From Nannobrachium achirus (lineage: Eukaryota > Chordata > Actinopteri > Myctophiformes > Myctophidae), in assembly GCA_963921795.1 (NCBI GenBank), contig OY997657.1:2571195-2635194 (forward strand): a DNA stretch of 64,000 nucleotides. The letters run 5' to 3'. The notes beneath the pieces are model-generated. The model saw only the letters and a list, made by a program, of their open reading frames with translations, was not told the origin of the DNA and ran no database searches. The position numbers and the translations under genes were made by a program. Of this stretch, positions 1-64,000 are shown in pieces (position 1 is the stretch's first letter; every line of letters begins with the position of its first letter).

Positions 1-87
1 CTAGTAATGAATCACTTTTCTTATTATTATTATTATTATTTTTTTCAAATAAAATTACATTTACATTTTTTATTTATATATATTTTT

Positions 88-210
88 CTTTAATAAGAAG
101 CCTTTTTTCTGTTTTCCCATGTATTTCCGGACCCATTTTTCAAGGCGGGGAAAACCAGGAAATACATGGGGAAACAGAAAACGATCAGATAAAAAGTCTT
201 CTTATTAAAG
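88..210. mobile_element. Small palindromic MITE-like element
   Basis: The ends are a perfect 13-bp inverted repeat, CTTTAATAAGAAG at 88-100 against CTTCTTATTAAAG at 198-210. A second inverted segment with one mismatch pairs 105-128 with 158-181. The corresponding place in block A copy 2 (about 52900) lacks this sequence, so it behaves as an insertion. It has no coding capacity. Confidence 0.7.
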
Positions 211-362
211 AACACGGAGGATCTGGGTAATTATAGAACGCTGCCCAGTATTTAGACAGGTGTGAGACTTTATAAAGCACTTTGTTTGTGAAATCTGAAA
301 GTTGGTGTAGTTTGTATAGGCTGACGAAGTCACTTGTGCAAACCCCTGTCAACCCTCACCCA

Positions 363-370
363 TGACGTCA
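363..370. promoter_or_regulatory. Perfect CRE palindrome TGACGTCA
   Basis: A consensus cAMP-response element lies about 230 bp from a GC-rich, NRF1-like patch (GCGCATGCGT near 656). The same CRE is kept in the duplicate at 52993-53000. Whether it drives a transcript is unknown. Confidence 0.3.
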
Positions 371-603
371 TGTTATCACTTATCAGCGACCGTCATGTTT
401 CAGGGCTAACCAGACAAAGTATTGATCGATTGGAACTCCCTCACGGCTGTAAAAAATAAAACTATATTTCACATGTATTGTCCAGTTGGGTTCATGATAG
501 TTCAGTTCTAGAACACCAATAATGTTAAAGTGAAATATCTGTGTGGATAAAACGTGTTTAATGTTGCTATAATCCATAAAGAGTTGAGTTTACCTTCAGA
601 ACA

Positions 604-825
604 GTGGCTTCTCAGTCAGCAAACTGTTCAAAACCGGCTAAACGCGCAAATCCGCGCATGCGTCCTATTCAAATCCCGCTTCAGGTCCGGTCTGAAGCCC
701 CGCCTACTGGATCCGGTTTGGTGAACACATCCACACAGACCATATATGGACTACCCGCGTTTCCGCTTCCCGTTCCAGACCGGATCTTCAACCTGCAGGG
801 TGAATGGACCCCGCAGTCTGCTTAA
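604..825 (+). other. GC-rich patch with a 73-codon ORF of doubtful status
   Basis: The ORF is retained in the duplicate (53214-53438) with few changes. I recognise no domain, and conservation between recent duplicates is not proof of coding. The patch has a GCGCATGCGT motif and high CpG, so a promoter or first-exon role is as plausible. An AATAAA lies downstream near 1227 and again near 53842, which would fit a small plus-strand transcript. Confidence 0.15.
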
Positions 826-1398
826 TGTCATCAACACTGAATCACTCACACCGCGTGTGTAGTTAAACAGAATAAGTACGTGCTTGCGCTCGTGTGTGGT
901 GGACAAAGCACTCAATACTGTGTTATATGAACATAAAATGACTCCATGTGGAAATGAGCCATCATGTCATGATAAAAACATAAAAGGCTGAACACAGAAT
1001 AGAACAGACTGTAGGACAGATCAGAAGTGTATCTGGGCATGGCTGATGGATTTATTTGACTATTGTAATGCTTCTAGTATTGATTTATTGTATAGTCAGC
1101 TATAAATGTCTTTATGTCACACATGACAGGACCACAATGGAAACAAACCCTCTGGGATTTTCTGTGTTATGCTCATTATAGCCTATAACTGTATAGCCTA
1201 CTTCTGTACCTTTAGCAAACTGTTAATAAAGAATTCAATCTTTCATTCTTTTTAGGCACTGTACCGAGGTGGTGGAAGGGTAACGCTGCCCTCTAGTGGC
1301 TAAATCCACACATGTTCAACAAGTTCATGCATTTTTAAACTTTAGACTGTATCTATCTCAGTAAAGCAGTACGCAGCACTAAGCAGTAATATAGGCTA

Positions 1399-1950
1399 CT
1401 GTGGTGTGGTGTGTAGACTATCTCAGTAAACAGTTGTATTGAGGTGTGATGGTAGACTAGTGTATCTCAGTAAACAGTAGTATTGAGGTGTGATGGTAGA
1501 CTAGTGTATCTCAGTAAACAGTAGTATTGAGGTGTGATGGTAGACTAGTGTATCTCAGTAAACAGTAGTATTGAGGTGTGATGGTAGACTAGTGTAACTC
1601 AGTAAACAGTAGTATTGAGGTGTGGTGGTAGACTAGTGTATCTCAGTAAACAGTAGTATTGAGGTGTGATGGTAGACTAGTGTATCTCAGTAAACAGTAG
1701 TATTGAGGTGTGATGGTAGACTAGTGTATCTCAGTAAACAGTAGTATTGAGGTGTGATGGTAGACTAGTGCATCTCAGTAAACAGTAGTATTGAGGTGTG
1801 ATGGTAGACTAGTGTATCTCAGTAAACAGTAGTATTGAGGTGTGATGATAGACTAGTGTATCTCAGTAAAGCAGTAAGCAGTAATATTGAGGTGTGCTTG
1901 GGTAGAATACAGCTCAGTAAAGCAGTAAGCATATCCTAAACAGTACTGTA
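1399..1950. repeat. 44-bp minisatellite, about 11 copies
   Basis: The unit contains TGTATCTCAGTAAACAGTAG followed by TATTGAGGTGTGATGGTAGA, repeated head to tail with few substitutions. The last units drift toward a variant with TACAGCTCAGTAAAGCAGTA. That variant is the one amplified in the duplicate at 54270-55270. Confidence 0.95.
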
Positions 1951-2460
1951 TGCTTGGCTGGGACCGTACCTATGTTCCCCATTTACCCCCCAAAAAAGGT
2001 TTTTGTTCCCCGCTTATCCAAAAAAGGTCCTATGTTCCCCAGGTTCTATGTTCCCCACTTACCCCCACAAAAAAGGTTCAATGTTCCCCGCTCAACTTAC
2101 AACGTTCCCACTTATCCAAAAATGCAGGAAACATTCCTTTATAGTTATTAATAACAACGCAAAACATCCAATAATGGGGAGAGATTATGAATACTAGTGG
2201 GACAGGGGGCACTAAGGACATCTGGACACCATAATTTTGTTATGTCTGGGCATCTGGACGAGTGGGCACATGGGCATCTGGGCAATAGGGACATGTGGGC
2301 ATTTGGACGAGTGGGCACATAGACAAGTGTACACTTAGGGGTGGAGACATCTGGGCACCTGGGCAAGATGTCCCACCATTTCCTGCATTTGAGTGGGGAA
2401 CATACATTTTTTGTGGGGAACATACAGTAGATCCTGTTTTTGGTTCAGAGGGGAATATAG

Positions 2461-2690
2461 AACCGCCATGGACGCGTCCACGGACGCGTCCATGGACGCA
2501 GCCGCGAAAAAAACGGACGTGGACGCAAGGTCGCGTCCGCGGACGCAAACGGCCGGCCGGCCCGGCCGTGGACGCGGCCGTGGACGCAGACGGCCGGGGA
2601 CGCGGCCGTGGACGCGGCCGCGGCCGTGGACGCAAACGGCCGGCCGTGGACGCGTCCATGGACGAGGCCGCGAAAAAAAGGCTGCAAAAA
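2461..2690. repeat. GC-rich GGCCGTGGACGC repeat (left arm copy)
   Basis: Degenerate repeats of GGCCGTGGACGC and GCGTCCATGGACGC make an isolated, CpG-dense island in AT-rich surroundings, ending in a poly(A) run. Several frames stay open and read as Arg-Pro or Asp-Ala runs because of the low complexity. The mirrored copy is at 10040-10262. Confidence 0.9.
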
Positions 2691-2699
2691 AAAAAAAAA

Positions 2700-3055
2700 A
2701 GGTGTCTATTGTATGTATTTTTTGATGGAGAATTCAAATATGACCTTCTTTTTTGCATAGGACAACTCTAACCTGCATCAATTGCTATTTTATAATTGCC
2801 AATTGTACCCTATCCATCTAAAAAACAAATTGGATGTCTATTGTATGTATTTTTTGATGGAGAATTCAAATATTACCTTCTTTTTGGGATAGGACAACTC
2901 TAACCTGCATCAATTGGTATTTTATAATTGCCAATTGTACCCTATCCATCTCAAAAACAAATTGGATGTCTATTGTATGTATTTTTTGATGGGGAATTCA
3001 AATGTTACCTTCTTTTTTAGATAGGACAACTCTAACCTGCATCAATTGGTGCATC
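2700..3055. repeat. 130-bp tandem repeat, about 2.7 copies
   Basis: Units start near 2701, 2831 and 2963 with GTCTATTGTATGTATTTTTT and end with the CTATCCATCTAAAAAACAAA segment. The inverted counterpart is at 9665-10020. Confidence 0.9.
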
Positions 3056-3061
3056 AACCTA

Positions 3062-3116
<55 letters not shown>

Positions 3117-3541
3117 GCCATCTATCTATCCATCTATTTATTTATACTTCACCTTTAGTCCAGAAGAGAGTTCAGCCTCAGGAACTTGCACACATGGAAC
3201 TGTGTCATGACTGTGTCATGGAGCTAAAACAGAGCTATGTTAAATACTCACAATGACTCTGTTGGACCAATCAGGGTGGTGGTGGGGGGAGGGATCAACA
3301 ATAGACAGAAACTGGATAATGCTTTGTTAACTGTCCCACCTAAGTCCCTGCTAGTCTGAACAAACATCACCTTCCCTCTCATAACACTACTACTACTACA
3401 TTTATATAAAGCTGCTCTTGCATTTGAATTCAAGTCTGACACAAGTTAAGGTTAACTTAGGTAGTATTTCATTTTGCTGGCTTTTAGGGTCTGTGTGTGA
3501 GTGTGTAGGCTCACAAATTATTATAATTGTCATTAAGTGAC

Positions 3542-3579
<38 letters not shown>

Positions 3580-5571
3580 CATCAATCTATCCATCTATTT
3601 ATTTATACTTACTGTTTATATTTTCTATAAATATGTATTTCTATATAAAACTCAGTTGTGTGGAGTTATTGTGTGCCTTTTCTTGTAGCTAAAGAGTCCA
3701 TTTGTTCACTAGACATTAAGTCAAGGTTACTATTTTGAGTTGAAGCTAAGTGTTTTATTGCTTTGTGGTTTAACATGATTTAAAAGGCAAATTCATTGTT
3801 ATGGTTACTTTAGAAGACTGCTTTTGCATTCATGAGTTAAAAAGAGAGCCAAGCTAATTCAAAGAGTTAAGTTAAAGGAACACAAAACATGACCTAACTC
3901 ACAGCTGCCATTGGACAGACAGTTACAACATACTCTTATCTTTCACAGAACAGACAATTGTCATTTATTTTATCTATTTGAGACTATGTAGCTGCTCTAG
4001 GGGAAATAGAGCATTATATCAGCCTATTCAATTGATAATGACCAATGGGTGCCAGTTTCTAAGTAGTTAAGTATATTAACATAACAATATATGTGGCCTA
4101 GACATGGATATTGCCCAATCAACTCGTAATCTACAGAAATGTCCACCACATCACACAGTATAAAACCTAGTAGGCTTAGTGGATTAACCTATGTTAAATC
4201 ATGTCAGGTTAGTTTGGTTCAAGGAGGTATAATAATTTATGAGACAAAAATGTAAACAGCACAAATGTACAATCACATCTAGAATGATAACATAAAGCCC
4301 TGACTACTCCTTGTTATTGTGGTCCTAAATACTACAATGATTAGTTTGGATGCATTGCTTCTATCATGTCCAATTAAAAATAAATACATTACATACATAC
4401 AGAAATCTGCCTTCTCCTGTATTGTATTAGTGACATTCATTATAAATATAGTAAAATAACAGGACAGAGCAAAAAAGGCCTCTGTTGTGTCTTTATCTGA
4501 TCACATGCAATCAGACACTCACACTGCACAGCAATATATAAACTTTATTACAGGCTCAAGGCCCACAGGGTAAGAAGACAATACATTACAAAGATAATAA
4601 TAAAAAAAAACAACAACAGAGAGTACATTCACCGAGCCCCACCGGAGCTAAAGAGGCACTCATGCCACTCATGCCAGTGTCCACTAACGGTAGACGTGTA
4701 CCTGACAGAGCTACATCCAGGGTCTGTCATCAGTCTCTGGAACAATCTGAAACAATGTATCTTTCATGTGGCTGTTATAATGAACACAAACAGATCAGAA
4801 AGTCATTTAACATACAACAATGTAAGGGATTCCTTTCTATTAAAAGCAAAATCATCACCGGGTCAAAGTTGTTGCTTGGTTCTCCCCATATAAAGGCATG
4901 TAGGTAACAGTAACATGATATTATGTCATGAATGATAAAAGTAATGTTTAAACACTTTGATGTGTGTGAGTTTATCTGGAGACTTACCCAGTCTGTGACT
5001 TACAGAGATCTTGATGGTCTTTGGGTTCCACCTGTTCATCAGAATTGCCGCTGGTGCCGTCTAGAGATTTCATCTTCACTTGAAGTCTGGAGTTGTGGAC
5101 ACTCTGCAACTAACCTAACCTAACACACACTATGTGTTAATGTTGATCAATATAATAATGTAAAAATACAACGTTAAGTAGACCTAAGTAAGAAATAGTA
5201 AATACATTGTAATAATACATTGAAGGGGAAAATGTAGGAAAACAAATGCAACTCAGCATTGAATTTATGGCAAATATTTTGCTACTCAACCCTTTCCAAA
5301 TAATATACAATTAAGAAGTGGGATGTTCCACTTAGTAAGAGAAAGAATTAATGAAATATTACATTTTTAAAAAGCTAGAAGACTCACCTATTATAGTAAC
5401 CATGTGAATTGCTAATAATGTTATGGGTCAGATGTGTAAAGATCTATCACATTGTATTGTTCTTTTCAGACTCAACAATAATAATGATGATGTTACTTAA
5501 ATGCTGATCAATGTGTGAATCTGGCTCTTATCAGGTGTGTGTTTTCTCTCCCTGTCCTGTGCTGTCCTCAG

Positions 5572-6380
5572 TTAAACCAAAACAGTGCTGTTGTGACCAA
5601 TGTGGAAAAAAGCCTTCAGCTCAATTTATTATCTCAAAGTAGACCAGAGAATTCATACCGGAGTGAAGCCATTCAGCTGTGAACAATGTAGGAAGTATTT
5701 TGCTCGGTCTGGACGATTAAAAGATCATAAGCGTTCACATACTGGAGAGAAACCTTATTGTTGTGACCAGTGTGGGAAAAGATTTGTTCAAAAGGGGATT
5801 TTAAAAGAACATCAGAGAATTCACACTAGAGAGAAGCCCTATTGCTGTGACCAGTGTGGGAAAAGCTTTACTCGATTGTCTTATCTCAAAATACATGAAC
5901 GAATTCACACAGGAGAGAAACCATACAGCTGTGTCCAATGTGGGGAAAAGTTCAGTTTAATGGCTGCTCTGAAAGTACACCAGAGATTTCACGCCGAAGA
6001 AAAGCCTTACTGCTGTGAACACTGTGGCAAACGTTTCACTGTAAAATCTAGCCTCGTACAACACAAGAAGATTCACACTTGAGAGAGACCTTACTTCTGT
6101 CACCAATGTGGGAAAAGGTTCACTCTGAAGACGGCTCTGAAAAGACACATGAAAATCCACACTGGTGAGAAGCCATGCTGCTGTGTCCAGTGTGAGAAAA
6201 GGTTCAGTGATATGCATCATCTCAAAGCACACCAGAAAAATCACACTGGAAAGAAACCTTATTGCTGTGACCAGTGTGGAAAGAGCTTTCCTAGACTGGA
6301 ACATATCAAAATACACCAACAAATTCACACCGGAGAGAAACCTTATATCTGTAACCAATGTGGGGAAAGCTCTGTCAGGT
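5572..6380 (+). pseudogene. C2H2 (Kruppel-type) zinc-finger gene fragment, broken
   Basis: A DNA-binding zinc-finger array begins after a plausible acceptor (CTGTCCTCAG, 5562-5571). Nine fingers with TGEKP-type linkers can be read and a tenth is cut short. Finger cores include CDQCGKRF, CEHCGKRF and CVQCGEKF. The array is damaged three ways: a one-base frameshift in the A-run at about 5605-5612 within finger 1, which also has Asp in place of its first zinc-binding His; an in-frame TGA at 6080-6082, where a GGA linker codon is expected; and loss of finger 10 after CNQCGES, where the right arm of the inverted repeat begins (6368). It is probably a captured exon inside the giant inverted repeat. 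Fingers 7-9 stay open after the stop, so the damage may be recent. Confidence 0.85.
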
Positions 6381-7845
6381 ACACGTCTACCGTTAGAGGA
6401 CACTGGCATGAGTGCCTCTTTAGCTCCGGTGGGGCTTTTCTGTTGTTGTTTTTTTAATTATTATCTTTGTAATGTATTGTCTTCTTACCCTGTGGGCCTT
6501 GAGTCTGTAATAAAGTATTGCTGTGCAGTGTGAGTGTCTGATTGCATGTGATCAGATAAAGACACAACAGAGGCCTTTTTTGCTCTGTCCTGTTATTTTA
6601 CTATTTATAATGAATGTCACTAATACAATACAGGAGAAGGCAGATTTCTGTATGTATGTAATGTATTTATTTTTAATTGGACATGATAGAAGCAATGCAT
6701 CCAAACTAATCATTGTAGTATTTAGGACCACAATAACAAGGAGTAGTCAGGACTTTGTTATCATTCTAGCCAAGATGTGATTGTACATTTGTGCTGTTTA
6801 CATTTTTGTCTCATAAATTATTATACTTGAACCTTGAACCAAACTAACCTGGCATGATTTAACATAGGTGAATCCACTAAGCCCACTAAGTTTTATACTG
6901 TGTGATGTGGTGGACATTTCTGTAGATTACGAGTTGATTGGGCAATATCCATGTCTAGGCCACATATATTGTTATGTTAATATACTTAACTACTTAGAAA
7001 CTGGCACCCATTGGTCATTATCAATTGAATAGGCTGATATAATGCTCTATTTCCCATAGAGCCGCTACATAGTCTCAAATAGATAAAACAAATGATAATT
7101 GCCTGTTCTGTGAAAGATAAGAGTATGTTGTAACTGTCTGTCCAATGGCAGCTGTGAGTTAGGTCATGTTTTGTGTTCCTTTAACTTAACTCTTTGAATT
7201 AGCTTGGCTCTCTTTTTAACTCATGAATGCAAAAGCAGTCTTCTAAAGTAACCATAACAATGAATTTGCCTTTTAAATCATGTTAAACCACAAAGCAATA
7301 AAACACTTAGCTTCAACTCAAAATAGTAACTTAATGACTTAATGTCTAGTGAACAAATGGACTCTTTAGCTACAAGAAAAGGCACACAATAACTCCACAC
7401 AACTGAGTTTTATATAGAAATAAATATTTATAGAAAATGTAAACAGTAAGTATAAACTAGAAGAGAAAATTTCTAAGAAATTTTAAGTGTGCCTGCAGCT
7501 CGCTAAGTCTGTGCAACCTTGTGTAGCGGTTGGTGTTAGCATTAGCGTTATTTCATTTGACGCAACCCGCGTGTCTGTATGACAAACGGTTCACGAGATC
7601 AAGGGTCACTTCCTGTTTGGTGAGGGGCACTTCCTGTTTGGCGAAATAGGCCCCAATTAAGGTCATGGACGATTAATGAATTAAAGCTGCAAGCAGCGAT
7701 GACCAGGCCCTCGCAGCTCTACCCACGTCACAAGGCCAGCAGCCAATCAGAAACCAAACAGGAAGTCAGCCATTTCGACTAATTAGTGGCGTTTTGGAGC
7801 ATTTTTGGCCGTTATCACGGGTCGCACTTTAACGACAGTTTTTTG

Positions 7846-8425
7846 AGAAAAAATTGTTTTGTGAGAAAAAAAATTTGAGAAAAAAACTTTTTTGAGAAAG
7901 ACATTTTGAAAAAAAAATTGTGAGAAAAAAAAATCTTGAGAAAAAAAAGTGTGAGAAAAAAAAATGTTGAGAAAAAAATAATTTTGAGAAAACAATTTTG
8001 AGAAAAAAAATGTTTGAGAAAAAAAGATTTGAGAAAAAAAAAATTGAGAAAAAAAAATTTTGAGAAAAAAATGTTGAGAAAAAAATTTGAGAAAAAAAAA
8101 ATTTTGAGAAAAAAAAATTGAGAAAAAAAAATTTTGAGAAAAAAAAATTTTTGAGAAAAAAATGTTGAGAAAAAAAAAATTTAGAAAAAAAATTTGAGAA
8201 AAAAAAATTTGAGAAAAAAAATTTTTTGAGAAAAAAAAATTGAGAAAAAAAAAATTTTGAGAAAAAAAAATTTTGAGAAAAAAAATTTGAGAAAAAAAAA
8301 TTTGAGAAAAAAAATTTGAGAAAAAAAAATTTTTGAGAAAAAAAAAATTGAGAAAAAAAAAATTGAGAAAAAAAAAATTTTGAGAAAAAAAAAATTTGAG
8401 AAAAAAAAAATTGAGAAAAAAAGAA
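7846..8425. repeat. TTTTGAGAAAAAAA tandem array
   Basis: About 40 irregular copies of a 13-17 bp unit, TTTTGAGAAAAAAA, make nearly 600 bp of sequence with purine-rich runs. The minus strand stays open because the unit codes Phe/Ser/Gln runs. That ORF is a composition artefact. Confidence 0.95.
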
Positions 8426-8664
8426 AAGGTATGACACCAGCCGCAAGTCTGTACGACAAACGGTTCATGAGTTATAGAGGCACTTCCTGTTTGGTGAAGG
8501 GCACTTCCTGTTAAAGAGGGGGCGAGGCTTAATCAATTCCAGCTCATCCCTATTGGTCGGAAAAAGACCAAAGTTGTGTGAGCATTTTACATTTTAAATG
8601 ACGTTGCTAGGCAAAAATATGGCAGAGTTATGTGGCGCCAAAGTTTCTGGGTTTTTTTCGGAGT

Positions 8665-9016
8665 CCCCCATTCAAAGTCAATGGAGTTTTTGGGCGTTGT
8701 TTTTTGCGAATTACATCGCAATCGTAAAGCGGATCGGAAAGAAAAGTAATAGCACACCATTCCCGGCCGAGCCGCACATTTTGATGTATATATTGCGGGG
8801 GTGGCGTAAATCGTGCGGCAGTTATTACGTGCCGAAGTTTCCCCCATTCTAAGTCAATGGGGTTTTTGGGCGTCGTTTTTTGCGAATTACGTCGCAATGG
8901 TAACGCGGATCGGAAAGAAAAGTAATAGCAACCTATTCCCGGCCGAGCCGCACGTTTTGATGTATATATTGCGTGGGTGGCGTAAATTGTGCGGCAGTTA
9001 TTACGTGCAGAAATTC
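8665..9016. repeat. Two-copy 176-bp tandem repeat
   Basis: CCCCCATTCAAAGTCAATGG at 8665 recurs at 8841 with small changes, and ATTGCG followed by the GGTGGCGTAAAT segment recurs at 8792 and 8968. It lies inside the 7457-9093 insertion. Confidence 0.85.
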
Positions 9017-9113
9017 GTGGCGAAAGACTTAATTAATGACTTAAGTATGGCGGATTACAATAAGTGTTTTGCTATTGCATAGCAGGCACACTTAATAAAT
9101 AGATGGATAGATT

Positions 9114-9190
<77 letters not shown>

Positions 9191-9598
9191 CTAGAGTCAC
9201 TTAATGACAATTATAATAATTTGTGAGCCTACACACTCACACACAGACCCTAAAAGCCAGCAAAATGAAATACTACCTAAGTTAACCTTAACTTGTGTCA
9301 GACTTGAATTCAAATGCAAGAGCAGCTTTATATAAATGTAGTAGTAGTAGTGTTATGAGAGGGAAGGTGATGTTTGTTCAGACTAGCAGGGACTTAGGTG
9401 GGACAGTTAACAAAGCATTATCCAGTTTCTGTCTATTGTTGATCCCTCCCCCCACCACCACTCAGATTGGTCCATCAGACTCATTGTGAGTATTTAACAT
9501 AGCCCTGTTTAGCTCGATGACACAATCATGACACAGTTCCATGTGTGCAAGTTCCTGAGGCTGAACTCTCTTCTGGACTAAAGGGGAAGTATAAATAA

Positions 9599-9658
<60 letters not shown>

Positions 9659-10039
9659 TAGGTTGATGCACCAATTGATGCAGGTTAGAGTTGTCCTATC
9701 TAAAAAAGAAGGTAACATTTGAATTCCCCATCAAAAATACATACAATAGACATCCAATTTGTTTTTGAGATGGATAGGGTACAATTGGCAATTATAAAAT
9801 ACCAATTGATGCAGGTTAGAGTTGTCCTATCCCAAAAGGAAGGTAATATTTGAATTCTCCATCAAAAAATACATACAATAGACATCCAATTTGTTTTTTA
9901 GATGGATAGGGTACAATTGGCAATTATAAAATAGCAATTGATGCAGGTTAGAGTTGTCCTATGCAAAAAAGAAGGTCATATTTGAATTCTCCATCAAAAA
10001 ATACATACAATAGACACCTTTTTTTTTTTTTTTCGCAGC

Positions 10040-10262
10040 CTTTTTTTCGCGGCCTCGTCCATGGACGCGTCCACGGCCGGCCGTTTGCGTCCACGGCCGC
10101 GGCCTCGTCCACGGCCTCGTCCATGGCCGCGTCCCCGGCCGTCTGCGTCCACGGCCGCGTCCACGGCCGCGTCCACGGCCGGACCGGCCGGCCGTTTGCG
10201 TCCGCGGACGCGACCTTGCGTCCACGGCCGTTTTTTTCGCGGCTGCGTCCATGGACGCGTCC
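10040..10262. repeat. GC-rich GCGTCCACGGCC repeat (right arm copy)
   Basis: Reverse complement of 2461-2690, with some unit-number differences. It lies between a T-run (10018-10033) and the GGGGAACATAGAACC repeats. Confidence 0.9.
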
Positions 10263-10402
10263 GGCGGCCAACGGCTCTTGCTGGGAGGATGGGTGGGGAA
10301 CATAGAACCTGGGGAACATTGAACCTTTTTGGGGGGTAAGTGGGGAACATAGAACCTGGGGAACATAGAACCTGGGGAACATAGAACCTGGGGAACATAG
10401 GG

Positions 10403-10589
10403 TGGACCCCGCTTGGCTAGACTACTGTATCTCAGTTGGCAAAGCACCTTTAAATCACACTGTTCTCTAGACTGGGCACAGTGCCAGCTCAGATAAGATA
10501 ATTAATCATCCAATCAAGTGTTCTTTATAGTTTGCTGTGAGAACACATACTCCCTCAAACATCAACACAAGAAATGGCACACAGTCATT
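10403..10589. other. Junction sequence without recognised gene
   Basis: Sequence between the outer edge of the inverted repeat and block B. It contains CTACTGTATCTCAGT, which resembles the block A minisatellite unit, so the inverted repeat may have landed in or next to such repeats. Confidence 0.4.
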
Positions 10590-11047
10590 TTATACCAACG
10601 TGCAGCCTCCATACTATAATATGTATCCTGTTTAAGGATCTTCATTCATTCATTGTTTGCTTTTCGTTGTGTTTGTCTATAAACTTTATTATCTTGTCTA
10701 TGGGACTAATAGTGATCTCTATTACTGCCAGAAGAGGGAGCTGTCTGCTCTTTTCAACTTTTCAGGTGAATTGCATTGCTACGGATTGGTTCCAAGTTTA
10801 TTTAGTGTCAGCTATTTAAAATAGAAAACGTGAAATACAATTGGTATAATTTATGTTTATGTTGTCATATTGTATATTTGTATTACTTTGAATGAAGCTC
10901 CTCATCCTCATAGAGTATTTAAGTAGCAAGGGTTTTCTCTCCATCTCTTTACAAATGTCATTCAATCAGCCCAGCAATTAGAAGAGAGAAACCCACACGT
11001 GATAATTCTTCCTTAATTAAAATAATATAACATTACAAATAAGTTCA

Positions 11048-11188
11048 AAATAAAACGGCTTTACAGCAAATATTGGCTTCTATTCAACAGTATTGGGCTG
11101 GTAACAAAATAAATGTAAATAAAACGGCTTTACAGCAAATATTGGCTTCTATTCAACAGTATTGGGCTGGTAACAAAATAAATGTAAC
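11048..11188. repeat. 67-bp direct duplication
   Basis: AAAACGGCTTTACAGCAAAT and the following 47 bases occur twice in tandem. Block B copy 2 (about 61185) has the segment once, so this duplication followed the block duplication. Confidence 0.85.
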
Positions 11189-11418
11189 AGATCATTTTTT
11201 TATTTTTTATGAATAACTTGCCTTTATAAATATCCCCACTCTTAGAAGTTTATAACCCCTCATTGTTAAAAAGATTTCAGATGTGCCTGTGCTTTCAGAT
11301 GTAGGCCAGCTGTCCAAGGTATGAAGAAATAAGGCATGAAGATATAGGCTATGTTATAATCCATAAAAACTTGAAAGATAAAAAGACAACACTACAACGA
11401 CTTCATAGTAAATGGCTT

Positions 11419-11424
11419 TTTATT
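11419..11424 (-). promoter_or_regulatory. Poly(A) signal AATAAA of CARD gene 1
   Basis: TTTATT on the plus strand reads AATAAA on the minus strand, about 950 bases beyond the CARD stop codon. It is conserved in the paralogue (61467-61472), which supports its use. Confidence 0.55.
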
Positions 11425-11850
11425 TAGAATAAGCTTACACACCAAAGAGAGAAAGAAAAAGGTGATAAGACAGTGTGAAATGCGACCGAGTCTCAGGTGC
11501 AAAAACCTTCTCTGAGCTCACAAAGTCAGCGGTCCATAATATCAAGGTTGTCATCAACACACCAACAACCATTGGTTGTGTCTGCATCATGTCTTCATCA
11601 GGGAGGAGGCTGTCTGGAGCCCATGTCCAAAACAAGTCCCATTTAAACCATTCAAAGCTTTATAGACCAACAACATCACATCACTGCAGAGCAGCATTTA
11701 CCATTTAAAATAAAACAACCACTGGAGAATACAAGATCTACAAAACATAAAAACAAATCCCTGAGTTTCATGGTGTCAAACAGAGTGAATCCATGAAGAG
11801 AATCATCATGAACAATGATCTGTGTTCCTGATTCTAAGAGTGTAGGGCAG

Positions 11851-11945
11851 TGGTTCTCAAAGTGAGGTCCAGGGACCCTCGGGGGTCCCTGAGGGGGTTC
11901 CAAATGGACCCTTACGGCAGTAACTCTGAGGACTCCCCTGAGCAA
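11851..11945. mobile_element. hAT-type terminal fragment in the 3' UTR
   Basis: It starts CAGTGGTTCTCAAAGTGAGG and continues with the AGGGACCCTCGGGGGTCCCT palindrome, the usual end of short fish hAT-like elements. It is also present in block B copy 2 (about 61873), so it predates the duplication. Confidence 0.55.
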
Positions 11946-11954
11946 GCAGATCTA

Positions 11955-12125
11955 GCAGGCTCTATTGGCTCAGTGGTAAAAACAACAACAACAACAATAA
12001 TAATTGCGACCGCCAGATCGCTGTTACTATAAAAACCTCCACCGGCTGTCAGTCAGTCTAATAATAATAATAATAAAAATCATCTGCTCTTGTGCAGGAG
12101 ACCTGGGTTCAAATCCCTGGTAGGA
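11955..12125 (+). mobile_element. tRNA-related SINE-like sequence split by another repeat
   Basis: An A-box-like TGGCTCAGTGGTA (about 11967) and a B-box GGTTCAAATCC (about 12108) with flanking AGACCTGG fit a tRNA-derived promoter. They lie about 130 bp apart rather than the usual 30-60, because a GCGACCGCCAGATCGC repeat fragment and AAT repeats lie between them. The same split structure is at 61980-62143. It is not a functional tRNA gene. Confidence 0.5.
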
Positions 12126-12372
12126 CATTAAGGTTACATAGTTTAGCTTTCACAATATTTTCATCTTACATTTCATTCAAATGCTTCACTTCACTGTTGG
12201 TTTATTTTTTAACTCCTATTTCTGTATTCTTACAGGCTTATAACAGTGTTGTCTTCCATGGTCTATTTAACCTTCTCTGCTCTCTCTTCATTTCCCTGAA
12301 ACTATCAGCTCTGGAAACATTGTTTCCACACGGTTAGCATGTCAGGCTAAACCGTGGGGTTAGCATGTCAGG

Positions 12373-12704
12373 CTAATCGGTAGCTGGCGGCTTCAGCTGC
12401 AGCTCTTCACTAAGGTTACTATCCAGCTGATTGATTATGACAATCATGAATGAACTGGCCTTGTTTCCCTTTCTGCACACCATGTCGATAATGTTCCGCG
12501 CTTTGTTTTGTGGGAGCTTTTCACCCATGGCGGTACCCATTTCTTCATAAGTGATGATCTTCTCGTGCAGAAGTTCGTCCAGCAGTAGATTCAGGACAGG
12601 ATCTGAGACTCTTTGAATGAACTCCTTCCTCACAGACAACAGCTTGTCCTCTGCTCCTTTGATGATCTGGGTCGGATGTTGCTGAGTTGCAGGAGTTGCA
12701 GCAC
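12373..12704 (-). CDS. Terminal exon with CARD domain (GIMAP-CARD gene 1)
   Basis: This is the last coding exon: acceptor TTCAAG, then 110 codons to a TAG at 12373-12375. After a short Ala/Thr/Gln linker it codes one death-fold CARD of about 85 residues, including VRKEFIQRVSDPVLN near the start, LLDELLHEKIIT, KARNIIDMVCRKGNKAS and LDSNLSEELQL. The spacing of Leu/Val positions and the RKGNKAS turn match fish CARDs of inflammasome-type proteins. CARDs act by homotypic contacts with other CARDs, for example in ASC or caspases; the partner here is inferred. The exon starts in phase 1, matching the donor of the coiled-coil exon at 14626. The open frame extends upstream to an ATG at 12729, but the splice join makes that ATG unlikely to be the start. 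The paralogue at 62383-62714 keeps the same exon border and stop. Confidence 0.85.
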
Positions 12705-12859
12705 CTTGAAGGGGGATTTGTTTTATCATTAGTGGTGTAATAATAAAATTACCAAGATATTAGATTAAAGCACAATGATACTTTAGAAAAGGGTTAGGTT
12801 GTATAGTCACATTGTCATAATGGAACATTTGACAGTGAAACAGCTTTCAAGGTCACTGT

Positions 12860-13260
12860 TTTAGCCATAGACTGTAAAAAAGAGACGGACAAAGCTACGC
12901 CCAGATACTCTACAGACGGTAAACAAAGCCTATTTAGCAAGCGTGTGCATGACGCCATCTTTCTACATCCTGTCCTGAATGTAGAAATGGTACCAGGATT
13001 CTATTGGTTGGGACAGAGTGAGGGGTGGGTGGGTCAATACATGCTATTGGTTGGGAGCTTGTCAATCAAGCTAGCCCCGCCCCTCCTATGCTTCCTAGTC
13101 ACAACTAGTGACTGGAAGCATAAAGTATTTATGGCAATGTTTATTAAGGTAATAAAATCAATAAAGTTCAGCAAAAACCCATTCACCTGAATGGAGCGTA
13201 ATCCTTGTTGGTACCAGCAGGGGGAAAACAGCAAACTATAGTGGCCGTTCATATGAACTT
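12860..13260. repeat. Dispersed fish repeat (GACTGTAAAAAAGAGACGGA type)
   Basis: An intronic block running from CATAGACTGTAAAAAAGAGA to GGTACCAGCAGGGGGAAA. It has the make-up of a common fish interspersed repeat. It is absent from the matching intron of gene 2 (62715-63028), so it is an insertion. Confidence 0.5.
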
Positions 13261-13483
13261 TCTCTTGAAGTCTTTTCCTTTATCACCTCAACTTGCAAGG
13301 CAGATACTATTCCCTGTTTTTAAGACGTAAAGCAAGCCTAAAAAGGTAGCAATATATAGCCTCACAAACCCAGTACTGAAATGTCAACTTCCTGTTGATT
13401 TTATTATTCCATTTGAAGATCCGGATCAGAATCCAGATCCATGGATACATTCCATAATCTGTATTATTTGCCCTCCTTTATGT

Positions 13484-13917
13484 CAGTGGTTCTCAACCTT
13501 TTCAAGCCGCGACCCCCAAAATAATCATATTTTAACTGGGGACCCCTCACAGCAATAAGAGTTGAGGCATTACATTTTGTATAACATGGCTGTATTGTGA
13601 AAATAGCAGATCTACATGGTCAGAACGCCTCGCAACGCGAGGCGTTGTGACCATGTAGATCAGCTATTTTCACAATTTCTGCCTCTAATATTTAACAATT
13701 TGGCCAATGTTTAATTTGTTATTTTAGAGGTATTAAAAATCCTTAAATTGCCACTTTTTGAATGTGCAGATACCTTCCACACACTTAAACTTTATGTTGG
13801 TTTGTTTACTGTTGATTGAGAAAACAATGTTGCACATGAAGTTAATCATCTGGGAACCCCCCCAAAATAATTTGGGGACCCCCCTGGGGGTCCCGACCCA
13901 CAGGTTGAGAACCACTG
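13484..13917. mobile_element. hAT-like non-autonomous element with 8-bp TSD and internal hairpin
   Basis: The ends are CAGTGGTTCTCAACC and GGTTGAGAACCACTG. Perfect 8-bp duplications CTTTATGT flank it at 13476-13483 and 13918-13925. CAGTGG ends and an 8-bp duplication are typical of the hAT superfamily. At 13594-13676 it contains the dispersed TAGCAGATCTACA hairpin. No transposase. Confidence 0.9.
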
Positions 13918-14029
13918 CTTTATGTGTTAAATAGTGACTTTGAGAGTTCTTTATCATAAAATGTAAGTCAATGAGGAGACTGGAAGATCAGTTTCTATCT
14001 TCATCATGACAAGATAACTATAAACCTAA

Positions 14030-14155
14030 AGCTCTAGCAGTTGGACTAGTTCCATTATGATAAGTTAACTATAAACCTAAACCTCTACCAGTTGGACTAG
14101 TTCCATTATGATAAGTTAACTATACAAACCTAAACCTCTACCAGTTTGACTATAG
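14030..14155. repeat. 51-bp tandem repeat, about 2.5 copies
   Basis: The unit includes TTGGACTAGTTCCATTATGA and AACCTAAACCTCTACCAG. It lies in an intron of CARD gene 1. Confidence 0.85.
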
Positions 14156-14264
14156 TGTCCTTGTGCCAACATTGGAAATATTTTATATGATTTAGGTTTA
14201 GCACCACACAGTAAATAATGTGGAGGTGCCTCCTTTCAAATATGTAACTACAGTAGACTAATAC

Positions 14265-14585
14265 TGTGTGAACATTCACACATTCATTGTACAGTAATCT
14301 ATGTGTTCATATAAACTCATTGTACAGTAATCTATGTGTTTATATAAACTCTACAGTAATCTATGTGTTTATATAAACTCATTGTACAGTAATCTATGTG
14401 TTCATATAAACTCATTGTACATTACTGTCCTGTGTTTATATAAACTCAATGTACAGTAATTTATGTGTTAATTCATATAAACTCATTGTACAGTAATCTA
14501 TGTGTTCATATAAACTCATTGTACAGTAAGTAATCTATGTGTCCATATAAACTCATTGTACAGTAATCTCCATGTTTTCATATAA
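14265..14585. repeat. About 34-bp minisatellite, 9 copies
   Basis: The unit is approximately CTCATTGTACAGTAATCTAT followed by GTGTTCATATAAA, with length variants. It ends about 40 bp from the coiled-coil exon donor at 14625. Confidence 0.9.
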
Positions 14586-14625
14586 ACTCAACAGCAGGTT
14601 GTTTATACAGCAACACTTCACTTAC

Positions 14626-14742
14626 GTTTGATTGAATCCTCAACCTGTCTCTGGTGCATCTTTTCCAGTTTGTCTGCCTGCTCCCTCTGGTCCTGGGTGA
14701 CTTTCTGCAGTAGAGCTGTGAGTTTCTCCACTTGGTCGCTCT
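14626..14742 (-). CDS. Short coiled-coil exon (GIMAP-CARD gene 1)
   Basis: A 117-nt exon (39 codons) between acceptor CAACTCTAG and donor GTAAGT. In phase 1 it reads ESDQVEKLTALLQKV and then QDQREQADKLEKM, a Glu/Gln/Lys-rich coiled coil. It joins the last 33-nt exon upstream and the CARD exon downstream in frame. The matching exon of gene 2 is 891 nt and holds seven more or less complete copies of a 35-residue unit. This short form keeps only material like the ends of that exon, so it either never expanded or lost the repeats. Confidence 0.8.
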
Positions 14743-14989
14743 CTAGAGTTGGAAACAAAACATTAATTAGACATAGCTTAATCATATCCATTAGTAAAGG
14801 ATGTATTTTTCCCCTGACGTCAAAGCCCCATAAACACAAATGTCTTGTTGTCACTGAATCACTCAGTCACTGACTCAAAAGGTTGGCCTTTCTAATTAGC
14901 CAATCACAGAACAATTGTCCAGGCTATGGGATGGTAGTCTATCATCGACTCAGCCTGGATAAAGAGAGTAGAAGTACCTTCCAGGTGCC

Positions 14990-16250
14990 TACAAGAGGGG
15001 AGAAGATGACGGCCTCCATGTGGCCTGCCCTGCATGTAACAAGAAATGGTGCCAAGGCTGGATTATCAAAAAATGGCGTCAATGGGGGGGGGGGGGGGGG
15101 GGGGGGTCCATCCCGACCATCATGGTGGTCTTTCAGGACAGAGGGCCTCCCCAGGTCCTGGAGGTCATACAGCATCTGGCTGAGTCCAATACAGCTTCTG
15201 CTGTCCTTCATCAGGAGACCCACTGTACAGACTGGTTTCACTACACCTTGGTGAAACAGAATCCATTCTTTTGGGAACCAGACATTCCCTCATTAAAGTA
15301 AATGTAAATGATTTCAAGGTCTAAGTTGATGACACAGTAATCCCTAGCAAATAAGAGATTACTTATGTGGGCTGTATTCTTGGCAAATACCTGGCTGGAG
15401 ATGGCATGGCAACAAAGGTGAAGATATTTGAGCAGAATTTCCACTTTTGTCAACTAAAGTGCCCTCAGGACTCTTGCTGGGGCCATCATTCAGCCCATCT
15501 TTGACTATGCTAGCATCTCCTGGTACTCCAACATCAAAATGTCACCAAAGACAAAGCTACAAACCTCCCAAAAATTATTCGACTACTTCTCGACCTGGAG
15601 CCCATTACCTACCTTTCCCACTCATTTCGCTAGTCTAAGATGGCTCAGGGTAGAAGACAGGATTAAACAACTAAAAATGGGATTGGCTTTCAAGATAATC
15701 AATGTGACTCTGCCCTCAATACCCTCATATCTGACTAAACACCTCCAGAAAAATGATGATCTTGCAACATCCACAGCACCATAGGGATCTAAACAACAAT
15801 TTGATACAAACATGGGTAGAGCACTGCCACCCAAGTGTGGAATGCCTTGACAGGATAGAGATGGATGGATGAGAGACAGACAGCCAGTATATCCTGGCTC
15901 CAGCATATTGCATAAAGTCCCAGTCATGGCCTACCAAGCATTTTAAGGTAAATTTCATATTTTTTTGTTACTTAAACCGATCTGTAATATTCTTGTTTTT
16001 ATTAATAAAAAAATTATACAAAAATCGGTTGTTTCTAGTAAACTATGAAGAAGTGGGGCCATGCAGACAGAGCAGAATGCCAGTATGGCCAGACTGAGCA
16101 GACTGCAGAACACATGGTGGTAATCACCACCTGTCCCCTGAACAGAACACCTTCAGAGGCCAGCCTGGGACCAGAGACAAGGGAGTATGGAAACATGAAG
16201 CTGAGTTGGACGTTTGACCATCATACACAAAGGAGTAGGAAGTACAGTTA
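14990..16250 (+). mobile_element. LINE ORF2 remnant, interrupted
   Basis: Fragments of a non-LTR retrotransposon reverse-transcriptase C-terminal region can be read on the plus strand. They include IIQPIFDYASISWYSN near 15487, SLRWLRVEDRIKQLKMG near 15634 and a Cys/His-rich tail (ECQYGQTEQTAEHMVV) near 16075. Frame changes and low-complexity insertions show that it is dead. It lies in an intron of the CARD gene, antisense to it. Confidence 0.7.
15084..15106. repeat. Run of 23 G
   Basis: Uninterrupted poly(G), inside LINE-derived sequence. It can form G-quadruplex structures, and its length should be treated as uncertain in any assembly. Confidence 0.9.
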
Positions 16251-16519
16251 GTATCATCCAAGGAAGTTATGTTGATGCTTTGTAGATCTGTTTACAATTC
16301 CTGGTCATGAAAACAGTTTGTGATTGGTCCAGAAAGACATCTTCCTGGAGAAGTACAACGGTAGTCCTGTCCTACACACTTTGCTTCTTGGAGAAGTTAA
16401 AAGCCTGGGAACAAGGTTCTGTCTGGACTAACGAGGAACTAACACATGAGATCTGAACTGTCCTAAAAGAACAAGCTACAATTAGAAGTTCAAAACCTAA
16501 ATTACTGAACAGCTCTCAC

Positions 16520-16552
16520 CTGGGACAGATGAGGCTGCTCCTTCGGATTGAG
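16520..16552 (-). CDS. 33-nt exon, copy 4 of the 11-residue repeat
   Basis: Bounded by acceptor TTCTTCCAG and donor GTGAGA. In phase 1 it codes one residue made across the join plus QSEGAASSVP. It is the most diverged of four equal-length exons and connects to the coiled-coil exon in frame (G + AG gives Glu). Confidence 0.75.
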
Positions 16553-16830
16553 CTGGAAGAAATACAAGTTGTACAATTAAATAAAACACAAGCTAATATG
16601 CCTTAATAAAGTTAATAAGGCTAAAGGCTTTGGGAGCAGAAAAGCTTGAACTAAATGAACAATGGCAGCTTGTCTGGAAACATTCTCTATTCCACCATAC
16701 AGTTCAACAAACAAAACACATTTCTCATCAGCTCTGTAACATATCACAGATAACAGCTAGTTTAAAGGTTTGTTTTGTTTTAAAAAAGTATTTCAGAACA
16801 TAGAGTCAACTGACTTTAAACTGCACTCAC

Positions 16831-16863
16831 CTGGGACAGATGCTGTCAATGCTTTGGGTTTTG
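16831..16863 (-). CDS. 33-nt exon, copy 3 of the 11-residue repeat
   Basis: Bounded by acceptor TTTTACAG and donor GTGAGT. In phase 1 it codes KPKALTASVP plus one residue across the join. About 300 bp of flanking intron resembles the flanks of the exons at 24018 and 24900, so each exon was copied together with intron sequence. Confidence 0.78.
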
Positions 16864-17279
16864 CTGTAAAAAAAATAAAACCACATTCAAATTAAATTAA
16901 AACAAACGTGAGCTAATATTACCAAGATAAGTTAGAAACAAACAGTTAAGTTGTTAAATCAATCAACACAGTGTCAAACACTCAGTGACAGTCGTAGCTA
17001 AATGCATTAATAAAGGATGTCATTTTCACCTGATGTAAAACTGTGGTGAAAATGTAAAACATGTATAAGACCCTGTTTGGACTGCAGGGTGATGTCTGTT
17101 ATTAATGTGGACTAGACAAGATGTTATTTTATTAATGAAAACATGAGGATTATAATCTGGACTAAGCAGGCACCACTTAACAAACACTTAACTAAAAAAT
17201 ATGACTTATTGCTAAACAAGGGGGAGTTGTCTGGTCTGGTCTGAAACGGTGACATCACACACTAATCCTTTAGCACTAC

Positions 17280-19347
17280 TAGGGTGGATCTTAAATGACC
17301 TTTTTCTGATTTTCTTGAGTCTCACCCCCCAATTATGTTCCAATGTACAAAAAACTGCTTTGGTTAAAATTTGGTTGAATTTCAAGCATATTTAGAGGTA
17401 GCTCAATCAAGTCAAAGATTGTACATTTTATTGGTCAAAATCGAATTGCACTGCAGGCACATTTAAGTTATACATTACACATTATTCTTATACTAAGCAC
17501 AGAAATGATATGTTTTAAGCTTACAAATCTAAACACAAATCTGATTACATGTTTGTCATATGTCAAACCAGAATTAATGTATTGTAGGTAATAGCAAAGC
17601 AAAGAATGACAATTTGCAATTTTTCATTTAACGTGCACAATGACATGTCTTTATTGCACACTCTTCAATCATACTCACAACACACAACAAGTACACAGCC
17701 CCACTTCCTTGTTTACCCCCAAAACCCCCGAAAGTCACTGCAGTATAGCAATTCAGTAGTTACTGATCAATTAAAGTTTGTTTACGGCTATCGGGATACT
17801 TGTGCCGATAGTCCTGCACAATTTGCAGCAAGTATTGGAGTTGGGACTCATCTTTAGTAATGAGACCACAATATTCTTGTATTAGGTCAACCCCACACTC
17901 TGCATGATCATTAACAACATTCATCACCTTCACTACAGCCAGAGCTTCTTGGTAGTCCTCCCTGGGCTCCCACTCAAAGCACCTTGGAAAAAATCTTCAA
18001 TGTTCTTCCTTGCAATTGTTCCAAGGTCAACAGTAATTCTCTTCATATGCCCCTGTTCACCATAAGTGATTGGAAAACTTTTGAGAAGCAGCTTTAGACA
18101 CCTCAGCATTTATTGATGAACCGGATACCTCGCTGCTCGAGGTATCCGGTTCAGAGCTCCAGGAGCTACCCATCATGCCCGTTGGATGGCAAAGGTTATT
18201 TATTGTATGAAGATCTGGATGTTTCATGGCCAATTCAAACTGACCTTCAGGGAAGAAAAAGCATGCATGGATTTGTGCATTTTTGCAGTTTGCAATTATG
18301 TGAAGGCATGGATGATGGCACCTGTTGCTGTCAGCGCTCCACTAAATTACTTGGCAGCTGTTAAAATCGTTGCTGGAATATTCATCAATAAATACTGAGG
18401 TGTCTAAAGCTGCTTCTCAAAAGTGTTCCAATCACTTATGGTATTTTGCTCCAGAGATTGTCGGACTTGCATTGTTTGACAGTCAAGTGAGCGCGCAAAC
18501 GAAGAGGCTGATGGTGAGAGCCATGAAAGATGGAAATGAAGATCATGAACTGAGAATTACTGTTGACCTTGGAACAATTGCAAGGAAGAACATTGAAGTG
18601 CTTTTCAAAATGATGGATCTCCCAGATGACTTCCTTGACGTTGATCCCGATGAGTGGGAGCCCAGGGTAGACTACCAAGAAGCTCTGGCTGTAGTGAAGG
18701 CAATGAATGTTGTCAATGATCATGCAGAGCGTGGGGTTGACCTAATACAAGAATATTGTGGTCTCATTACTAAAGATGAGTCCCAACTCCAATACTTGCT
18801 GCAAATTGTGCAGAACCATCGGCACAAGTATCCCGATAGCCGTAAACAAACTTTAATTGATCAGTAACTACTGAATTGCTATACTGCAGTGACTTTCGGG
18901 GTTTTTGGGGGTAAACAAGGAAGTGGGGCTGTGTACTTGTTGTGTGTTGTGAGTATGATTGAAGAGTGTGCAATAAAGACATGTCATTGTGCACGTTAAA
19001 TGAAAAATAGCAATTTGTCATTCTTTGCTTTGCTATTTCCTACAATACATTAATTCTGGTTTGACATATGACAAACATGTAATCAGATTTGTGTTTAGAT
19101 TTGTAAGCTTAAAAAATATCATTTCTGTGCTTAGTATAAGAATAATGTGTAATGTATAACTTAAATGTGCCTGCAGTGCAATTCGATTTTGACCAATAAA
19201 ATGTACAATCTTTGACTTGATTGAGCTACCTCTAAATATGCTTGAAATTCAACCAAATTTTAACCAAAGCAGTTTTTTGTACATTGGAACATAATTGGGG
19301 GGTGAGACTCAAGAAAATCTAAAAAAGGTAATTTAAGATCCACCCTA
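17280..19347. mobile_element. 2.07-kb element with long inverted repeats and 8-bp TSD
   Basis: The ends are TAGGGTGGATCTTAA and TTAAGATCCACCCTA. Perfect 8-bp duplications AGCACTAC flank it at 17272-17279 and 19348-19355. The inverted repeats extend roughly 700-800 bp inward (17280-18060 against 18400-19347). Near the middle is a perfect palindrome (18119-18152, CCGGATACCTCG and its complement). The TAGGG end and 8-bp duplication suit the hAT superfamily, but P-type elements also make 8-bp duplications. A protein remnant is encoded at 18370-18867. It sits in an intron of the CARD gene. Confidence 0.9.
18370..18867 (+). pseudogene. Transposon-encoded protein remnant
   Basis: A 165-codon open frame with HLWYFAPEIVGLALFDSQ near the N-terminus and NDHAERGVDLIQEYCG followed by YLLQIVQNHRHKYP near the C-terminus. 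It lies wholly within the 17280-19347 element, and its C-terminal half is mirrored in the opposite arm (17850-18050, minus strand). I do not recognise a named family. The repeat context says it is the tail of a transposase or accessory protein, and no catalytic motif can be assigned. Confidence 0.5.
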
Positions 19348-19623
19348 AGCACTACTCACTAATGATGAGCAGGGTAATTACACACAAATATTATTATAGT
19401 TAGATATGATAGTTGTCATTCCATGGAAAACTATTCAGGCAGCGTTTTCCTTTTACTGGAAATATGTACAAGAAGGTCGGCACTGCTCCACAATCATGCG
19501 TAAGCACACACACTTTCTGGGATTATTATTTTTTTCTTTTTTTGGGGGGGCGTGGGGTCTGGAAGATAAAAACATTATACTGACCCTAACAGTGTCAGCT
19601 AATTTTCTACATCATTTGTTTAA

Positions 19624-20159
19624 AGGGATATTCCACTTTCAACAGGGAGCAGTGGAAGGGCCTCTCTCCCCACACACACCCATTGTAACTTCAAACTCCA
19701 TTTTAACCATGATAGATTCATTAAAAACACCCATTATTGTTTCTGGTGACTCATACTACCCTCCTAATACGTGAGCAGGCCGTGTTTTTTCCATAACTTT
19801 TTTCATTTATTTTTAATAATTATTTGGGAAAATGGAAAAAATGAAATACAAAAAAATAATTATTAAATGAAAAAATTTATCGGAAAAACACAGCCTGCTC
19901 ACGTATTATGAGGGTAGTATGAGTCACCAGAAAAAAATAATGGGTGTTTTTAATGAATCTATCATGGTTAAAATGGAGTTTGAAATTACAATGGGTGTGT
20001 GTGGGGAGAGGCCCTGGGCCTGGAGGGCCTGATAACATCATCAATCAAATCAAATATCTAAATATTCAATCAAGCTAATTAAAAACTGTTCAGGGTGTTC
20101 ATAAAAGCCTGATTAGATGATAAAATTACCAAAAGTTTTTTTGAAAGTGAAATATCCCT
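19624..20159. mobile_element. TTAA-flanked MITE, copy 1
   Basis: The ends are AGGGATATTCCACTTTC and GAAAGTGAAATATCCCT, immediately flanked by TTAA at 19620-19623 and 20160-20163. TTAA duplications are made by piggyBac- and Kolobok-type transposases. Internal inverted segments include ATTAAAAACACCCATTATT and its complement. A second copy is at 27278-27795. Confidence 0.88.
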
Positions 20160-20454
20160 TTAATTATTTGACACTAACATAAATATGACACTTTACTCCA
20201 GAGAGGAGAAAATACAGTGCAGGTCAGGACTGGGGAAGCAGACCTTGACATGGAGTTAGACCCAGGACACAGAAAATAGCAGAGGATGTCATAACTAAAT
20301 TATCCATAACTATTGGATATATATTGATTAGATCTAAGAACTATCATCATTTTGTTTTGACATTTTCAGCATTGAGCAGCACCTTAGTTTACACCAAGTG
20401 GAACTATTGTCAATAGAAGCTTAACAAAATGTAAAATAAAGTAATAACATGACT

Positions 20455-20487
20455 ATTCAAAAATATAGCAGATCTGCTATTTTTGAA
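20455..20487. repeat. Short form of the AGCAGATCT hairpin
   Basis: ATTCAAAAATATAGCAGATC pairs with its own complement around a central AGATCT. The paralogous sequence at 25077-25146 has a longer version at the same place, so this copy has probably lost its middle. Confidence 0.6.
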
Positions 20488-21133
20488 AATTCATGAAAAT
20501 GTGTGCAAATCTTTGAATAATATATATCAGTTGTTCCCTGGAACAACTGATCATAGAAACATACGTTTTTTATAAACCTCAGCAGGATTTAGAAGACATT
20601 TGTAGAATTGTCCTCAGGTCTTAATGGGTTAAACCAAGATAAATAAACAGCCATGTGAACATTCACTCCTAATGGACTTCATTGTATCTTTAGTCCATAA
20701 TATTAATTTACACAAAGTGTAATTATGTTCAATAGAACCAGTATAATAGTTTGGTTTTTAACTATTTAAAGACAAAGACAGAATGCATCATCAGAATTAA
20801 TGCATGTCAAATCATGATCACAATGTTTGAAAGAGTTTTACTTGTGTTTGGGGCTTTTATTTATGAAAACATATATGTTTGTTTTATTATGAAAAACCAT
20901 GACAGGGTTTAATTTTTGGAAACTATGTCTGATAATTTTCTTAAGTCAATGTAGAGATGTGCCGATAGATCGGTGAGTGATCGCGATCAGCCGATAATGC
21001 CTCTATCAGCTTTGATCGGTATCATCAGCTTTGCTGATCTACAAGCTAGATCAGCTATTTCAGCTTCAACTCCTACAAGTTGAATTGGATACTAAAGGAC
21101 CTCAGCCTGCAATCTCCTCATGTTTATACTTAA

Positions 21134-22457
21134 AGTTGTACTATGTAACTTTTTTTATAAAACAAATCTTAAAATTGTCCTAACTATTAAATCACAAAAG
21201 TTTTAGAAGATCCGCTCCGTGAATTTCAGCCTGTAAAGCCTTCTCTATATATGTAAACTGCGATCCTTACCGGGGACCGGATCTCGCGCCAAAATGACGT
21301 CAACTGCATCTGAATCCGTATCCGCCTTGTCCCGGATCATACTTCTGGCCAATCACAGCGTGTGTTCTCCGGAAGTAACTAGAGGCTTTGCAAATAACAT
21401 CAGCCATTACGCTAGCACAGGCTGGCCTGGTTGTAGTTATTCTGGAGCTGAACTATGGAGAAGCAACAGCCGAAAAAACCCGAGCTCCCTGGAACTAATC
21501 CTCCACCCACGAAAAGGAAAAAAACACAGGACTATATTCAAAAACAAAAAGAATATGACCAGCTACGGCAGAAATCACGGATTTATCTTCTTCATATACA
21601 CGAGAGGTGGTAAAAGTTGAGGAAAGAAAAAAACTTCCCCACTGATTGGAAACCGGCTCTTTTTCTTTTGAACTGGTAAGTTTGTAAAAAATAAACATAC
21701 TTGCTCTATGTCATTGTTGTACTTTTAGTGCAAGTGCATACCATACGTTGGTATAGAATTTAGTCAATGTATAGGATGGATAGCAACGCTGGTCAAAGGA
21801 TGTTGTAGCAGTAGCCCTCTGACGACCGTCCTGTTTATTCAGCAGCCCTTTGTGTGTGTGTTCATTCACAAGTATTTGAATTTGAATACATCCGAATCTC
21901 CTAAAGACATTGTTATTGACTCTGGGCTACTCTTACATTTGCAATCATATTGTGTTCTCTGAGTCAATACCGCGGCGATGCACCATTCCCCCAAACTTTC
22001 AATGTTTATGAATGGTAGCTTAGCTTGTAGCTATCCCCCCGCCGAAAGTCGGGGGGACGAATATTTACTATTCTGTCCATAATGGCACATCACTCGGTAA
22101 CAGCGCTGAGTTAGCCTGGGGCCAGCCTATATACTAAGCAGCTAACTAGTAACTGCGTATAGATCCCCTCCATGTTTTAACCATAGGTTTTAACATGTGT
22201 GGGGATGAAGTCTAGCTCCAGCTAGGCTTATCCTCCCCCATAATTATTTTCCCTTTTTTGTATTTGCTTTGTTTGTTTTTCAAATGCTAGCTTTATTGGT
22301 TGTCTTCCTATCAAAGCTTATTGGGGAGCTAATGTGTAAACCTTGACATATAATGTATGCATCCAAGTTGTATTTTTGGCATACTGTGTATAATACCGGT
22401 ACCTGCAATACCGCTAGTGACCACTACCACTACTTGGGAAAGTTACATGGTATGCCT
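21134..22457. mobile_element. 1.3-kb TTAA-flanked element
   Basis: It starts AGTTGTACTATGTAACTTTT and ends AAAGTTACATGGTATGCCT, with TTAA at 21130-21133 and 22458-22461. A shorter relative is at 56134-56633, also with TTAA on both sides. It carries a CpG-rich, CRE-containing segment and an interrupted ORF (21454-21675). Confidence 0.75.
21454..21675 (+). pseudogene. Interrupted ORF inside the TTAA element
   Basis: The frame opens with MEKQQPKKPELPGTNPPPTK, runs to HIHERW, meets one TAA, and continues in the same frame as KLRKEKNFPTDWKPALFLL up to a GTAAGT donor-like site. A basic Pro/Lys-rich start followed by a helical ERW..LR segment looks like the first exon of a transposon-carried protein. 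I do not recognise the family. Confidence 0.35.
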
Positions 22458-23256
22458 TTAATATACAATGTCAATGTATATTAAGAATCATTAAATGTAT
22501 AAATGCTGCTACAGTAACACAATAAATAGAAGAATGTTTGCGTTTGACACTGTGATCGGGAATATCAGCAGATACTGATTCCAGTTGATCGGTATCGGCC
22601 ACCAAAAATCGCAATCGCATTCTCCTGACAATGTTCATCCACAAACAGTCTTTAAATCATTAATCTGATAACCTTCATTATTATTTTTGAATTATATTAA
22701 CCTAGTTAGACCTGAAACTTAACAGGCGGGGGGAAATGGAATTACGTTCAATACAACCAGTAATATTAATAATAATAATTAATGCATGTAAAATCATGAT
22801 CACACAATGTTTGAAAGGGTAACGCAGTTTCACTCATTTTTGCCCACATTTAAGGGCGTTGATGCCCACAGTAGACTTCTCCACCAGAAGAACTTTCATT
22901 TCTGCCCATAGTGTCTGCCCATCTGCTATTTTCACTATTTTTGAAGATTTCAGGAAAATATTTCACTTGTAGTTAAGTAATATTTGACAGGAGTATATTT
23001 ACTTTGACTCAAGTACTGGAGTTGAGTACTTTGTCCGCTCAAACAGATACAACAGATAGTTTAAAGCTTTTGTTGAGTTATGCTCTCACATTGTGCCATC
23101 TATATTTGTATTTATATATTATCTTTTCTATTTACTAAATGGACACTTTATCTGGGCAACTTAATGTGGACTGACTGATTATTGATGTGATGATGACCTT
23201 GATTTGAGCCACCTGTGAGTGGGCTTGCATTGCTCTGATGTGTTCAATAAAATGCC

Positions 23257-23799
23257 CATGCAGGGACGTGCTGGCCATTAGGAAAAGCGGGACAACTCCC
23301 GAACGGCCGGTTCATTCCCGGCCGGTCCAGGCCGGCCATTAGGAAAGCAATTAAAATAAAATGTCTGCCTTTGTTCCATTTTGGGGGCTAGGCGGCCAAC
23401 AAAGTAAATCGTCACTGTCGGGCAGAAACCTTGTATCTCCAAGTTTCAAATGTGTAAATCTTTTCGCAAAGCAAAGCCCTGCTTCATCATACAAGGCTGT
23501 CGCACAAAAGTAGTGAAAACAGCAGATCTACAAGCACAGTTGTGTGCTTGTAGATCGGCTGTTTTCACTAGTTTAAATCATTTTCAAAATGATAAATACA
23601 AAACAAACGGTTTTGGACATACAAGGTTTCCACCCGACAACACAAAATATAACTCATGTAATTGGCCCACGGTTTGTCACTTTGTCACAAATCTTTGAGT
23701 AGCAGCAGTGCTATGGAGAGAGATCTCTCTCTATAGCGCGCAATGAGGGCCTCTCCAACTCTTTTTCCCAGGCTGAATCAGGGGCCCAGCACGTCCCTG
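23257..23799. mobile_element. hAT-like element with central hairpin
   Basis: CAGGGACGTGCTGG (23261) and CCAGCACGTCCCTG (end 23799) are perfect inverted ends. AAAATGCC occurs at 23249-23256 and 23800-23807, an 8-bp duplication if the left end includes four extra bases (CATG). The dispersed hairpin AACAGCAGATCTACAAGCAC and its complement fill its centre (23512-23570). Confidence 0.8.
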
Positions 23800-24017
23800 A
23801 AAATGCCTCACAGTGAGTGAGGGCAGTCCAGTGAAGGCTGTGTAAAAGAGAAGTCACGTCTCCTGTCTCCATGTTTGTTATTTTAATTCCTCCGTAAGTT
23901 TAATATTATTCGGTACTATTTGTGTTTAGTTTTAGCCGCTGATGTTGACTCTGTTATCAGCTTTGTTTAAAAAGTATTTCAGTACATAAGAGTCGACTGA
24001 CTTTAAACTGCACTCAC

Positions 24018-24050
24018 CTGGGACCGATGCTGTCACTGCTTTGGGTTTGG
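24018..24050 (-). CDS. 33-nt exon, copy 2 of the 11-residue repeat
   Basis: The flanks are a GTGAGT donor and an acceptor reading TTTTTACAG. In phase 1 it codes KPKAVTASVP plus a junction Ala. It differs from copies 1 and 3 by only a few bases. Confidence 0.78.
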
Positions 24051-24899
24051 CTGTAAAAATAAAATAAAACCACATTAAAAAGAAATTAAAAAACCAACAT
24101 GTGAGCTAATATTACCTAGACAAGTTAGAAACAAACAGTTAAGTTGTTAAGTCAATCAACACAGTGTCAAACACATCGTAGCTAAATGTACTAATAAATG
24201 ATGCAATTTTCACCTGATGTAAAAGGAGGTGATCATTTATAAGACCCTGTTTGGACTGCAGGGTGATGTTTGATTGATTACACTTTATTAGAAGAAGTTT
24301 GCATAGGAAGATACCGTATCTCTCTGTGTTCTGTGGGCTTTTGAATAGCAAAGATACCTAGTTATACCTAGTTATACCTAATCACACCAGAGATGGCGTA
24401 GTTCAGAGACTTTCATGGTCTGTCTCATGTCAATCATCGCCCTCAGCCCTCCCACCTCATTCTGTATGGTGCAGTCATACTTGAGTACAATTTTGAGGTA
24501 CTTGTACTTTTTAGGCTACTTGAGTATTTCCAATTTCCAATACTTTTACTTCTACTCCACTACATCTCAGAGGCAAATATTGTCAGTTTTTCCTCTACTA
24601 CAGGGTCTTCAACAGGGGGTCCAGAGTTACTACAGGGGGTCCTCCAAATCTTTGTGTGATAGAAACCTTTTTTTCTCCTTTTCTATATTAACCACTTGAA
24701 CCCTGGGGTCCATATTCTGAGAACTTTAGCAAACATATTTTGTAATTGAGGTCAGGAAACATAAAAAAATAAATAAATAAATAAATAAGATTTTAAAAAT
24801 GTAATTTTGATGTCATATGACCATTGAACCAATACTTTTCTACTTTTTTTTACTCACTAATTTGCATCAATGCATTAATTTGCTTTAAACTGCACTCAC

Positions 24900-24932
24900 C
24901 TGGGCCAGATGCTGTCACTGCTTTGGGTTTGG
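24900..24932 (-). CDS. 33-nt exon, copy 1 of the 11-residue repeat
   Basis: First of the four in transcript order. Acceptor TTTTTTTTACAG, donor GTGAGT. It codes KPKAVTASGP plus a junction Thr formed with the last base of the AIG1 exon (A + CC). The join keeps phase 1, linking the GTPase exon at 27808 to the repeat region. Confidence 0.78.
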
Positions 24933-25076
24933 CTGTAAAAAAAAAAGAAAACATTCAAATGAAATTAAAACGTGAACATATATTACCTAGACAAGTTAGA
25001 AACAAACAGTTAAGTTGTTAAGTCAATCAACACAGTGTCATCGCTAAATGCATTAATAAAAGATGTGCTTTAGCTA

Positions 25077-25146
25077 TTCAAAAATAGCAGATCTACAAGC
25101 TCATATCTACAAGCTCATATGAGCTTGTAGATCTGCTATTTATTTT
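25077..25146. repeat. Dispersed hairpin copy
   Basis: TAGCAGATCTACAAGCTCAT and its complement, with a duplicated ATCTACAAGCTCAT in the loop. The host sequence around it is paralogous to 20440-20640. Confidence 0.85.
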
Positions 25147-25257
25147 TTTAAATCATGAAAATGTGTGCAAATCTTTGAATATTCATCATAGAAACATGTG
25201 TTTTATAAACCTCTGCAGGATTTAGAAGACATTTGTAGAATTGTCCTCAGGTCTTAA

Positions 25258-26101
25258 AGTGATCCCTGACTAATACGACAAATATGCCTTAATACATTAT
25301 AATTGTCCTCTATTACTACAATGTAAAATTAAAAACACCTTAATTATTTTATTTCTCCTAGAAATAGCTAATCTTTCACTCAACAGGGGAAATGCCCGTC
25401 GCAAGTTGATGATGTCATAAATGTCATGTGTGATCTAACCCTATGCAATTTATGGCATGCATGTGCAAAAAACACATTTGAAATATTGAGTTGATGCTCA
25501 TATTAACCATATGAAGTATTAAGTTTGTTTTTATTTGCACATGCAGGCCATAAATTCCATAGGGATAGATCACACATGACATTTATGACATCATCAACTT
25601 GCGACGGGCATTTCCCCTGTTGAGTGAAAGATTAGCTATTTCTAGGAGAAATAAAATAATTAAGGTGTTTTTAATTTTACATTGTAGTTATAGAGGACAA
25701 TTATAATGTATTAAGGCATATTTAGTGCCCAAATCCAATATTTGGAGCACTACTGGATGCGACGGCCAAGATGTTGTTAAACGTGTGATCAAACAAAACT
25801 GAAGTCCAAACTTGTCCAGCGTTAAATTAATTATATTTATTGTCAAGGTCCTATACTTTAACTAATAAAATAATAAACAAACAGCATGGCACGAATACAG
25901 ACCACAGTCAATGAAACACAGTTGAAAACTGTTTGCCTCGGCCGTCAGCAACACCTTAGTGTGATCAGGCACCTTGTTAAATAGAGAGGCAATCAGGCCT
26001 TGACCACGCCCTTCCATGACATCATCATTTCAAATCATTAAATAAGCAACAATGCTCAAATGGCTCTTACAGCATATTTGTCGTATTAGTCAGGGATCAC
26101 T
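25258..26101. mobile_element. 844-bp TTAA-flanked element with known empty site
   Basis: The ends are AGTGATCCCTGACTAATACG and CGTATTAGTCAGGGATCACT, flanked by TTAA at 25254-25257 and 26102-26105. The paralogous host at about 20621 reads GGTCTTAATGGG without it, which is a clean empty site. Inside is a further long palindrome (25280-25490 against 25500-25720). A fragment of the same family is near 39335-39370. Confidence 0.92.
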
Positions 26102-26864
26102 TTAATGGGTTAAACCAAGATAAATAAGCAGCCGTGTTTACATTCACTCCTAATGGCCTTCATTGTATTGTAATCTTTAGTCCATAATATTAATTTATAC
26201 AAAGTGTAATTATGTTCAATAGAACCAGTATAATAGGTTGGTTTTTAACTATTTAAAGACAAAGACAGAATGCATTATCAGAATTAATGCATGTAAAATC
26301 ATGATCACAATGTTTGAAAGAGTTTTACTTGTGTTTGGGGCTTTTATTTATGAAAATATATATGTTTGTACGTTTTATTATGAAAAACGATGACAGGGTT
26401 TAATTTTTGGAAACTATGTATGATCATTTTCATAAACTTCAACCAATCAGAAAAGGGGGCAGGTATAAGAAACACCAATGAAGAACAAGGACTCTAAACT
26501 GAATACAATAAGACCACTCACAAGTGGCTACGAGAAGCAGGTCAAATATAAGGGGGTGGAGCCAAGTTGAACCAATGAAGGACAAGACTGATCTGAGTCC
26601 AATGACATCAACCAAACATCTGTATAGCAATCAGCTGAAAGGTTAGAAAAACTAGATCTTGTAGATCAGCTATTTTCACTTCCTGTTTGGCGGTGAAACA
26701 TGGAAGTTTAACGCTTTGACGCGGTCACTCTGTTTTCTGTAAACTCACGCTTTTGATACATTTTCATCATTAAGGTCTTTTATGTAAGCTGAGTGAGTTT
26801 GAGGTTTGATCTGACCATCCTTAGGAGGTTGTTTGAAGAACTCAAATCTGGGAGACGGCACTCA

Positions 26865-26867
<3 letters not shown>

Positions 26868-26961
<94 letters not shown>
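26868..26961. repeat. (GT)n-(GCGT)n microsatellite
   Basis: A GT run passes into about 14 copies of GCGT. Alternating purine-pyrimidine of this kind favours Z-DNA. A similar compound array is at 48065-48180. Confidence 0.95.
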
Positions 26962-26962
<1 letters not shown>

Positions 26963-27118
26963 GTGTGGTGTGTGTGTGCATGTGATAACGGATGACAGAT
27001 CCCGGCAGACTTTTATCTCAGCATTTGATTTGATTACATATTAATTTCTGTACTAAATTATTATTATTCTGTTCTCATGAAGCATGAAGGTGGAGTTTCA
27101 CCAACCACGTACAAATAA

Positions 27119-27163
27119 AGTGAAAACAGCAGATCTAAAAGCTTGCAGATGTGCTATTTTAAC
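27119..27163. repeat. Dispersed hairpin copy, degenerate
   Basis: GAAAACAGCAGATCTAAAAG with an imperfect complement ending GTGCTATTTT. It is shorter than the consensus. Confidence 0.55.
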
Positions 27164-27277
27164 AAATTTTGATGATTTCGGGGTTATTATTATTATTATT
27201 ATTCTTTTGTAGCCTGAATGTTTAAATAATACGATAGTTAGCATGTTAGCATTATGTTAAAGAAGATAAACAGTTAA

Positions 27278-27795
27278 TATTCCACTTTCAACAGGGAGCA
27301 GTGGAAGGGCCTCTCTCCACATACACACCCATTGTAACTTCAAACTCCATTTTAACCATGATAGATTCATTAAAAACACCCATTATTTACCCTCCTAATA
27401 CGTGAGCAGGCTGTGTTTTTTTTTCCGATAACTTTTTTCATTTATTTTTAATAATTATTTGGGAAAATAAAAAAAATGAAATACAAAAATATAATTATTG
27501 AAAATAAATGAAAAAAGTTATGGAAAAAACACTGCCTATTCACGTATTAGGAGGGTATTATGAGTCACCAGAAAAAATAATGGGTGTTTTTAATGAATCT
27601 ATCATGGTTAAAATGGAGTTTGAAGTTACAATGGGTGTGTGTGGGGAGAGGCCCTGGGCCTAGAGGGCCTGGTAACATTTACATCAAATATCAAAATATT
27701 CAATCAAGCAAATAAAAAAACTGTTCAGGGTATTCATAAAAGCCTGATTAGATGATAAAATTACCAAAAGTTTTTTTTGAAAGTGAAATATCCCT
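27278..27795. mobile_element. TTAA-flanked MITE, copy 2, next to a splice donor
   Basis: Same family as 19624-20159. The left end has lost its AGGG, and the right end ATATCCCT-TTAA is intact (27796-27799). It ends about 12 bp from the AIG1 exon border, so the intron begins GTGAGTATTTAAAGGGATAT, with only a few host bases left after the donor. Confidence 0.85.
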
Positions 27796-27807
27796 TTAAA
27801 TACTCAC

Positions 27808-28422
27808 TGTCAGGTGTTGGTGTTGCTGGACTTCCTGTTCCATAGAGACGTCCTCCATTTCCTGCCACCATCTCCTCTACCTTCTGCAGAAGCTCTGTGA
27901 CCTGACTGCCATCACCCCTGTTCTTAATGTCTAAGACATGATATCTGTTCCCACATTTCTCTACAAGCCTCTGCAGGGCCTCTCCTTCACTCTCAATGAA
28001 ATGCTCAATGGATTTACCTCTTAGATTGGTGAACAGGATCATAGTGTGACTCCACACTGTGGGACCGAGAAGCTGCATGTGATCCTCTATGTTTTTACAC
28101 CTATCATCTGGAAGTGACACATCAGCTGATATAACCAGGAGGAGAGCATGTGGTCCTAGAGGACACAGAGATGCACTAAGAACTATCTGCTGTTTGACCA
28201 GCTCAGATGTTTCAGTTAGAGGGTCCTCACCCCACCATCCTGGAGTGTTAACCACAGTGAGGCGTCTCCCCGCTACGTCTCCCTGTCTCTTCTCACACTG
28301 ATCTGTTTCCCCTGAACTAAACTGCTCTGAACCCAAGAGGGTGTTTCCTGATTTACTCTTCCTCCCTGAAGCTCTCCACCCCAGAAGTATAATTCCCATC
28401 TCTGACAGATGGAGGTCATCAC
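27808..28422 (-). CDS. AIG1/GIMAP GTPase exon 2 (GIMAP-CARD gene 1)
   Basis: A 615-nt exon (205 codons) between acceptor TATATTTCAG and donor GTGAGT. It codes an AIG1-type (GIMAP) GTP-binding domain. These proteins act in immune cells, usually on membranes. Visible motifs are LSEMGIILLGW, a P-loop region reading GWRASGRKSKSGNT, NTPGWW in the G3 place (Asn instead of the usual Asp), ALLLVI, and the C-terminal block LVEKCGNRYHVLDIKNRGDG. The P-loop has one residue too many between the Gly and Lys of GxxxxGKS. The G4 region reads LFTNLRGKS, lacking the Gly-Asp normally found there in fish GIMAPs as I know them. Nucleotide binding is therefore doubtful. The C-terminus runs into TPTPD and then the 33-nt exons. 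The frame continues upstream through a CA repeat only because that repeat lacks stops. It may be a separate gene from 33148-33849; the in-phase borders favour one gene. Confidence 0.85.
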
Positions 28423-28459
28423 CTGAAATATAAGAAAGAATACATTCAACATTTAACAC

Positions 28460-28613
<154 letters not shown>

Positions 28614-28777
28614 GACATGTAAGATGTTTTTTTGTGTTAGGGTGCACTGGGTTCAGTCAGTGTTGCCATGTCTGCTTATTATAAGTGACTTTGGGCTACA
28701 GTTAATTTAGCTGAAAATATGTATTTTGGCAGGCCTTGATGGCGTCTTAATGGCTGATTTTACGCTTTATTTACATA

Positions 28778-28854
28778 CTGAAAATAGCTGATCTACCATC
28801 TCACAATGCGTTGCAGTTCAACACGTTGTGAGCTTGTAGATCTGCTATTTTCAG
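28778..28854. repeat. Dispersed hairpin copy
   Basis: CTGAAAATAGCTGATCTACC pairs with the right arm ending GCTTGTAGATCTGCTATTTT, with ACAATGCG/CGTTGTGA in the inner stem. The host flanks are duplicated at 34330-34480, which carries its own hairpin at the same place. Confidence 0.8.
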
Positions 28855-28979
28855 ATCACAACAACCCAGCGCAACCAAACATGAAATGACTTGTCTTTTA
28901 GTTCTACTGGATCTCTTCTCCACCAGTCCCTCCCTGACATTTTAGTGCAGTTTTTATTTGTTGACAAAATTGTCAATAT

Positions 28980-29980
28980 TTAAGGGGAACACACACCGTA
29001 CGCGGGCGGCTGTGCAGCGTCGCAGTATTGACGTGGGTGAAGTGTCGTGCAGTAAAACCAACTGGATGCCGTGTTGCTGCACGGTGCATCCATTTCCACC
29101 GGTGGGAAGAACATTTTCACCGCTCAGAAACGCTGGGAAAATAAAACAGCTGCGTATCGGCGCGGCTAGCGAGGCGACAGACCCGCGCAAGGATCCCCAA
29201 ATTAATATGTATTTGTCCACAGACCCCCATCTGACAATATTCTGTGCCAGGGGACCCCCCAATGTGTTGTTAACAAGCCCCCAGAACGGCTTGTAAATAT
29301 TGAAGCTTTGGCCCTACTGGCCAAAGCTGGAACTGCAGACGGGGTAAAAATACATGCACAAGCAAAAGAGCCACTGGGGTCTGCCATGGGGTTCAATGGA
29401 CGTCGTTCGACGTTCGTCACGTAATTGAGTCTCGACGTAACAAATGTTGGCACATCCAGATGTGCCAATTTCCCCCACAATGCACCTGGATGCTGCTTCT
29501 TCTGGGTGCTTCAAAGAACCACCACTGAGAAACTTGCATTGAAATGAATAGCTGTCCGTTCTCTATATTATATATACAGTAACTCTATGGTTGTTAAGCA
29601 TTTAAGAATTCATATTCAAAGTCAGCGGCGGTCAGATGGGGGGGGCCAGCGGGGCAGATGCCCAGGGCGGCAAGCAACGCCGATGAGAAAAGAAAATTCT
29701 CCCATTGCGTGACGCAGAGCCCTCTAGGCTCTGACATCAGTGGCATGAAGTAGGGGCTATCTGGCTACTTCTATTTCCAGTACAATTTCAATTGTGTTGA
29801 ATGATCGATAGTATAGATGAAAAAAAGAAAGGCTCTTGTTTTGAAATGCGCTTCTGCGCACCGTTTAGAGAGGAAATGGCTTTTAATGGACATCCGTCTC
29901 TCTCTCCCCGTGCGTCACGATGGTGCGTCGTGGACTCGTGGTCAAAACAACACAGGCATAAGGAATATACAACAAAACAC
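28980..29980. other. Intronic stretch without recognised gene
   Basis: Mixed, fairly GC-rich sequence with probable transposon ends, such as GGGGAACACACACCGTACGC at 28984 and a GACCCCCATCTGACAATATT segment near 29221 that is shared with about 34690. No exon with good splice sites and domain content was found. Confidence 0.4.
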
Positions 29981-30225
29981 CAAGACAAGACAACGTAGGC
30001 TATAAAGGCATTAAACAGCGTCCTCTCATCTTCAGCAGGACAGCAGCTGGTGAGTCGTGACTATATTAGAGTGATGACAAGATAATGCTGCTGGTTATTG
30101 TGCTAATGTTGCACTGTTGTGATGCCTTAGTGGCTAGTGGCTACAGAAGACCACTGTTTCCAAAAACTGGGGTCGGGGACCCATGCGTGGGTCGCGTCGC
30201 GGACACATTGTAGCCTATGGGTCCT

Positions 30226-30298
30226 AAAAATAGCCGATCTAGAAGTTCACAACGCCACTTGAAGCGACTCATTGTGAGCTTGTAGATCTGCAATTTTT
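30226..30298. repeat. Dispersed hairpin copy in a hAT-like host
   Basis: AAAAATAGCCGATCTAGAAG and the arm GCTTGTAGATCTGCAATTTT. The host (about 30150-30372) has CTGTTTCCAAAAAC and the inverse of GGTTCCCAAACG at its ends, the usual style of short hAT-like elements. Confidence 0.75.
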
Positions 30299-30689
30299 AA
30301 CTATTACTAGTTTGGGTCCCCAAACATTTAATTTCTCTTGGGTCATTGGCTAAAACGTTTGGGAACCATGCTTGCTGTAGACAGTGGTGTAAAGTAACTA
30401 AGTAGACTACTCAAGTATGTACTTTCGAGGTATTCGTAGGCTACTTTACTTGAGTATGTCCTATTTTCCAATACATTTACTTCTACTCCACAGTGGTTAT
30501 ATTACCCACCCCATTATATTAAGCGGTTCTGCCGCCGTGTAGAACCGCTTTTAACCGTTTTTTGTTTTTTTTTTACTTTCAAAATGAATCACTTCCCGTA
30601 GTAAAACATATTTTTTCGCCCGTGCTGCGCCAAAGGGCGGCGCTCTACTGGTTCGCCCAGGGTGCCATATAGGCTGGGACCGCTACTGT

Positions 30690-30760
30690 TCAAAGTAGCC
30701 GATCTACAAGCTCACAACATGTCACAAAGCGACACATTGTGAACTTGTAGATCACTTTAC
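30690..30760. repeat. Dispersed hairpin copy
   Basis: AAAGTAGCCGATCTACAAGC and the arm TGAACTTGTAGATCACTTT, with CTCACAACATGTC in the inner stem. Confidence 0.75.
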
Positions 30761-30895
30761 AAATCTTCTCTTATGGAGGTCCTTGGCACAACATATTTTC
30801 AATTGGGGTTCTGTGGATCAATGGGGGTTAGGGTTATTGTCCAATCTTCCAATGTCCTTGACATGAACACGAGAAGCAGTGCAAAAAAACCTCAC

Positions 30896-31555
30896 GGCTG
30901 GACTACACCAAAAGATGCACGCATACGCGTGTACTGTCCGTGAAGACGCTCGCATATGCATAAACGCTCCAGGCTACACCAAGGAGGGAGTATATGTGAG
31001 GAAGACCAGATGGTGTGTGTACAAAACGCATACGCGTGCTTAAAAAATAGAACAATCCTTTTTTTAGGGAATGCGTATCCGTGGTTAGCGCTATCCGTAC
31101 GCCTGGTGTAGCCGGCTGCATGGACGGATTAACCCCCGTGAGGGCCCCTGGCCTATATTTTTTTAGGGCCCCCCACCCTTCACAGTAACCCCCCCCCCCC
31201 CCCCCCCCCCCTCCCTCCCAACATGCACTACCCAGCTCGGATTTTAAGTCATGATGATCATCTGTGGGCCAAGAAAACACTGTAGACAACAGAAGAGGGG
31301 CCCACACTTTTGATTTTTAATTAAATGTATACATTTAATTATAGTAAATTGTCAATGACCGCACGGCTAAGTTCCCCCAAGGGGCCCTGAGAGCCAAGGG
31401 CCCCTGGCAACGGCCCCACTGGCCCAATGGTTAATCCAGCCCTGGCCGGCTGAATTGATATACATTGGATCTATCCAAAACGTGCATACGCACACACGCC
31501 CCGCATACGCACGCATACGCACTGACGCGTGCAAAACGGCTTGGTGTAGCCAGGC
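30896..31555. mobile_element. Element with GGCTACACCAA ends, interrupted by a hAT element
   Basis: GGACTACACCAAAAGATGCA on the left and the complement of GGCTACACCAAGCCGTTTTG on the right are related inverted ends, with CGCATACGC-rich sequence inside. The 31119-31444 element is inserted in it. Confidence 0.55.
31119..31444. mobile_element. 326-bp hAT-like element with 8-bp TSD
   Basis: The ends are CATGGACGGATTAACC and GGTTAATCCAGCCCTG. Perfect 8-bp duplications GCCGGCTG lie at 31111-31118 and 31445-31452. It contains a run of 23 C (31189-31211). Confidence 0.9.
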
Positions 31556-32029
31556 CAATATATTTCAGATTTTTCAAAGGCTTATAGGCTTCATGTAAAT
31601 AAATAATAGAATTTCTGATCTGTACAATCTATTTGTTAATTTTATGTATTTAGTAAATAAAACACATTGTATTGCTATCAGCCAGAAACATCTCCATGTT
31701 TAAAATTCCTAGATCTTTTCTAAATGAACATCCTACTTAATCACACATTTGTTTTTATATTTTTATTTTCTTTTATATTGTCATCATTATTCATTTACAC
31801 TCATTATTGAGTGATGGAAGGATGTATTTGATTGGTCAGTGGTCAGTGTGTGTCTGTGAGAAGAATTAGACAGTATCCTTATCAACCACACCCATTACCG
31901 TGGGAACTAGGGGTGCTGCGTGGGCGGCCGCCATCAGTATCATGGCTCAGAAACACATATAAGATTTCTTTGTGGGCCTAAATCAAAAAAGATGTACTAG
32001 TGTTGATGATGATGAGTCGGTTACTGTCG

Positions 32030-32600
32030 GTTACTGATGATGAGTCGGAAGCTGTATGCCCAAGCCAACATGCTGTGTCGCAAATTTAGCATGTGCTCTG
32101 TACCTGTGAAGATATCTCTGTTTAGATCCTTTTGTACACCACTGTATACTGCCCAGCTTTGGTGTCGCTACAGACAAGGCAGCATCAGACGTCTCACAGT
32201 GGCCTATAATGACTGTATGAGGCTGCTGTTAAGAGCTCCGAGAAGCTCCAGTGCGAGCCAGATGTTTGTCAGTGTGGGGGTTCCCACCTGCTCTGCTGTA
32301 CTACGCAACCTTATGTACAGGTTTATGTGTAGGGCATCTGAGTCAGTTAATGACATCATTGCTGTTATAACGGACCCTACACGCAGTGCTGTCAGGTTCT
32401 CATCAAGACTGTGGAACCATTGGCGCACATGTCTGTATGTCAGAAACTGATTTTTTAGGCTTGGTGCTCTGTGCTTTTATTTTGAATTTTTTATTACTTG
32501 TTTTTTGTATTGTTTTATTACATGTTCTTGTATTGTTTTATTGTATTGTGACTGATATGGATCCTCCTGGGTCTGAAATAAAGATTGAATTGAATTGTCA
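32030..32600 (+). mobile_element. LINE ORF2 3' fragment
   Basis: About 135 codons resemble the C-terminal part of a non-LTR reverse transcriptase (KLYAQANMLCRKFSMCS, FRSFCTPLYTAQLWCRY, LRNLMYRFMCRASES). A 3' UTR ending AATAAAGATTGAATTGAATT follows, a typical LINE tail. It is 5' truncated, as expected for retroposition. Confidence 0.75.
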
Positions 32601-33147
32601 ATTTGTCAATCATCGGAGGATGAGGAAGTGGAGCCTGTGGAGGACGTGGAGGTTCCACATTTATCTAAAAAATAAACTGCGGAAACCCGAATAAAACACA
32701 AACAAAAACGCATAAAACCGGTAATTTTCGGCGCGCGCCGACACATGCATGCGCAACAGCCCCTCGTGCTTTAAATGAGTTCCCGCGGCATTGACCACAC
32801 CTGTGTAATTAACTACTTTAAAACATGTCAGTCTTAAACCTGATGGAGGCAGCTTGCACTGCTGAAACGTTTATCAGTTGACCACACCTGTGCTGTGAGT
32901 GGTCAACAGAGAATAGTGATATTTGTCTCTCCATTCACTCTCAATGCATGGCTAAACAGCTCTTAATTTACACTTTAAGAACGTAAAAAACACAAATGTT
33001 TTCTGTAAATGTCACAAATGTCTACTGTAAATGTGTTGATGACTGTTTGATTATTTTATGATGAGCATTGATTAAAACGTCATGCTGTGTCTGTGTATTG
33101 AGAAGTGTGTTAGTGACAGATGTGATTTAAATGAATTAATAACATAC

Positions 33148-33849
33148 CCATCAATGACCTGATGCTCTCTCGTTCTTTCTTCACCTTCATCTGTCGTCGT
33201 GTTGCTCCCTCATCCTGTGTTCTCCTTTTCTTCTCAGTCTCCTCTAACACTGCTCTGTCTATCTCAAAACAGCCTCCTTTATCTCCTCCCATCTCCTCAA
33301 TCTTCTGCAGAAGCTCTGTGACCTGAGTGCCATCACCCCTGTTCTCATTGTCAAAGACATGGTATCTGTTACCACATTTATCTACAAGCCTCTGCAGGCC
33401 CTCTCCTGCACTCTCAATGAACTCAATGGATTTACCTTTTAGATTGGTAAACAGGATCATAGTGTGACTCCACACTGTGGGACCAAGAAGATCCACGTGA
33501 TCCTCTATGTTTTTACACTTATCAGCTGTAAGTGACTCAACAGTTGGTATAACCAGGAGGAGAGCATGTGGTCCTGCAGGACACAGAGATGCACTAAGAA
33601 CTATCTGCTGTTTGATCAGCTCAGGTGTTCTGTTTAGAGGGGTAGCAGCAAACCATCCTGGAGTGTCAACAACAGTAACAAGTCTCCCCGCTACGTCTCC
33701 CTGTCTCTTCTCACACTGATCTGCTCTCTCTGAAGGGTCTACAGTAAACTGCTCTGAACCCATGATGGTGTTTCCTGATTTACTCTTACTCCCTGAAGCT
33801 TTATACCCCAGAAGTATAATTCCCATCTCTGACAGATGGAGGTCATCAC
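33148..33849 (-). CDS. AIG1/GIMAP GTPase exon 1 (GIMAP-CARD gene 1)
   Basis: A 702-nt exon (234 codons), acceptor TATATTTCAG and donor GTATGT, both phase 1. It codes an AIG1 domain close to that at 27808-28422: LSEMGIILLGY, a P-loop region reading GYKASGSKSKSGNT, VDTPGWF (intact G3), ALLLVIPTVESL, LFTNLKGKSIE in the G4 place and LVDKCGNRYHVFDNENRGDG. As in the sister exon, the P-loop has one extra residue and the G4 motif is shortened. Unlike the sister it carries a basic C-terminal helix, RAVLEETEKKRRT to MKVKKERESIRSLMG, usual for fish GIMAPs. The next in-phase acceptor downstream is that of 28422, so a tandem two-AIG1 protein as in GIMAP8 is likely but unproven. The start codon was not located; upstream candidates are the leader exons at 41721 or 47790. 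Confidence 0.85.
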
Positions 33850-33884
33850 CTGAAATATAAGAAAGAATACATTCAACATTTAAC

Positions 33885-33994
<110 letters not shown>

Positions 33995-34373
33995 AGACGC
34001 TGTACTGGGTTCAGTCAGTGTTGCCATGTCTGCTTATTATAAGTGACTTTGGGCTTGTTTTTCTGTAAAGCTTGTAAATATTGGTAGTAGTTTTCAGTCT
34101 TGTTTCTAAAGTGTAGTTCCTTATTTGGGCGTGCAACCACTGTTGATTTTTACAGTAAATTTTCTTAGTTTTAGCCATAGGATCTTGACTAAAATGTTCT
34201 CTAGTTTTAGTCATATTTTAGTCATCTGAAAAGTATTTGTTCTAGTCTAGTTTTTATCAACTAAATAACATACTTTTTTACTAGACTAAATCTACGGTTA
34301 GTTTTGTTGACAAAAATGTACTTTTGCAGGCCTTGATGGTGTTGTAATGGCTGATTTTACACTTAGTTGCATG

Positions 34374-34423
34374 CTGAAAATAGCAGATCTACAAGCTCAC
34401 AATGTGAAGATCTATAATTTTCA
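34374..34423. repeat. Dispersed hairpin copy, shortened
   Basis: TGAAAATAGCAGATCTACAA with the complementary arm GAAGATCTATAATTTTCA. It is paralogous in position to 28778-28854. Confidence 0.7.
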
Positions 34424-34742
34424 CCCCAGCACAACCAAACATAAAATGACTTGTCTTTTAGTTCTACTGGATCACCACTAGTCCCTCCCTGACATTTTAG
34501 TTTTTATAGTTTTTATTTATTGACAAAATATATTTAATCTTGGTTTTAGTCATCATAGCTTCGTTTTTATGTAGTTTTTGTCGATGAAAAAGATAGTCGA
34601 CCAAGATGTTTCATCATAGTTTTTAGTCGACAACGTTAATACTACTTCCAGCTGTCAAGGACCCCCAAATTAATATGTATTGTCCACGGACCCCCTTCTG
34701 ACAATATTTTGTGCCAGGGACCCCCATACAATATTGGTGTTG

Positions 34743-34930
34743 TTCAGTGGTGTAAAGTAACTAAGTACATTTACTTAAGTACTGTACTTAAGTACAGTTT
34801 TGAGGTATTTGTATTTTACTTGAGTATTAACAGTTTTCAGTACTTTTACTTCTATTCCACTACATCTCAGATCCAAATATTGTACTTTTACTCCACTACA
34901 ATTATTTGAAAACTTTAGTTACTAGTTACT
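34743..34930. mobile_element. Fish hAT-type repeat (GTAAAGTAACTAAGTACATT)
   Basis: This repeat, with its TACTTGAGTATT and CTTCTATTCCACTACATCTC segments, recurs at about 22970, 24470, 30380 and 48656. It is one of the most frequent dispersed repeats in teleosts. Confidence 0.7.
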
Positions 34931-34996
34931 TTGCAGATATAAATGATTATATTATAAAACATACATTAATAGACTTTGGCCCTATTCGATGGCTAT

Positions 34997-35164
34997 TTAA
35001 AAATAGCTGATCTAGTTTAGCCCTAGAGATTAGCCCTAGAAGTGAGATTAGCCCTAGAAGGGATGTTTAAGCTCACAACGCGTTGCATCGCGACGCGTTG
35101 TGAGTTTAGCCCTAGAGATTAGCCCTAGAAGTGAGATTAGCCCTATAAGTGAGATTAGCCCTAG
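34997..35164. repeat. TTAGCCCTAGAAG repeat flanking a hairpin core
   Basis: AATAGCTGATCTAG is followed by several TTAGCCCTAGAAGTGAGA units, a core palindrome GCTCACAACGCGTTGC/GCGACGCGTTGTGAG, and more units. The simple repeats have grown at or near the hairpin arms and replaced the right outer arm. Confidence 0.75.
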
Positions 35165-35357
35165 AAGGGATGTTTGATCATCTCAGATGTTCTGTTTAGA
35201 GACACACAGTAACGCGTCTCCCCGCTACGTTTCCCTGTCTCTTCTCACACTGAACTAAACTGCTCTGAACCCAAGACAGTGTTCCCTGATGAACTCTTCC
35301 CTGAACCTTTATGTCCCATAAGTATAATTCTCATCTCTGAGGCTTTTTTACTGGGGC
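35165..35357 (-). pseudogene. Decayed AIG1/GIMAP exon
   Basis: After an acceptor (TTTATTTCCAG) the frame reads PSKKASEMRIILMGHKGSGK and continues through SSSGNT, a canonical P-loop GHKGSGKS. The frame then breaks near 35245, and QCEKRQGNVAGRRVTV follows in another frame. The segment that would hold DTPG is deleted, and the sequence ends near the KQ.I..L region. It shows that the ancestral local GIMAP had a normal P-loop, unlike the two intact exons. Confidence 0.82.
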
Positions 35358-35527
35358 CTGGAAATAAAAGAGCAATAGTCATAAATGATATCAAATTAAT
35401 TTCAAACTGTAAATATTGGAGACAATATTATCATATCAATCATTGACATTAACCTGAAGATGAGGCCATCTCTGCACGGGGGGGGGGGGGGGACTCTTCA
35501 CAGTGAACTGGACTGATGCAGCCTGGT

Positions 35528-35677
<150 letters not shown>

Positions 35678-35940
35678 CGTAACCATGTTAGATTCATTGA
35701 ACATTCAATTATTTTTTACAATGTCTTTCATTTATTTTTTATTCTTTTTTTAAAATAAAATAAAATGATGAAATAAATCTGACAATGATATGCATTAAAA
35801 TGATCATATCATACATCAAAGACAACCACTAATGCACACACACACACACACACACAGACACAGACACACACACACACAAACACGCGCATGTGCAAACAGG
35901 CGTACACACACACACGCACACGCACGCACAGTCAGGGAAG

Positions 35941-36050
35941 GAGGGGAGAGGAGAGGAGAGGAGAGGAGAGGAGAGGAGAGGAGAGGAGAGGAGAGGAGAG
36001 GAGAGGAGAGGAGAGGAGAGGAGAGGAGAGGAGAGGAGAGGAGAGGAGGA
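35941..36050. repeat. (GGAGA)n pentamer array, copy 1
   Basis: About 21 repeats of GGAGA. The surrounding segment, from ATGCACACAC to the AGAGTAGAGTTCAT part, is duplicated at 45860-46145. Confidence 0.95.
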
Positions 36051-36451
36051 ACAGAGTAGAGGTATGCTGTTTACACACATGCAATTATTGGGAGAGTAGA
36101 GTTCATAAAGTTCATACTTTAACATTCTATATTTAACACAGACTGTCCTGGTAGGACATTGGGCTGCAATTACTAGCCATCCACAATGCTGGTTACATTC
36201 AATAACATTCTGCCTGTCAAAAGGTTATTTTAGGAATGTATCAAGCATTGTAATTGGCTGAGGACCAATAGGCATAGATAATAAGGCAATTAGCCCTAGA
36301 AGGGAGCAGTACTGGCACCTGCCGTGAGGAGGGGGGGGGAGGGTACCGGGTTGAATGAGATTAAATAAATAAATAAAATAAATAAAACATATCACAGGCT
36401 GATTAATTAAGCGATTTAAACTGTTGTCCCAACCCCAACATAAACCTTAGC

Positions 36452-36702
36452 AGAGCGAGCTTGTAGATCTGCTATTTTTTAAAAGTCGTCAACTCATGAA
36501 CTGCAACTAAAATGTTGCTTCTGGGGTGCTTGTATATCTGCTTGTATATCTACTATTTTTCAATAGTTAAAGCACAAAATAACGCATAATAATGCGTTCC
36601 CAGTCTAAATGGGTTAAACCCCCTCCCCCTATGAAGAAGATTCATGGGGGCCCCACAGTGAATCCTTGTACCCAGGGCCCAGAATTTGATGCAACACCCC
36701 TG
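36452..36702. mobile_element. Fragment of the CAGGGG-ended hAT-like element with hairpin arm
   Basis: It contains GAGCTTGTAGATCTGCTATT, the GATTCATGGGGGCCCCACAG segment and the end CAACACCCCTG. The full-length relative with 8-bp duplications is at 48321-48647. The left part here is rearranged. Confidence 0.55.
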
Positions 36703-36729
36703 CTAATTAACAATATGATGTTTCCACAT

Positions 36730-36960
<231 letters not shown>

Positions 36961-37144
36961 ATTGAATTGACCTCTGAGGATCATTACAAAAAAGTCACAC
37001 TTCTGGATAAATATGAGACATTTCACAAAAATGTCTTTCTTAAATGCATGCATGCAGTCAGTCAGTCAGATAGATAGTCAGACAGACATTCAAATAGAAT
37101 GAATAACAAAACGACTGCTAAATTCTTCCTCCTAGTATAATCAT

Positions 37145-37200
37145 AATTGCGACCGTCAGGTCGCATTTACTATCAAAACCTCCACCGGCTGTCTGTCCGT

Positions 37201-37232
<32 letters not shown>

Positions 37233-37850
37233 CAGTCAGTCAGTCAGTCAGTCACACGTCACACGTCACACTTTTGCCCTGCTCATATCTCCGCAACCGT
37301 TGCCCCGATCCATGCCAAATTTTCCATCAATTCTCACATGGCCCTCTTCTAGCGCCACCATGAGGCCGATTCTTGCAAAACACATTTTTGGACACTGCTC
37401 CTACAATTTTAGCCCTAAAATCACGCAAATCGGTACACAGTATGTCTACACTCATCTCATCAACATGGATCTGTCTCATTTAGCGCCACCTTCAGGACGA
37501 TTTTCTTAAACACATTTTTGGACACTACTCCTACAGATTTGGCCCTAAAATCACACAAATCGCTACACAGTATGTCTACACTCATGTCATCAACATGGAT
37601 CTGTCCCATATAGCGCCACCTTCAGGCCAACTTTTACAAACACATTTTTGGACACTGCTCCTACAAATTTGGCCCTAAAATCACGCAAATCGGTACACAC
37701 TTGCTCTACACTCATCTCATCAACATGGATCTGTCCCAAATAGCGCCACCATCAGGCCGATTTTTTTAAACACATTTTTGGACACTGCTCCTACACATTT
37801 TGCCTGACTGTCGCTTATCTCCCTATTAGGGAGTCTTACTGGTAGTAGAT
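37145..37850. mobile_element. GCGACCGTCAGGTCGC repeat with internal 120-bp tandem units
   Basis: It starts AATTGCGACCGTCAGGTCGC, continues through CCGT/CAGT tetramers, and then has four units of about 120 bp each containing ACACATTTTTGGACACTGCT and TAGCGCCACC. It ends with CCTATTAGGGAGTCTTACTG. Shorter copies lie at 12002, 43618, 44515 and 62023. No protein is recognised. Confidence 0.7.
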
Positions 37851-37904
37851 AATCATGTTTTATAGGGGGGGAAATCATGGCACCCCATCTTTAAAGATAT
37901 TAGA

Positions 37905-38940
37905 CTATGTTATAGAACCCATCTCCCTTTATGGCTGCCAGATCTGGGGTCCCCTTGCCAACCAAGATTTATAAAAATGGGACAAACACCAACCGAGACG
38001 CTGCATGCAGAACTATGATAATCCATCCTCCACACCCAACGGAAAACAACAAACAATGCTTGCAGGGCAGAATTAGGACGATACACACTCATTATCAAAG
38101 TAAAAAAGAGAGCACTTAAATTGTATAACCACCTAAAAGAAAGCAACCCAGACACGCTTCATAACATGGCCCTCAACCATAGTGAAAACCTACAGCTATT
38201 CCCACTGAGTCAGCTGGCCCAGAGTCTCTGGGCACAAACACAAGCACAACTACCAGATGGAAAACACTTTGGACCAAACCAGATTATAAGAAAACAGAAA
38301 GAAAACTACCTGACATACTGGAAAGAGAACTCAAAACCAAAGCAAAATGGAATGCTATCTGGCACTAAAAAGAAAATATACATTGGCAGAATATCTGAGC
38401 ACAGTAAACCAGGGGTCTTCAACGTTTTCAGGCCAAGGACCCCTTAGTTTAGAAAGAGATGAAGCAGGGACCCCCACAACCTGTTCATAGATTCCATAGT
38501 TCCATTGTTAGACAGCACAACATTAGTGTATTTTGGATTCATGTCAACTTGTGTTTTCTGATATTTAACCACTTGAACCGTCAATACTTAATACATAACT
38601 TGACCTTTTACTCTTTACTTAGTCTGCTCTTTTTCCCCCTCTACACCAAACCTCTTTGCTAAAAATAGCCGATCTACAAGCTCACAACGCCTCGCAGCGC
38701 GAGGCGTTGTGAGCTTGTAGATCGGCAATTTTTGGCTCAAGTTCTCAGAATATGGACACAGGTTCAAGTTAGAAGAAAAAGTTTCTATCACACAAAGATT
38801 TGGAGGACCCCCTGTAGTAACTCTGAGGACCCCCTAGGGGTCCCGGACCCCCTGTTGAAGACCCCTGCGGAAAGCCTTGACTAGATACAGATTGAGTGAA
38901 CACAGCCTTGCAATAGAGAAAGGCCGCCACTGACACGACC
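37905..38940 (+). mobile_element. LINE ORF2 C-terminal fragment, split by a hAT element
   Basis: Fragments with YNHLKESNPDTLHNMAL, LSQLAQSLWAQTQAQ and FGPNQIIRKQKENYLTYWKE lie before 38407. The expected continuation LTRYRLSEHSLAIEKGRH appears at about 38876-38932, beyond the inserted element. Stops and shifts in 37905-38110 show that it is inactive. Confidence 0.75.
38410..38867. mobile_element. hAT-like element with central hairpin, inserted in a LINE
   Basis: The ends are CAGGGGTCTTCAACG and TTGAAGACCCCTG. The 8-bp flanks CAGTAAAC and CGGAAAGC agree at only 5 of 8 bases, so the duplication is degenerate or lost. The dispersed hairpin lies at its centre (38658-38736) with the full inner stem CTCACAACGCCTCGC. 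A fragment of the same family is at about 24600-24720. Confidence 0.8.
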
Positions 38941-39419
38941 GCGGTTTTCCCGGTGAACCTGAGCACAACGGTGGGGGCCGATGGGCAAGGAGGGTGGCGA
39001 GCTTGACGTATTTATTAGAAGTATTCCATAGGAAAAGGTACAGTTTCATGACAGTAAACTAAGATTATTGATTCACTTGATTAATAGTGTAATATGTACA
39101 CGTTAGGATGCATATTTGGAAAAGTAAACGTATATCATGTATTTTAGGAATAGCTTTTGTATGCAACTCGGCTTTCCATTTAGCAAAAAATGCCTAGATG
39201 AGGAACCTGCCCCGATATAAAATGATGAGAGGCATTTTGCCGATTTTTCGTAAGAGACTTGTCGCCAATTGCAAGATATTTAAAAGTTATTTGGGGCCAT
39301 GATGATAACCCCTCCTTCCCTCCTTCTCCTATTAAGGCATATTTGTCATATTAGCCAGGGATCCCTTTAAGCAAAAACAAGTCCAATCGACTGGACCAGT
39401 TCCTATAAAAGACCTTCCA

Positions 39420-40915
39420 AGAGAACAATGAAAGTATAAACAGGGCAGTAGAAGACCTCAATAATATATTTGACCTGACAGCCTCACCTTAAAGTATCAA
39501 AAAGCAGAGCCAGAAAAAACAATGAGGATGACATATGGTACGATAACGACTGTAAGGATCTCAGGAAAAAAAAAATTGGATAACGACGTCATAACGTTCA
39601 AACCAAAAACACAGAGACCCAGACAACTAGAACACACGTCTCCAATATGGGGAAACACTGAAACAATACAAGAATACAGTAAGAGAGAAGAGAGATCAAT
39701 ATGTCAGATACCAACTGCAAGATATCGGGGACTCCATACTAGGGCATTCACCATATATTCGAATATTCAAATATCAAAGTCACTATTCAACGTTTTTTTT
39801 ATTATTATTATTATTTTTTTAAATATATAGTTTATAAAGCTTGGCTAGATAGGAAGTCAATAAGAATGAGTTGTCAATGTCCCTGGTGGATGAATTTGTT
39901 AATGCTCTATACCAGGGGTTCTCAAACCTTTTTAGGCCGTGACCCCCAAAATAAACATATTTGAACTGGGGACCCCCACCCTGACAAGCACTTGGAATTG
40001 TAGGTATTACATTTAATGTGACTCGGTTTCCGCAGATAACTATTGTGAAAATAGCAGATCTACTGTAGATCGGCTATTTTCACAATGTTTGCCTCTTGCT
40101 TACTTAAAGGACAACTCCTCCCTAAAACACTTCTAGGCTCATTTTCCTACTTATATTGATCCCAAAAGACTGTACATGGGGTCTATTAGGCACAAATGCC
40201 CCTGTTGTTCAGTTTCCCCAGCAGAACCCAGCAGTGGAGCTTGTAAGCCTATCGCTTTTACACTATTTGTTGTGTTCAAAAGTGATTTTGTTTTTCATGA
40301 ATGTGTTACCAATGTGTTACCAATTACAAACACATCCATGCCTTGTTTGTCCAACACACGCCACCACACTCTCATTAATAATGTTTTGGGGGGAGCATTT
40401 GGCACAGGTGCCAATCAAAGTGACTGTACTGGCCAATCACAGGGCATCTTTTACGGGACTTGGCAAAACACATAAGAGAATAACATCTGTTTAGCAGAGT
40501 GTGAGGGCTTGTGTGGGACAACGATGACATGGATGTGTTTGTAATGGCAACTAGTACCACATTCATGAAAAATAAAAACACTTTTGATCACAACAAATAG
40601 TGTAAAAGCGATAGGCTTATAGGCTCCACTCTATGCTATGAGAGCTGCTGGGTTCTGCTGGGGAAACTGGACAACAGGGGAATTTTTGGATCAATATAAG
40701 TAGGAAAATGAGCCTAGAAGTGATTTAGGGAGGAGCTGTCCTTTAATATTTGACAGTTTGGCCAGTCCTGTCCAATATTCGACTATTCGAATACTTTGAG
40801 GTTGAATAATTCAAATACTAAAAATCACTATTTGTGAATGCCCTACTCCATACAAACAAACAGTTTCAGGGAAAACTGGAACAAACTAAGGACGACAAAC
40901 TAAGGACGAACCATC
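39420..40915 (+). mobile_element. LINE ORF2 fragment, split by a hAT element
   Basis: LINE-like coding (INRAVEDLNNIFDLT near 39450) runs to ATATCGGGGACTCCATAC. It resumes after the 39740-40845 insertion as AAACAAACAGTTTCAGGGAA (TNSFRENWNKL). One copy of the 8-bp target belongs to the LINE. Confidence 0.7.
39740..40845. mobile_element. 1.1-kb hAT-like element with 8-bp TSD
   Basis: The ends are TAGGGCATTCAC and GTGAATGCCCTA, with CTCCATAC duplicated at 39732-39739 and 40846-40853. Inside are a nested CAGGGGTTCTCAAACC-type segment (39912), a hairpin copy (40042-40086) and an inverted segment (40105-40230 against 40600-40740). The right end is also present at 42536-42645 through tandem duplication. 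Confidence 0.9.
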
Positions 40916-41660
40916 CATCCAAAAGGGGGCGCTACCCAGCTCTCTAACTATTCAGATATGCAGATATAGCGCCCCTAAAAAAGTAGTTAACTCTCAATTT
41001 CCAATGATCCACAACCCAGGTTGAATATAACTATCGGACCAGTTACCCATATATGGAGACCCTTACAGTAGCTGATAACCACATATGAAGATCCATGTAC
41101 TGTATTATGGTACATGCCTTTCATGCCCATACATGGAGATCACTGTCTGAACCAGCCTTACAGATATGGCATTCCCATATGAAGTTAGAAATGGGCTTAA
41201 TATTGATTTCACACAGGGATCTCCATGTATGGGCATAACATGGATTCTGTTAGAAGGGTTCCCATGACGTCACAACACATCCAACAACAATCCCTTTTAT
41301 GCCCATACATGGAGATCCCTATCTGAACCAGCCACACAGATATGGGCCATGTCTTGGCCATCTGGCCAGTGATGTATATCGATGACATAAGGGATCTTCA
41401 TATAATATGGGCTTAAAATGGATTCTGGGGAATACCCATATATGGACTTTTACATAGGTGATGTCACCTGTGATATCCCCTGTGATGTCACAGTGATGTG
41501 ATATCACCTGTGATGTCACAGTGATGTGTCAGGGGAACCACAGTGTCGTGACCTTCAGAGATACACGGATACGTGGACAAGATGTACCGGATGTGTCATC
41601 ACAGTGACATCAGAGCATGATGTCAGAGCAGCAAACCCATGTGTTCACACACCACTACAC
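40747..41660. repeat. Tandem duplication, copy 1
   Basis: It runs from GACAGTTTGGCCAGTCCTGT to the GCAGCAAACCCATGTG segment, and includes the hAT right end, LINE piece and first CCATATATGG motifs. Copy 2 is 42536-43585, which has an extra TTAA element. Confidence 0.8.
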
Positions 41661-41720
41661 GTCTACACGCAGACAAGCTGTGACATTTCTCATGGTAAAC
41701 ATTTATTAATCTTATCTTAC

Positions 41721-41830
41721 CAGTGTTGTCTTGTTGTTCTAGGAAGACGTGTGCAGTGTTTCAATGAGCAGAGTCAACAGGTCTTCATGGCTCCACTGTG
41801 GTGACACACTTCCTGTCCAGACAGGAAACA
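41721..41830 (-). other. Putative non-coding leader exon, copy 1
   Basis: On the minus strand a segment with ATGAAGACCTGTTGA (a four-codon uORF) runs to CAACACTG before a good donor GTAAGAT. The paralogous segment at 47790-47905 keeps the same uORF (ATGAAGACATGTTGA) and donor. It may be the 5' exon of the GIMAP-CARD gene or a copy of it. The exon's 5' edge is not defined. Confidence 0.4.
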
Positions 41831-42535
41831 CAAAACATATGCAGATGTGCCCGCAGGTTAATATCAGAATACTGATATATATTTTAGATTTTTAAACATG
41901 ACCCGCTTTAATTACTTCAGTCGATACAGTATTAGTATTTGAATGACTAGTATATTAGTATTAAAATGTTAGTTTTTATGTCCAATGAATTTGTATTTAA
42001 GTTCATAAAGTTAACATAAGTATAACTAAATGCATTGAAATGTTTAATAATATTGGTTAACAAATCAGAACTACTGTAGATCAAACTGTTAGATTGGATA
42101 TCAGAGTGTAACTGCAGTGCTCCTTTAAACAAGGATTTATTGTGACCTACAGTCACAGATTAGTTAGATTACTATGTGAACGGTCACAGCTTGTCCGTAT
42201 GTATCTCTGTCTGTCACACCTGACTCTGTGGTTCTATGTGTTTGTCGCTCTGACATCATGCTCTGATGTCACTGTGATATCACACTAACACAATTCCTTG
42301 CCCATATATGGAGTTCCCTGATGTCATCAATATTAAGCCCATATCTAACAGGACTTCATATGGGAATGCCCAGATATGGAAGCCACATAGGCCACATACC
42401 ACACTAACAGAATCCATATATGGCCAAGACAGATGGCCAAGGCAGCCCATATCTGTGTGGCATTGGGACAGGGATCTCCATATAAGGGCATAAAACGTAT
42501 GTTAATTAATCACAATGTTCGCCTCTTGCTTACTT

Positions 42536-43585
42536 AATGTTTGGCCAGTTTGGCCAGTCCTGTCGAATATTCGACAATTCGAATACTTTGAGGTCGAAGA
42601 TTTCGAATACTAAAAATCACTATTGGTGAATGCCCTACTCCATACAAACAAACAGTTTCTGGGAAAACTGGAACAAACTAAGGACGACAAAACAGGAGGA
42701 ACTATCCTTCCAAAAGGGGGTGCTACCCAGCTCTATATCTATTCAGATATGCAGATATAGCACCCTTAAAAAGTAGTTAAAGGGGAAGACCATGCACCCA
42801 TTTTCAATATTGAACTATGTCATTAATATACCTTAGACTCAGAGGAGTTGTGTAGAAATTTAAAAAAGAGTTCCCCCTCTTCTGTGTTGCCTAGAACTGG
42901 AAGATTGATTTTGGGGTTTGTATTGTAAAGTACAACTTGATGACATCACACATTGTACTTTACAATACAAACCCCAAAATCAATCCTCCAGTTCTAGGCA
43001 ACACAGAAGAGGGGGAACTTTTTTTTTATTTCCACACAACTCCTCTAAGGTATATTAATGACATAGTTCAATATTGAAAATGGGTGGTCTACCCCTTTAA
43101 CTCTCAATTTCCAACAATCCACAACCCAGGTTGAATATAAATAGTATGACTGGTCAGTGATGTATATGATCGGACCAGTTACCCATATATGGATACCCCT
43201 AGCTGATACCCATATATGGAGATCCATGTACTGTATTTTATGGTACATCCCTTTCATGCCCATACATGGAGATCACTGTCTGAACCAGCCACACAGATAT
43301 GGGCCATGTCTTGGCCATCTGGCCAGTGATGTATATCGATGACATAAGGGATCTTCATATAATATGGGCTTAAAATGGATTCTGGGGAATACCCATATAT
43401 GGACTTTAACATAGGTGATGTCACCTGTGATATCACCTGTGATGTCACAGTGATGTGATATCACCTGTGATGTCACAGTGATGTGTCAGGGGAACCACAG
43501 TGTCAGGCGTGACCTTCAGAGATACACCGGATGTGTCATCACAGTGACATCAGAGCATGATGTCAGAGCAGCAAACCCATGTGAA
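42536..43585. repeat. Tandem duplication, copy 2
   Basis: Direct repeat of 40747-41660. It differs by the TTAA element at 42781-43096 and small indels. Confidence 0.8.
42781..43096. mobile_element. 316-bp palindromic TTAA element with empty site
   Basis: The ends are AGGGGAAGACC and GGTGGTCTACCCCT, flanked by TTAA at 42777-42780 and 43097-43100. Almost the whole element folds on itself. The matching place in copy 1 (40987-40990) has a single TTAA, an exact empty site. It is of piggyBac or Kolobok type by target. Confidence 0.95.
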
Positions 43586-43617
43586 ATAAATCATCATGAC
43601 AAACACAATGATGAGCA

Positions 43618-43735
43618 TTAATTGCGACCGTAAGGTCGCAGTTTAGTATGAAAACCTCCACCGGCCGTCCGTCCGTCCGTCCGTCCGTCCGTCCGTCCGT
43701 CACACACGTCACACCTTTGCCCTGCTCAATGTATA
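43618..43735. mobile_element. GCGACCGTAAGGTCGC repeat, short copy
   Basis: Same start as the 37145 element, with CCTCCACCGGCCGTCC and a CCGT tetramer run, truncated after GCCCTGCTCA. A further copy with its inverted end is at 44515-44690. Confidence 0.75.
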
Positions 43736-44514
43736 CGTGTAACGCCTGATACTGAGGTGATGTGTCACTGTGACATCACAGATACTGAGGTGATGTGTCA
43801 CTGTGACATCACAGGTGAGATCGCAGTGATGTCAGATACTCAGAGCAGGGATCTCCATATTTAGGCATAAACAGGTGACATCACAGTGATGTCAGATACT
43901 CAGAGCAGGTATCTCCATATATGGGCATAAAATGGATTCTGTTAGGGATCTCCATACTGTATATGGGCATAAAAGGGATTAGTGATGTCAGATACTCAGA
44001 GCAGGGATCTCCATATATGGGCATAAAAGGGATTAGTGATGTCAGATACTCAGAGCAGGGATCTCCATATATGGGCATAAAAGGGATTCAGATGGAGATT
44101 CAACTTCAATGAGTAACAATGGCAAACTGTCAACTGCCCGTATGTCTTGATAATTGGTAAAACAAACTTTTGGCCTATTTGTGGCTTATCATCACATCCA
44201 ACCATCTTAAGATACTCAGCTAGTGGGGAATGCTCTCTTCCCTGGTGAGAATTGCCCCTTTATATAGGGCTTGTTTGTGTATTGTATGACATCACGCCAC
44301 ATCATCAGCTGTGGACTCTGTGATGTCATCGTATCTCCATGTATGGCCATCTCCGTATATGGAGATATAAGTCGTCCATGCCCAGGTATGGGCTGGTGAG
44401 GTCAGACTTTGTGTGATGGGTAGGTTATCTCCATATATGGAGATTCAACATTCCAGGTGTAACTATGGCTGCCCGTATGACGTGAGAGGTGGAGGCTGTG
44501 ATATTTGTGGAGAT

Positions 44515-44690
44515 AAGCGACCAACGGTCGCTTATCTCCCGATTAGGGAGTCTTACTGGTTGCGACCGTCAGGGAGCAGTTTACTATGAAAACCTCCACC
44601 GGCCGTCCGTCCATCCGTCCGTCCGTCCGTCACACGTCACACGTCACACCTTTGCCCTGCTCATATCTCCGCATCAGTATGACATCACAC
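44515..44690. mobile_element. GCGACC repeat, junction of two copies
   Basis: An end GCTTATCTCCCGATTAGGGA followed by GTCTTACTGG abuts a new start TTGCGACCGTCAGG, so two elements or their ends lie head to tail. Confidence 0.65.
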
Positions 44691-44764
44691 CACATGTGTA
44701 CACAAACCTTTGTGTACGTTGCTGTGGCAACAGTCTGTTGTTGCTGGTCTGTTAGTGTACTTTA

Positions 44765-44886
44765 GCAACCACCTTAGCAACCATGGTTTTACCCTAGCAA
44801 CCAACTGTTTACCCTAGCAACCAACTGTTTACCATAGCAACCATGTTTTTTTACTCTAGCAACCAACTGTTTACCATAGCAACCAG
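44765..44886. repeat. About 24-bp tandem repeat TAGCAACCAACTGTTTACC
   Basis: Five or six imperfect copies in a row, leading into the 37-bp satellite region. Confidence 0.85.
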
Positions 44887-44989
44887 ATACGCAGAGCAGG
44901 GATCTCCATATATGGGCATAAACAGGTGACATCACACTGATGTCAGATACTAAGAGCAGGGATTTCTCCATAATATATGGGCATAAAAG

Positions 44990-45410
44990 GGATTCTGTTA
45001 GGGATCTCCATATATGGGCATAAAAGGGATTCTGTTAGGGATCTCCATATATGGGCATACAAGGGATTCTGTTAGGGATCTCCATATATGGGCATAAAAG
45101 GGATTCTGTTAGGGATCTCCATATATGGGCATAAAAGGGATTCTGTTAGGGATCTCCATATATGGGCATAAAAGGGATTCTGTTAGGGATCTCCATATAT
45201 GGGCATAAAAGGGATTCTGTTAGGGATCTCCATATATGGGCATAAAAGGGATTCTGTTAGCTGTTAGTGATCTCCATATATGGGCATAAAAGGGATGCTG
45301 TTAGGGATCTCCATATATGGGCATAAAAGGGATTCTGTTAGGGATCTCCATATATGGGCATGAAAGGGATTATGTTAGGGATCTCCATATATGGGCATAA
45401 AAGGGATTGT
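44990..45410. repeat. 37-bp satellite with one CArG box per unit
   Basis: Eleven or so near-identical units of GGGATCTCCATATATGGGCA followed by TAAAAGGGATTCTGTTA. The array is very homogeneous, suggesting recent amplification. Related single units are dispersed from 41040 to 45720. Confidence 0.97.
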
Positions 45411-45986
45411 ATCCCAGATGATGCCCTGTTAGGAGATCCACACTAACAGAATCCATATATGGTCCTACCGACAGCTGCTATAAGCCAACCCTGGCGATAA
45501 GGTCTGAGTCGAAGAAATGCTTCTTTCCTGGCAAGAATTGCCCCTTTATACTGTAGGGGTCGTTTGTGTATTGTATGACATCACGCCACATCATCGGCTG
45601 AGGACTGTGTGATGTCATCATATCTCCATATATGGAGACATAAGTTGCTCATGCCCAAATATGGGCTGGTGAGGTCAGACTTAGTGTGATGCGTAGGTTA
45701 TCTCCATATATGGAGATTCAACTTCAATGAGTAACCATGGCAAACTGTCAACTGCCCGTATGTCTTGATAATTGGTAAAACAAACTTTTGGCCTATTTGA
45801 TCTCCAGATTAGGGAGTCTTACTGGTATGAGATCATATCCTACATCAAATACATCCACTAATGCACACACACAGTCACACACACACACGCACGCACGCAC
45901 GCACACACACACAGGTGCAAACAGGCGTCCGCACACAAAAACACACACACACACACACACACCGCGCGCACACGCACGAACACAGG

Positions 45987-46085
45987 CAGGGAGGGAGAGG
46001 AGAGGAGAGGAGAGGAGAGGAGAGGAGAGGAGAGGAGAGGAGAGGAGAGGAGAGGAGAGGAGAGGAGAGGAGAGGAGAGGAGAGG
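45987..46085. repeat. (GGAGA)n pentamer array, copy 2
   Basis: Counterpart of 35941-36050, with the same CA/CG-rich left flank and the same right flank ACAGAGTAGAGGTATGCTGT. Confidence 0.95.
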
Positions 46086-46244
46086 AACAGAGTAGAGGTA
46101 TGCTGTTTACACACATGTAATTATTGGGAGAGTAGAGTTCATGAAAGTTCATACTTTAACATTCTTTTATAGACAGGTAGACAGACAGATGTGTTGGAGA
46201 GGAGAAGAAAGAGAAGAGAGGAGGAACAGAGTAGAGGTATGCTG

Positions 46245-46378
<134 letters not shown>

Positions 46379-46639
46379 AATTGACCTCAGAGGATCATTA
46401 AAGACAGAGCTTGACATTCAATTTTTGAGGTACATTTCTCATTCACAAAGGAGGTCACTCTTCCAGATAAATATGAGACATTTCACAGAAATGTCTTTCT
46501 TAAATGCATGCATAGACAGTCAGGCAGACAGATAGACAGATAGATAGTCAGACAGACAGACATTCAAATAGAATGAATAACAAAAGGACTGCTAACGACC
46601 CCCCCCCCCCCCCTTGCTCCATCCACTCCATATAGGGGC

Positions 46640-47205
46640 AGTCCATAGTTTGCATACAGCACTAAGCTATAGGATCCAGTCCATAGTTTGCATACAGCAC
46701 TAAGCTATAGGATCCAGTCCATAGTTTGCATACAGCACTAAGCTATAGGATCCAGTCCATAGTTTGCATACAGCACTAAGCCATAGGATCCAGTCCACAG
46801 TTTGCATACAGCACTAAGCCATAGGATCCAGTCCACAGTTTGCATACAGCACTAAGCTATAGGATCCAGTCCATAGTTTGCATACAGCACTAAGCTATAG
46901 GATCCAGTCCATAGTTTGCATACAGCACTAAGCTATAGGATCCAGTCCATAGTTTGCATACAGCACTAAGCTATAGAATCCAGTCCATAGTTTGCATACA
47001 GCACTAAGCCATAGGATCCAGTCCATAGTTTGCATACAGCACTAAGCCATAGGATCCAGTCCATAGTTTGCATACAGCACTAAGCTATAGGATCCAGTCC
47101 ACAGTTTGCATACAGCACTAAGCTATAGAATCCAGTCCATAGTTTGCATACAGCACTAAGCTATAGGATCCAGTCCATAGTCTGCATACAGCACTAAGCT
47201 GCTAC
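46640..47205. repeat. 38-bp satellite, about 15 copies
   Basis: The unit is CAGTCCATAGTTTGCATACA followed by GCACTAAGCTATAGGATC. Copies differ at only a few positions (CATAG/CACAG, GCTAT/GCCAT). Each unit has TTTGCATA, close to an octamer motif. Confidence 0.97.
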
Positions 47206-47409
47206 GAACGTCACAGAACAAGTGAAATCAAGAACCACAAGTACATTTTTAATGAACTTGTCCAGAAGGATTTATTACTTGTCCCGGACAACAGGACAAG
47301 CCTTAATGTCAAGCCCTGATTAAATATGTATTTGAGCTATTATTTAATTTGACTTGCTTTTAACTGCTGCCTTATCAAATACTGTGGACAACCTGAATCT
47401 GTGAGTGCG

Positions 47410-47500
<91 letters not shown>
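47410..47500. repeat. (GT)n microsatellite
   Basis: GT run with a few GC steps at the left end. Confidence 0.95.
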
Positions 47501-47502
<2 letters not shown>

Positions 47503-47789
47503 CCTCCCTCCACCAATCAGCTAACATGCAACACATTAACATTCATCACTAATTAAAACAGCCATGCATCACAACTTGCTCAAGGACTCTTGGACCATGC
47601 AGTCATATTTAACCACTGCTGGCCTGGAGTCGAACCTGCAACAACTGGGGACTCTGTAACCATTCAGATATGCAGATATACAGTACAGTAGCGCCCATAA
47701 AAAGGTTGTTAAACGTCACTCAACCCGCCAATTTCACTCTCAATCTCCAATGATCCTCAGCCCAGGTTGAATATAATGATAAATCTTAC

Positions 47790-47905
47790 CAGTGTTGTGT
47801 TGCTGCTCTAGGAAGACGTCTGCAGAGGCTCAGAGTAGGAAGTGACAGTTTCAACATGTCTTCATGGCTCCTCTGTGGTTGACACACTTCCTGCCCATAC
47901 AGGAA
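47790..47905 (-). other. Putative non-coding leader exon, copy 2
   Basis: Paralogue of 41721-41830, with the same GAAGACGTCTGCAG-like core, uORF ATGAAGACATGTTGA and donor GTAAGATT. The flanking sequence CAGCCCAGGTTGAATATAAT lies 20 bp away here, but at copy 1 it is separated from the donor by about 680 bp of CArG-repeat DNA. Confidence 0.4.
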
Positions 47906-48064
47906 ACACTGTGAGATGAGGAAGTGAGAGATTGAGCAACATTATGCAGATGAGTTGCTGTGAAAGTGTTTTGCACAACTTGTGTCCTTGCTTCATAAAT
48001 ATGTGTATTAAAATAATGTTTAAATGTGTTTAAATGTCTGCTTTGTTTGCCTGCCAGCCATCAA

Positions 48065-48180
<116 letters not shown>

Positions 48181-48320
48181 TGCTAGGGCTAGGCTGTATT
48201 AGTCTAGTGCAGAGGTGTTCAACATGCGGCCCATGGGCCCAGTAAGGACCTCTCTCCACCACATAAAGGACTTCCTCAAAAGGCCAGACGGTCCAAACCA
48301 ATGCAACAGACAGTGGTGTG

Positions 48321-48647
48321 CAGGGGCGTCACAGGGGGTGGGGGGGGGGGGGGGGGGGGGGGGGGGAGTGGGACTGAGTTACTAGGGCCCAAGAGGAGAG
48401 GGGCCTTAATTATTTGATACTTTAGCTATTGAAAAATAGCAGATCTACAAGCTCGCAGCGCAGCACTCGGTGCCGCGCTGTGAGCTTGTATATCTGCTAC
48501 TTTTTCAATAGTTAAAGCACAAAATAACGCATAATAATGCGTTCCCAGTCTAAATGGGTTAAACCCCCTCCCCCTATGAAGAACATTCATGGGGGGCCCA
48601 CAGTGAATCCTTGTACCCAGGGCCCAGGATTTGGTGCCACACCCCTG
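48321..48647. mobile_element. 327-bp hAT-like element with 8-bp TSD and central hairpin
   Basis: The ends are CAGGGGCGTCAC and the GCCACACCCCTG segment, with GTGGTGTG duplicated at 48313-48320 and 48648-48655. It holds a run of 27 G (48340-48366) and the dispersed hairpin (48426-48513) almost exactly in its middle. It is inserted in the GTGTGAAGTAGTAACTAAGT fish repeat. Confidence 0.93.
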
Positions 48648-48655
48648 GTGGTGTG

Positions 48656-48850
48656 AAGTAGTAACTAAGTACATTTACTCAAGTACTGTACTTAAGCACA
48701 TTTCTGAGGTATTTTTTTATTTAAGAGTATTTCCCATTTCAAAAACTTTTACTTATACTCCACTACATGTCAGAGGCAAAAATGATACTTTAACTCCACT
48801 ACAATTATTTGAAAACTTACTTTGTAGATTTGTATACTACAGAACTACAG
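48656..48850. mobile_element. Fish hAT-type repeat (AACTAAGTACATTTACTCAA)
   Basis: Same family as 34743-34930. It carries the 48321-48647 insertion at its left end. Confidence 0.7.
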
Positions 48851-49007
48851 TACTACAGAAAATACATTAACCACTTCACACACTATACAGTAGGCCTATT
48901 CCTGCCATTTGAAAATAGCCGATCTACAAGTTTTAAGACCAGACTGCACCGATGCAACTCCTTGCAACGATAATAATGGTTATGGTTAATGATCTACCTT
49001 CTTCCCA

Positions 49008-49320
49008 AGGGAACAGGGGTGCAGTCAGTAGAGCTGCCGTCTCACAGCTAGAAGGTCCTGGGTTCGATCCCCACTGGGGACGCTGTGGGCGCTGGGGGGC
49101 GTGTTCTCTCCTCCACTTCATCAGTGTTGGCAAAAGGGCCTTTCTGTTTGGATGTTCTCCCCATGTCTCGTAGACCTAGGGTAAAAAACATGCAGTAATC
49201 CTGGTCTATACTGCCTCCCCTTGGCCAGCTGGGGTGCCTGATGGAGGGGGAAAGGAACTGGTTGGAATAACGTGTTCCTTCCACGCACTACATCAGGTGA
49301 AAAGAAGCAGCTTGGGCTCC
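49008..49320 (+). mobile_element. tRNA-derived SINE
   Basis: A tRNA-like head with A-box-like CAGTCAGTAGAGCTG and B-box GGTTCGATCCC is followed by GTTTGGATGTTCTCCCCATG, typical of fish V-SINE-like elements. Its body is degenerate. It is not a functional tRNA gene. Confidence 0.75.
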
Positions 49321-49558
49321 TCATGCATAGAAGGAAGCATGAGGTCAGTTCGTTGCTCTCCCCAGGTTGGCAGAGGGAGAGCAGAGCCCAGGGTTAGCCT
49401 ACATTAGATGATTGACACTGGGTGAAAGAATTGATTACAAAAATCGTGGGATAAAAATATTTAGATGAGCAAGAAAAAAGACCCTTCTTCCCTCTAGACT
49501 CCATGATGACATCATGCAACCCCACTTGGCAATGCTTAATTTGTCAATGAAAAGGTAG

Positions 49559-49671
49559 TCTCGCGTAGCCAGACAACTGTCTGGTAGCGTAGCCAGACAA
49601 CTGTCTGGTAGCGTAGCCAGACAACTGTCTGGTAGCGTAGCCAGACAACTGTCTGGCCACGCGAGACTAAT
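49559..49671. repeat. Four tandem copies of a 16-bp palindrome
   Basis: CCAGACAACTGTCTGG, near-palindromic, repeats every 24 bp as part of GTAGCGTAGCCAGACAACTG. The whole block is closed by TCTCGCGTAGCC and its near complement GGCCACGCGAGA. It can fold into four short hairpins or one long stem. Confidence 0.9.
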
Positions 49672-49929
49672 GAAAAGGTAACAGATTCCAGGCTGCTCTT
49701 GTGCGCAGACTGCGTGCATAAACTGTCGCGCACGTGACAGTTTACATGGATTTTTTTTAAATATTTTTTACCAAAATCTTTTACGCACCAAGTATAACAT
49801 TAGCAGCAACATGTGGCACATGTGGCCAATCAGAGCACTGGTAGTTAATCTATCAATCTGAATAACTGGCATATTAAAATATATATATTTGTATTGTTAA
49901 CAACATTCTGACACCATGTACAGTATGTG

Positions 49930-50470
49930 TGTTTATTAATTGAAGACTTTATTAGAAGTTTGCATAGAAAAAGGTACAGTTTCATTACAGTACAGTTCAC
50001 TGGTACAAGGTCAACTAAAAGGAGATCCTAGGAAAGCACTTGGCTTATTTACACAGGAGACCACTTTAAGTATCTCATATAACATTGAATGACAGATGGA
50101 TAGAACACAGTACTATGCAGTAGATATAGTAAAAAAAAAAAGTTAATACAAATAAAATAAACAGTGCAAAAATATATATATAGGCCTAGAGTAGGTAAAT
50201 ACAAAGAAGGGTCAGGGGAGGCTGGGCTAGGTTTATTATTGCCAGTTGCGAACGGCTGCCGCCTGTAAGTGGTTTTTCAGGGCGATTTTAAAGGATGCTA
50301 GGGAACCACACTCCTTTAAGGCCTTCGGTAGGGCGTTCCACATTTTGGTGGTATAGCAGAAGAACGAGTTTGACCCTTTGTTGGTTTTTACTCTGGGTTG
50401 GAAGTGATCTGTGGCGCTGCCTCTGATGTTGTAATCGTGGACGTCCTTAAACTCTGCCCTCAAAATACCC
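49930..50470 (-). mobile_element. LINE 3' end
   Basis: The minus strand codes RGSATDHFQPRVKTNKGSNS and KMWNALPKALKECGSLASFK, the C-terminal signature of a fish LINE reverse transcriptase. A 3' UTR to about 49930 follows. Fragments of this UTR, TTATTAGAAGTTTGCATAG, recur at 24285 and 39013. Confidence 0.75.
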
Positions 50471-50947
50471 CTTTGTACCCCTTCTCTGCCATGCCCGTAG
50501 AACCCGTAAATGTAATAAAAATTAATTAAAAACTTTTTTTTTATCGAAGCCGAACTAAAATAGGCCGGAACTAATGCTCCGTGATCGGTTTCTACACGGA
50601 CACATTATTGAGCGGACAACTTAACATTGGAGTCCCTGAACCGGAAGCGGATGTCCGTCCTCTATTTTGGCCCGTTAGCTTTCTGTCTGAACTCCGCGGC
50701 TTACAGATGGAGAACTTATTGATCAATTGAAAAAGTTTCAACTGATTTGAGAAGCTGATGGAATACGCGAACACACGATGCATAGCAGTCACGCATCACG
50801 CACGATGGGAACTGGACGAGCGCCCACGTTAACCGGTAGGAGAAGCCGGCAGTGAAAGACATAGAGAAATTAACGGGCTTTACGGCCGTAAACTACGAAT
50901 GAGTTAATATATTATATAGCTTGTCTATTGTGTTTCACTGTCACCTA

Positions 50948-51807
50948 CACACTAAAAACGGCTGGGTTGAAAATAACCCGATCTGGGTTGTATTATAACC
51001 CACCCCTGGGTAACTATTGGACCTACCCAACAGTAGTAAATCTTACACAGCAAAATGGGTAGGTCCTTTCTACCCAGCACCGTAGTAAGATATTCTACCA
51101 CATCTGGGTAGAATTTTTTACTCACTCTGGGTCAACCACTATTATTTAGTATATATTTTATCCACGTGGGAAGTATATTTTACTCATCGTAAATGACCAT
51201 GCTAATATTATTTAACATTAACATAAGATAAGATTTGTTTCAGGGTTTTTTTCTCAGATAATTTGTTCCAAGTATAGCAATATCAACATGAAGATACATA
51301 ATTGTAAATTATGCAACAATGTTGAAAAGCTATAATCAGAGAAGTTTAAAGTAGATCACCATAATGACCTCAAATTTATCATGAGTTCTTCTCTTTCAGA
51401 ACAGCAGGGGGGGGGGAGCTCAAGCATAAGCTAGCAGCCTAGCAGTTACGGTTAGGGCTTTGGCTCAAAAACTGACAAATGAAATTCTGACATATGACAG
51501 TCAGCTTGCCAAGGCAGACACATGGATATGATACATTTAGCATTTTTAGCTACCAAAAGCTTAGAAAATATCCCTGAAAACCTAGAGAAATGCTTTTCCC
51601 AGCATGCTTTGCATACCAGGTGACCAGCTTAAGTTTAAAACTACCCATACTGAGTAAAACAATTTTACTCAGCAGCTGGGTAATGTATGAGCTGTACAAA
51701 ACAGCCCATTATACATACAAACACCATTATAATAACCCATAATGGGTAAACCATTTTTTACTCAGATTTTGGGTAGATGAATCTACCCAGCAGTTTTTAG
51801 TGTGTAT
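50948..51807. mobile_element. Element with CACACTAAAAAC ends
   Basis: ACACTAAAAACGGCTGGGTT and its inverse at the right end (CAGCAGTTTTTAGTGTG) bound 860 bp rich in AACCCA/TGGGTA motifs. A TA at each end would be the target duplication. No transposase. Confidence 0.75.
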
Positions 51808-51988
51808 GAAGCACCAAACAAAAACATGAACATATAAAGTAAATAAAAATACTGCAGCCAAAAAGGTCTCTGTGGAAGGATGAAACAAATGACCAAACAG
51901 AACTATATTTTGATTGACAGGGAAGGTCCAATCAAAGAGGTGGGGGGACATGTTCCCTCTTGTCCCCCCACAAATTAAGCACTGCCAC

Positions 51989-52112
51989 TTAGCGGCCATT
52001 TCTTGGGTCAAAACACAGGTGTTTCAATTGTTTGATTGCATAGAACTAATGCTATAGTCTAATCAGAACACCTGTGTAAGGCTGTGTTGACCCAAGAAAT
52101 GGCCGCTCTTAA
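51989..52112. repeat. Palindromic repeat AGCGGCCATTTCTTGGGTCA
   Basis: The 21-bp arm pairs with its complement at 52092-52112, with ACACAGGTGTT/AACACCTGTGT inside. It may be a MITE. Confidence 0.75.
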
Positions 52113-52309
52113 CTACATTTGGCACACCCTATACTCCCAGAGGGAGTGGAGGAAGTTGCTCAGGATAAGGCAATCTGGAAGTCTCAGTTGGAACTGTTAC
52201 CCCTGTGACATAGTTTGAGAACCTCTGCATTAAATTACCACAGAAACATCAACTGTTTGACAAATGGTCTTTATTCATCTAGTAATGAATCACTTTTCTT
52301 ATATATATA

Positions 52310-52850
52310 TATATATATGTTACAGTATGTTTGGCTAACTCAGGACGTTCATTGTAAGAGCGCTTGTTTTGTCGTTCACCACACACTAATCACCACCAGA
52401 CGGCGACGACAGCCATTCACTAGTCCAGGCGCTGACGTCACTCGTTTGCGACTCTCTTTCTTTATTTACTAGCCTAGCTCGGCGGTGTTTAGCCATTAGC
52501 TTAGCCATTAGCTTAGCCATTAGCTTACTATGAGCGTTTATCGTGGGCTTGCCCAGGCCTTACGGCCTGGGCATAAATATAACGATTGCATTCACCACGG
52601 CTTCGTAACTCGCGCGGCCCTGGCCCGCTCTTCGCAGCCACTCGCGCCTGCGGCGCTCGGGGGCGAAGAGCAGGACCAAGGTCCGCTGGCCTTCGCGCCG
52701 CTTGCAATGTCGTGGACAATCGAGCGGCTCCGCCTGGAGGACGTTGTTGTGGCGACCGCTTGTTCCGCCCCGTGCCGCACCACGAGTGCTCCGTTTCTCG
52801 ACCGTACTGTTTCTCTAACAAACCGTGACATATATATATATATTTTTTTT
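52310..52850. mobile_element. GC-rich insert with a module shared with 58355
   Basis: The insert is absent from block A copy 1. Its 52530-52725 part, with GCCCAGGCCTTACGGCCTGG and the GCGCTCGGGGGCGAAGAGCA segment, is repeated at 58360-58540. Weak inverted ends TGTTACAG/TGTCACGG next to AT runs suggest a DNA transposon. ORFs in it are GC-driven. Confidence 0.6.
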
Positions 52851-53999
52851 TTTAAATTTTTTTTTTTTTCAAAATAAAATTACATTTACATTTTTTATTT
52901 ATATATATATTTTGTTTGTGAAATCTGAATGTTGGTGTAGTTTGTATAGACTGACGAAGTCACTTGTGCAAAGCCATGTAAACCCTCACCCATGACGTCA
53001 CCGTCATGTTTCAGGGCTAACCAGACAGAGTATTGATCGATTGGAACTCCCTCACGGCTATAAATAAAACTATATTTCACATGTTTTGTCCAGTTGGGTT
53101 CATGATAGTTCAGTTCTAGAACATCAATAATGTTAAAGTTAAATATCCGTGTGGATAAAAAACGTGTTTAATGTTGCTATAATCCATAAAGAGTTGAGTT
53201 TACCTTCAGAACAGTGGCTTCTCTCAGTCAGTCAAACTGTTCAAAACCGGCTAAACGCGCAAATCCGCGCATGCGTCCTATTCAAATCCCGCTTCAGGTC
53301 CGGTCTGAAGCCCCGCCTACTGGATCCGGTTTGGTGAATACATCCACAAAGACCATATATGGACTACCCGCGTTTCCGCTTCCCGTTCCAGACCGGATCT
53401 TCAACCTGCAGGGTGAATGGACCCCGCAGTCTGCTTAATGTCATCAACACTGAATCACTCACACCGCGTGTGTAGTTAAACAGAATAAGTACGTGCTTGC
53501 GCTCGTGTGTGTGGTGGACAAAGCACTCAATACTGTGTTATATGAACATAAAATGACTCCATGTGGAAATGAGCCATCATGTCATGATAAAAACATAAAA
53601 GGCTGAACACAGAATAGAACAGACTGTAGGACAGATCAGAAGTGTCTCTGGACGTGGCTGATGGATTTATTTGACTGTAAATATACTTGTAATGCTTTTA
53701 GTATTGATTTATTGTATAGTCAGCTATAAATGTCTTTATGTCACACATAGGACAACAATGGAAACAAACCCTCTGGGATTTTCTGTGTTATCCTTCTAGC
53801 ATCATTATAGCCTATAACTGTACTTCTGTACCTTTAGCAAACTAATAAAGAATTCAATATTTCATTCTTTTTAGGCACTGGACCGAGGTGGTGGAAGGGT
53901 AACGCTGCCCTCTAGTGGCTAAATCCACACATGTTCAACAAGTTCATGCGTTTTTAAACTTTAGACTTCAATGAAGCAGTATGCAGCACTAAGTAAGCA

Positions 54000-55270
54000 G
54001 TAGTACTGTGGTGTGATGGTAGACTAGTGTATCTCAGTAAACAGTAGTATTGAGGTGTGATGGTAGACTAGTGTATCAGTAAACAGTAGTATTGAGGTGT
54101 GATGGTAGACTAGTGTATCTCAGTAAACAGTAGTATTGAGGTGTGATGGTAGACTAGTGTAGCTCAGTAAACAGTAGTATTGAGGTGTGATGGTAGACTA
54201 GTGTATCTCAGTAAACAGTAGTATTGAGGTGTGATGGTAGACTAGTGTATCTCAGTAAAGCCGTAATATTGAGGTGTGCTTTGGTAGAATACAGCTCAGT
54301 AAAGCAGTAATATTGAAGTGTGCTTGGGTAGAATACAGCTCAGTAAAGCAGTAATATTGAAGTGTGCTTGGGTAGAATACAGCTCAGTAAAGCAGTAATA
54401 TTGAAGTGTGCTTGGGTAGAATACAGCTCAGTAAAGCAGTAATATTGAAGTGTGCTTGGGTAGAATACAGCTCAGTAAAGCAGTAATATTGAAGTGTGCT
54501 TGGGTAGAATACAGCTCAGTAAAGCAGTAATATTGAAGTGTGCTTGGGTAGAATACAGCTCAGTAAAGCAGTAATATTGAAGTGTGCTTGGGTAGAATAC
54601 AGCTCAGTAAAGCAGTAATATTGAGGTGTGCTTGGGTAGAATACAGCTCAGTAAAGCAGTAATATTGAGGTGTGTTTGGGTAGAATACAGCTCAGTAAAC
54701 AGTAATATTGAGGTGTTCTTGGGTAGAATACAGCTCAGTAAAGCAGTAATATTGAGGTGTGCTTGGGTAGAATACAGCTCAGTAAAGCAGTAATATTGAG
54801 GTGTGCTTGGGTAGAATACAGCTCAGTAAAGCAGTAATATTGAAGTGTGCTTGGGTAGAATACAGCTCAGTAAACAGTAATATTGAGGTGTGCTTGGGTA
54901 GAATACAGCTCAGTAAAGCAGTAATATTGAGGTGTTCTTGGGTAGAATACAGCTCAGTAAAGCAGTAATATTGAGGTGTGCTTGGGTAGAATACAGCTCA
55001 GTAAAGCAGTAATATTGAAGTGTGCTTGGGTAGAATACAGCTCAGTAAAGCAGTAATATTGAAGTGTGCTTGGGTAGAATACAGCTCAGTAAAGCAGTAA
55101 TATTGAGGTGTGCTTGGGTAGAATACAGCTCAGTAAAGCAGTAATATTGAGGTGTGCTTGGGTAGAATACAGCTCAGTAAAGCAGTAATATTGAAGTGTG
55201 CTTGGGTAGAATACAGCTCAGTAAACAGTAATATTGAGGTGTGCTTGGGTAGAATACAGCTCAATAAAGC
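54000..55270. repeat. 44-bp minisatellite, two unit types
   Basis: Six units of the block A type (54000-54265) pass into about 22 units of a second 44-bp type, TGAGGTGTGCTTGGGTAGAA followed by TACAGCTCAGTAAAGCAGTA. The second type is seen only once or twice at the end of copy 1, so it was amplified after the duplication. Confidence 0.95.
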
Positions 55271-55309
55271 AGTATCCAAAGGGCCACAGTGGCCTTAATG
55301 CCCCAGATG

Positions 55310-55460
55310 AAAGAATGGACAACAATGGCAGTGAGTGTAAACATGCTAATGGAGGAGATTAAAGTGCCCTTCATCGGTTTCACCCATTCACACATAAAAT
55401 GTGACTTCTAGATTGTATCTAAAGTGTTTACCACTTTGCTAATGAGTTGAACAACACACC
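55310..55460. repeat. 150-bp segment repeated at 58010-58160
   Basis: The CAGTGAGTGTAAACATGCTA to CAATGGCAATCACTGTG stretch occurs again 2.7 kb downstream in the same orientation. Confidence 0.8.
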
Positions 55461-55800
55461 CAATGGCAATCACTGTGAAAGCTAAGGTAGGTAACGTTTT
55501 ACGCTTTACCATTTAGAAATTGTATGTAATAATAATAATATATCATAATAATAAACTGTATTTGTAAAGCACCTTTCATGACATGAAATGCGGCTCAAAG
55601 TGATTTACAGAGCATTTATGTCTATAATTAAAAATGGGTAAATAAAAAGGCTGATATCTATTTTTTTAAATATATATTTCATTCCAAGGATCTCCAGTTT
55701 GATATCCATTACTCCAAGCCCCCAAACTACAATATTATCCACGGACTACAATAATGATATTAACACTTATATACACATTGGAATCAATGTATCTGTATAA

Positions 55801-56060
55801 GGGTCCATTTGGTTCCATGTGTGTACAATATCAAAGTTACAGACCTGTTAGGGTCTATTTTGTTCCATTTGTGTACAATATCAAAGTTACAGACCTGTAA
55901 GGGTCCATTTGGTTCCATGTGTGTACAATATCAAAGTTACAGACCTGTAAGGGTCCATTTGGTTCAAATTGCACACTCTGAGTTTACATACCTGTAAGGG
56001 TACATTTGGTTCCATTTGTACTCTCTCTGTACACTCTCAGTTAAATACCTGTAACTCCTC
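55801..56060. repeat. 50-bp minisatellite, about 4.5 copies
   Basis: The unit is GGGTCCATTTGGTTCCATGT followed by GTGTACAATATCAAAGTTACAGACCTGTAA. The short ORF through it is repeat-derived. Confidence 0.92.
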
Positions 56061-56133
56061 AAAGTCCCCGGCACACTGAGAGCCAGTGTTATCAGCCTAC
56101 ATGGTGTCATTTATTTATAAAGTAAATGTTTAA

Positions 56134-56633
56134 AGTTGTACTATGTAACTTTTTTTATAAAACAAATCTTAAAATTCTCCTAACTATTAAATCACAAAAG
56201 TTTTAGAAGATCCGCGCCGTGAATTTCAGCCTGTAAAGCCTTCTCTATATGTAAACTGAGATCCTTGCCGTGGACCGGATCTCGCGCCAAAATTGCGTCA
56301 TCACACTACCGGCCAATCACAGCGAGGGTTATACAACTGCCGGCCAATCACAGCGCATCTTGAAGTGGGGTCGCTATGGCAGCCATATTTGTTGTCGCCC
56401 GTTTGTACCATCCCTTCTCTAGGTAATTTCGCCTACCAGGCAGGGTGAAGGAGTCCGTATCTCTGGAATTACTGAACGCACAGGAACAAGGGACCCCTTA
56501 AAAGATAGATCTCAGCGAGGTGGAGGCAGACGCGGGGGTCTGAAGGTACGAAAAACGGACGAAAGACGCGGACGCGACCGCGGTTTGCTATAGGGCTAAT
56601 GACCACTAGTTGGGCAACTTACACAGTATGGCT
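56134..56633. mobile_element. 500-bp TTAA-flanked element
   Basis: It starts AGTTGTACTATGTAACTTTT like 21134-22457, ends CAACTTACACAGTATGGCT, and has TTAA at 56130-56133 and 56634-56637. It shares the AGATCCGCGCCGTGAATTTC and CGGATCTCGCGCCAAAAT segments. Confidence 0.8.
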
Positions 56634-56639
56634 TTAAGT

Positions 56640-58008
56640 TATGATTATTCTTACAAGCTTATGTTTGGTTGTCTTGTCTTTTATTCAGGAACTCCATTCT
56701 CAATCAATCCTAAAAACACCCCTGGAACCCTGGATAACTGCTGAGAAGTGGACTGGATTCATGGAGGCTTGGCTGTGGCTGGGCTCTAACTGTGACCAGT
56801 TTAACTGAGCCATCCTGCATAATATTAAAGCTATAGGACTAAATCACAAGGAAACATCCTGGCAAAAAGCCACAGTTTTCACTCTTCCTCTCTTTATGCA
56901 TTTGATGTGTAAGAGAATATTTACTGTGTTTATGATTAGGGGAAAATCTCGCTTTTGCGAACGTCCATCATTTCGACCGGAGGGTTAGCGACTCACTCCA
57001 CGGGGTGAGGGTTAGACTCGGGTGTCGAAAAGATGACATGTACAGTAGTACAGGTACACGCTCCCGATTGTAGGAAGATCATTTTTGTGTTCTGGCTATA
57101 AGGTTAAATGGATGGTCAATACAAACCTCAAAACAGTCAATAACCTTTTTCTCCCCCAAAAAAATGTTTACAATTGCATTGGCATGCTTTTCATAGGGCC
57201 TGATGACACATTGCCGTCTTGCCATTGAAAAGATAAGCCAGAAAGGTTGTATAAACATAAGCCTTTAGTCAAATTAATGTCAGCATTTAAAGCTGTTTGT
57301 ATTTATTATAAGTGACTTCTTCACAGGGAGGGTGACATTATGTTAATGAGGTAGGCCTAATAGTTTGTTTTCCCCACAATAATTTAGTTTAAACTTTGAG
57401 GCAATGTGTTGTAGGCTATGAAATTAGATCACAGATATTAGGCAATAATACCAGATACAGTACACTGTTCCATTCTTATTTTATTATCATTCATTATTAT
57501 ATTTCACCTACCTGACAAGAAATGTGCAGAACTGGAATGCTGTCAAGATTCTTGCCCTTGAAATCCTGATTGAGTTTGGCCAGCCATAAATGTCTCTTCT
57601 GACCAGGTTTGAGTTTGGCCAGCCATAAAGGTTTGCAAGCATCTCCCTGGTTTCTAATAATTGGTAATCTGTAATGCAATAATGAACCATTTCCACAGAG
57701 GTTTATAAGGATAAGAAAGCACATTGGCTCCTATTATACTGCCAGCACTAGAAGCTGCTTTGTTTACATGTGTGTTTAGCTGCCCACAGATTGCCTGTCT
57801 AAAATGAGTTTCACTCATTCATTTCAGTGCTATACCCAGAATGATAGTGTTTCACTTCAGTGAATGTATATTATTCCATGTTTTAACCACAGTTCCCAGA
57901 ATAATATAAACAGCATCCTAATGAAATTAAACAAAATAAAATAGATAATATATGATATGGTCAGACTGCATGGCCTTCCTGCCCTAGCATTTGGCCTTTG
58001 TGCCCTAA
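56640..58008. other. Stretch without recognised gene
   Basis: Mostly AT-rich. A 36-bp direct repeat around GAGTTTGGCCAGCCATAAA lies at 57568-57630. A possible terminal exon with ATTAAA near 56826 was considered, but it has no recognisable protein. Confidence 0.35.
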
Positions 58009-58208
58009 AGAAATGGGCAACAAAGGCAGTGAGTGTACCCATGCTAATGGAGGAGATTAATGTGCCCTTCATCAGTTTCAACCCATTCACACATAAAGTG
58101 TGACTTCTAGTTTGCACCCTAAAGTGTCCACCACTTTGCAAATGTGTGGAACACACCCAATGGCAATCACTGTGTCGCAGCAAGCACAGTCAGGACCTGG
58201 ACCAATCA

Positions 58209-58610
58209 GTGACGCGTGATTACAGGTCCAACTGGGAAAGATGGATAACCACGCCCCGGACTCATTTGGAAGCTTGTGATTGGCTGGACCGGACGTAGGG
58301 AGCGCTCCGTTGTAGTCACTTGGACCGCGCGAGGTGCACCAAAACCCAATTATCATGGCGTTTATCGTGCGCTTGCCCAGGCCTTACGGCCTGGGCATAA
58401 ATATAACGATTGCATTCACCACGGCTTCGTAACTCCCTGGCCCGCTCTTCGCGGCCACTCGCGCCTGCGGCGCTCGGGGGCGAAGAGCAGGACCAAGGTC
58501 CGCTGGCCTTCGCGCCGCTTGCAATGTCGTGGACAATAACTGTGAAAACGAGCGCTCTATGCCGTTTCCATCCATCTTTCCCAGTTGGATCCGTAATCAC
58601 GCGTCAGTGA
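58209..58610. mobile_element. 400-bp element with 30-bp inverted ends
   Basis: GACGCGTGATTACAGGTCCA followed by ACTGGGAAAGATGG pairs with the inverse at 58571-58604. It holds the GC-rich module shared with 52530-52725. The flanking GTCAGGACCTGGACCAATCA occurs on both sides (58190 and 58621), which suggests a larger composite. Confidence 0.75.
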
Positions 58611-58829
58611 CGTCTCCACGGTCAGGACCTGGACCAATCAGTGACGTCTCCATTGGGGCCAGATCAAGTCAAACCATGACTAGTCAGATCTGGGCTAGAA
58701 TATCACCTGATTTCAACCAACATAAATCCTGCCCACCAAAACCTGGACCCTGGATTAATCAAAGAGGGTCTGATCGAGGCCAGGTAAATTTCATTATACT
58801 AGTCAGATATGTCCCAGAATATTTCAACT

Positions 58830-59534
58830 AACATTACAAACAATAACAATAATCCTGTCAAACAAAAAAGTCCATATGACGTCCTGGTAATGACGTCAAG
58901 ATCATCCCCATATGGGCTGTGATTCTGGCCTGGTTCATGGCTTGCAGGGGTACTTCTATACTCTAGATCAATTGCCCTGAAATAATAGTTAGTAGTCCAT
59001 ACATGTACCTGTGCTATTTAGAGAAACTATAAGCTTTATAACTTTAAAACCCTTTGTCTTTGACCAACGATGACCCGAATACTCTGCATTCTGCCTTCTA
59101 TTAAACATCCAGACATCGTGAACAACATTATATTTTTCACCTCAAACTCACATTTATCAACCTTCAATTACTGTTCAATGACATCTTTCCTCCTTCCAGA
59201 ACACTTCTGGACATAATTATTATTATATCTTGTAATGAAGTATAATGACATTGGATTGGAATAGAATACAGAATCTGGGAGGAGAGAATTCCAACACTAT
59301 CCACAAGTTTCCGCGGGAGTTTACTGGAGACTATCGGGACCAAACTTCCGGGTTTAACAGCAGACATACAAGCTCTCGTCGCGTCGCAGATGCAACCCGT
59401 TGTGAGCTTGTAAATCGGCGCCGGAAGCTCGGTGCAGATGTCTGCGCAATGCACTATGGGGCGTTGGAAACTCGTGGATAGAGTAACAAAGTCATGACAT
59501 GACTCGCTCATCCCCCGGTTCACTGAATCTATAC
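58830..59534. other. Stretch without recognised gene
   Basis: Unassigned sequence with a TGACGTCA-like site near 58894. A hairpin-related fragment CATACAAGCTCTCGTCGCG to TTGTGAGCTTGTAAATCGGC lies at 59367-59417. Confidence 0.35.
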
Positions 59535-59718
59535 TGAATTTATACCAATGTGCAGCCTCCCAAAAAACATATCCCGTTTAAGGATATTCATTCATTCATT
59601 GTTTACTTTTTGTTTTGTTTGTCTATTAAACATTATTATCTTGTCTATGGGACTAATGGTGATCTCTAATACTGCCAGAAGAGGGAGCTGTCTGCTCTTT
59701 TCAACTTTTCAGGTGAAT

Positions 59719-60912
59719 TCATGACTACCGGGAGCTCCGCCCCCACCTCTCCGCCAAGACCTCCGACGAGAATCACAGCCGCACCATTCACTTGAATGGA
59801 TATACAGCGGATTTTACACATTAAATATTAATTCCGTTTTGGACCCAGAGCTTCGAAATCTCGTCCAATCCGTCAACAAAGGCCTGGATATGCACTGGAA
59901 AAATATATAGACCTTTAAACTTTTAAAACAATACGACAAAGGAATATATAAGGACGCAACAGCAGAATGAGGAAATCGCCTGTCTGCTGGACCTATACAG
60001 AGCCGTTTTCACTTTTCACTGATTAGTTTAGAGGCTATTACTCTCCATTACACAAACAACCAACCAGAATAAACTGCTTCAAATGTAGGCTACGTGTTTC
60101 TTATCATGCCGATTGCTTATAAATCTTATCTATAACATTTGATATCTCTGGCGTGAAATGCTGCCGAGCCGCAGAGGGAGAGGGTGTCGCATCAAATTCT
60201 GGGCCCTGGGTACAAGGATTCGCTGTGGGCCCACATGAATGTTCTTCATCGTGGGATTTCAAAAATAGCAAATCTACAAGCTCGCAGTGTGGCACTCAGT
60301 GCCGCGCTATGAGCTTGTATATCTGCTATTTTTCAATCGATAAAGTCTAAAATAATTAAGGCCCTTCCACCGTGGGCCCTGGTAAGTCAGTCCCACTTTT
60401 CCCCCCCTTGTGACGCTCCTACCCACAGCCTGCAGTCGAAAGCAGAGTTGAAATACAACACTTTGCGTCGCTACCCCTGTTCATTCAGACATTCACAGAC
60501 GTACATTACATATCAGTTGCTATTTAACATAACAAATAAGGTGTTTGTAGTCATGGGTTATTGTCGTTTAGGCCAATACAGTCCATTCATATTTAAATTG
60601 GTTTGAAACGGCTTTCTGTGGTCCAGCAACCATGGACATTTTCCTTATTCCTCTGCTGCGACCTTATATATTCCTATGTCGTATTGTTTTAAAAGTGTAA
60701 AGGTCTAAATATTTTTTCCAATGCAGATCCAGGCCTTGTTGATGGATTGGAAGAGATTTCGAAGCTCTGGGTCCAAAACGGAATTAATATTTAATGTGTA
60801 AAATGTGTGTACAATCCGCCGTATTTCCCATTGAAGTGAATGAAGCCAATAGCGGCGCGCTGTGATAGTGGCGGAGGCAGCTTTTGGAGGGGGCGGAGCC
60901 GGTAGTCGTCCA
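59719..60912. mobile_element. 1.2-kb element with long inverted ends
   Basis: GACTACCGGGAGCTCCGCCC and the inverse GGGCGGAGCCGGTAGTC open and close it. The inverted repeats extend about 200 bp inward through ATTAAATATTAATTCCGTTT. Block B copy 1 shows the uninterrupted host at GGTGAATTGCATTGCT (about 10764). A second, CAGGGG-type hAT fragment is nested inside (60181-60421). Confidence 0.88.
60181..60421. mobile_element. Nested hAT-like fragment with central hairpin
   Basis: Inverse orientation of the 48321-48647 family: AGGGTGTCGCATCAAATTCT on the left and CCCCCCCTTGTGACGCTCCT on the right. The hairpin CAAAAATAGCAAATCTACAA with arm GCTTGTATATCTGCTATTTT lies at its centre (60257-60337). Confidence 0.75.
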
Positions 60913-61466
60913 TTGCATTGCTAAGGATTTGCTCCAATTTCATTTCTGTGTCAGCTATTGAATATAGAAAACATGAAATACAATTGGTATAATTTATGTT
61001 TATATTGTCATATTGTATATTTTGTATTACTTTGAATGAAGCTCCTCATCCTCATAGAGTATTTAAGTAGCAAGGGTTTCTCTCCATCTCTTTACAAATG
61101 TGATTCAATTAGAAGAGAAAAACCCACACATGATAATTCTCCCTTAATTAAAATAATATAACATTACCAATAAGTTCTAAATAAAACAGCTTTACAGCAA
61201 ACATTGGCTTCTATTCAACAGTTGTGCTAGTAAAAAAATGTAACAGATCATTTGTTTTTTCATGAATACCTTGCTTTTATAAATATCCCCACTCTTAGAA
61301 GTTTATAACCCCTCGTTAAAAAGATTTCAGATGTGCCTGTGCTTTCAGCTGTAGGCCAGTTGTCCAAGGTATGAAGAAAGGCATGAAGATATAGGCTATG
61401 TTATAATCCATAAAAAACTTGAAAGATAAAAAGACAACACTACAACGACTTTATAGTAAATGGCTT

Positions 61467-61472
61467 TTTATT
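61467..61472 (-). promoter_or_regulatory. Poly(A) signal AATAAA of CARD gene 2
   Basis: Same position relative to the CARD stop as in gene 1, within conserved TAAATGGCTTTTTATTTAGA. Confidence 0.55.
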
Positions 61473-61979
61473 TAGAATAAGCTTACACACCAAAGAGAGA
61501 AAGAAAAAGGTGATAAGACAGTGTGAAATGCGACCGAGTCTCAGGTGATAAAACCTTCTCTGAGCTCACAAAGTCAGCGGTCCATAATATCAAGGTTGTC
61601 ATCAACACACCAAGAACCATTGGTGTGTCTGCATCATGTCTGGAGCCCATGTCCAAAACAAGTCCTATTTAAACCATTCAACACTTTATAGACCAACAAA
61701 TTCACATCACTGCAGAGCAGCATTTACTATTTAATTAAAACAACCACTGAAGAATAAAAGATCTACAAAACATAAAAACAAATCCCTGAGTTTCATGGTG
61801 TCAAACAGAGTGAATCCATGAAGAGAATCATCATGAACAATGATCTGTGTTCCTGATTCTAAGAGTGTAGGGCAGTGGTTCTCAAAGTGAGGTCCAGGGA
61901 CCCTCGGGGGTCCCTGAGGGGGTTCCAAATGGACCCTTACGGCAGTAACTCTGAGGACTCCCCTGAGCAAGCAGCTCTA

Positions 61980-62143
61980 GCAGGCTCTATTGGCTCAGTG
62001 GTAAAAAACTAAAACAATAATAATTGCGACCGTCAGATCGTTGTTACTATCAAAACCTCCACCGGCTGTCAGTCAGTCTAATAATAATAATAAAAATCAT
62101 CTGCTCTTGTGCAGGAGACCTGGGTTCAAATCCCTGGTAGGAC
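61980..62143 (+). mobile_element. Split tRNA-related SINE-like sequence, copy 2
   Basis: As at 11955-12125: GGCTCAGTGGTA and GGTTCAAATCC separated by a GCGACCGTCAGATCG repeat fragment. It was therefore already split before block B duplicated. Confidence 0.5.
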
Positions 62144-62382
62144 ATTAAGGTTACATAGTTTAGCTTTCACAATATTTACATCTTACATTTCATTCAAATG
62201 CTTTACTTCACAGTTGGTTTGTTTTTTAACTCCAATTTCTGTATTCTTACAGGCTTATAACAGTGTTGTCTTCTATGGTCTATTTAACCTTCTCTGCTCT
62301 CTCTTCATTTCCCTGAAACTAAGCTCTGGAAACATTGTTTCCACACGGTTAGCATGTAAGGCTGTAGGGTTAGCATGTCAGG

Positions 62383-62714
62383 CTAATCAGTAGATGGCGG
62401 CTTCAGCTGCAGCTGTTCACTAAGGTTACTATCCAGCTGATTGATCATGACAATCATGAATGAACTGGCCTTGTTTCCCTTTCTCCGCACCATGTCGATA
62501 ACAAAGCGTGCTTTCTCCTTCCTCAGAGGTTTCCCCATGGCGGTCTCCTGTTCTCCATCAGTGATGATCTTCTCATGCAGAAGTTCGTCCAGCAGTTCAT
62601 CCAGGATTGGATCTGAGACTCTTTGAATGAACGCCTTCCTCGCAGACAACAGCTTGTCCTCTGCTCCTGAGATGACCTGGGTCAGATGTTGCGGAGTTGC
62701 AGAAGTTGCAGCAC
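62383..62714 (-). CDS. Terminal exon with CARD domain (CARD gene 2)
   Basis: Paralogue of 12373-12704 with identical borders: acceptor TTCAAG, phase 1, 110 codons, stop TAG. The CARD reads LLSARKAFIQRVSDPILDEL, then LLHEKIIT, KARFVIDMVRRKGNKAS and LDSNLSEQLQL. Substitutions against copy 1 are mostly in the middle segment (DGEQETAMGKPLRKE against YEEMGTAMGEKLPQN), while the helix cores and C-terminal half are conserved. That pattern suits two functional genes better than drift, but a substitution-rate test is needed. It follows the coiled-coil exon at 63029 after an intron of only 314 bp. Confidence 0.87.
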
Positions 62715-63028
62715 CTTGAAGGGGGATTTGTTTTATCATTAGTGGTGTAATTATAAAATAACCAAGATAATGGATTAAAGCACAATCATACTCTGATGTT
62801 TCTGCCTAGTAGCCTCCTTCATCAGAGCTCTGGTTGTACAGTAAACCCTAATTGTTGTGTAAACGGCACCTTAGTTTACACTGAGTTGAATTCTTGTCAA
62901 TAGAAGTATAAGCTTTTGGTTTTTAACTAAGTGTAATATAAAGTAATGAGATGGAACTGAATGCATCGTCAGAATGAATAGAAGTAGCATTGTGATTACA
63001 TGTTTAAAAGAGTAACAGATTCACTCAC

Positions 63029-63919
63029 GTTGCTGGTCTGCCTCCATCTGTCTCTGGCTGATTTTCTCCAGTTCACTCCTCACTTCTTTCATTTGAACTG
63101 CAATCATCTCTGTGTGGTCCCTCTGGTCCTGTTGTTCGCGGCCCTTGCTGTCCTCCATCTCTTTGATGGTGTCTTCTTTTTCTTTCATTTGAACTGCAAG
63201 CTTCTTTGCTTGGTCTCTCTGTTCCTGGATCAGTTTCTGTTCCTGGCTCTTGCTGTCCTCCATCTCTTTGATGGTGTCTTCTCTTTCTTTCATTTGAACG
63301 GTGAGCTTCTCTGCTTGGTCCCTCTGTTCCTGGGTCAGTTTTTGTAGCTCTCTCTTGCTGTCCTCCATCTTTTTGATGGTTACTTCTTTTTCTTTCATTT
63401 GAACGGCAAGCTTCTCAGCTTGGTCCCTCTGTTCCTGGATCAGTTTCTGTTCGCGGCTCTTGCTGTCCTCCATCTCTTTGATGGTGTCTTCCTTTTCTTT
63501 CATTTGAACTGCAAGCTTCTCTGCTTGGTTCTTCTGTTCCTGGGTCAGTTTTTGTAGCTCTCTCTTGCTGTCCTCCATCTCTTTGATGGTGTCTTCTTTT
63601 TCTTTCATTTGAACTGTGAGCTTCTGCAGCACTTGGTTGCTCAGGCTCTGCTGTTCCTGGATCAGTTTCTGTTCCTGGCTCTTGCTGTCCTCCATCTCTT
63701 TGATGGTGGCTTCTTTCTCTTTCATTTGAACGGTGAGCTTCTCTGCTTGGTCCTTTTGTTCCTGGGTCAGTTTGTGTTGCTCTCTCTTGCTGTCCTCCAT
63801 GGCTGTGATGGTGTTCTGCAGTTCTCTCTCTCTCTCCTTCAGTAGAGCTGTGAGTTTCTCTACTTGGTCTCTCTGGTCCTGCTGGTCCTGGGTCAGTTTC
63901 TGGGGTTGACTCTGGGTTT
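63029..63919 (-). CDS. Coiled-coil exon with 35-residue repeats (CARD gene 2)
   Basis: An 891-nt exon (297 codons), acceptor CTATACAAAAG and donor GTGAGT, both phase 1, joining the CARD exon in frame. After QKLTQDQQDQRDQVEKLTAL it holds about seven units of 35 residues around KLTVQMKEKEDTIKEMEDSK, then MKEVRSELEKISQRQMEADQ. Thirty-five is five heptads, so each unit keeps the coiled-coil register. Two unit types alternate, joined by SQEQKLIQE and RELQKLTQE. One unit has four extra residues (QQSLSNQVLQK). It is likely a long rod or oligomerisation segment between an N-terminal domain beyond the window and the CARD. It is highly charged (Glu, Lys, Gln). By analogy with gene 1 the upstream exons should code AIG1 domains, but they are not in view. 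The ATG in the open frame is probably intronic. Confidence 0.85.
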
Positions 63920-64000
63920 CTTTTGTATAGGACATAAATAGAACATTTACGTAAGTTTAGATGAACCATAGACATTATAATATAATCAATCAATCATATC

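Follow-up and report, generated by a model that had tools for sequence, protein, structure and literature searches.

The minus strand of the window, meaning the whole 64,000-nucleotide stretch that was analysed, very probably carries one gene in which a start exon (E0), two AIG1 exons, four 33-nt linker exons, a coiled-coil exon and a CARD exon follow one another. It appears to belong to a family whose units lie partly in tandem. Taken as a whole, the arrangement is best explained, with moderate confidence, by a single gene whose product would be a cytosolic scaffold resembling zebrafish Gbp4.

The first-pass annotation had proposed that a pair of AIG1 exons on the minus strand is followed by four 33-nt exons and then by a coiled coil and a CARD, with open phase-1 joins, and the splice sites and reading frame bore this out. 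The nine-exon model including E0 gave one open frame of 637 aa with GT-AG, phase-1 introns throughout, and no stop was met before that of the CARD exon itself. We expect these exons to be spliced into one mRNA. All features given here lie on the minus strand. E0 (35454..35471) codes for MASSS plus one base and ends at a phase-1 donor (acceptor ...GTGCAG/AGATGG; donor CTTCAG/GTTAAT). AIG1-A (33148..33849; 702 nt) and AIG1-B (27808..28422; 615 nt) are both flanked by splice sites and scored 98.1 and 98.6 bits, respectively, against the Pfam AIG1 profile (cut-off 27); the top PDB match of AIG1-A was GIMAP7 (E 3.6e-20). The four microexons, r1 (24900..24932), r2 (24018..24050), r3 (16831..16863) and r4 (16520..16552), each encode an 11-aa linker repeat. 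The coiled-coil exon (14626..14742) is, at 117 nt, too short to be judged alone, with hydrophobic residues at 3/5 and 3/5 of the a and d positions; the heptads are visible in its longer relatives. The CARD exon (12373..12704; Pfam CARD 44.3 bits, cut-off 23.9) carries the stop codon, which places the CARD at the C-terminus, and a probable poly(A) signal, AATAAA, lies at 11419..11424 and is identical in the aligned second copy. No FIIND was detected in the window stretches scanned with Pfam, and of the FIIND matches on the genome-wide list none fell in the window. For the AIG1-A and AIG1-B stretches Pfam returned AIG1 and not GBP at E values up to 1.

Part of a second gene copy lies at the window edge. 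Its coiled-coil exon (63029..63919) has splice sites and consists of 35-aa (five-heptad) repeats, with a TRF period of 105, a residue match at an offset of 35 in 121/261 positions, and hydrophobic residues at 21/42 and 17/43 of the a and d positions. Its CARD exon (62383..62714) scored 44.7 bits against Pfam CARD. The AIG1 exons of this copy lie just beyond the window edge, and its AIG1-B, r1 and r2 were read on L048, outside the window. This second tail copy (63919-62383), E0 and a broken canonical AIG1 exon had been absent from the first-pass annotation.

Searches took in the whole 1.66-Gb genome. Of the 48 listed AIG1 exons of the subfamily, 36, in both orientations, were followed on their own strand by a listed CARD no more than 60 kb away, and hand grouping of AIG1 exons with their 3' CARD gave 18 units. 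The microexon with its splice sites was present in 33 genome copies at up to 3 mismatches, compared to none for the reversed control; 21 of the 33 were placed between an AIG1 and a CARD. Three of the four window microexons (r1, r2 and r3) fit this pattern, and the diverged r4 fell outside it. The excess over the control and the recurring AIG1-microexon-CARD order show that the arrangement is more than chance. E0 was found in 13 copies at up to 3 mismatches (reversed control, 0), 8 of which have an AIG1 exon no more than 5 kb downstream. By tblastn, for which the positive control worked, E0 also heads CARD units without AIG1: the units at C20:5.93 and 6.05 Mb consist of E0, microexons, coiled coil and CARD. 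A compact copy on C5 (AIG1 126.2 bits; CARD 49.4 bits) holds AIG1, coiled coil and CARD within 3 kb, joined by two phase-1 GT-AG introns into one frame whose only stop is the terminal one. Together, the recurring order, strand and phase, the 3-kb copy and the common start exon give strong support at the DNA level to the earlier claim of one gene.

The remaining 12 of the 48 AIG1 exons had no listed CARD 3' inside 60 kb. Three of these run off the contig end, and two (C10:18176845 and C2:4430651) hit a stop in the tail stretch. Given these stops and the CARD-less exons, some members of the subfamily may be plain GIMAPs. Mantel tests of head against CARD distances gave no sign that the two had duplicated together, which weighs against the one-gene reading. 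At C3:1.75 Mb the microexons stand without a listed head or CARD, and in 9.5 kb of that region tblastn gave no AIG1 or TLDc. A genome search with the spliced linker-to-CARD protein, intended to find a retrocopy that could stand in for a transcript, gave no listed match across the window-type exons.

The kept AIG1 heads of the window gene have altered P-loops. The canonical P-loop GxxxxGK[ST] (G1), present in 12 of the 48 listed subfamily exons, is missing from both AIG1-A (GYKASGSKSKSGNT) and AIG1-B (GWRASGRKSKSGNT), and the G3 motif DxxG is kept as DTPG in AIG1-A and reads NTPG in AIG1-B. Because their P-loops are altered, AIG1-A and AIG1-B are probably pseudo-GTPases. The window's canonical P-loop (GHKGSGKSSSGNT) sits in the broken AIG1 exon (approximately 35170..35357), where it is followed by an early stop and a deletion; this exon matched AIG1-A at 40.7% with an internal stop by tblastn, and can be skipped because it is entered in phase 1. 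The suggestion of a GIMAP-type sensor has to be corrected, since both kept heads have non-canonical P-loops.

Altered AIG1 domains had a median dN/dS of 0.96, near 1, a value that relaxed constraint would also give (587/630 pairs after filtering by dS; for CARDs, 264/276 pairs from 24 of the 30 loci). Outside the variable AIG1 stretches, pN was 0.055 and pS 0.098 in 29 of the 36 non-canonical exons, ratios that are descriptive, as the stretches were picked after viewing the aligned copies. The seven exons dropped were two near-identical C93 copies, three C10 copies, C4:9833050 and C20:1392561. The microexon-coiled coil-CARD tail is itself shuffled, since it was also found after TLDc heads, and a separate AIG1 family stands before FIIND-CARD exons. 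Tentatively, these genes may encode cytosolic receptors with CARD tails and form a combinatorial family that arose via phase-1 exon shuffling. The tail would be fitted to interchangeable heads, which are either a canonical GTPase AIG1, more than one AIG1 domain (as many as five listed exons in a unit), TLDc or no head at all. The AIG1 nucleotide-binding face (the P-loop, the stretch after G3, residues 100-110 and G4) would have given up GTP binding and become a hypervariable recognition surface under positive selection.

How might the scaffold work? The coiled coil would gather copies of the protein together, and the clustered CARDs could then recruit or nucleate CARD filaments of the ASC/caspase-1 type. 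The AIG1 heads would set the time and place of CARD action, with AIG1-A and AIG1-B serving to bind other GIMAPs, membranes or microbial products and not as GTP switches. We infer the clustering, the partners of the CARD and the direction of the effect (platform or decoy), and the chance that the scaffold is an activating one seems to us slightly short of even. Coupling to inflammasome signalling, as first proposed, may be a property of this gene; the best PDB match of the window CARD was the caspase-1 CARD (E 3.9e-7), followed by ICEBERG (3.6e-6).

ICEBERG and other CARD-only proteins are regarded as capping or poisoning ASC/caspase-1 filaments. The one gene may likewise encode a decoy, a CARD protein lacking GTPase activity that caps or poisons such filaments, although we regard this as rather doubtful. 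The closeness of ICEBERG, which was also the best PDB match of the C5 CARD (3.7e-7), is consistent with a decoy, but the activator NLRC4 scored nearly as well with both CARDs, and the conserved residues fail to separate activator from decoy (R10-like in 30/30 CARD copies; D27-like in 29/30). The broken canonical GTPase exon, the altered P-loops of AIG1-A and AIG1-B and the AIG1-less units on C20 also fit a decoy. In contrast, 11 of the 30 CARD loci have a coiled coil, often long, no more than 1.5 kb upstream, which favours clustering. A GTPase-deficient form of zebrafish Gbp4 is reported to be dominant-negative yet still present in the Asc speck (PMC4932187), as a decoy might be.

It is unlikely that the window copy is a decaying pseudogene in an otherwise functional family. 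Its first AIG1 exon is broken, its coiled coil is down to 117 nt, repeats lie within its introns and the family-wide dN/dS is near 1, all of which could indicate decay. However, every exon and splice site of the model is intact, and none of the 48 matched AIG1 stretches or 24 CARD copies contains a stop, which we judge unlikely under neutrality at such divergence. The pN and pS values outside the variable stretches also argue against decay.

Two distinct genes, a GIMAP gene and a CARD gene that are neighbours by chance, would accommodate the uncorrelated head and CARD distances across units (Mantel -0.10 for 9 units, -0.03 for 15), the tails without AIG1 and the AIG1 exons without a listed CARD, two of which hit a stop, but this is highly improbable: AIG1-B runs into a donor that was read directly in three places (the window, unit 2 and C5), the match of 16 further exons to the C5 exon extends through its final residue and meets no stop, both the coiled-coil and the CARD exon begin at acceptors, the microexons occupy the AIG1-CARD gap in order, the C5 copy leaves hardly any space for a second gene, and one start exon heads AIG1 units and AIG1-less CARD units alike.

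The GIMAP family has expanded in teleosts, some of which carry nearly 190 of these genes (PMC9245644). Their role in teleosts is poorly known, and a C-terminal caspase-1-type CARD gives part of the expansion an output that can be tested directly, as ASC specks or caspase-1 activity. In fish, CARD tails appear to have become joined to TLDc heads and to no fewer than two GTPase families, GBP and AIG1. The same CARD tail on different heads suggests that fish have a type of inflammation switch that has received little study, and the GTPase-like, altered and headless forms provide a natural series for asking whether CARD signalling needs GTP.

Among known systems, the CARDs of caspase-1, ICEBERG and NLRC4 are the best PDB sequence matches of the window CARD. 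ICEBERG is a CARD alone, and the window gene has neither the protease nor the NACHT of this group. Proteins of the NLRP1/CARD8 type differ in having a FIIND before the CARD; none was found in the window stretches scanned. The zebrafish NLR-B30.2 family is also a large fish immune family, with reported exon shuffling between its parts, but it is built of NACHT, LRR and B30.2, and the word GIMAP does not occur in the main text of that paper (PMC4852459). Mammalian GIMAP8 likewise has more than one AIG1 GTPase domain per protein, but has three; the main text of the review describing it does not use the word CARD (PMC8201404).

The annotation's view that the architecture may be new needs narrowing, as two papers already couple AIG1 with a CARD in invertebrates. 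Amphioxus proteins combine CARD and AIG1, some with HINT, in recurrent architectures called unique to amphioxus among animals, but with the CARD N-terminal and HINT C-terminal, whereas the window CARD is C-terminal (PMC12373286). A gene of the snail Biomphalaria glabrata, whose AIG genes lie in tandem arrays, unites DD-CARD, AIG1 and coiled coil in one protein, with the CARD written before AIG1 and not, as in the window, after the coiled coil (PMC7053062). For the fish AIG1-coiled coil-CARD form, the literature searches, judged mostly from their listings, brought up no description, and to that extent the claim of novelty stands. Zebrafish Gbp3 and Gbp4 share with the window gene a large immune GTPase-type head, a C-terminal CARD and their occurrence in fish, but have a GBP head in place of two altered-P-loop AIG1 domains, a microexon linker and a coiled coil. 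Gbp4, the closest working model for the gene described here, enters the Asc speck, needs Asc, and acts via Asc and caspase-1 (PMC4932187).

The window gene lies on the minus strand and begins with E0, a start exon (35471-35454) that codes for MASSS and ends in phase 1, which is new relative to the first-pass annotation. It continues through AIG1-A (33849-33148; Pfam AIG1, 98.1 bits) and AIG1-B (28422-27808; 98.6 bits), four 33-nt microexons, a 117-nt coiled-coil exon (14742-14626) and a CARD exon with its own stop (12704-12373; Pfam CARD, 44.3 bits). All three Pfam scores exceed the curated cut-offs. Every intron in the model is GT-AG and phase 1 and the joined frame encodes 637 aa, confirming the earlier claim that the joins from AIG1 to CARD are in phase 1 and open. 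An AIG1 remnant between E0 and AIG1-A (~35357-35170) retains a canonical P-loop, GHKGSGKSSSGNT, and is interrupted after it by a stop and deletions; the frame is kept when it is skipped. An inverted repeat at 17280-19347, with arms ~93% alike, surrounds open frames and looks like a mobile element within an intron; the one open frame scanned there (18346-18867, plus strand) had no Pfam match. Elsewhere in the window, an open frame at 5597-6457 with tandem 84-nt repeats and HTGEKPY-like linkers was judged by eye to be a C2H2 zinc-finger exon.

The exons had been read as a single gene, and we searched for their relatives in the 1.66-Gb assembly, where the window is C20:2571195-2635194. Among the 150 AIG1-A matches listed, 48 exons formed its own subfamily, after which identity fell from 62% to 50%; the CARD search listed 150 matches, 20 of them at ≥70% identity. 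For 36 of the 48 AIG1 exons, a listed CARD followed in the same orientation at ≤60 kb; these exons were grouped by hand into 18 units on contigs C20, C27, C93, C90, C11 and C5. No listed CARD was so placed for the other 12, three of which were at contig ends. Viewed from the 150 listed CARDs, the closest listed AIG1 at ≤60 kb shared the strand and preceded the CARD for 25, shared the strand and followed the CARD for nine, and was on the opposite strand for two; 114 had no listed AIG1 within that distance. Since the A-B-CARD order repeats in the C20 arrays, several of the nine represent the next unit; an exception to this order is C20:3819733, an A-type exon with no listed B exon and no CARD within 60 kb.

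Counted together with its splice sites, the 33-nt exon was present in 33 copies at ≤3 mismatches (reversed control, 0). When placed against the 48 AIG1 exons and 34 of the 150 listed CARDs, 21 copies were flanked by AIG1 (5') and CARD (3') on one strand. Comparison of coordinates by eye put seven between a TLDc exon and a CARD and one downstream of a TLDc exon only. Two were near a CARD only, and those at C3:1752855 and 1757156 had no listed head (AIG1 or TLDc) or CARD nearby; tblastn of 9.5 kb fetched around them found neither AIG1 nor TLDc. E0 had 13 genome copies (control, 0). For eight of them an AIG1 exon followed within 5 kb, at ~0.1 kb for three (one with a changed donor base), and for another it followed at 13.5 kb. 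Three led CARD units without a listed AIG1 and one was placed in no unit. At C20:5925900-5932000 and 6045900-6050700 (L102 and L103) we read E0, microexons, coiled coil and CARD. No AIG1 was found there by tblastn, nor in a repeat that found its positive controls, and CARD-only products are possible. Since E0 is common to AIG1 units and AIG1-less CARD units, two separate genes are hard to uphold.

The compact C5 copy has AIG1 (126.2 bits), a coiled coil and a CARD (49.4 bits) packed into 3 kb; joined across two phase-1 GT-AG introns, they form one open frame whose only stop is terminal. A genome search for spliced retrocopies found none, and in two subfamily AIG1 exons lacking a CARD the tail stretch ran into a stop. 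Across units, head distances did not correlate with CARD distances (Mantel, -0.10 for 9 units and -0.03 for 15), so they offer no simple co-duplication argument for one gene. Gene conversion or exon shuffling could be the cause; exon shuffling is reported for zebrafish NLRs (PMC4852459). Collectively, the CARDs 3' of AIG1, the microexons between them and the C5 frame support the one-gene reading at the DNA level.

A second copy of the tail (63919-62383, minus strand) has a coiled-coil exon and CARD (44.7 bits, Pfam) with the same phase-1 join. The coiled-coil exon consists of 35-aa repeats with a period of 105 nt. Hydrophobic residues, counted by heptad position, were most frequent at two of the seven (21/42 and 17/43), against 12/42 at the next highest. 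AIG1-B, r1 and r2 of this copy were read just beyond the window (L048), with an AIG1-A match further 5' at C20:2646444. The two copies differ by 13.7% in the CARD exon, 14.0% in the 86 preceding intron bases and 2.9% in the 3' flank, peaking at 25.5% in a 110-base CARD stretch (12570-12461 in the window gene). As the intron is also ~14% divergent, the excess extends beyond the CARD exon.

AIG1-A and AIG1-B have lengthened P-loops (GYKASGSKSKSGNT and GWRASGRKSKSGNT). The canonical GxxxxGK[ST] was found in 12 of 48 subfamily exons. With one of the 48 unscored, G3 was D in nine canonical exons and not in two, and D in one altered exon and not in 35; the two motifs change together (Fisher, 3.8e-7, inflated by relatedness of the copies). 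Four units (C20:1397202, 1959853 and 2920026; C4:9828413) combine a canonical first AIG1 with a non-canonical second one, both are canonical in the C11 and C2 pairs, and both are altered in many C20 units. Since the broken exon at ~35357-35170 would fit the first position, a GTPase head appears to have been lost from the window copy. All 48 matched AIG1 stretches were free of stops. Median dN/dS was 0.96 for altered AIG1 exons (587/630 pairs) and 0.85 for CARD copies (264/276 pairs). In 29 of the 36 altered exons, with stretches picked after looking, variable codons clustered at the P-loop (pN/pS 1.88), 35-42 (2.05), 66-75 after G3 (4.15), 100-110 (22, with very few silent changes) and 135-143 (3.95); outside these, pN was 0.055 and pS 0.098. 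Genome-wide, PF04548 gave 781 first-look candidates, 150 of them scored, a very large AIG1 expansion.

Against PDB, the window CARD best matched caspase-1 (3.9e-7), ICEBERG (3.6e-6) and NLRC4 (4.3e-5); the order for the C5 CARD was ICEBERG, NLRC4, caspase-1. Residues aligned with caspase-1 R10 and D27, which we take to be type-I interface residues, were kept in 30/30 and 29/30 CARD loci, respectively. On C19 (L051, 53083000-53092900), the position of AIG1 before the tail is occupied by a TLDc exon (PF07534, 72.5 bits) whose donor is phase 1. The genome had 18 TLDc matches, and those on C16 and C21 were placed likewise. Judged from sequence, the microexon-coiled coil-CARD tail is common to AIG1 and TLDc heads. 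On C18 (L099, 8208500-8210500), one 541-aa open exon encodes FIIND (136.6 bits), UPA-FIIND (77.7) and CARD (30.0), with an AIG1 exon ~10 kb 5' on the same strand. The AIG1 exons 5' of FIIND-CARD exons belong to a different family from the window subfamily. Among 102 of at least 151 FIIND matches compared with a list of AIG1 exons, 13 had a listed AIG1 within 25 kb, always on the same strand: FIIND was 3' of it in ten and 5' in three. This points to a possible AIG1-FIIND-CARD family.

Zebrafish Gbp4, a GTPase that carries a CARD at its C-terminus, offers the closest working model. Gbp4 is reported to enter the Asc speck and to need Asc, and its GTPase-deficient form to be dominant-negative (PMC4932187). 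By analogy, the coiled coil would cluster the protein, the CARD would seed or join an ASC/caspase-1 filament, and the heads would regulate. Given its broken GTPase head, the window copy might be driven by a partner or act as a decoy. We tentatively favour a scaffold, at somewhat under even chances, and regard a decoy as rather unlikely. The suggestion that the architecture may be new held in part. Judged by titles and opening lines of mainly open literature, none of the papers listed concerned a fish AIG1-CARD gene, and the fish arrangement may be new. The pairing of AIG1 with CARD is already known from reports on snail (PMC7053062) and amphioxus (PMC12373286); in the amphioxus protein, unlike the fish gene, the CARD is N-terminal.
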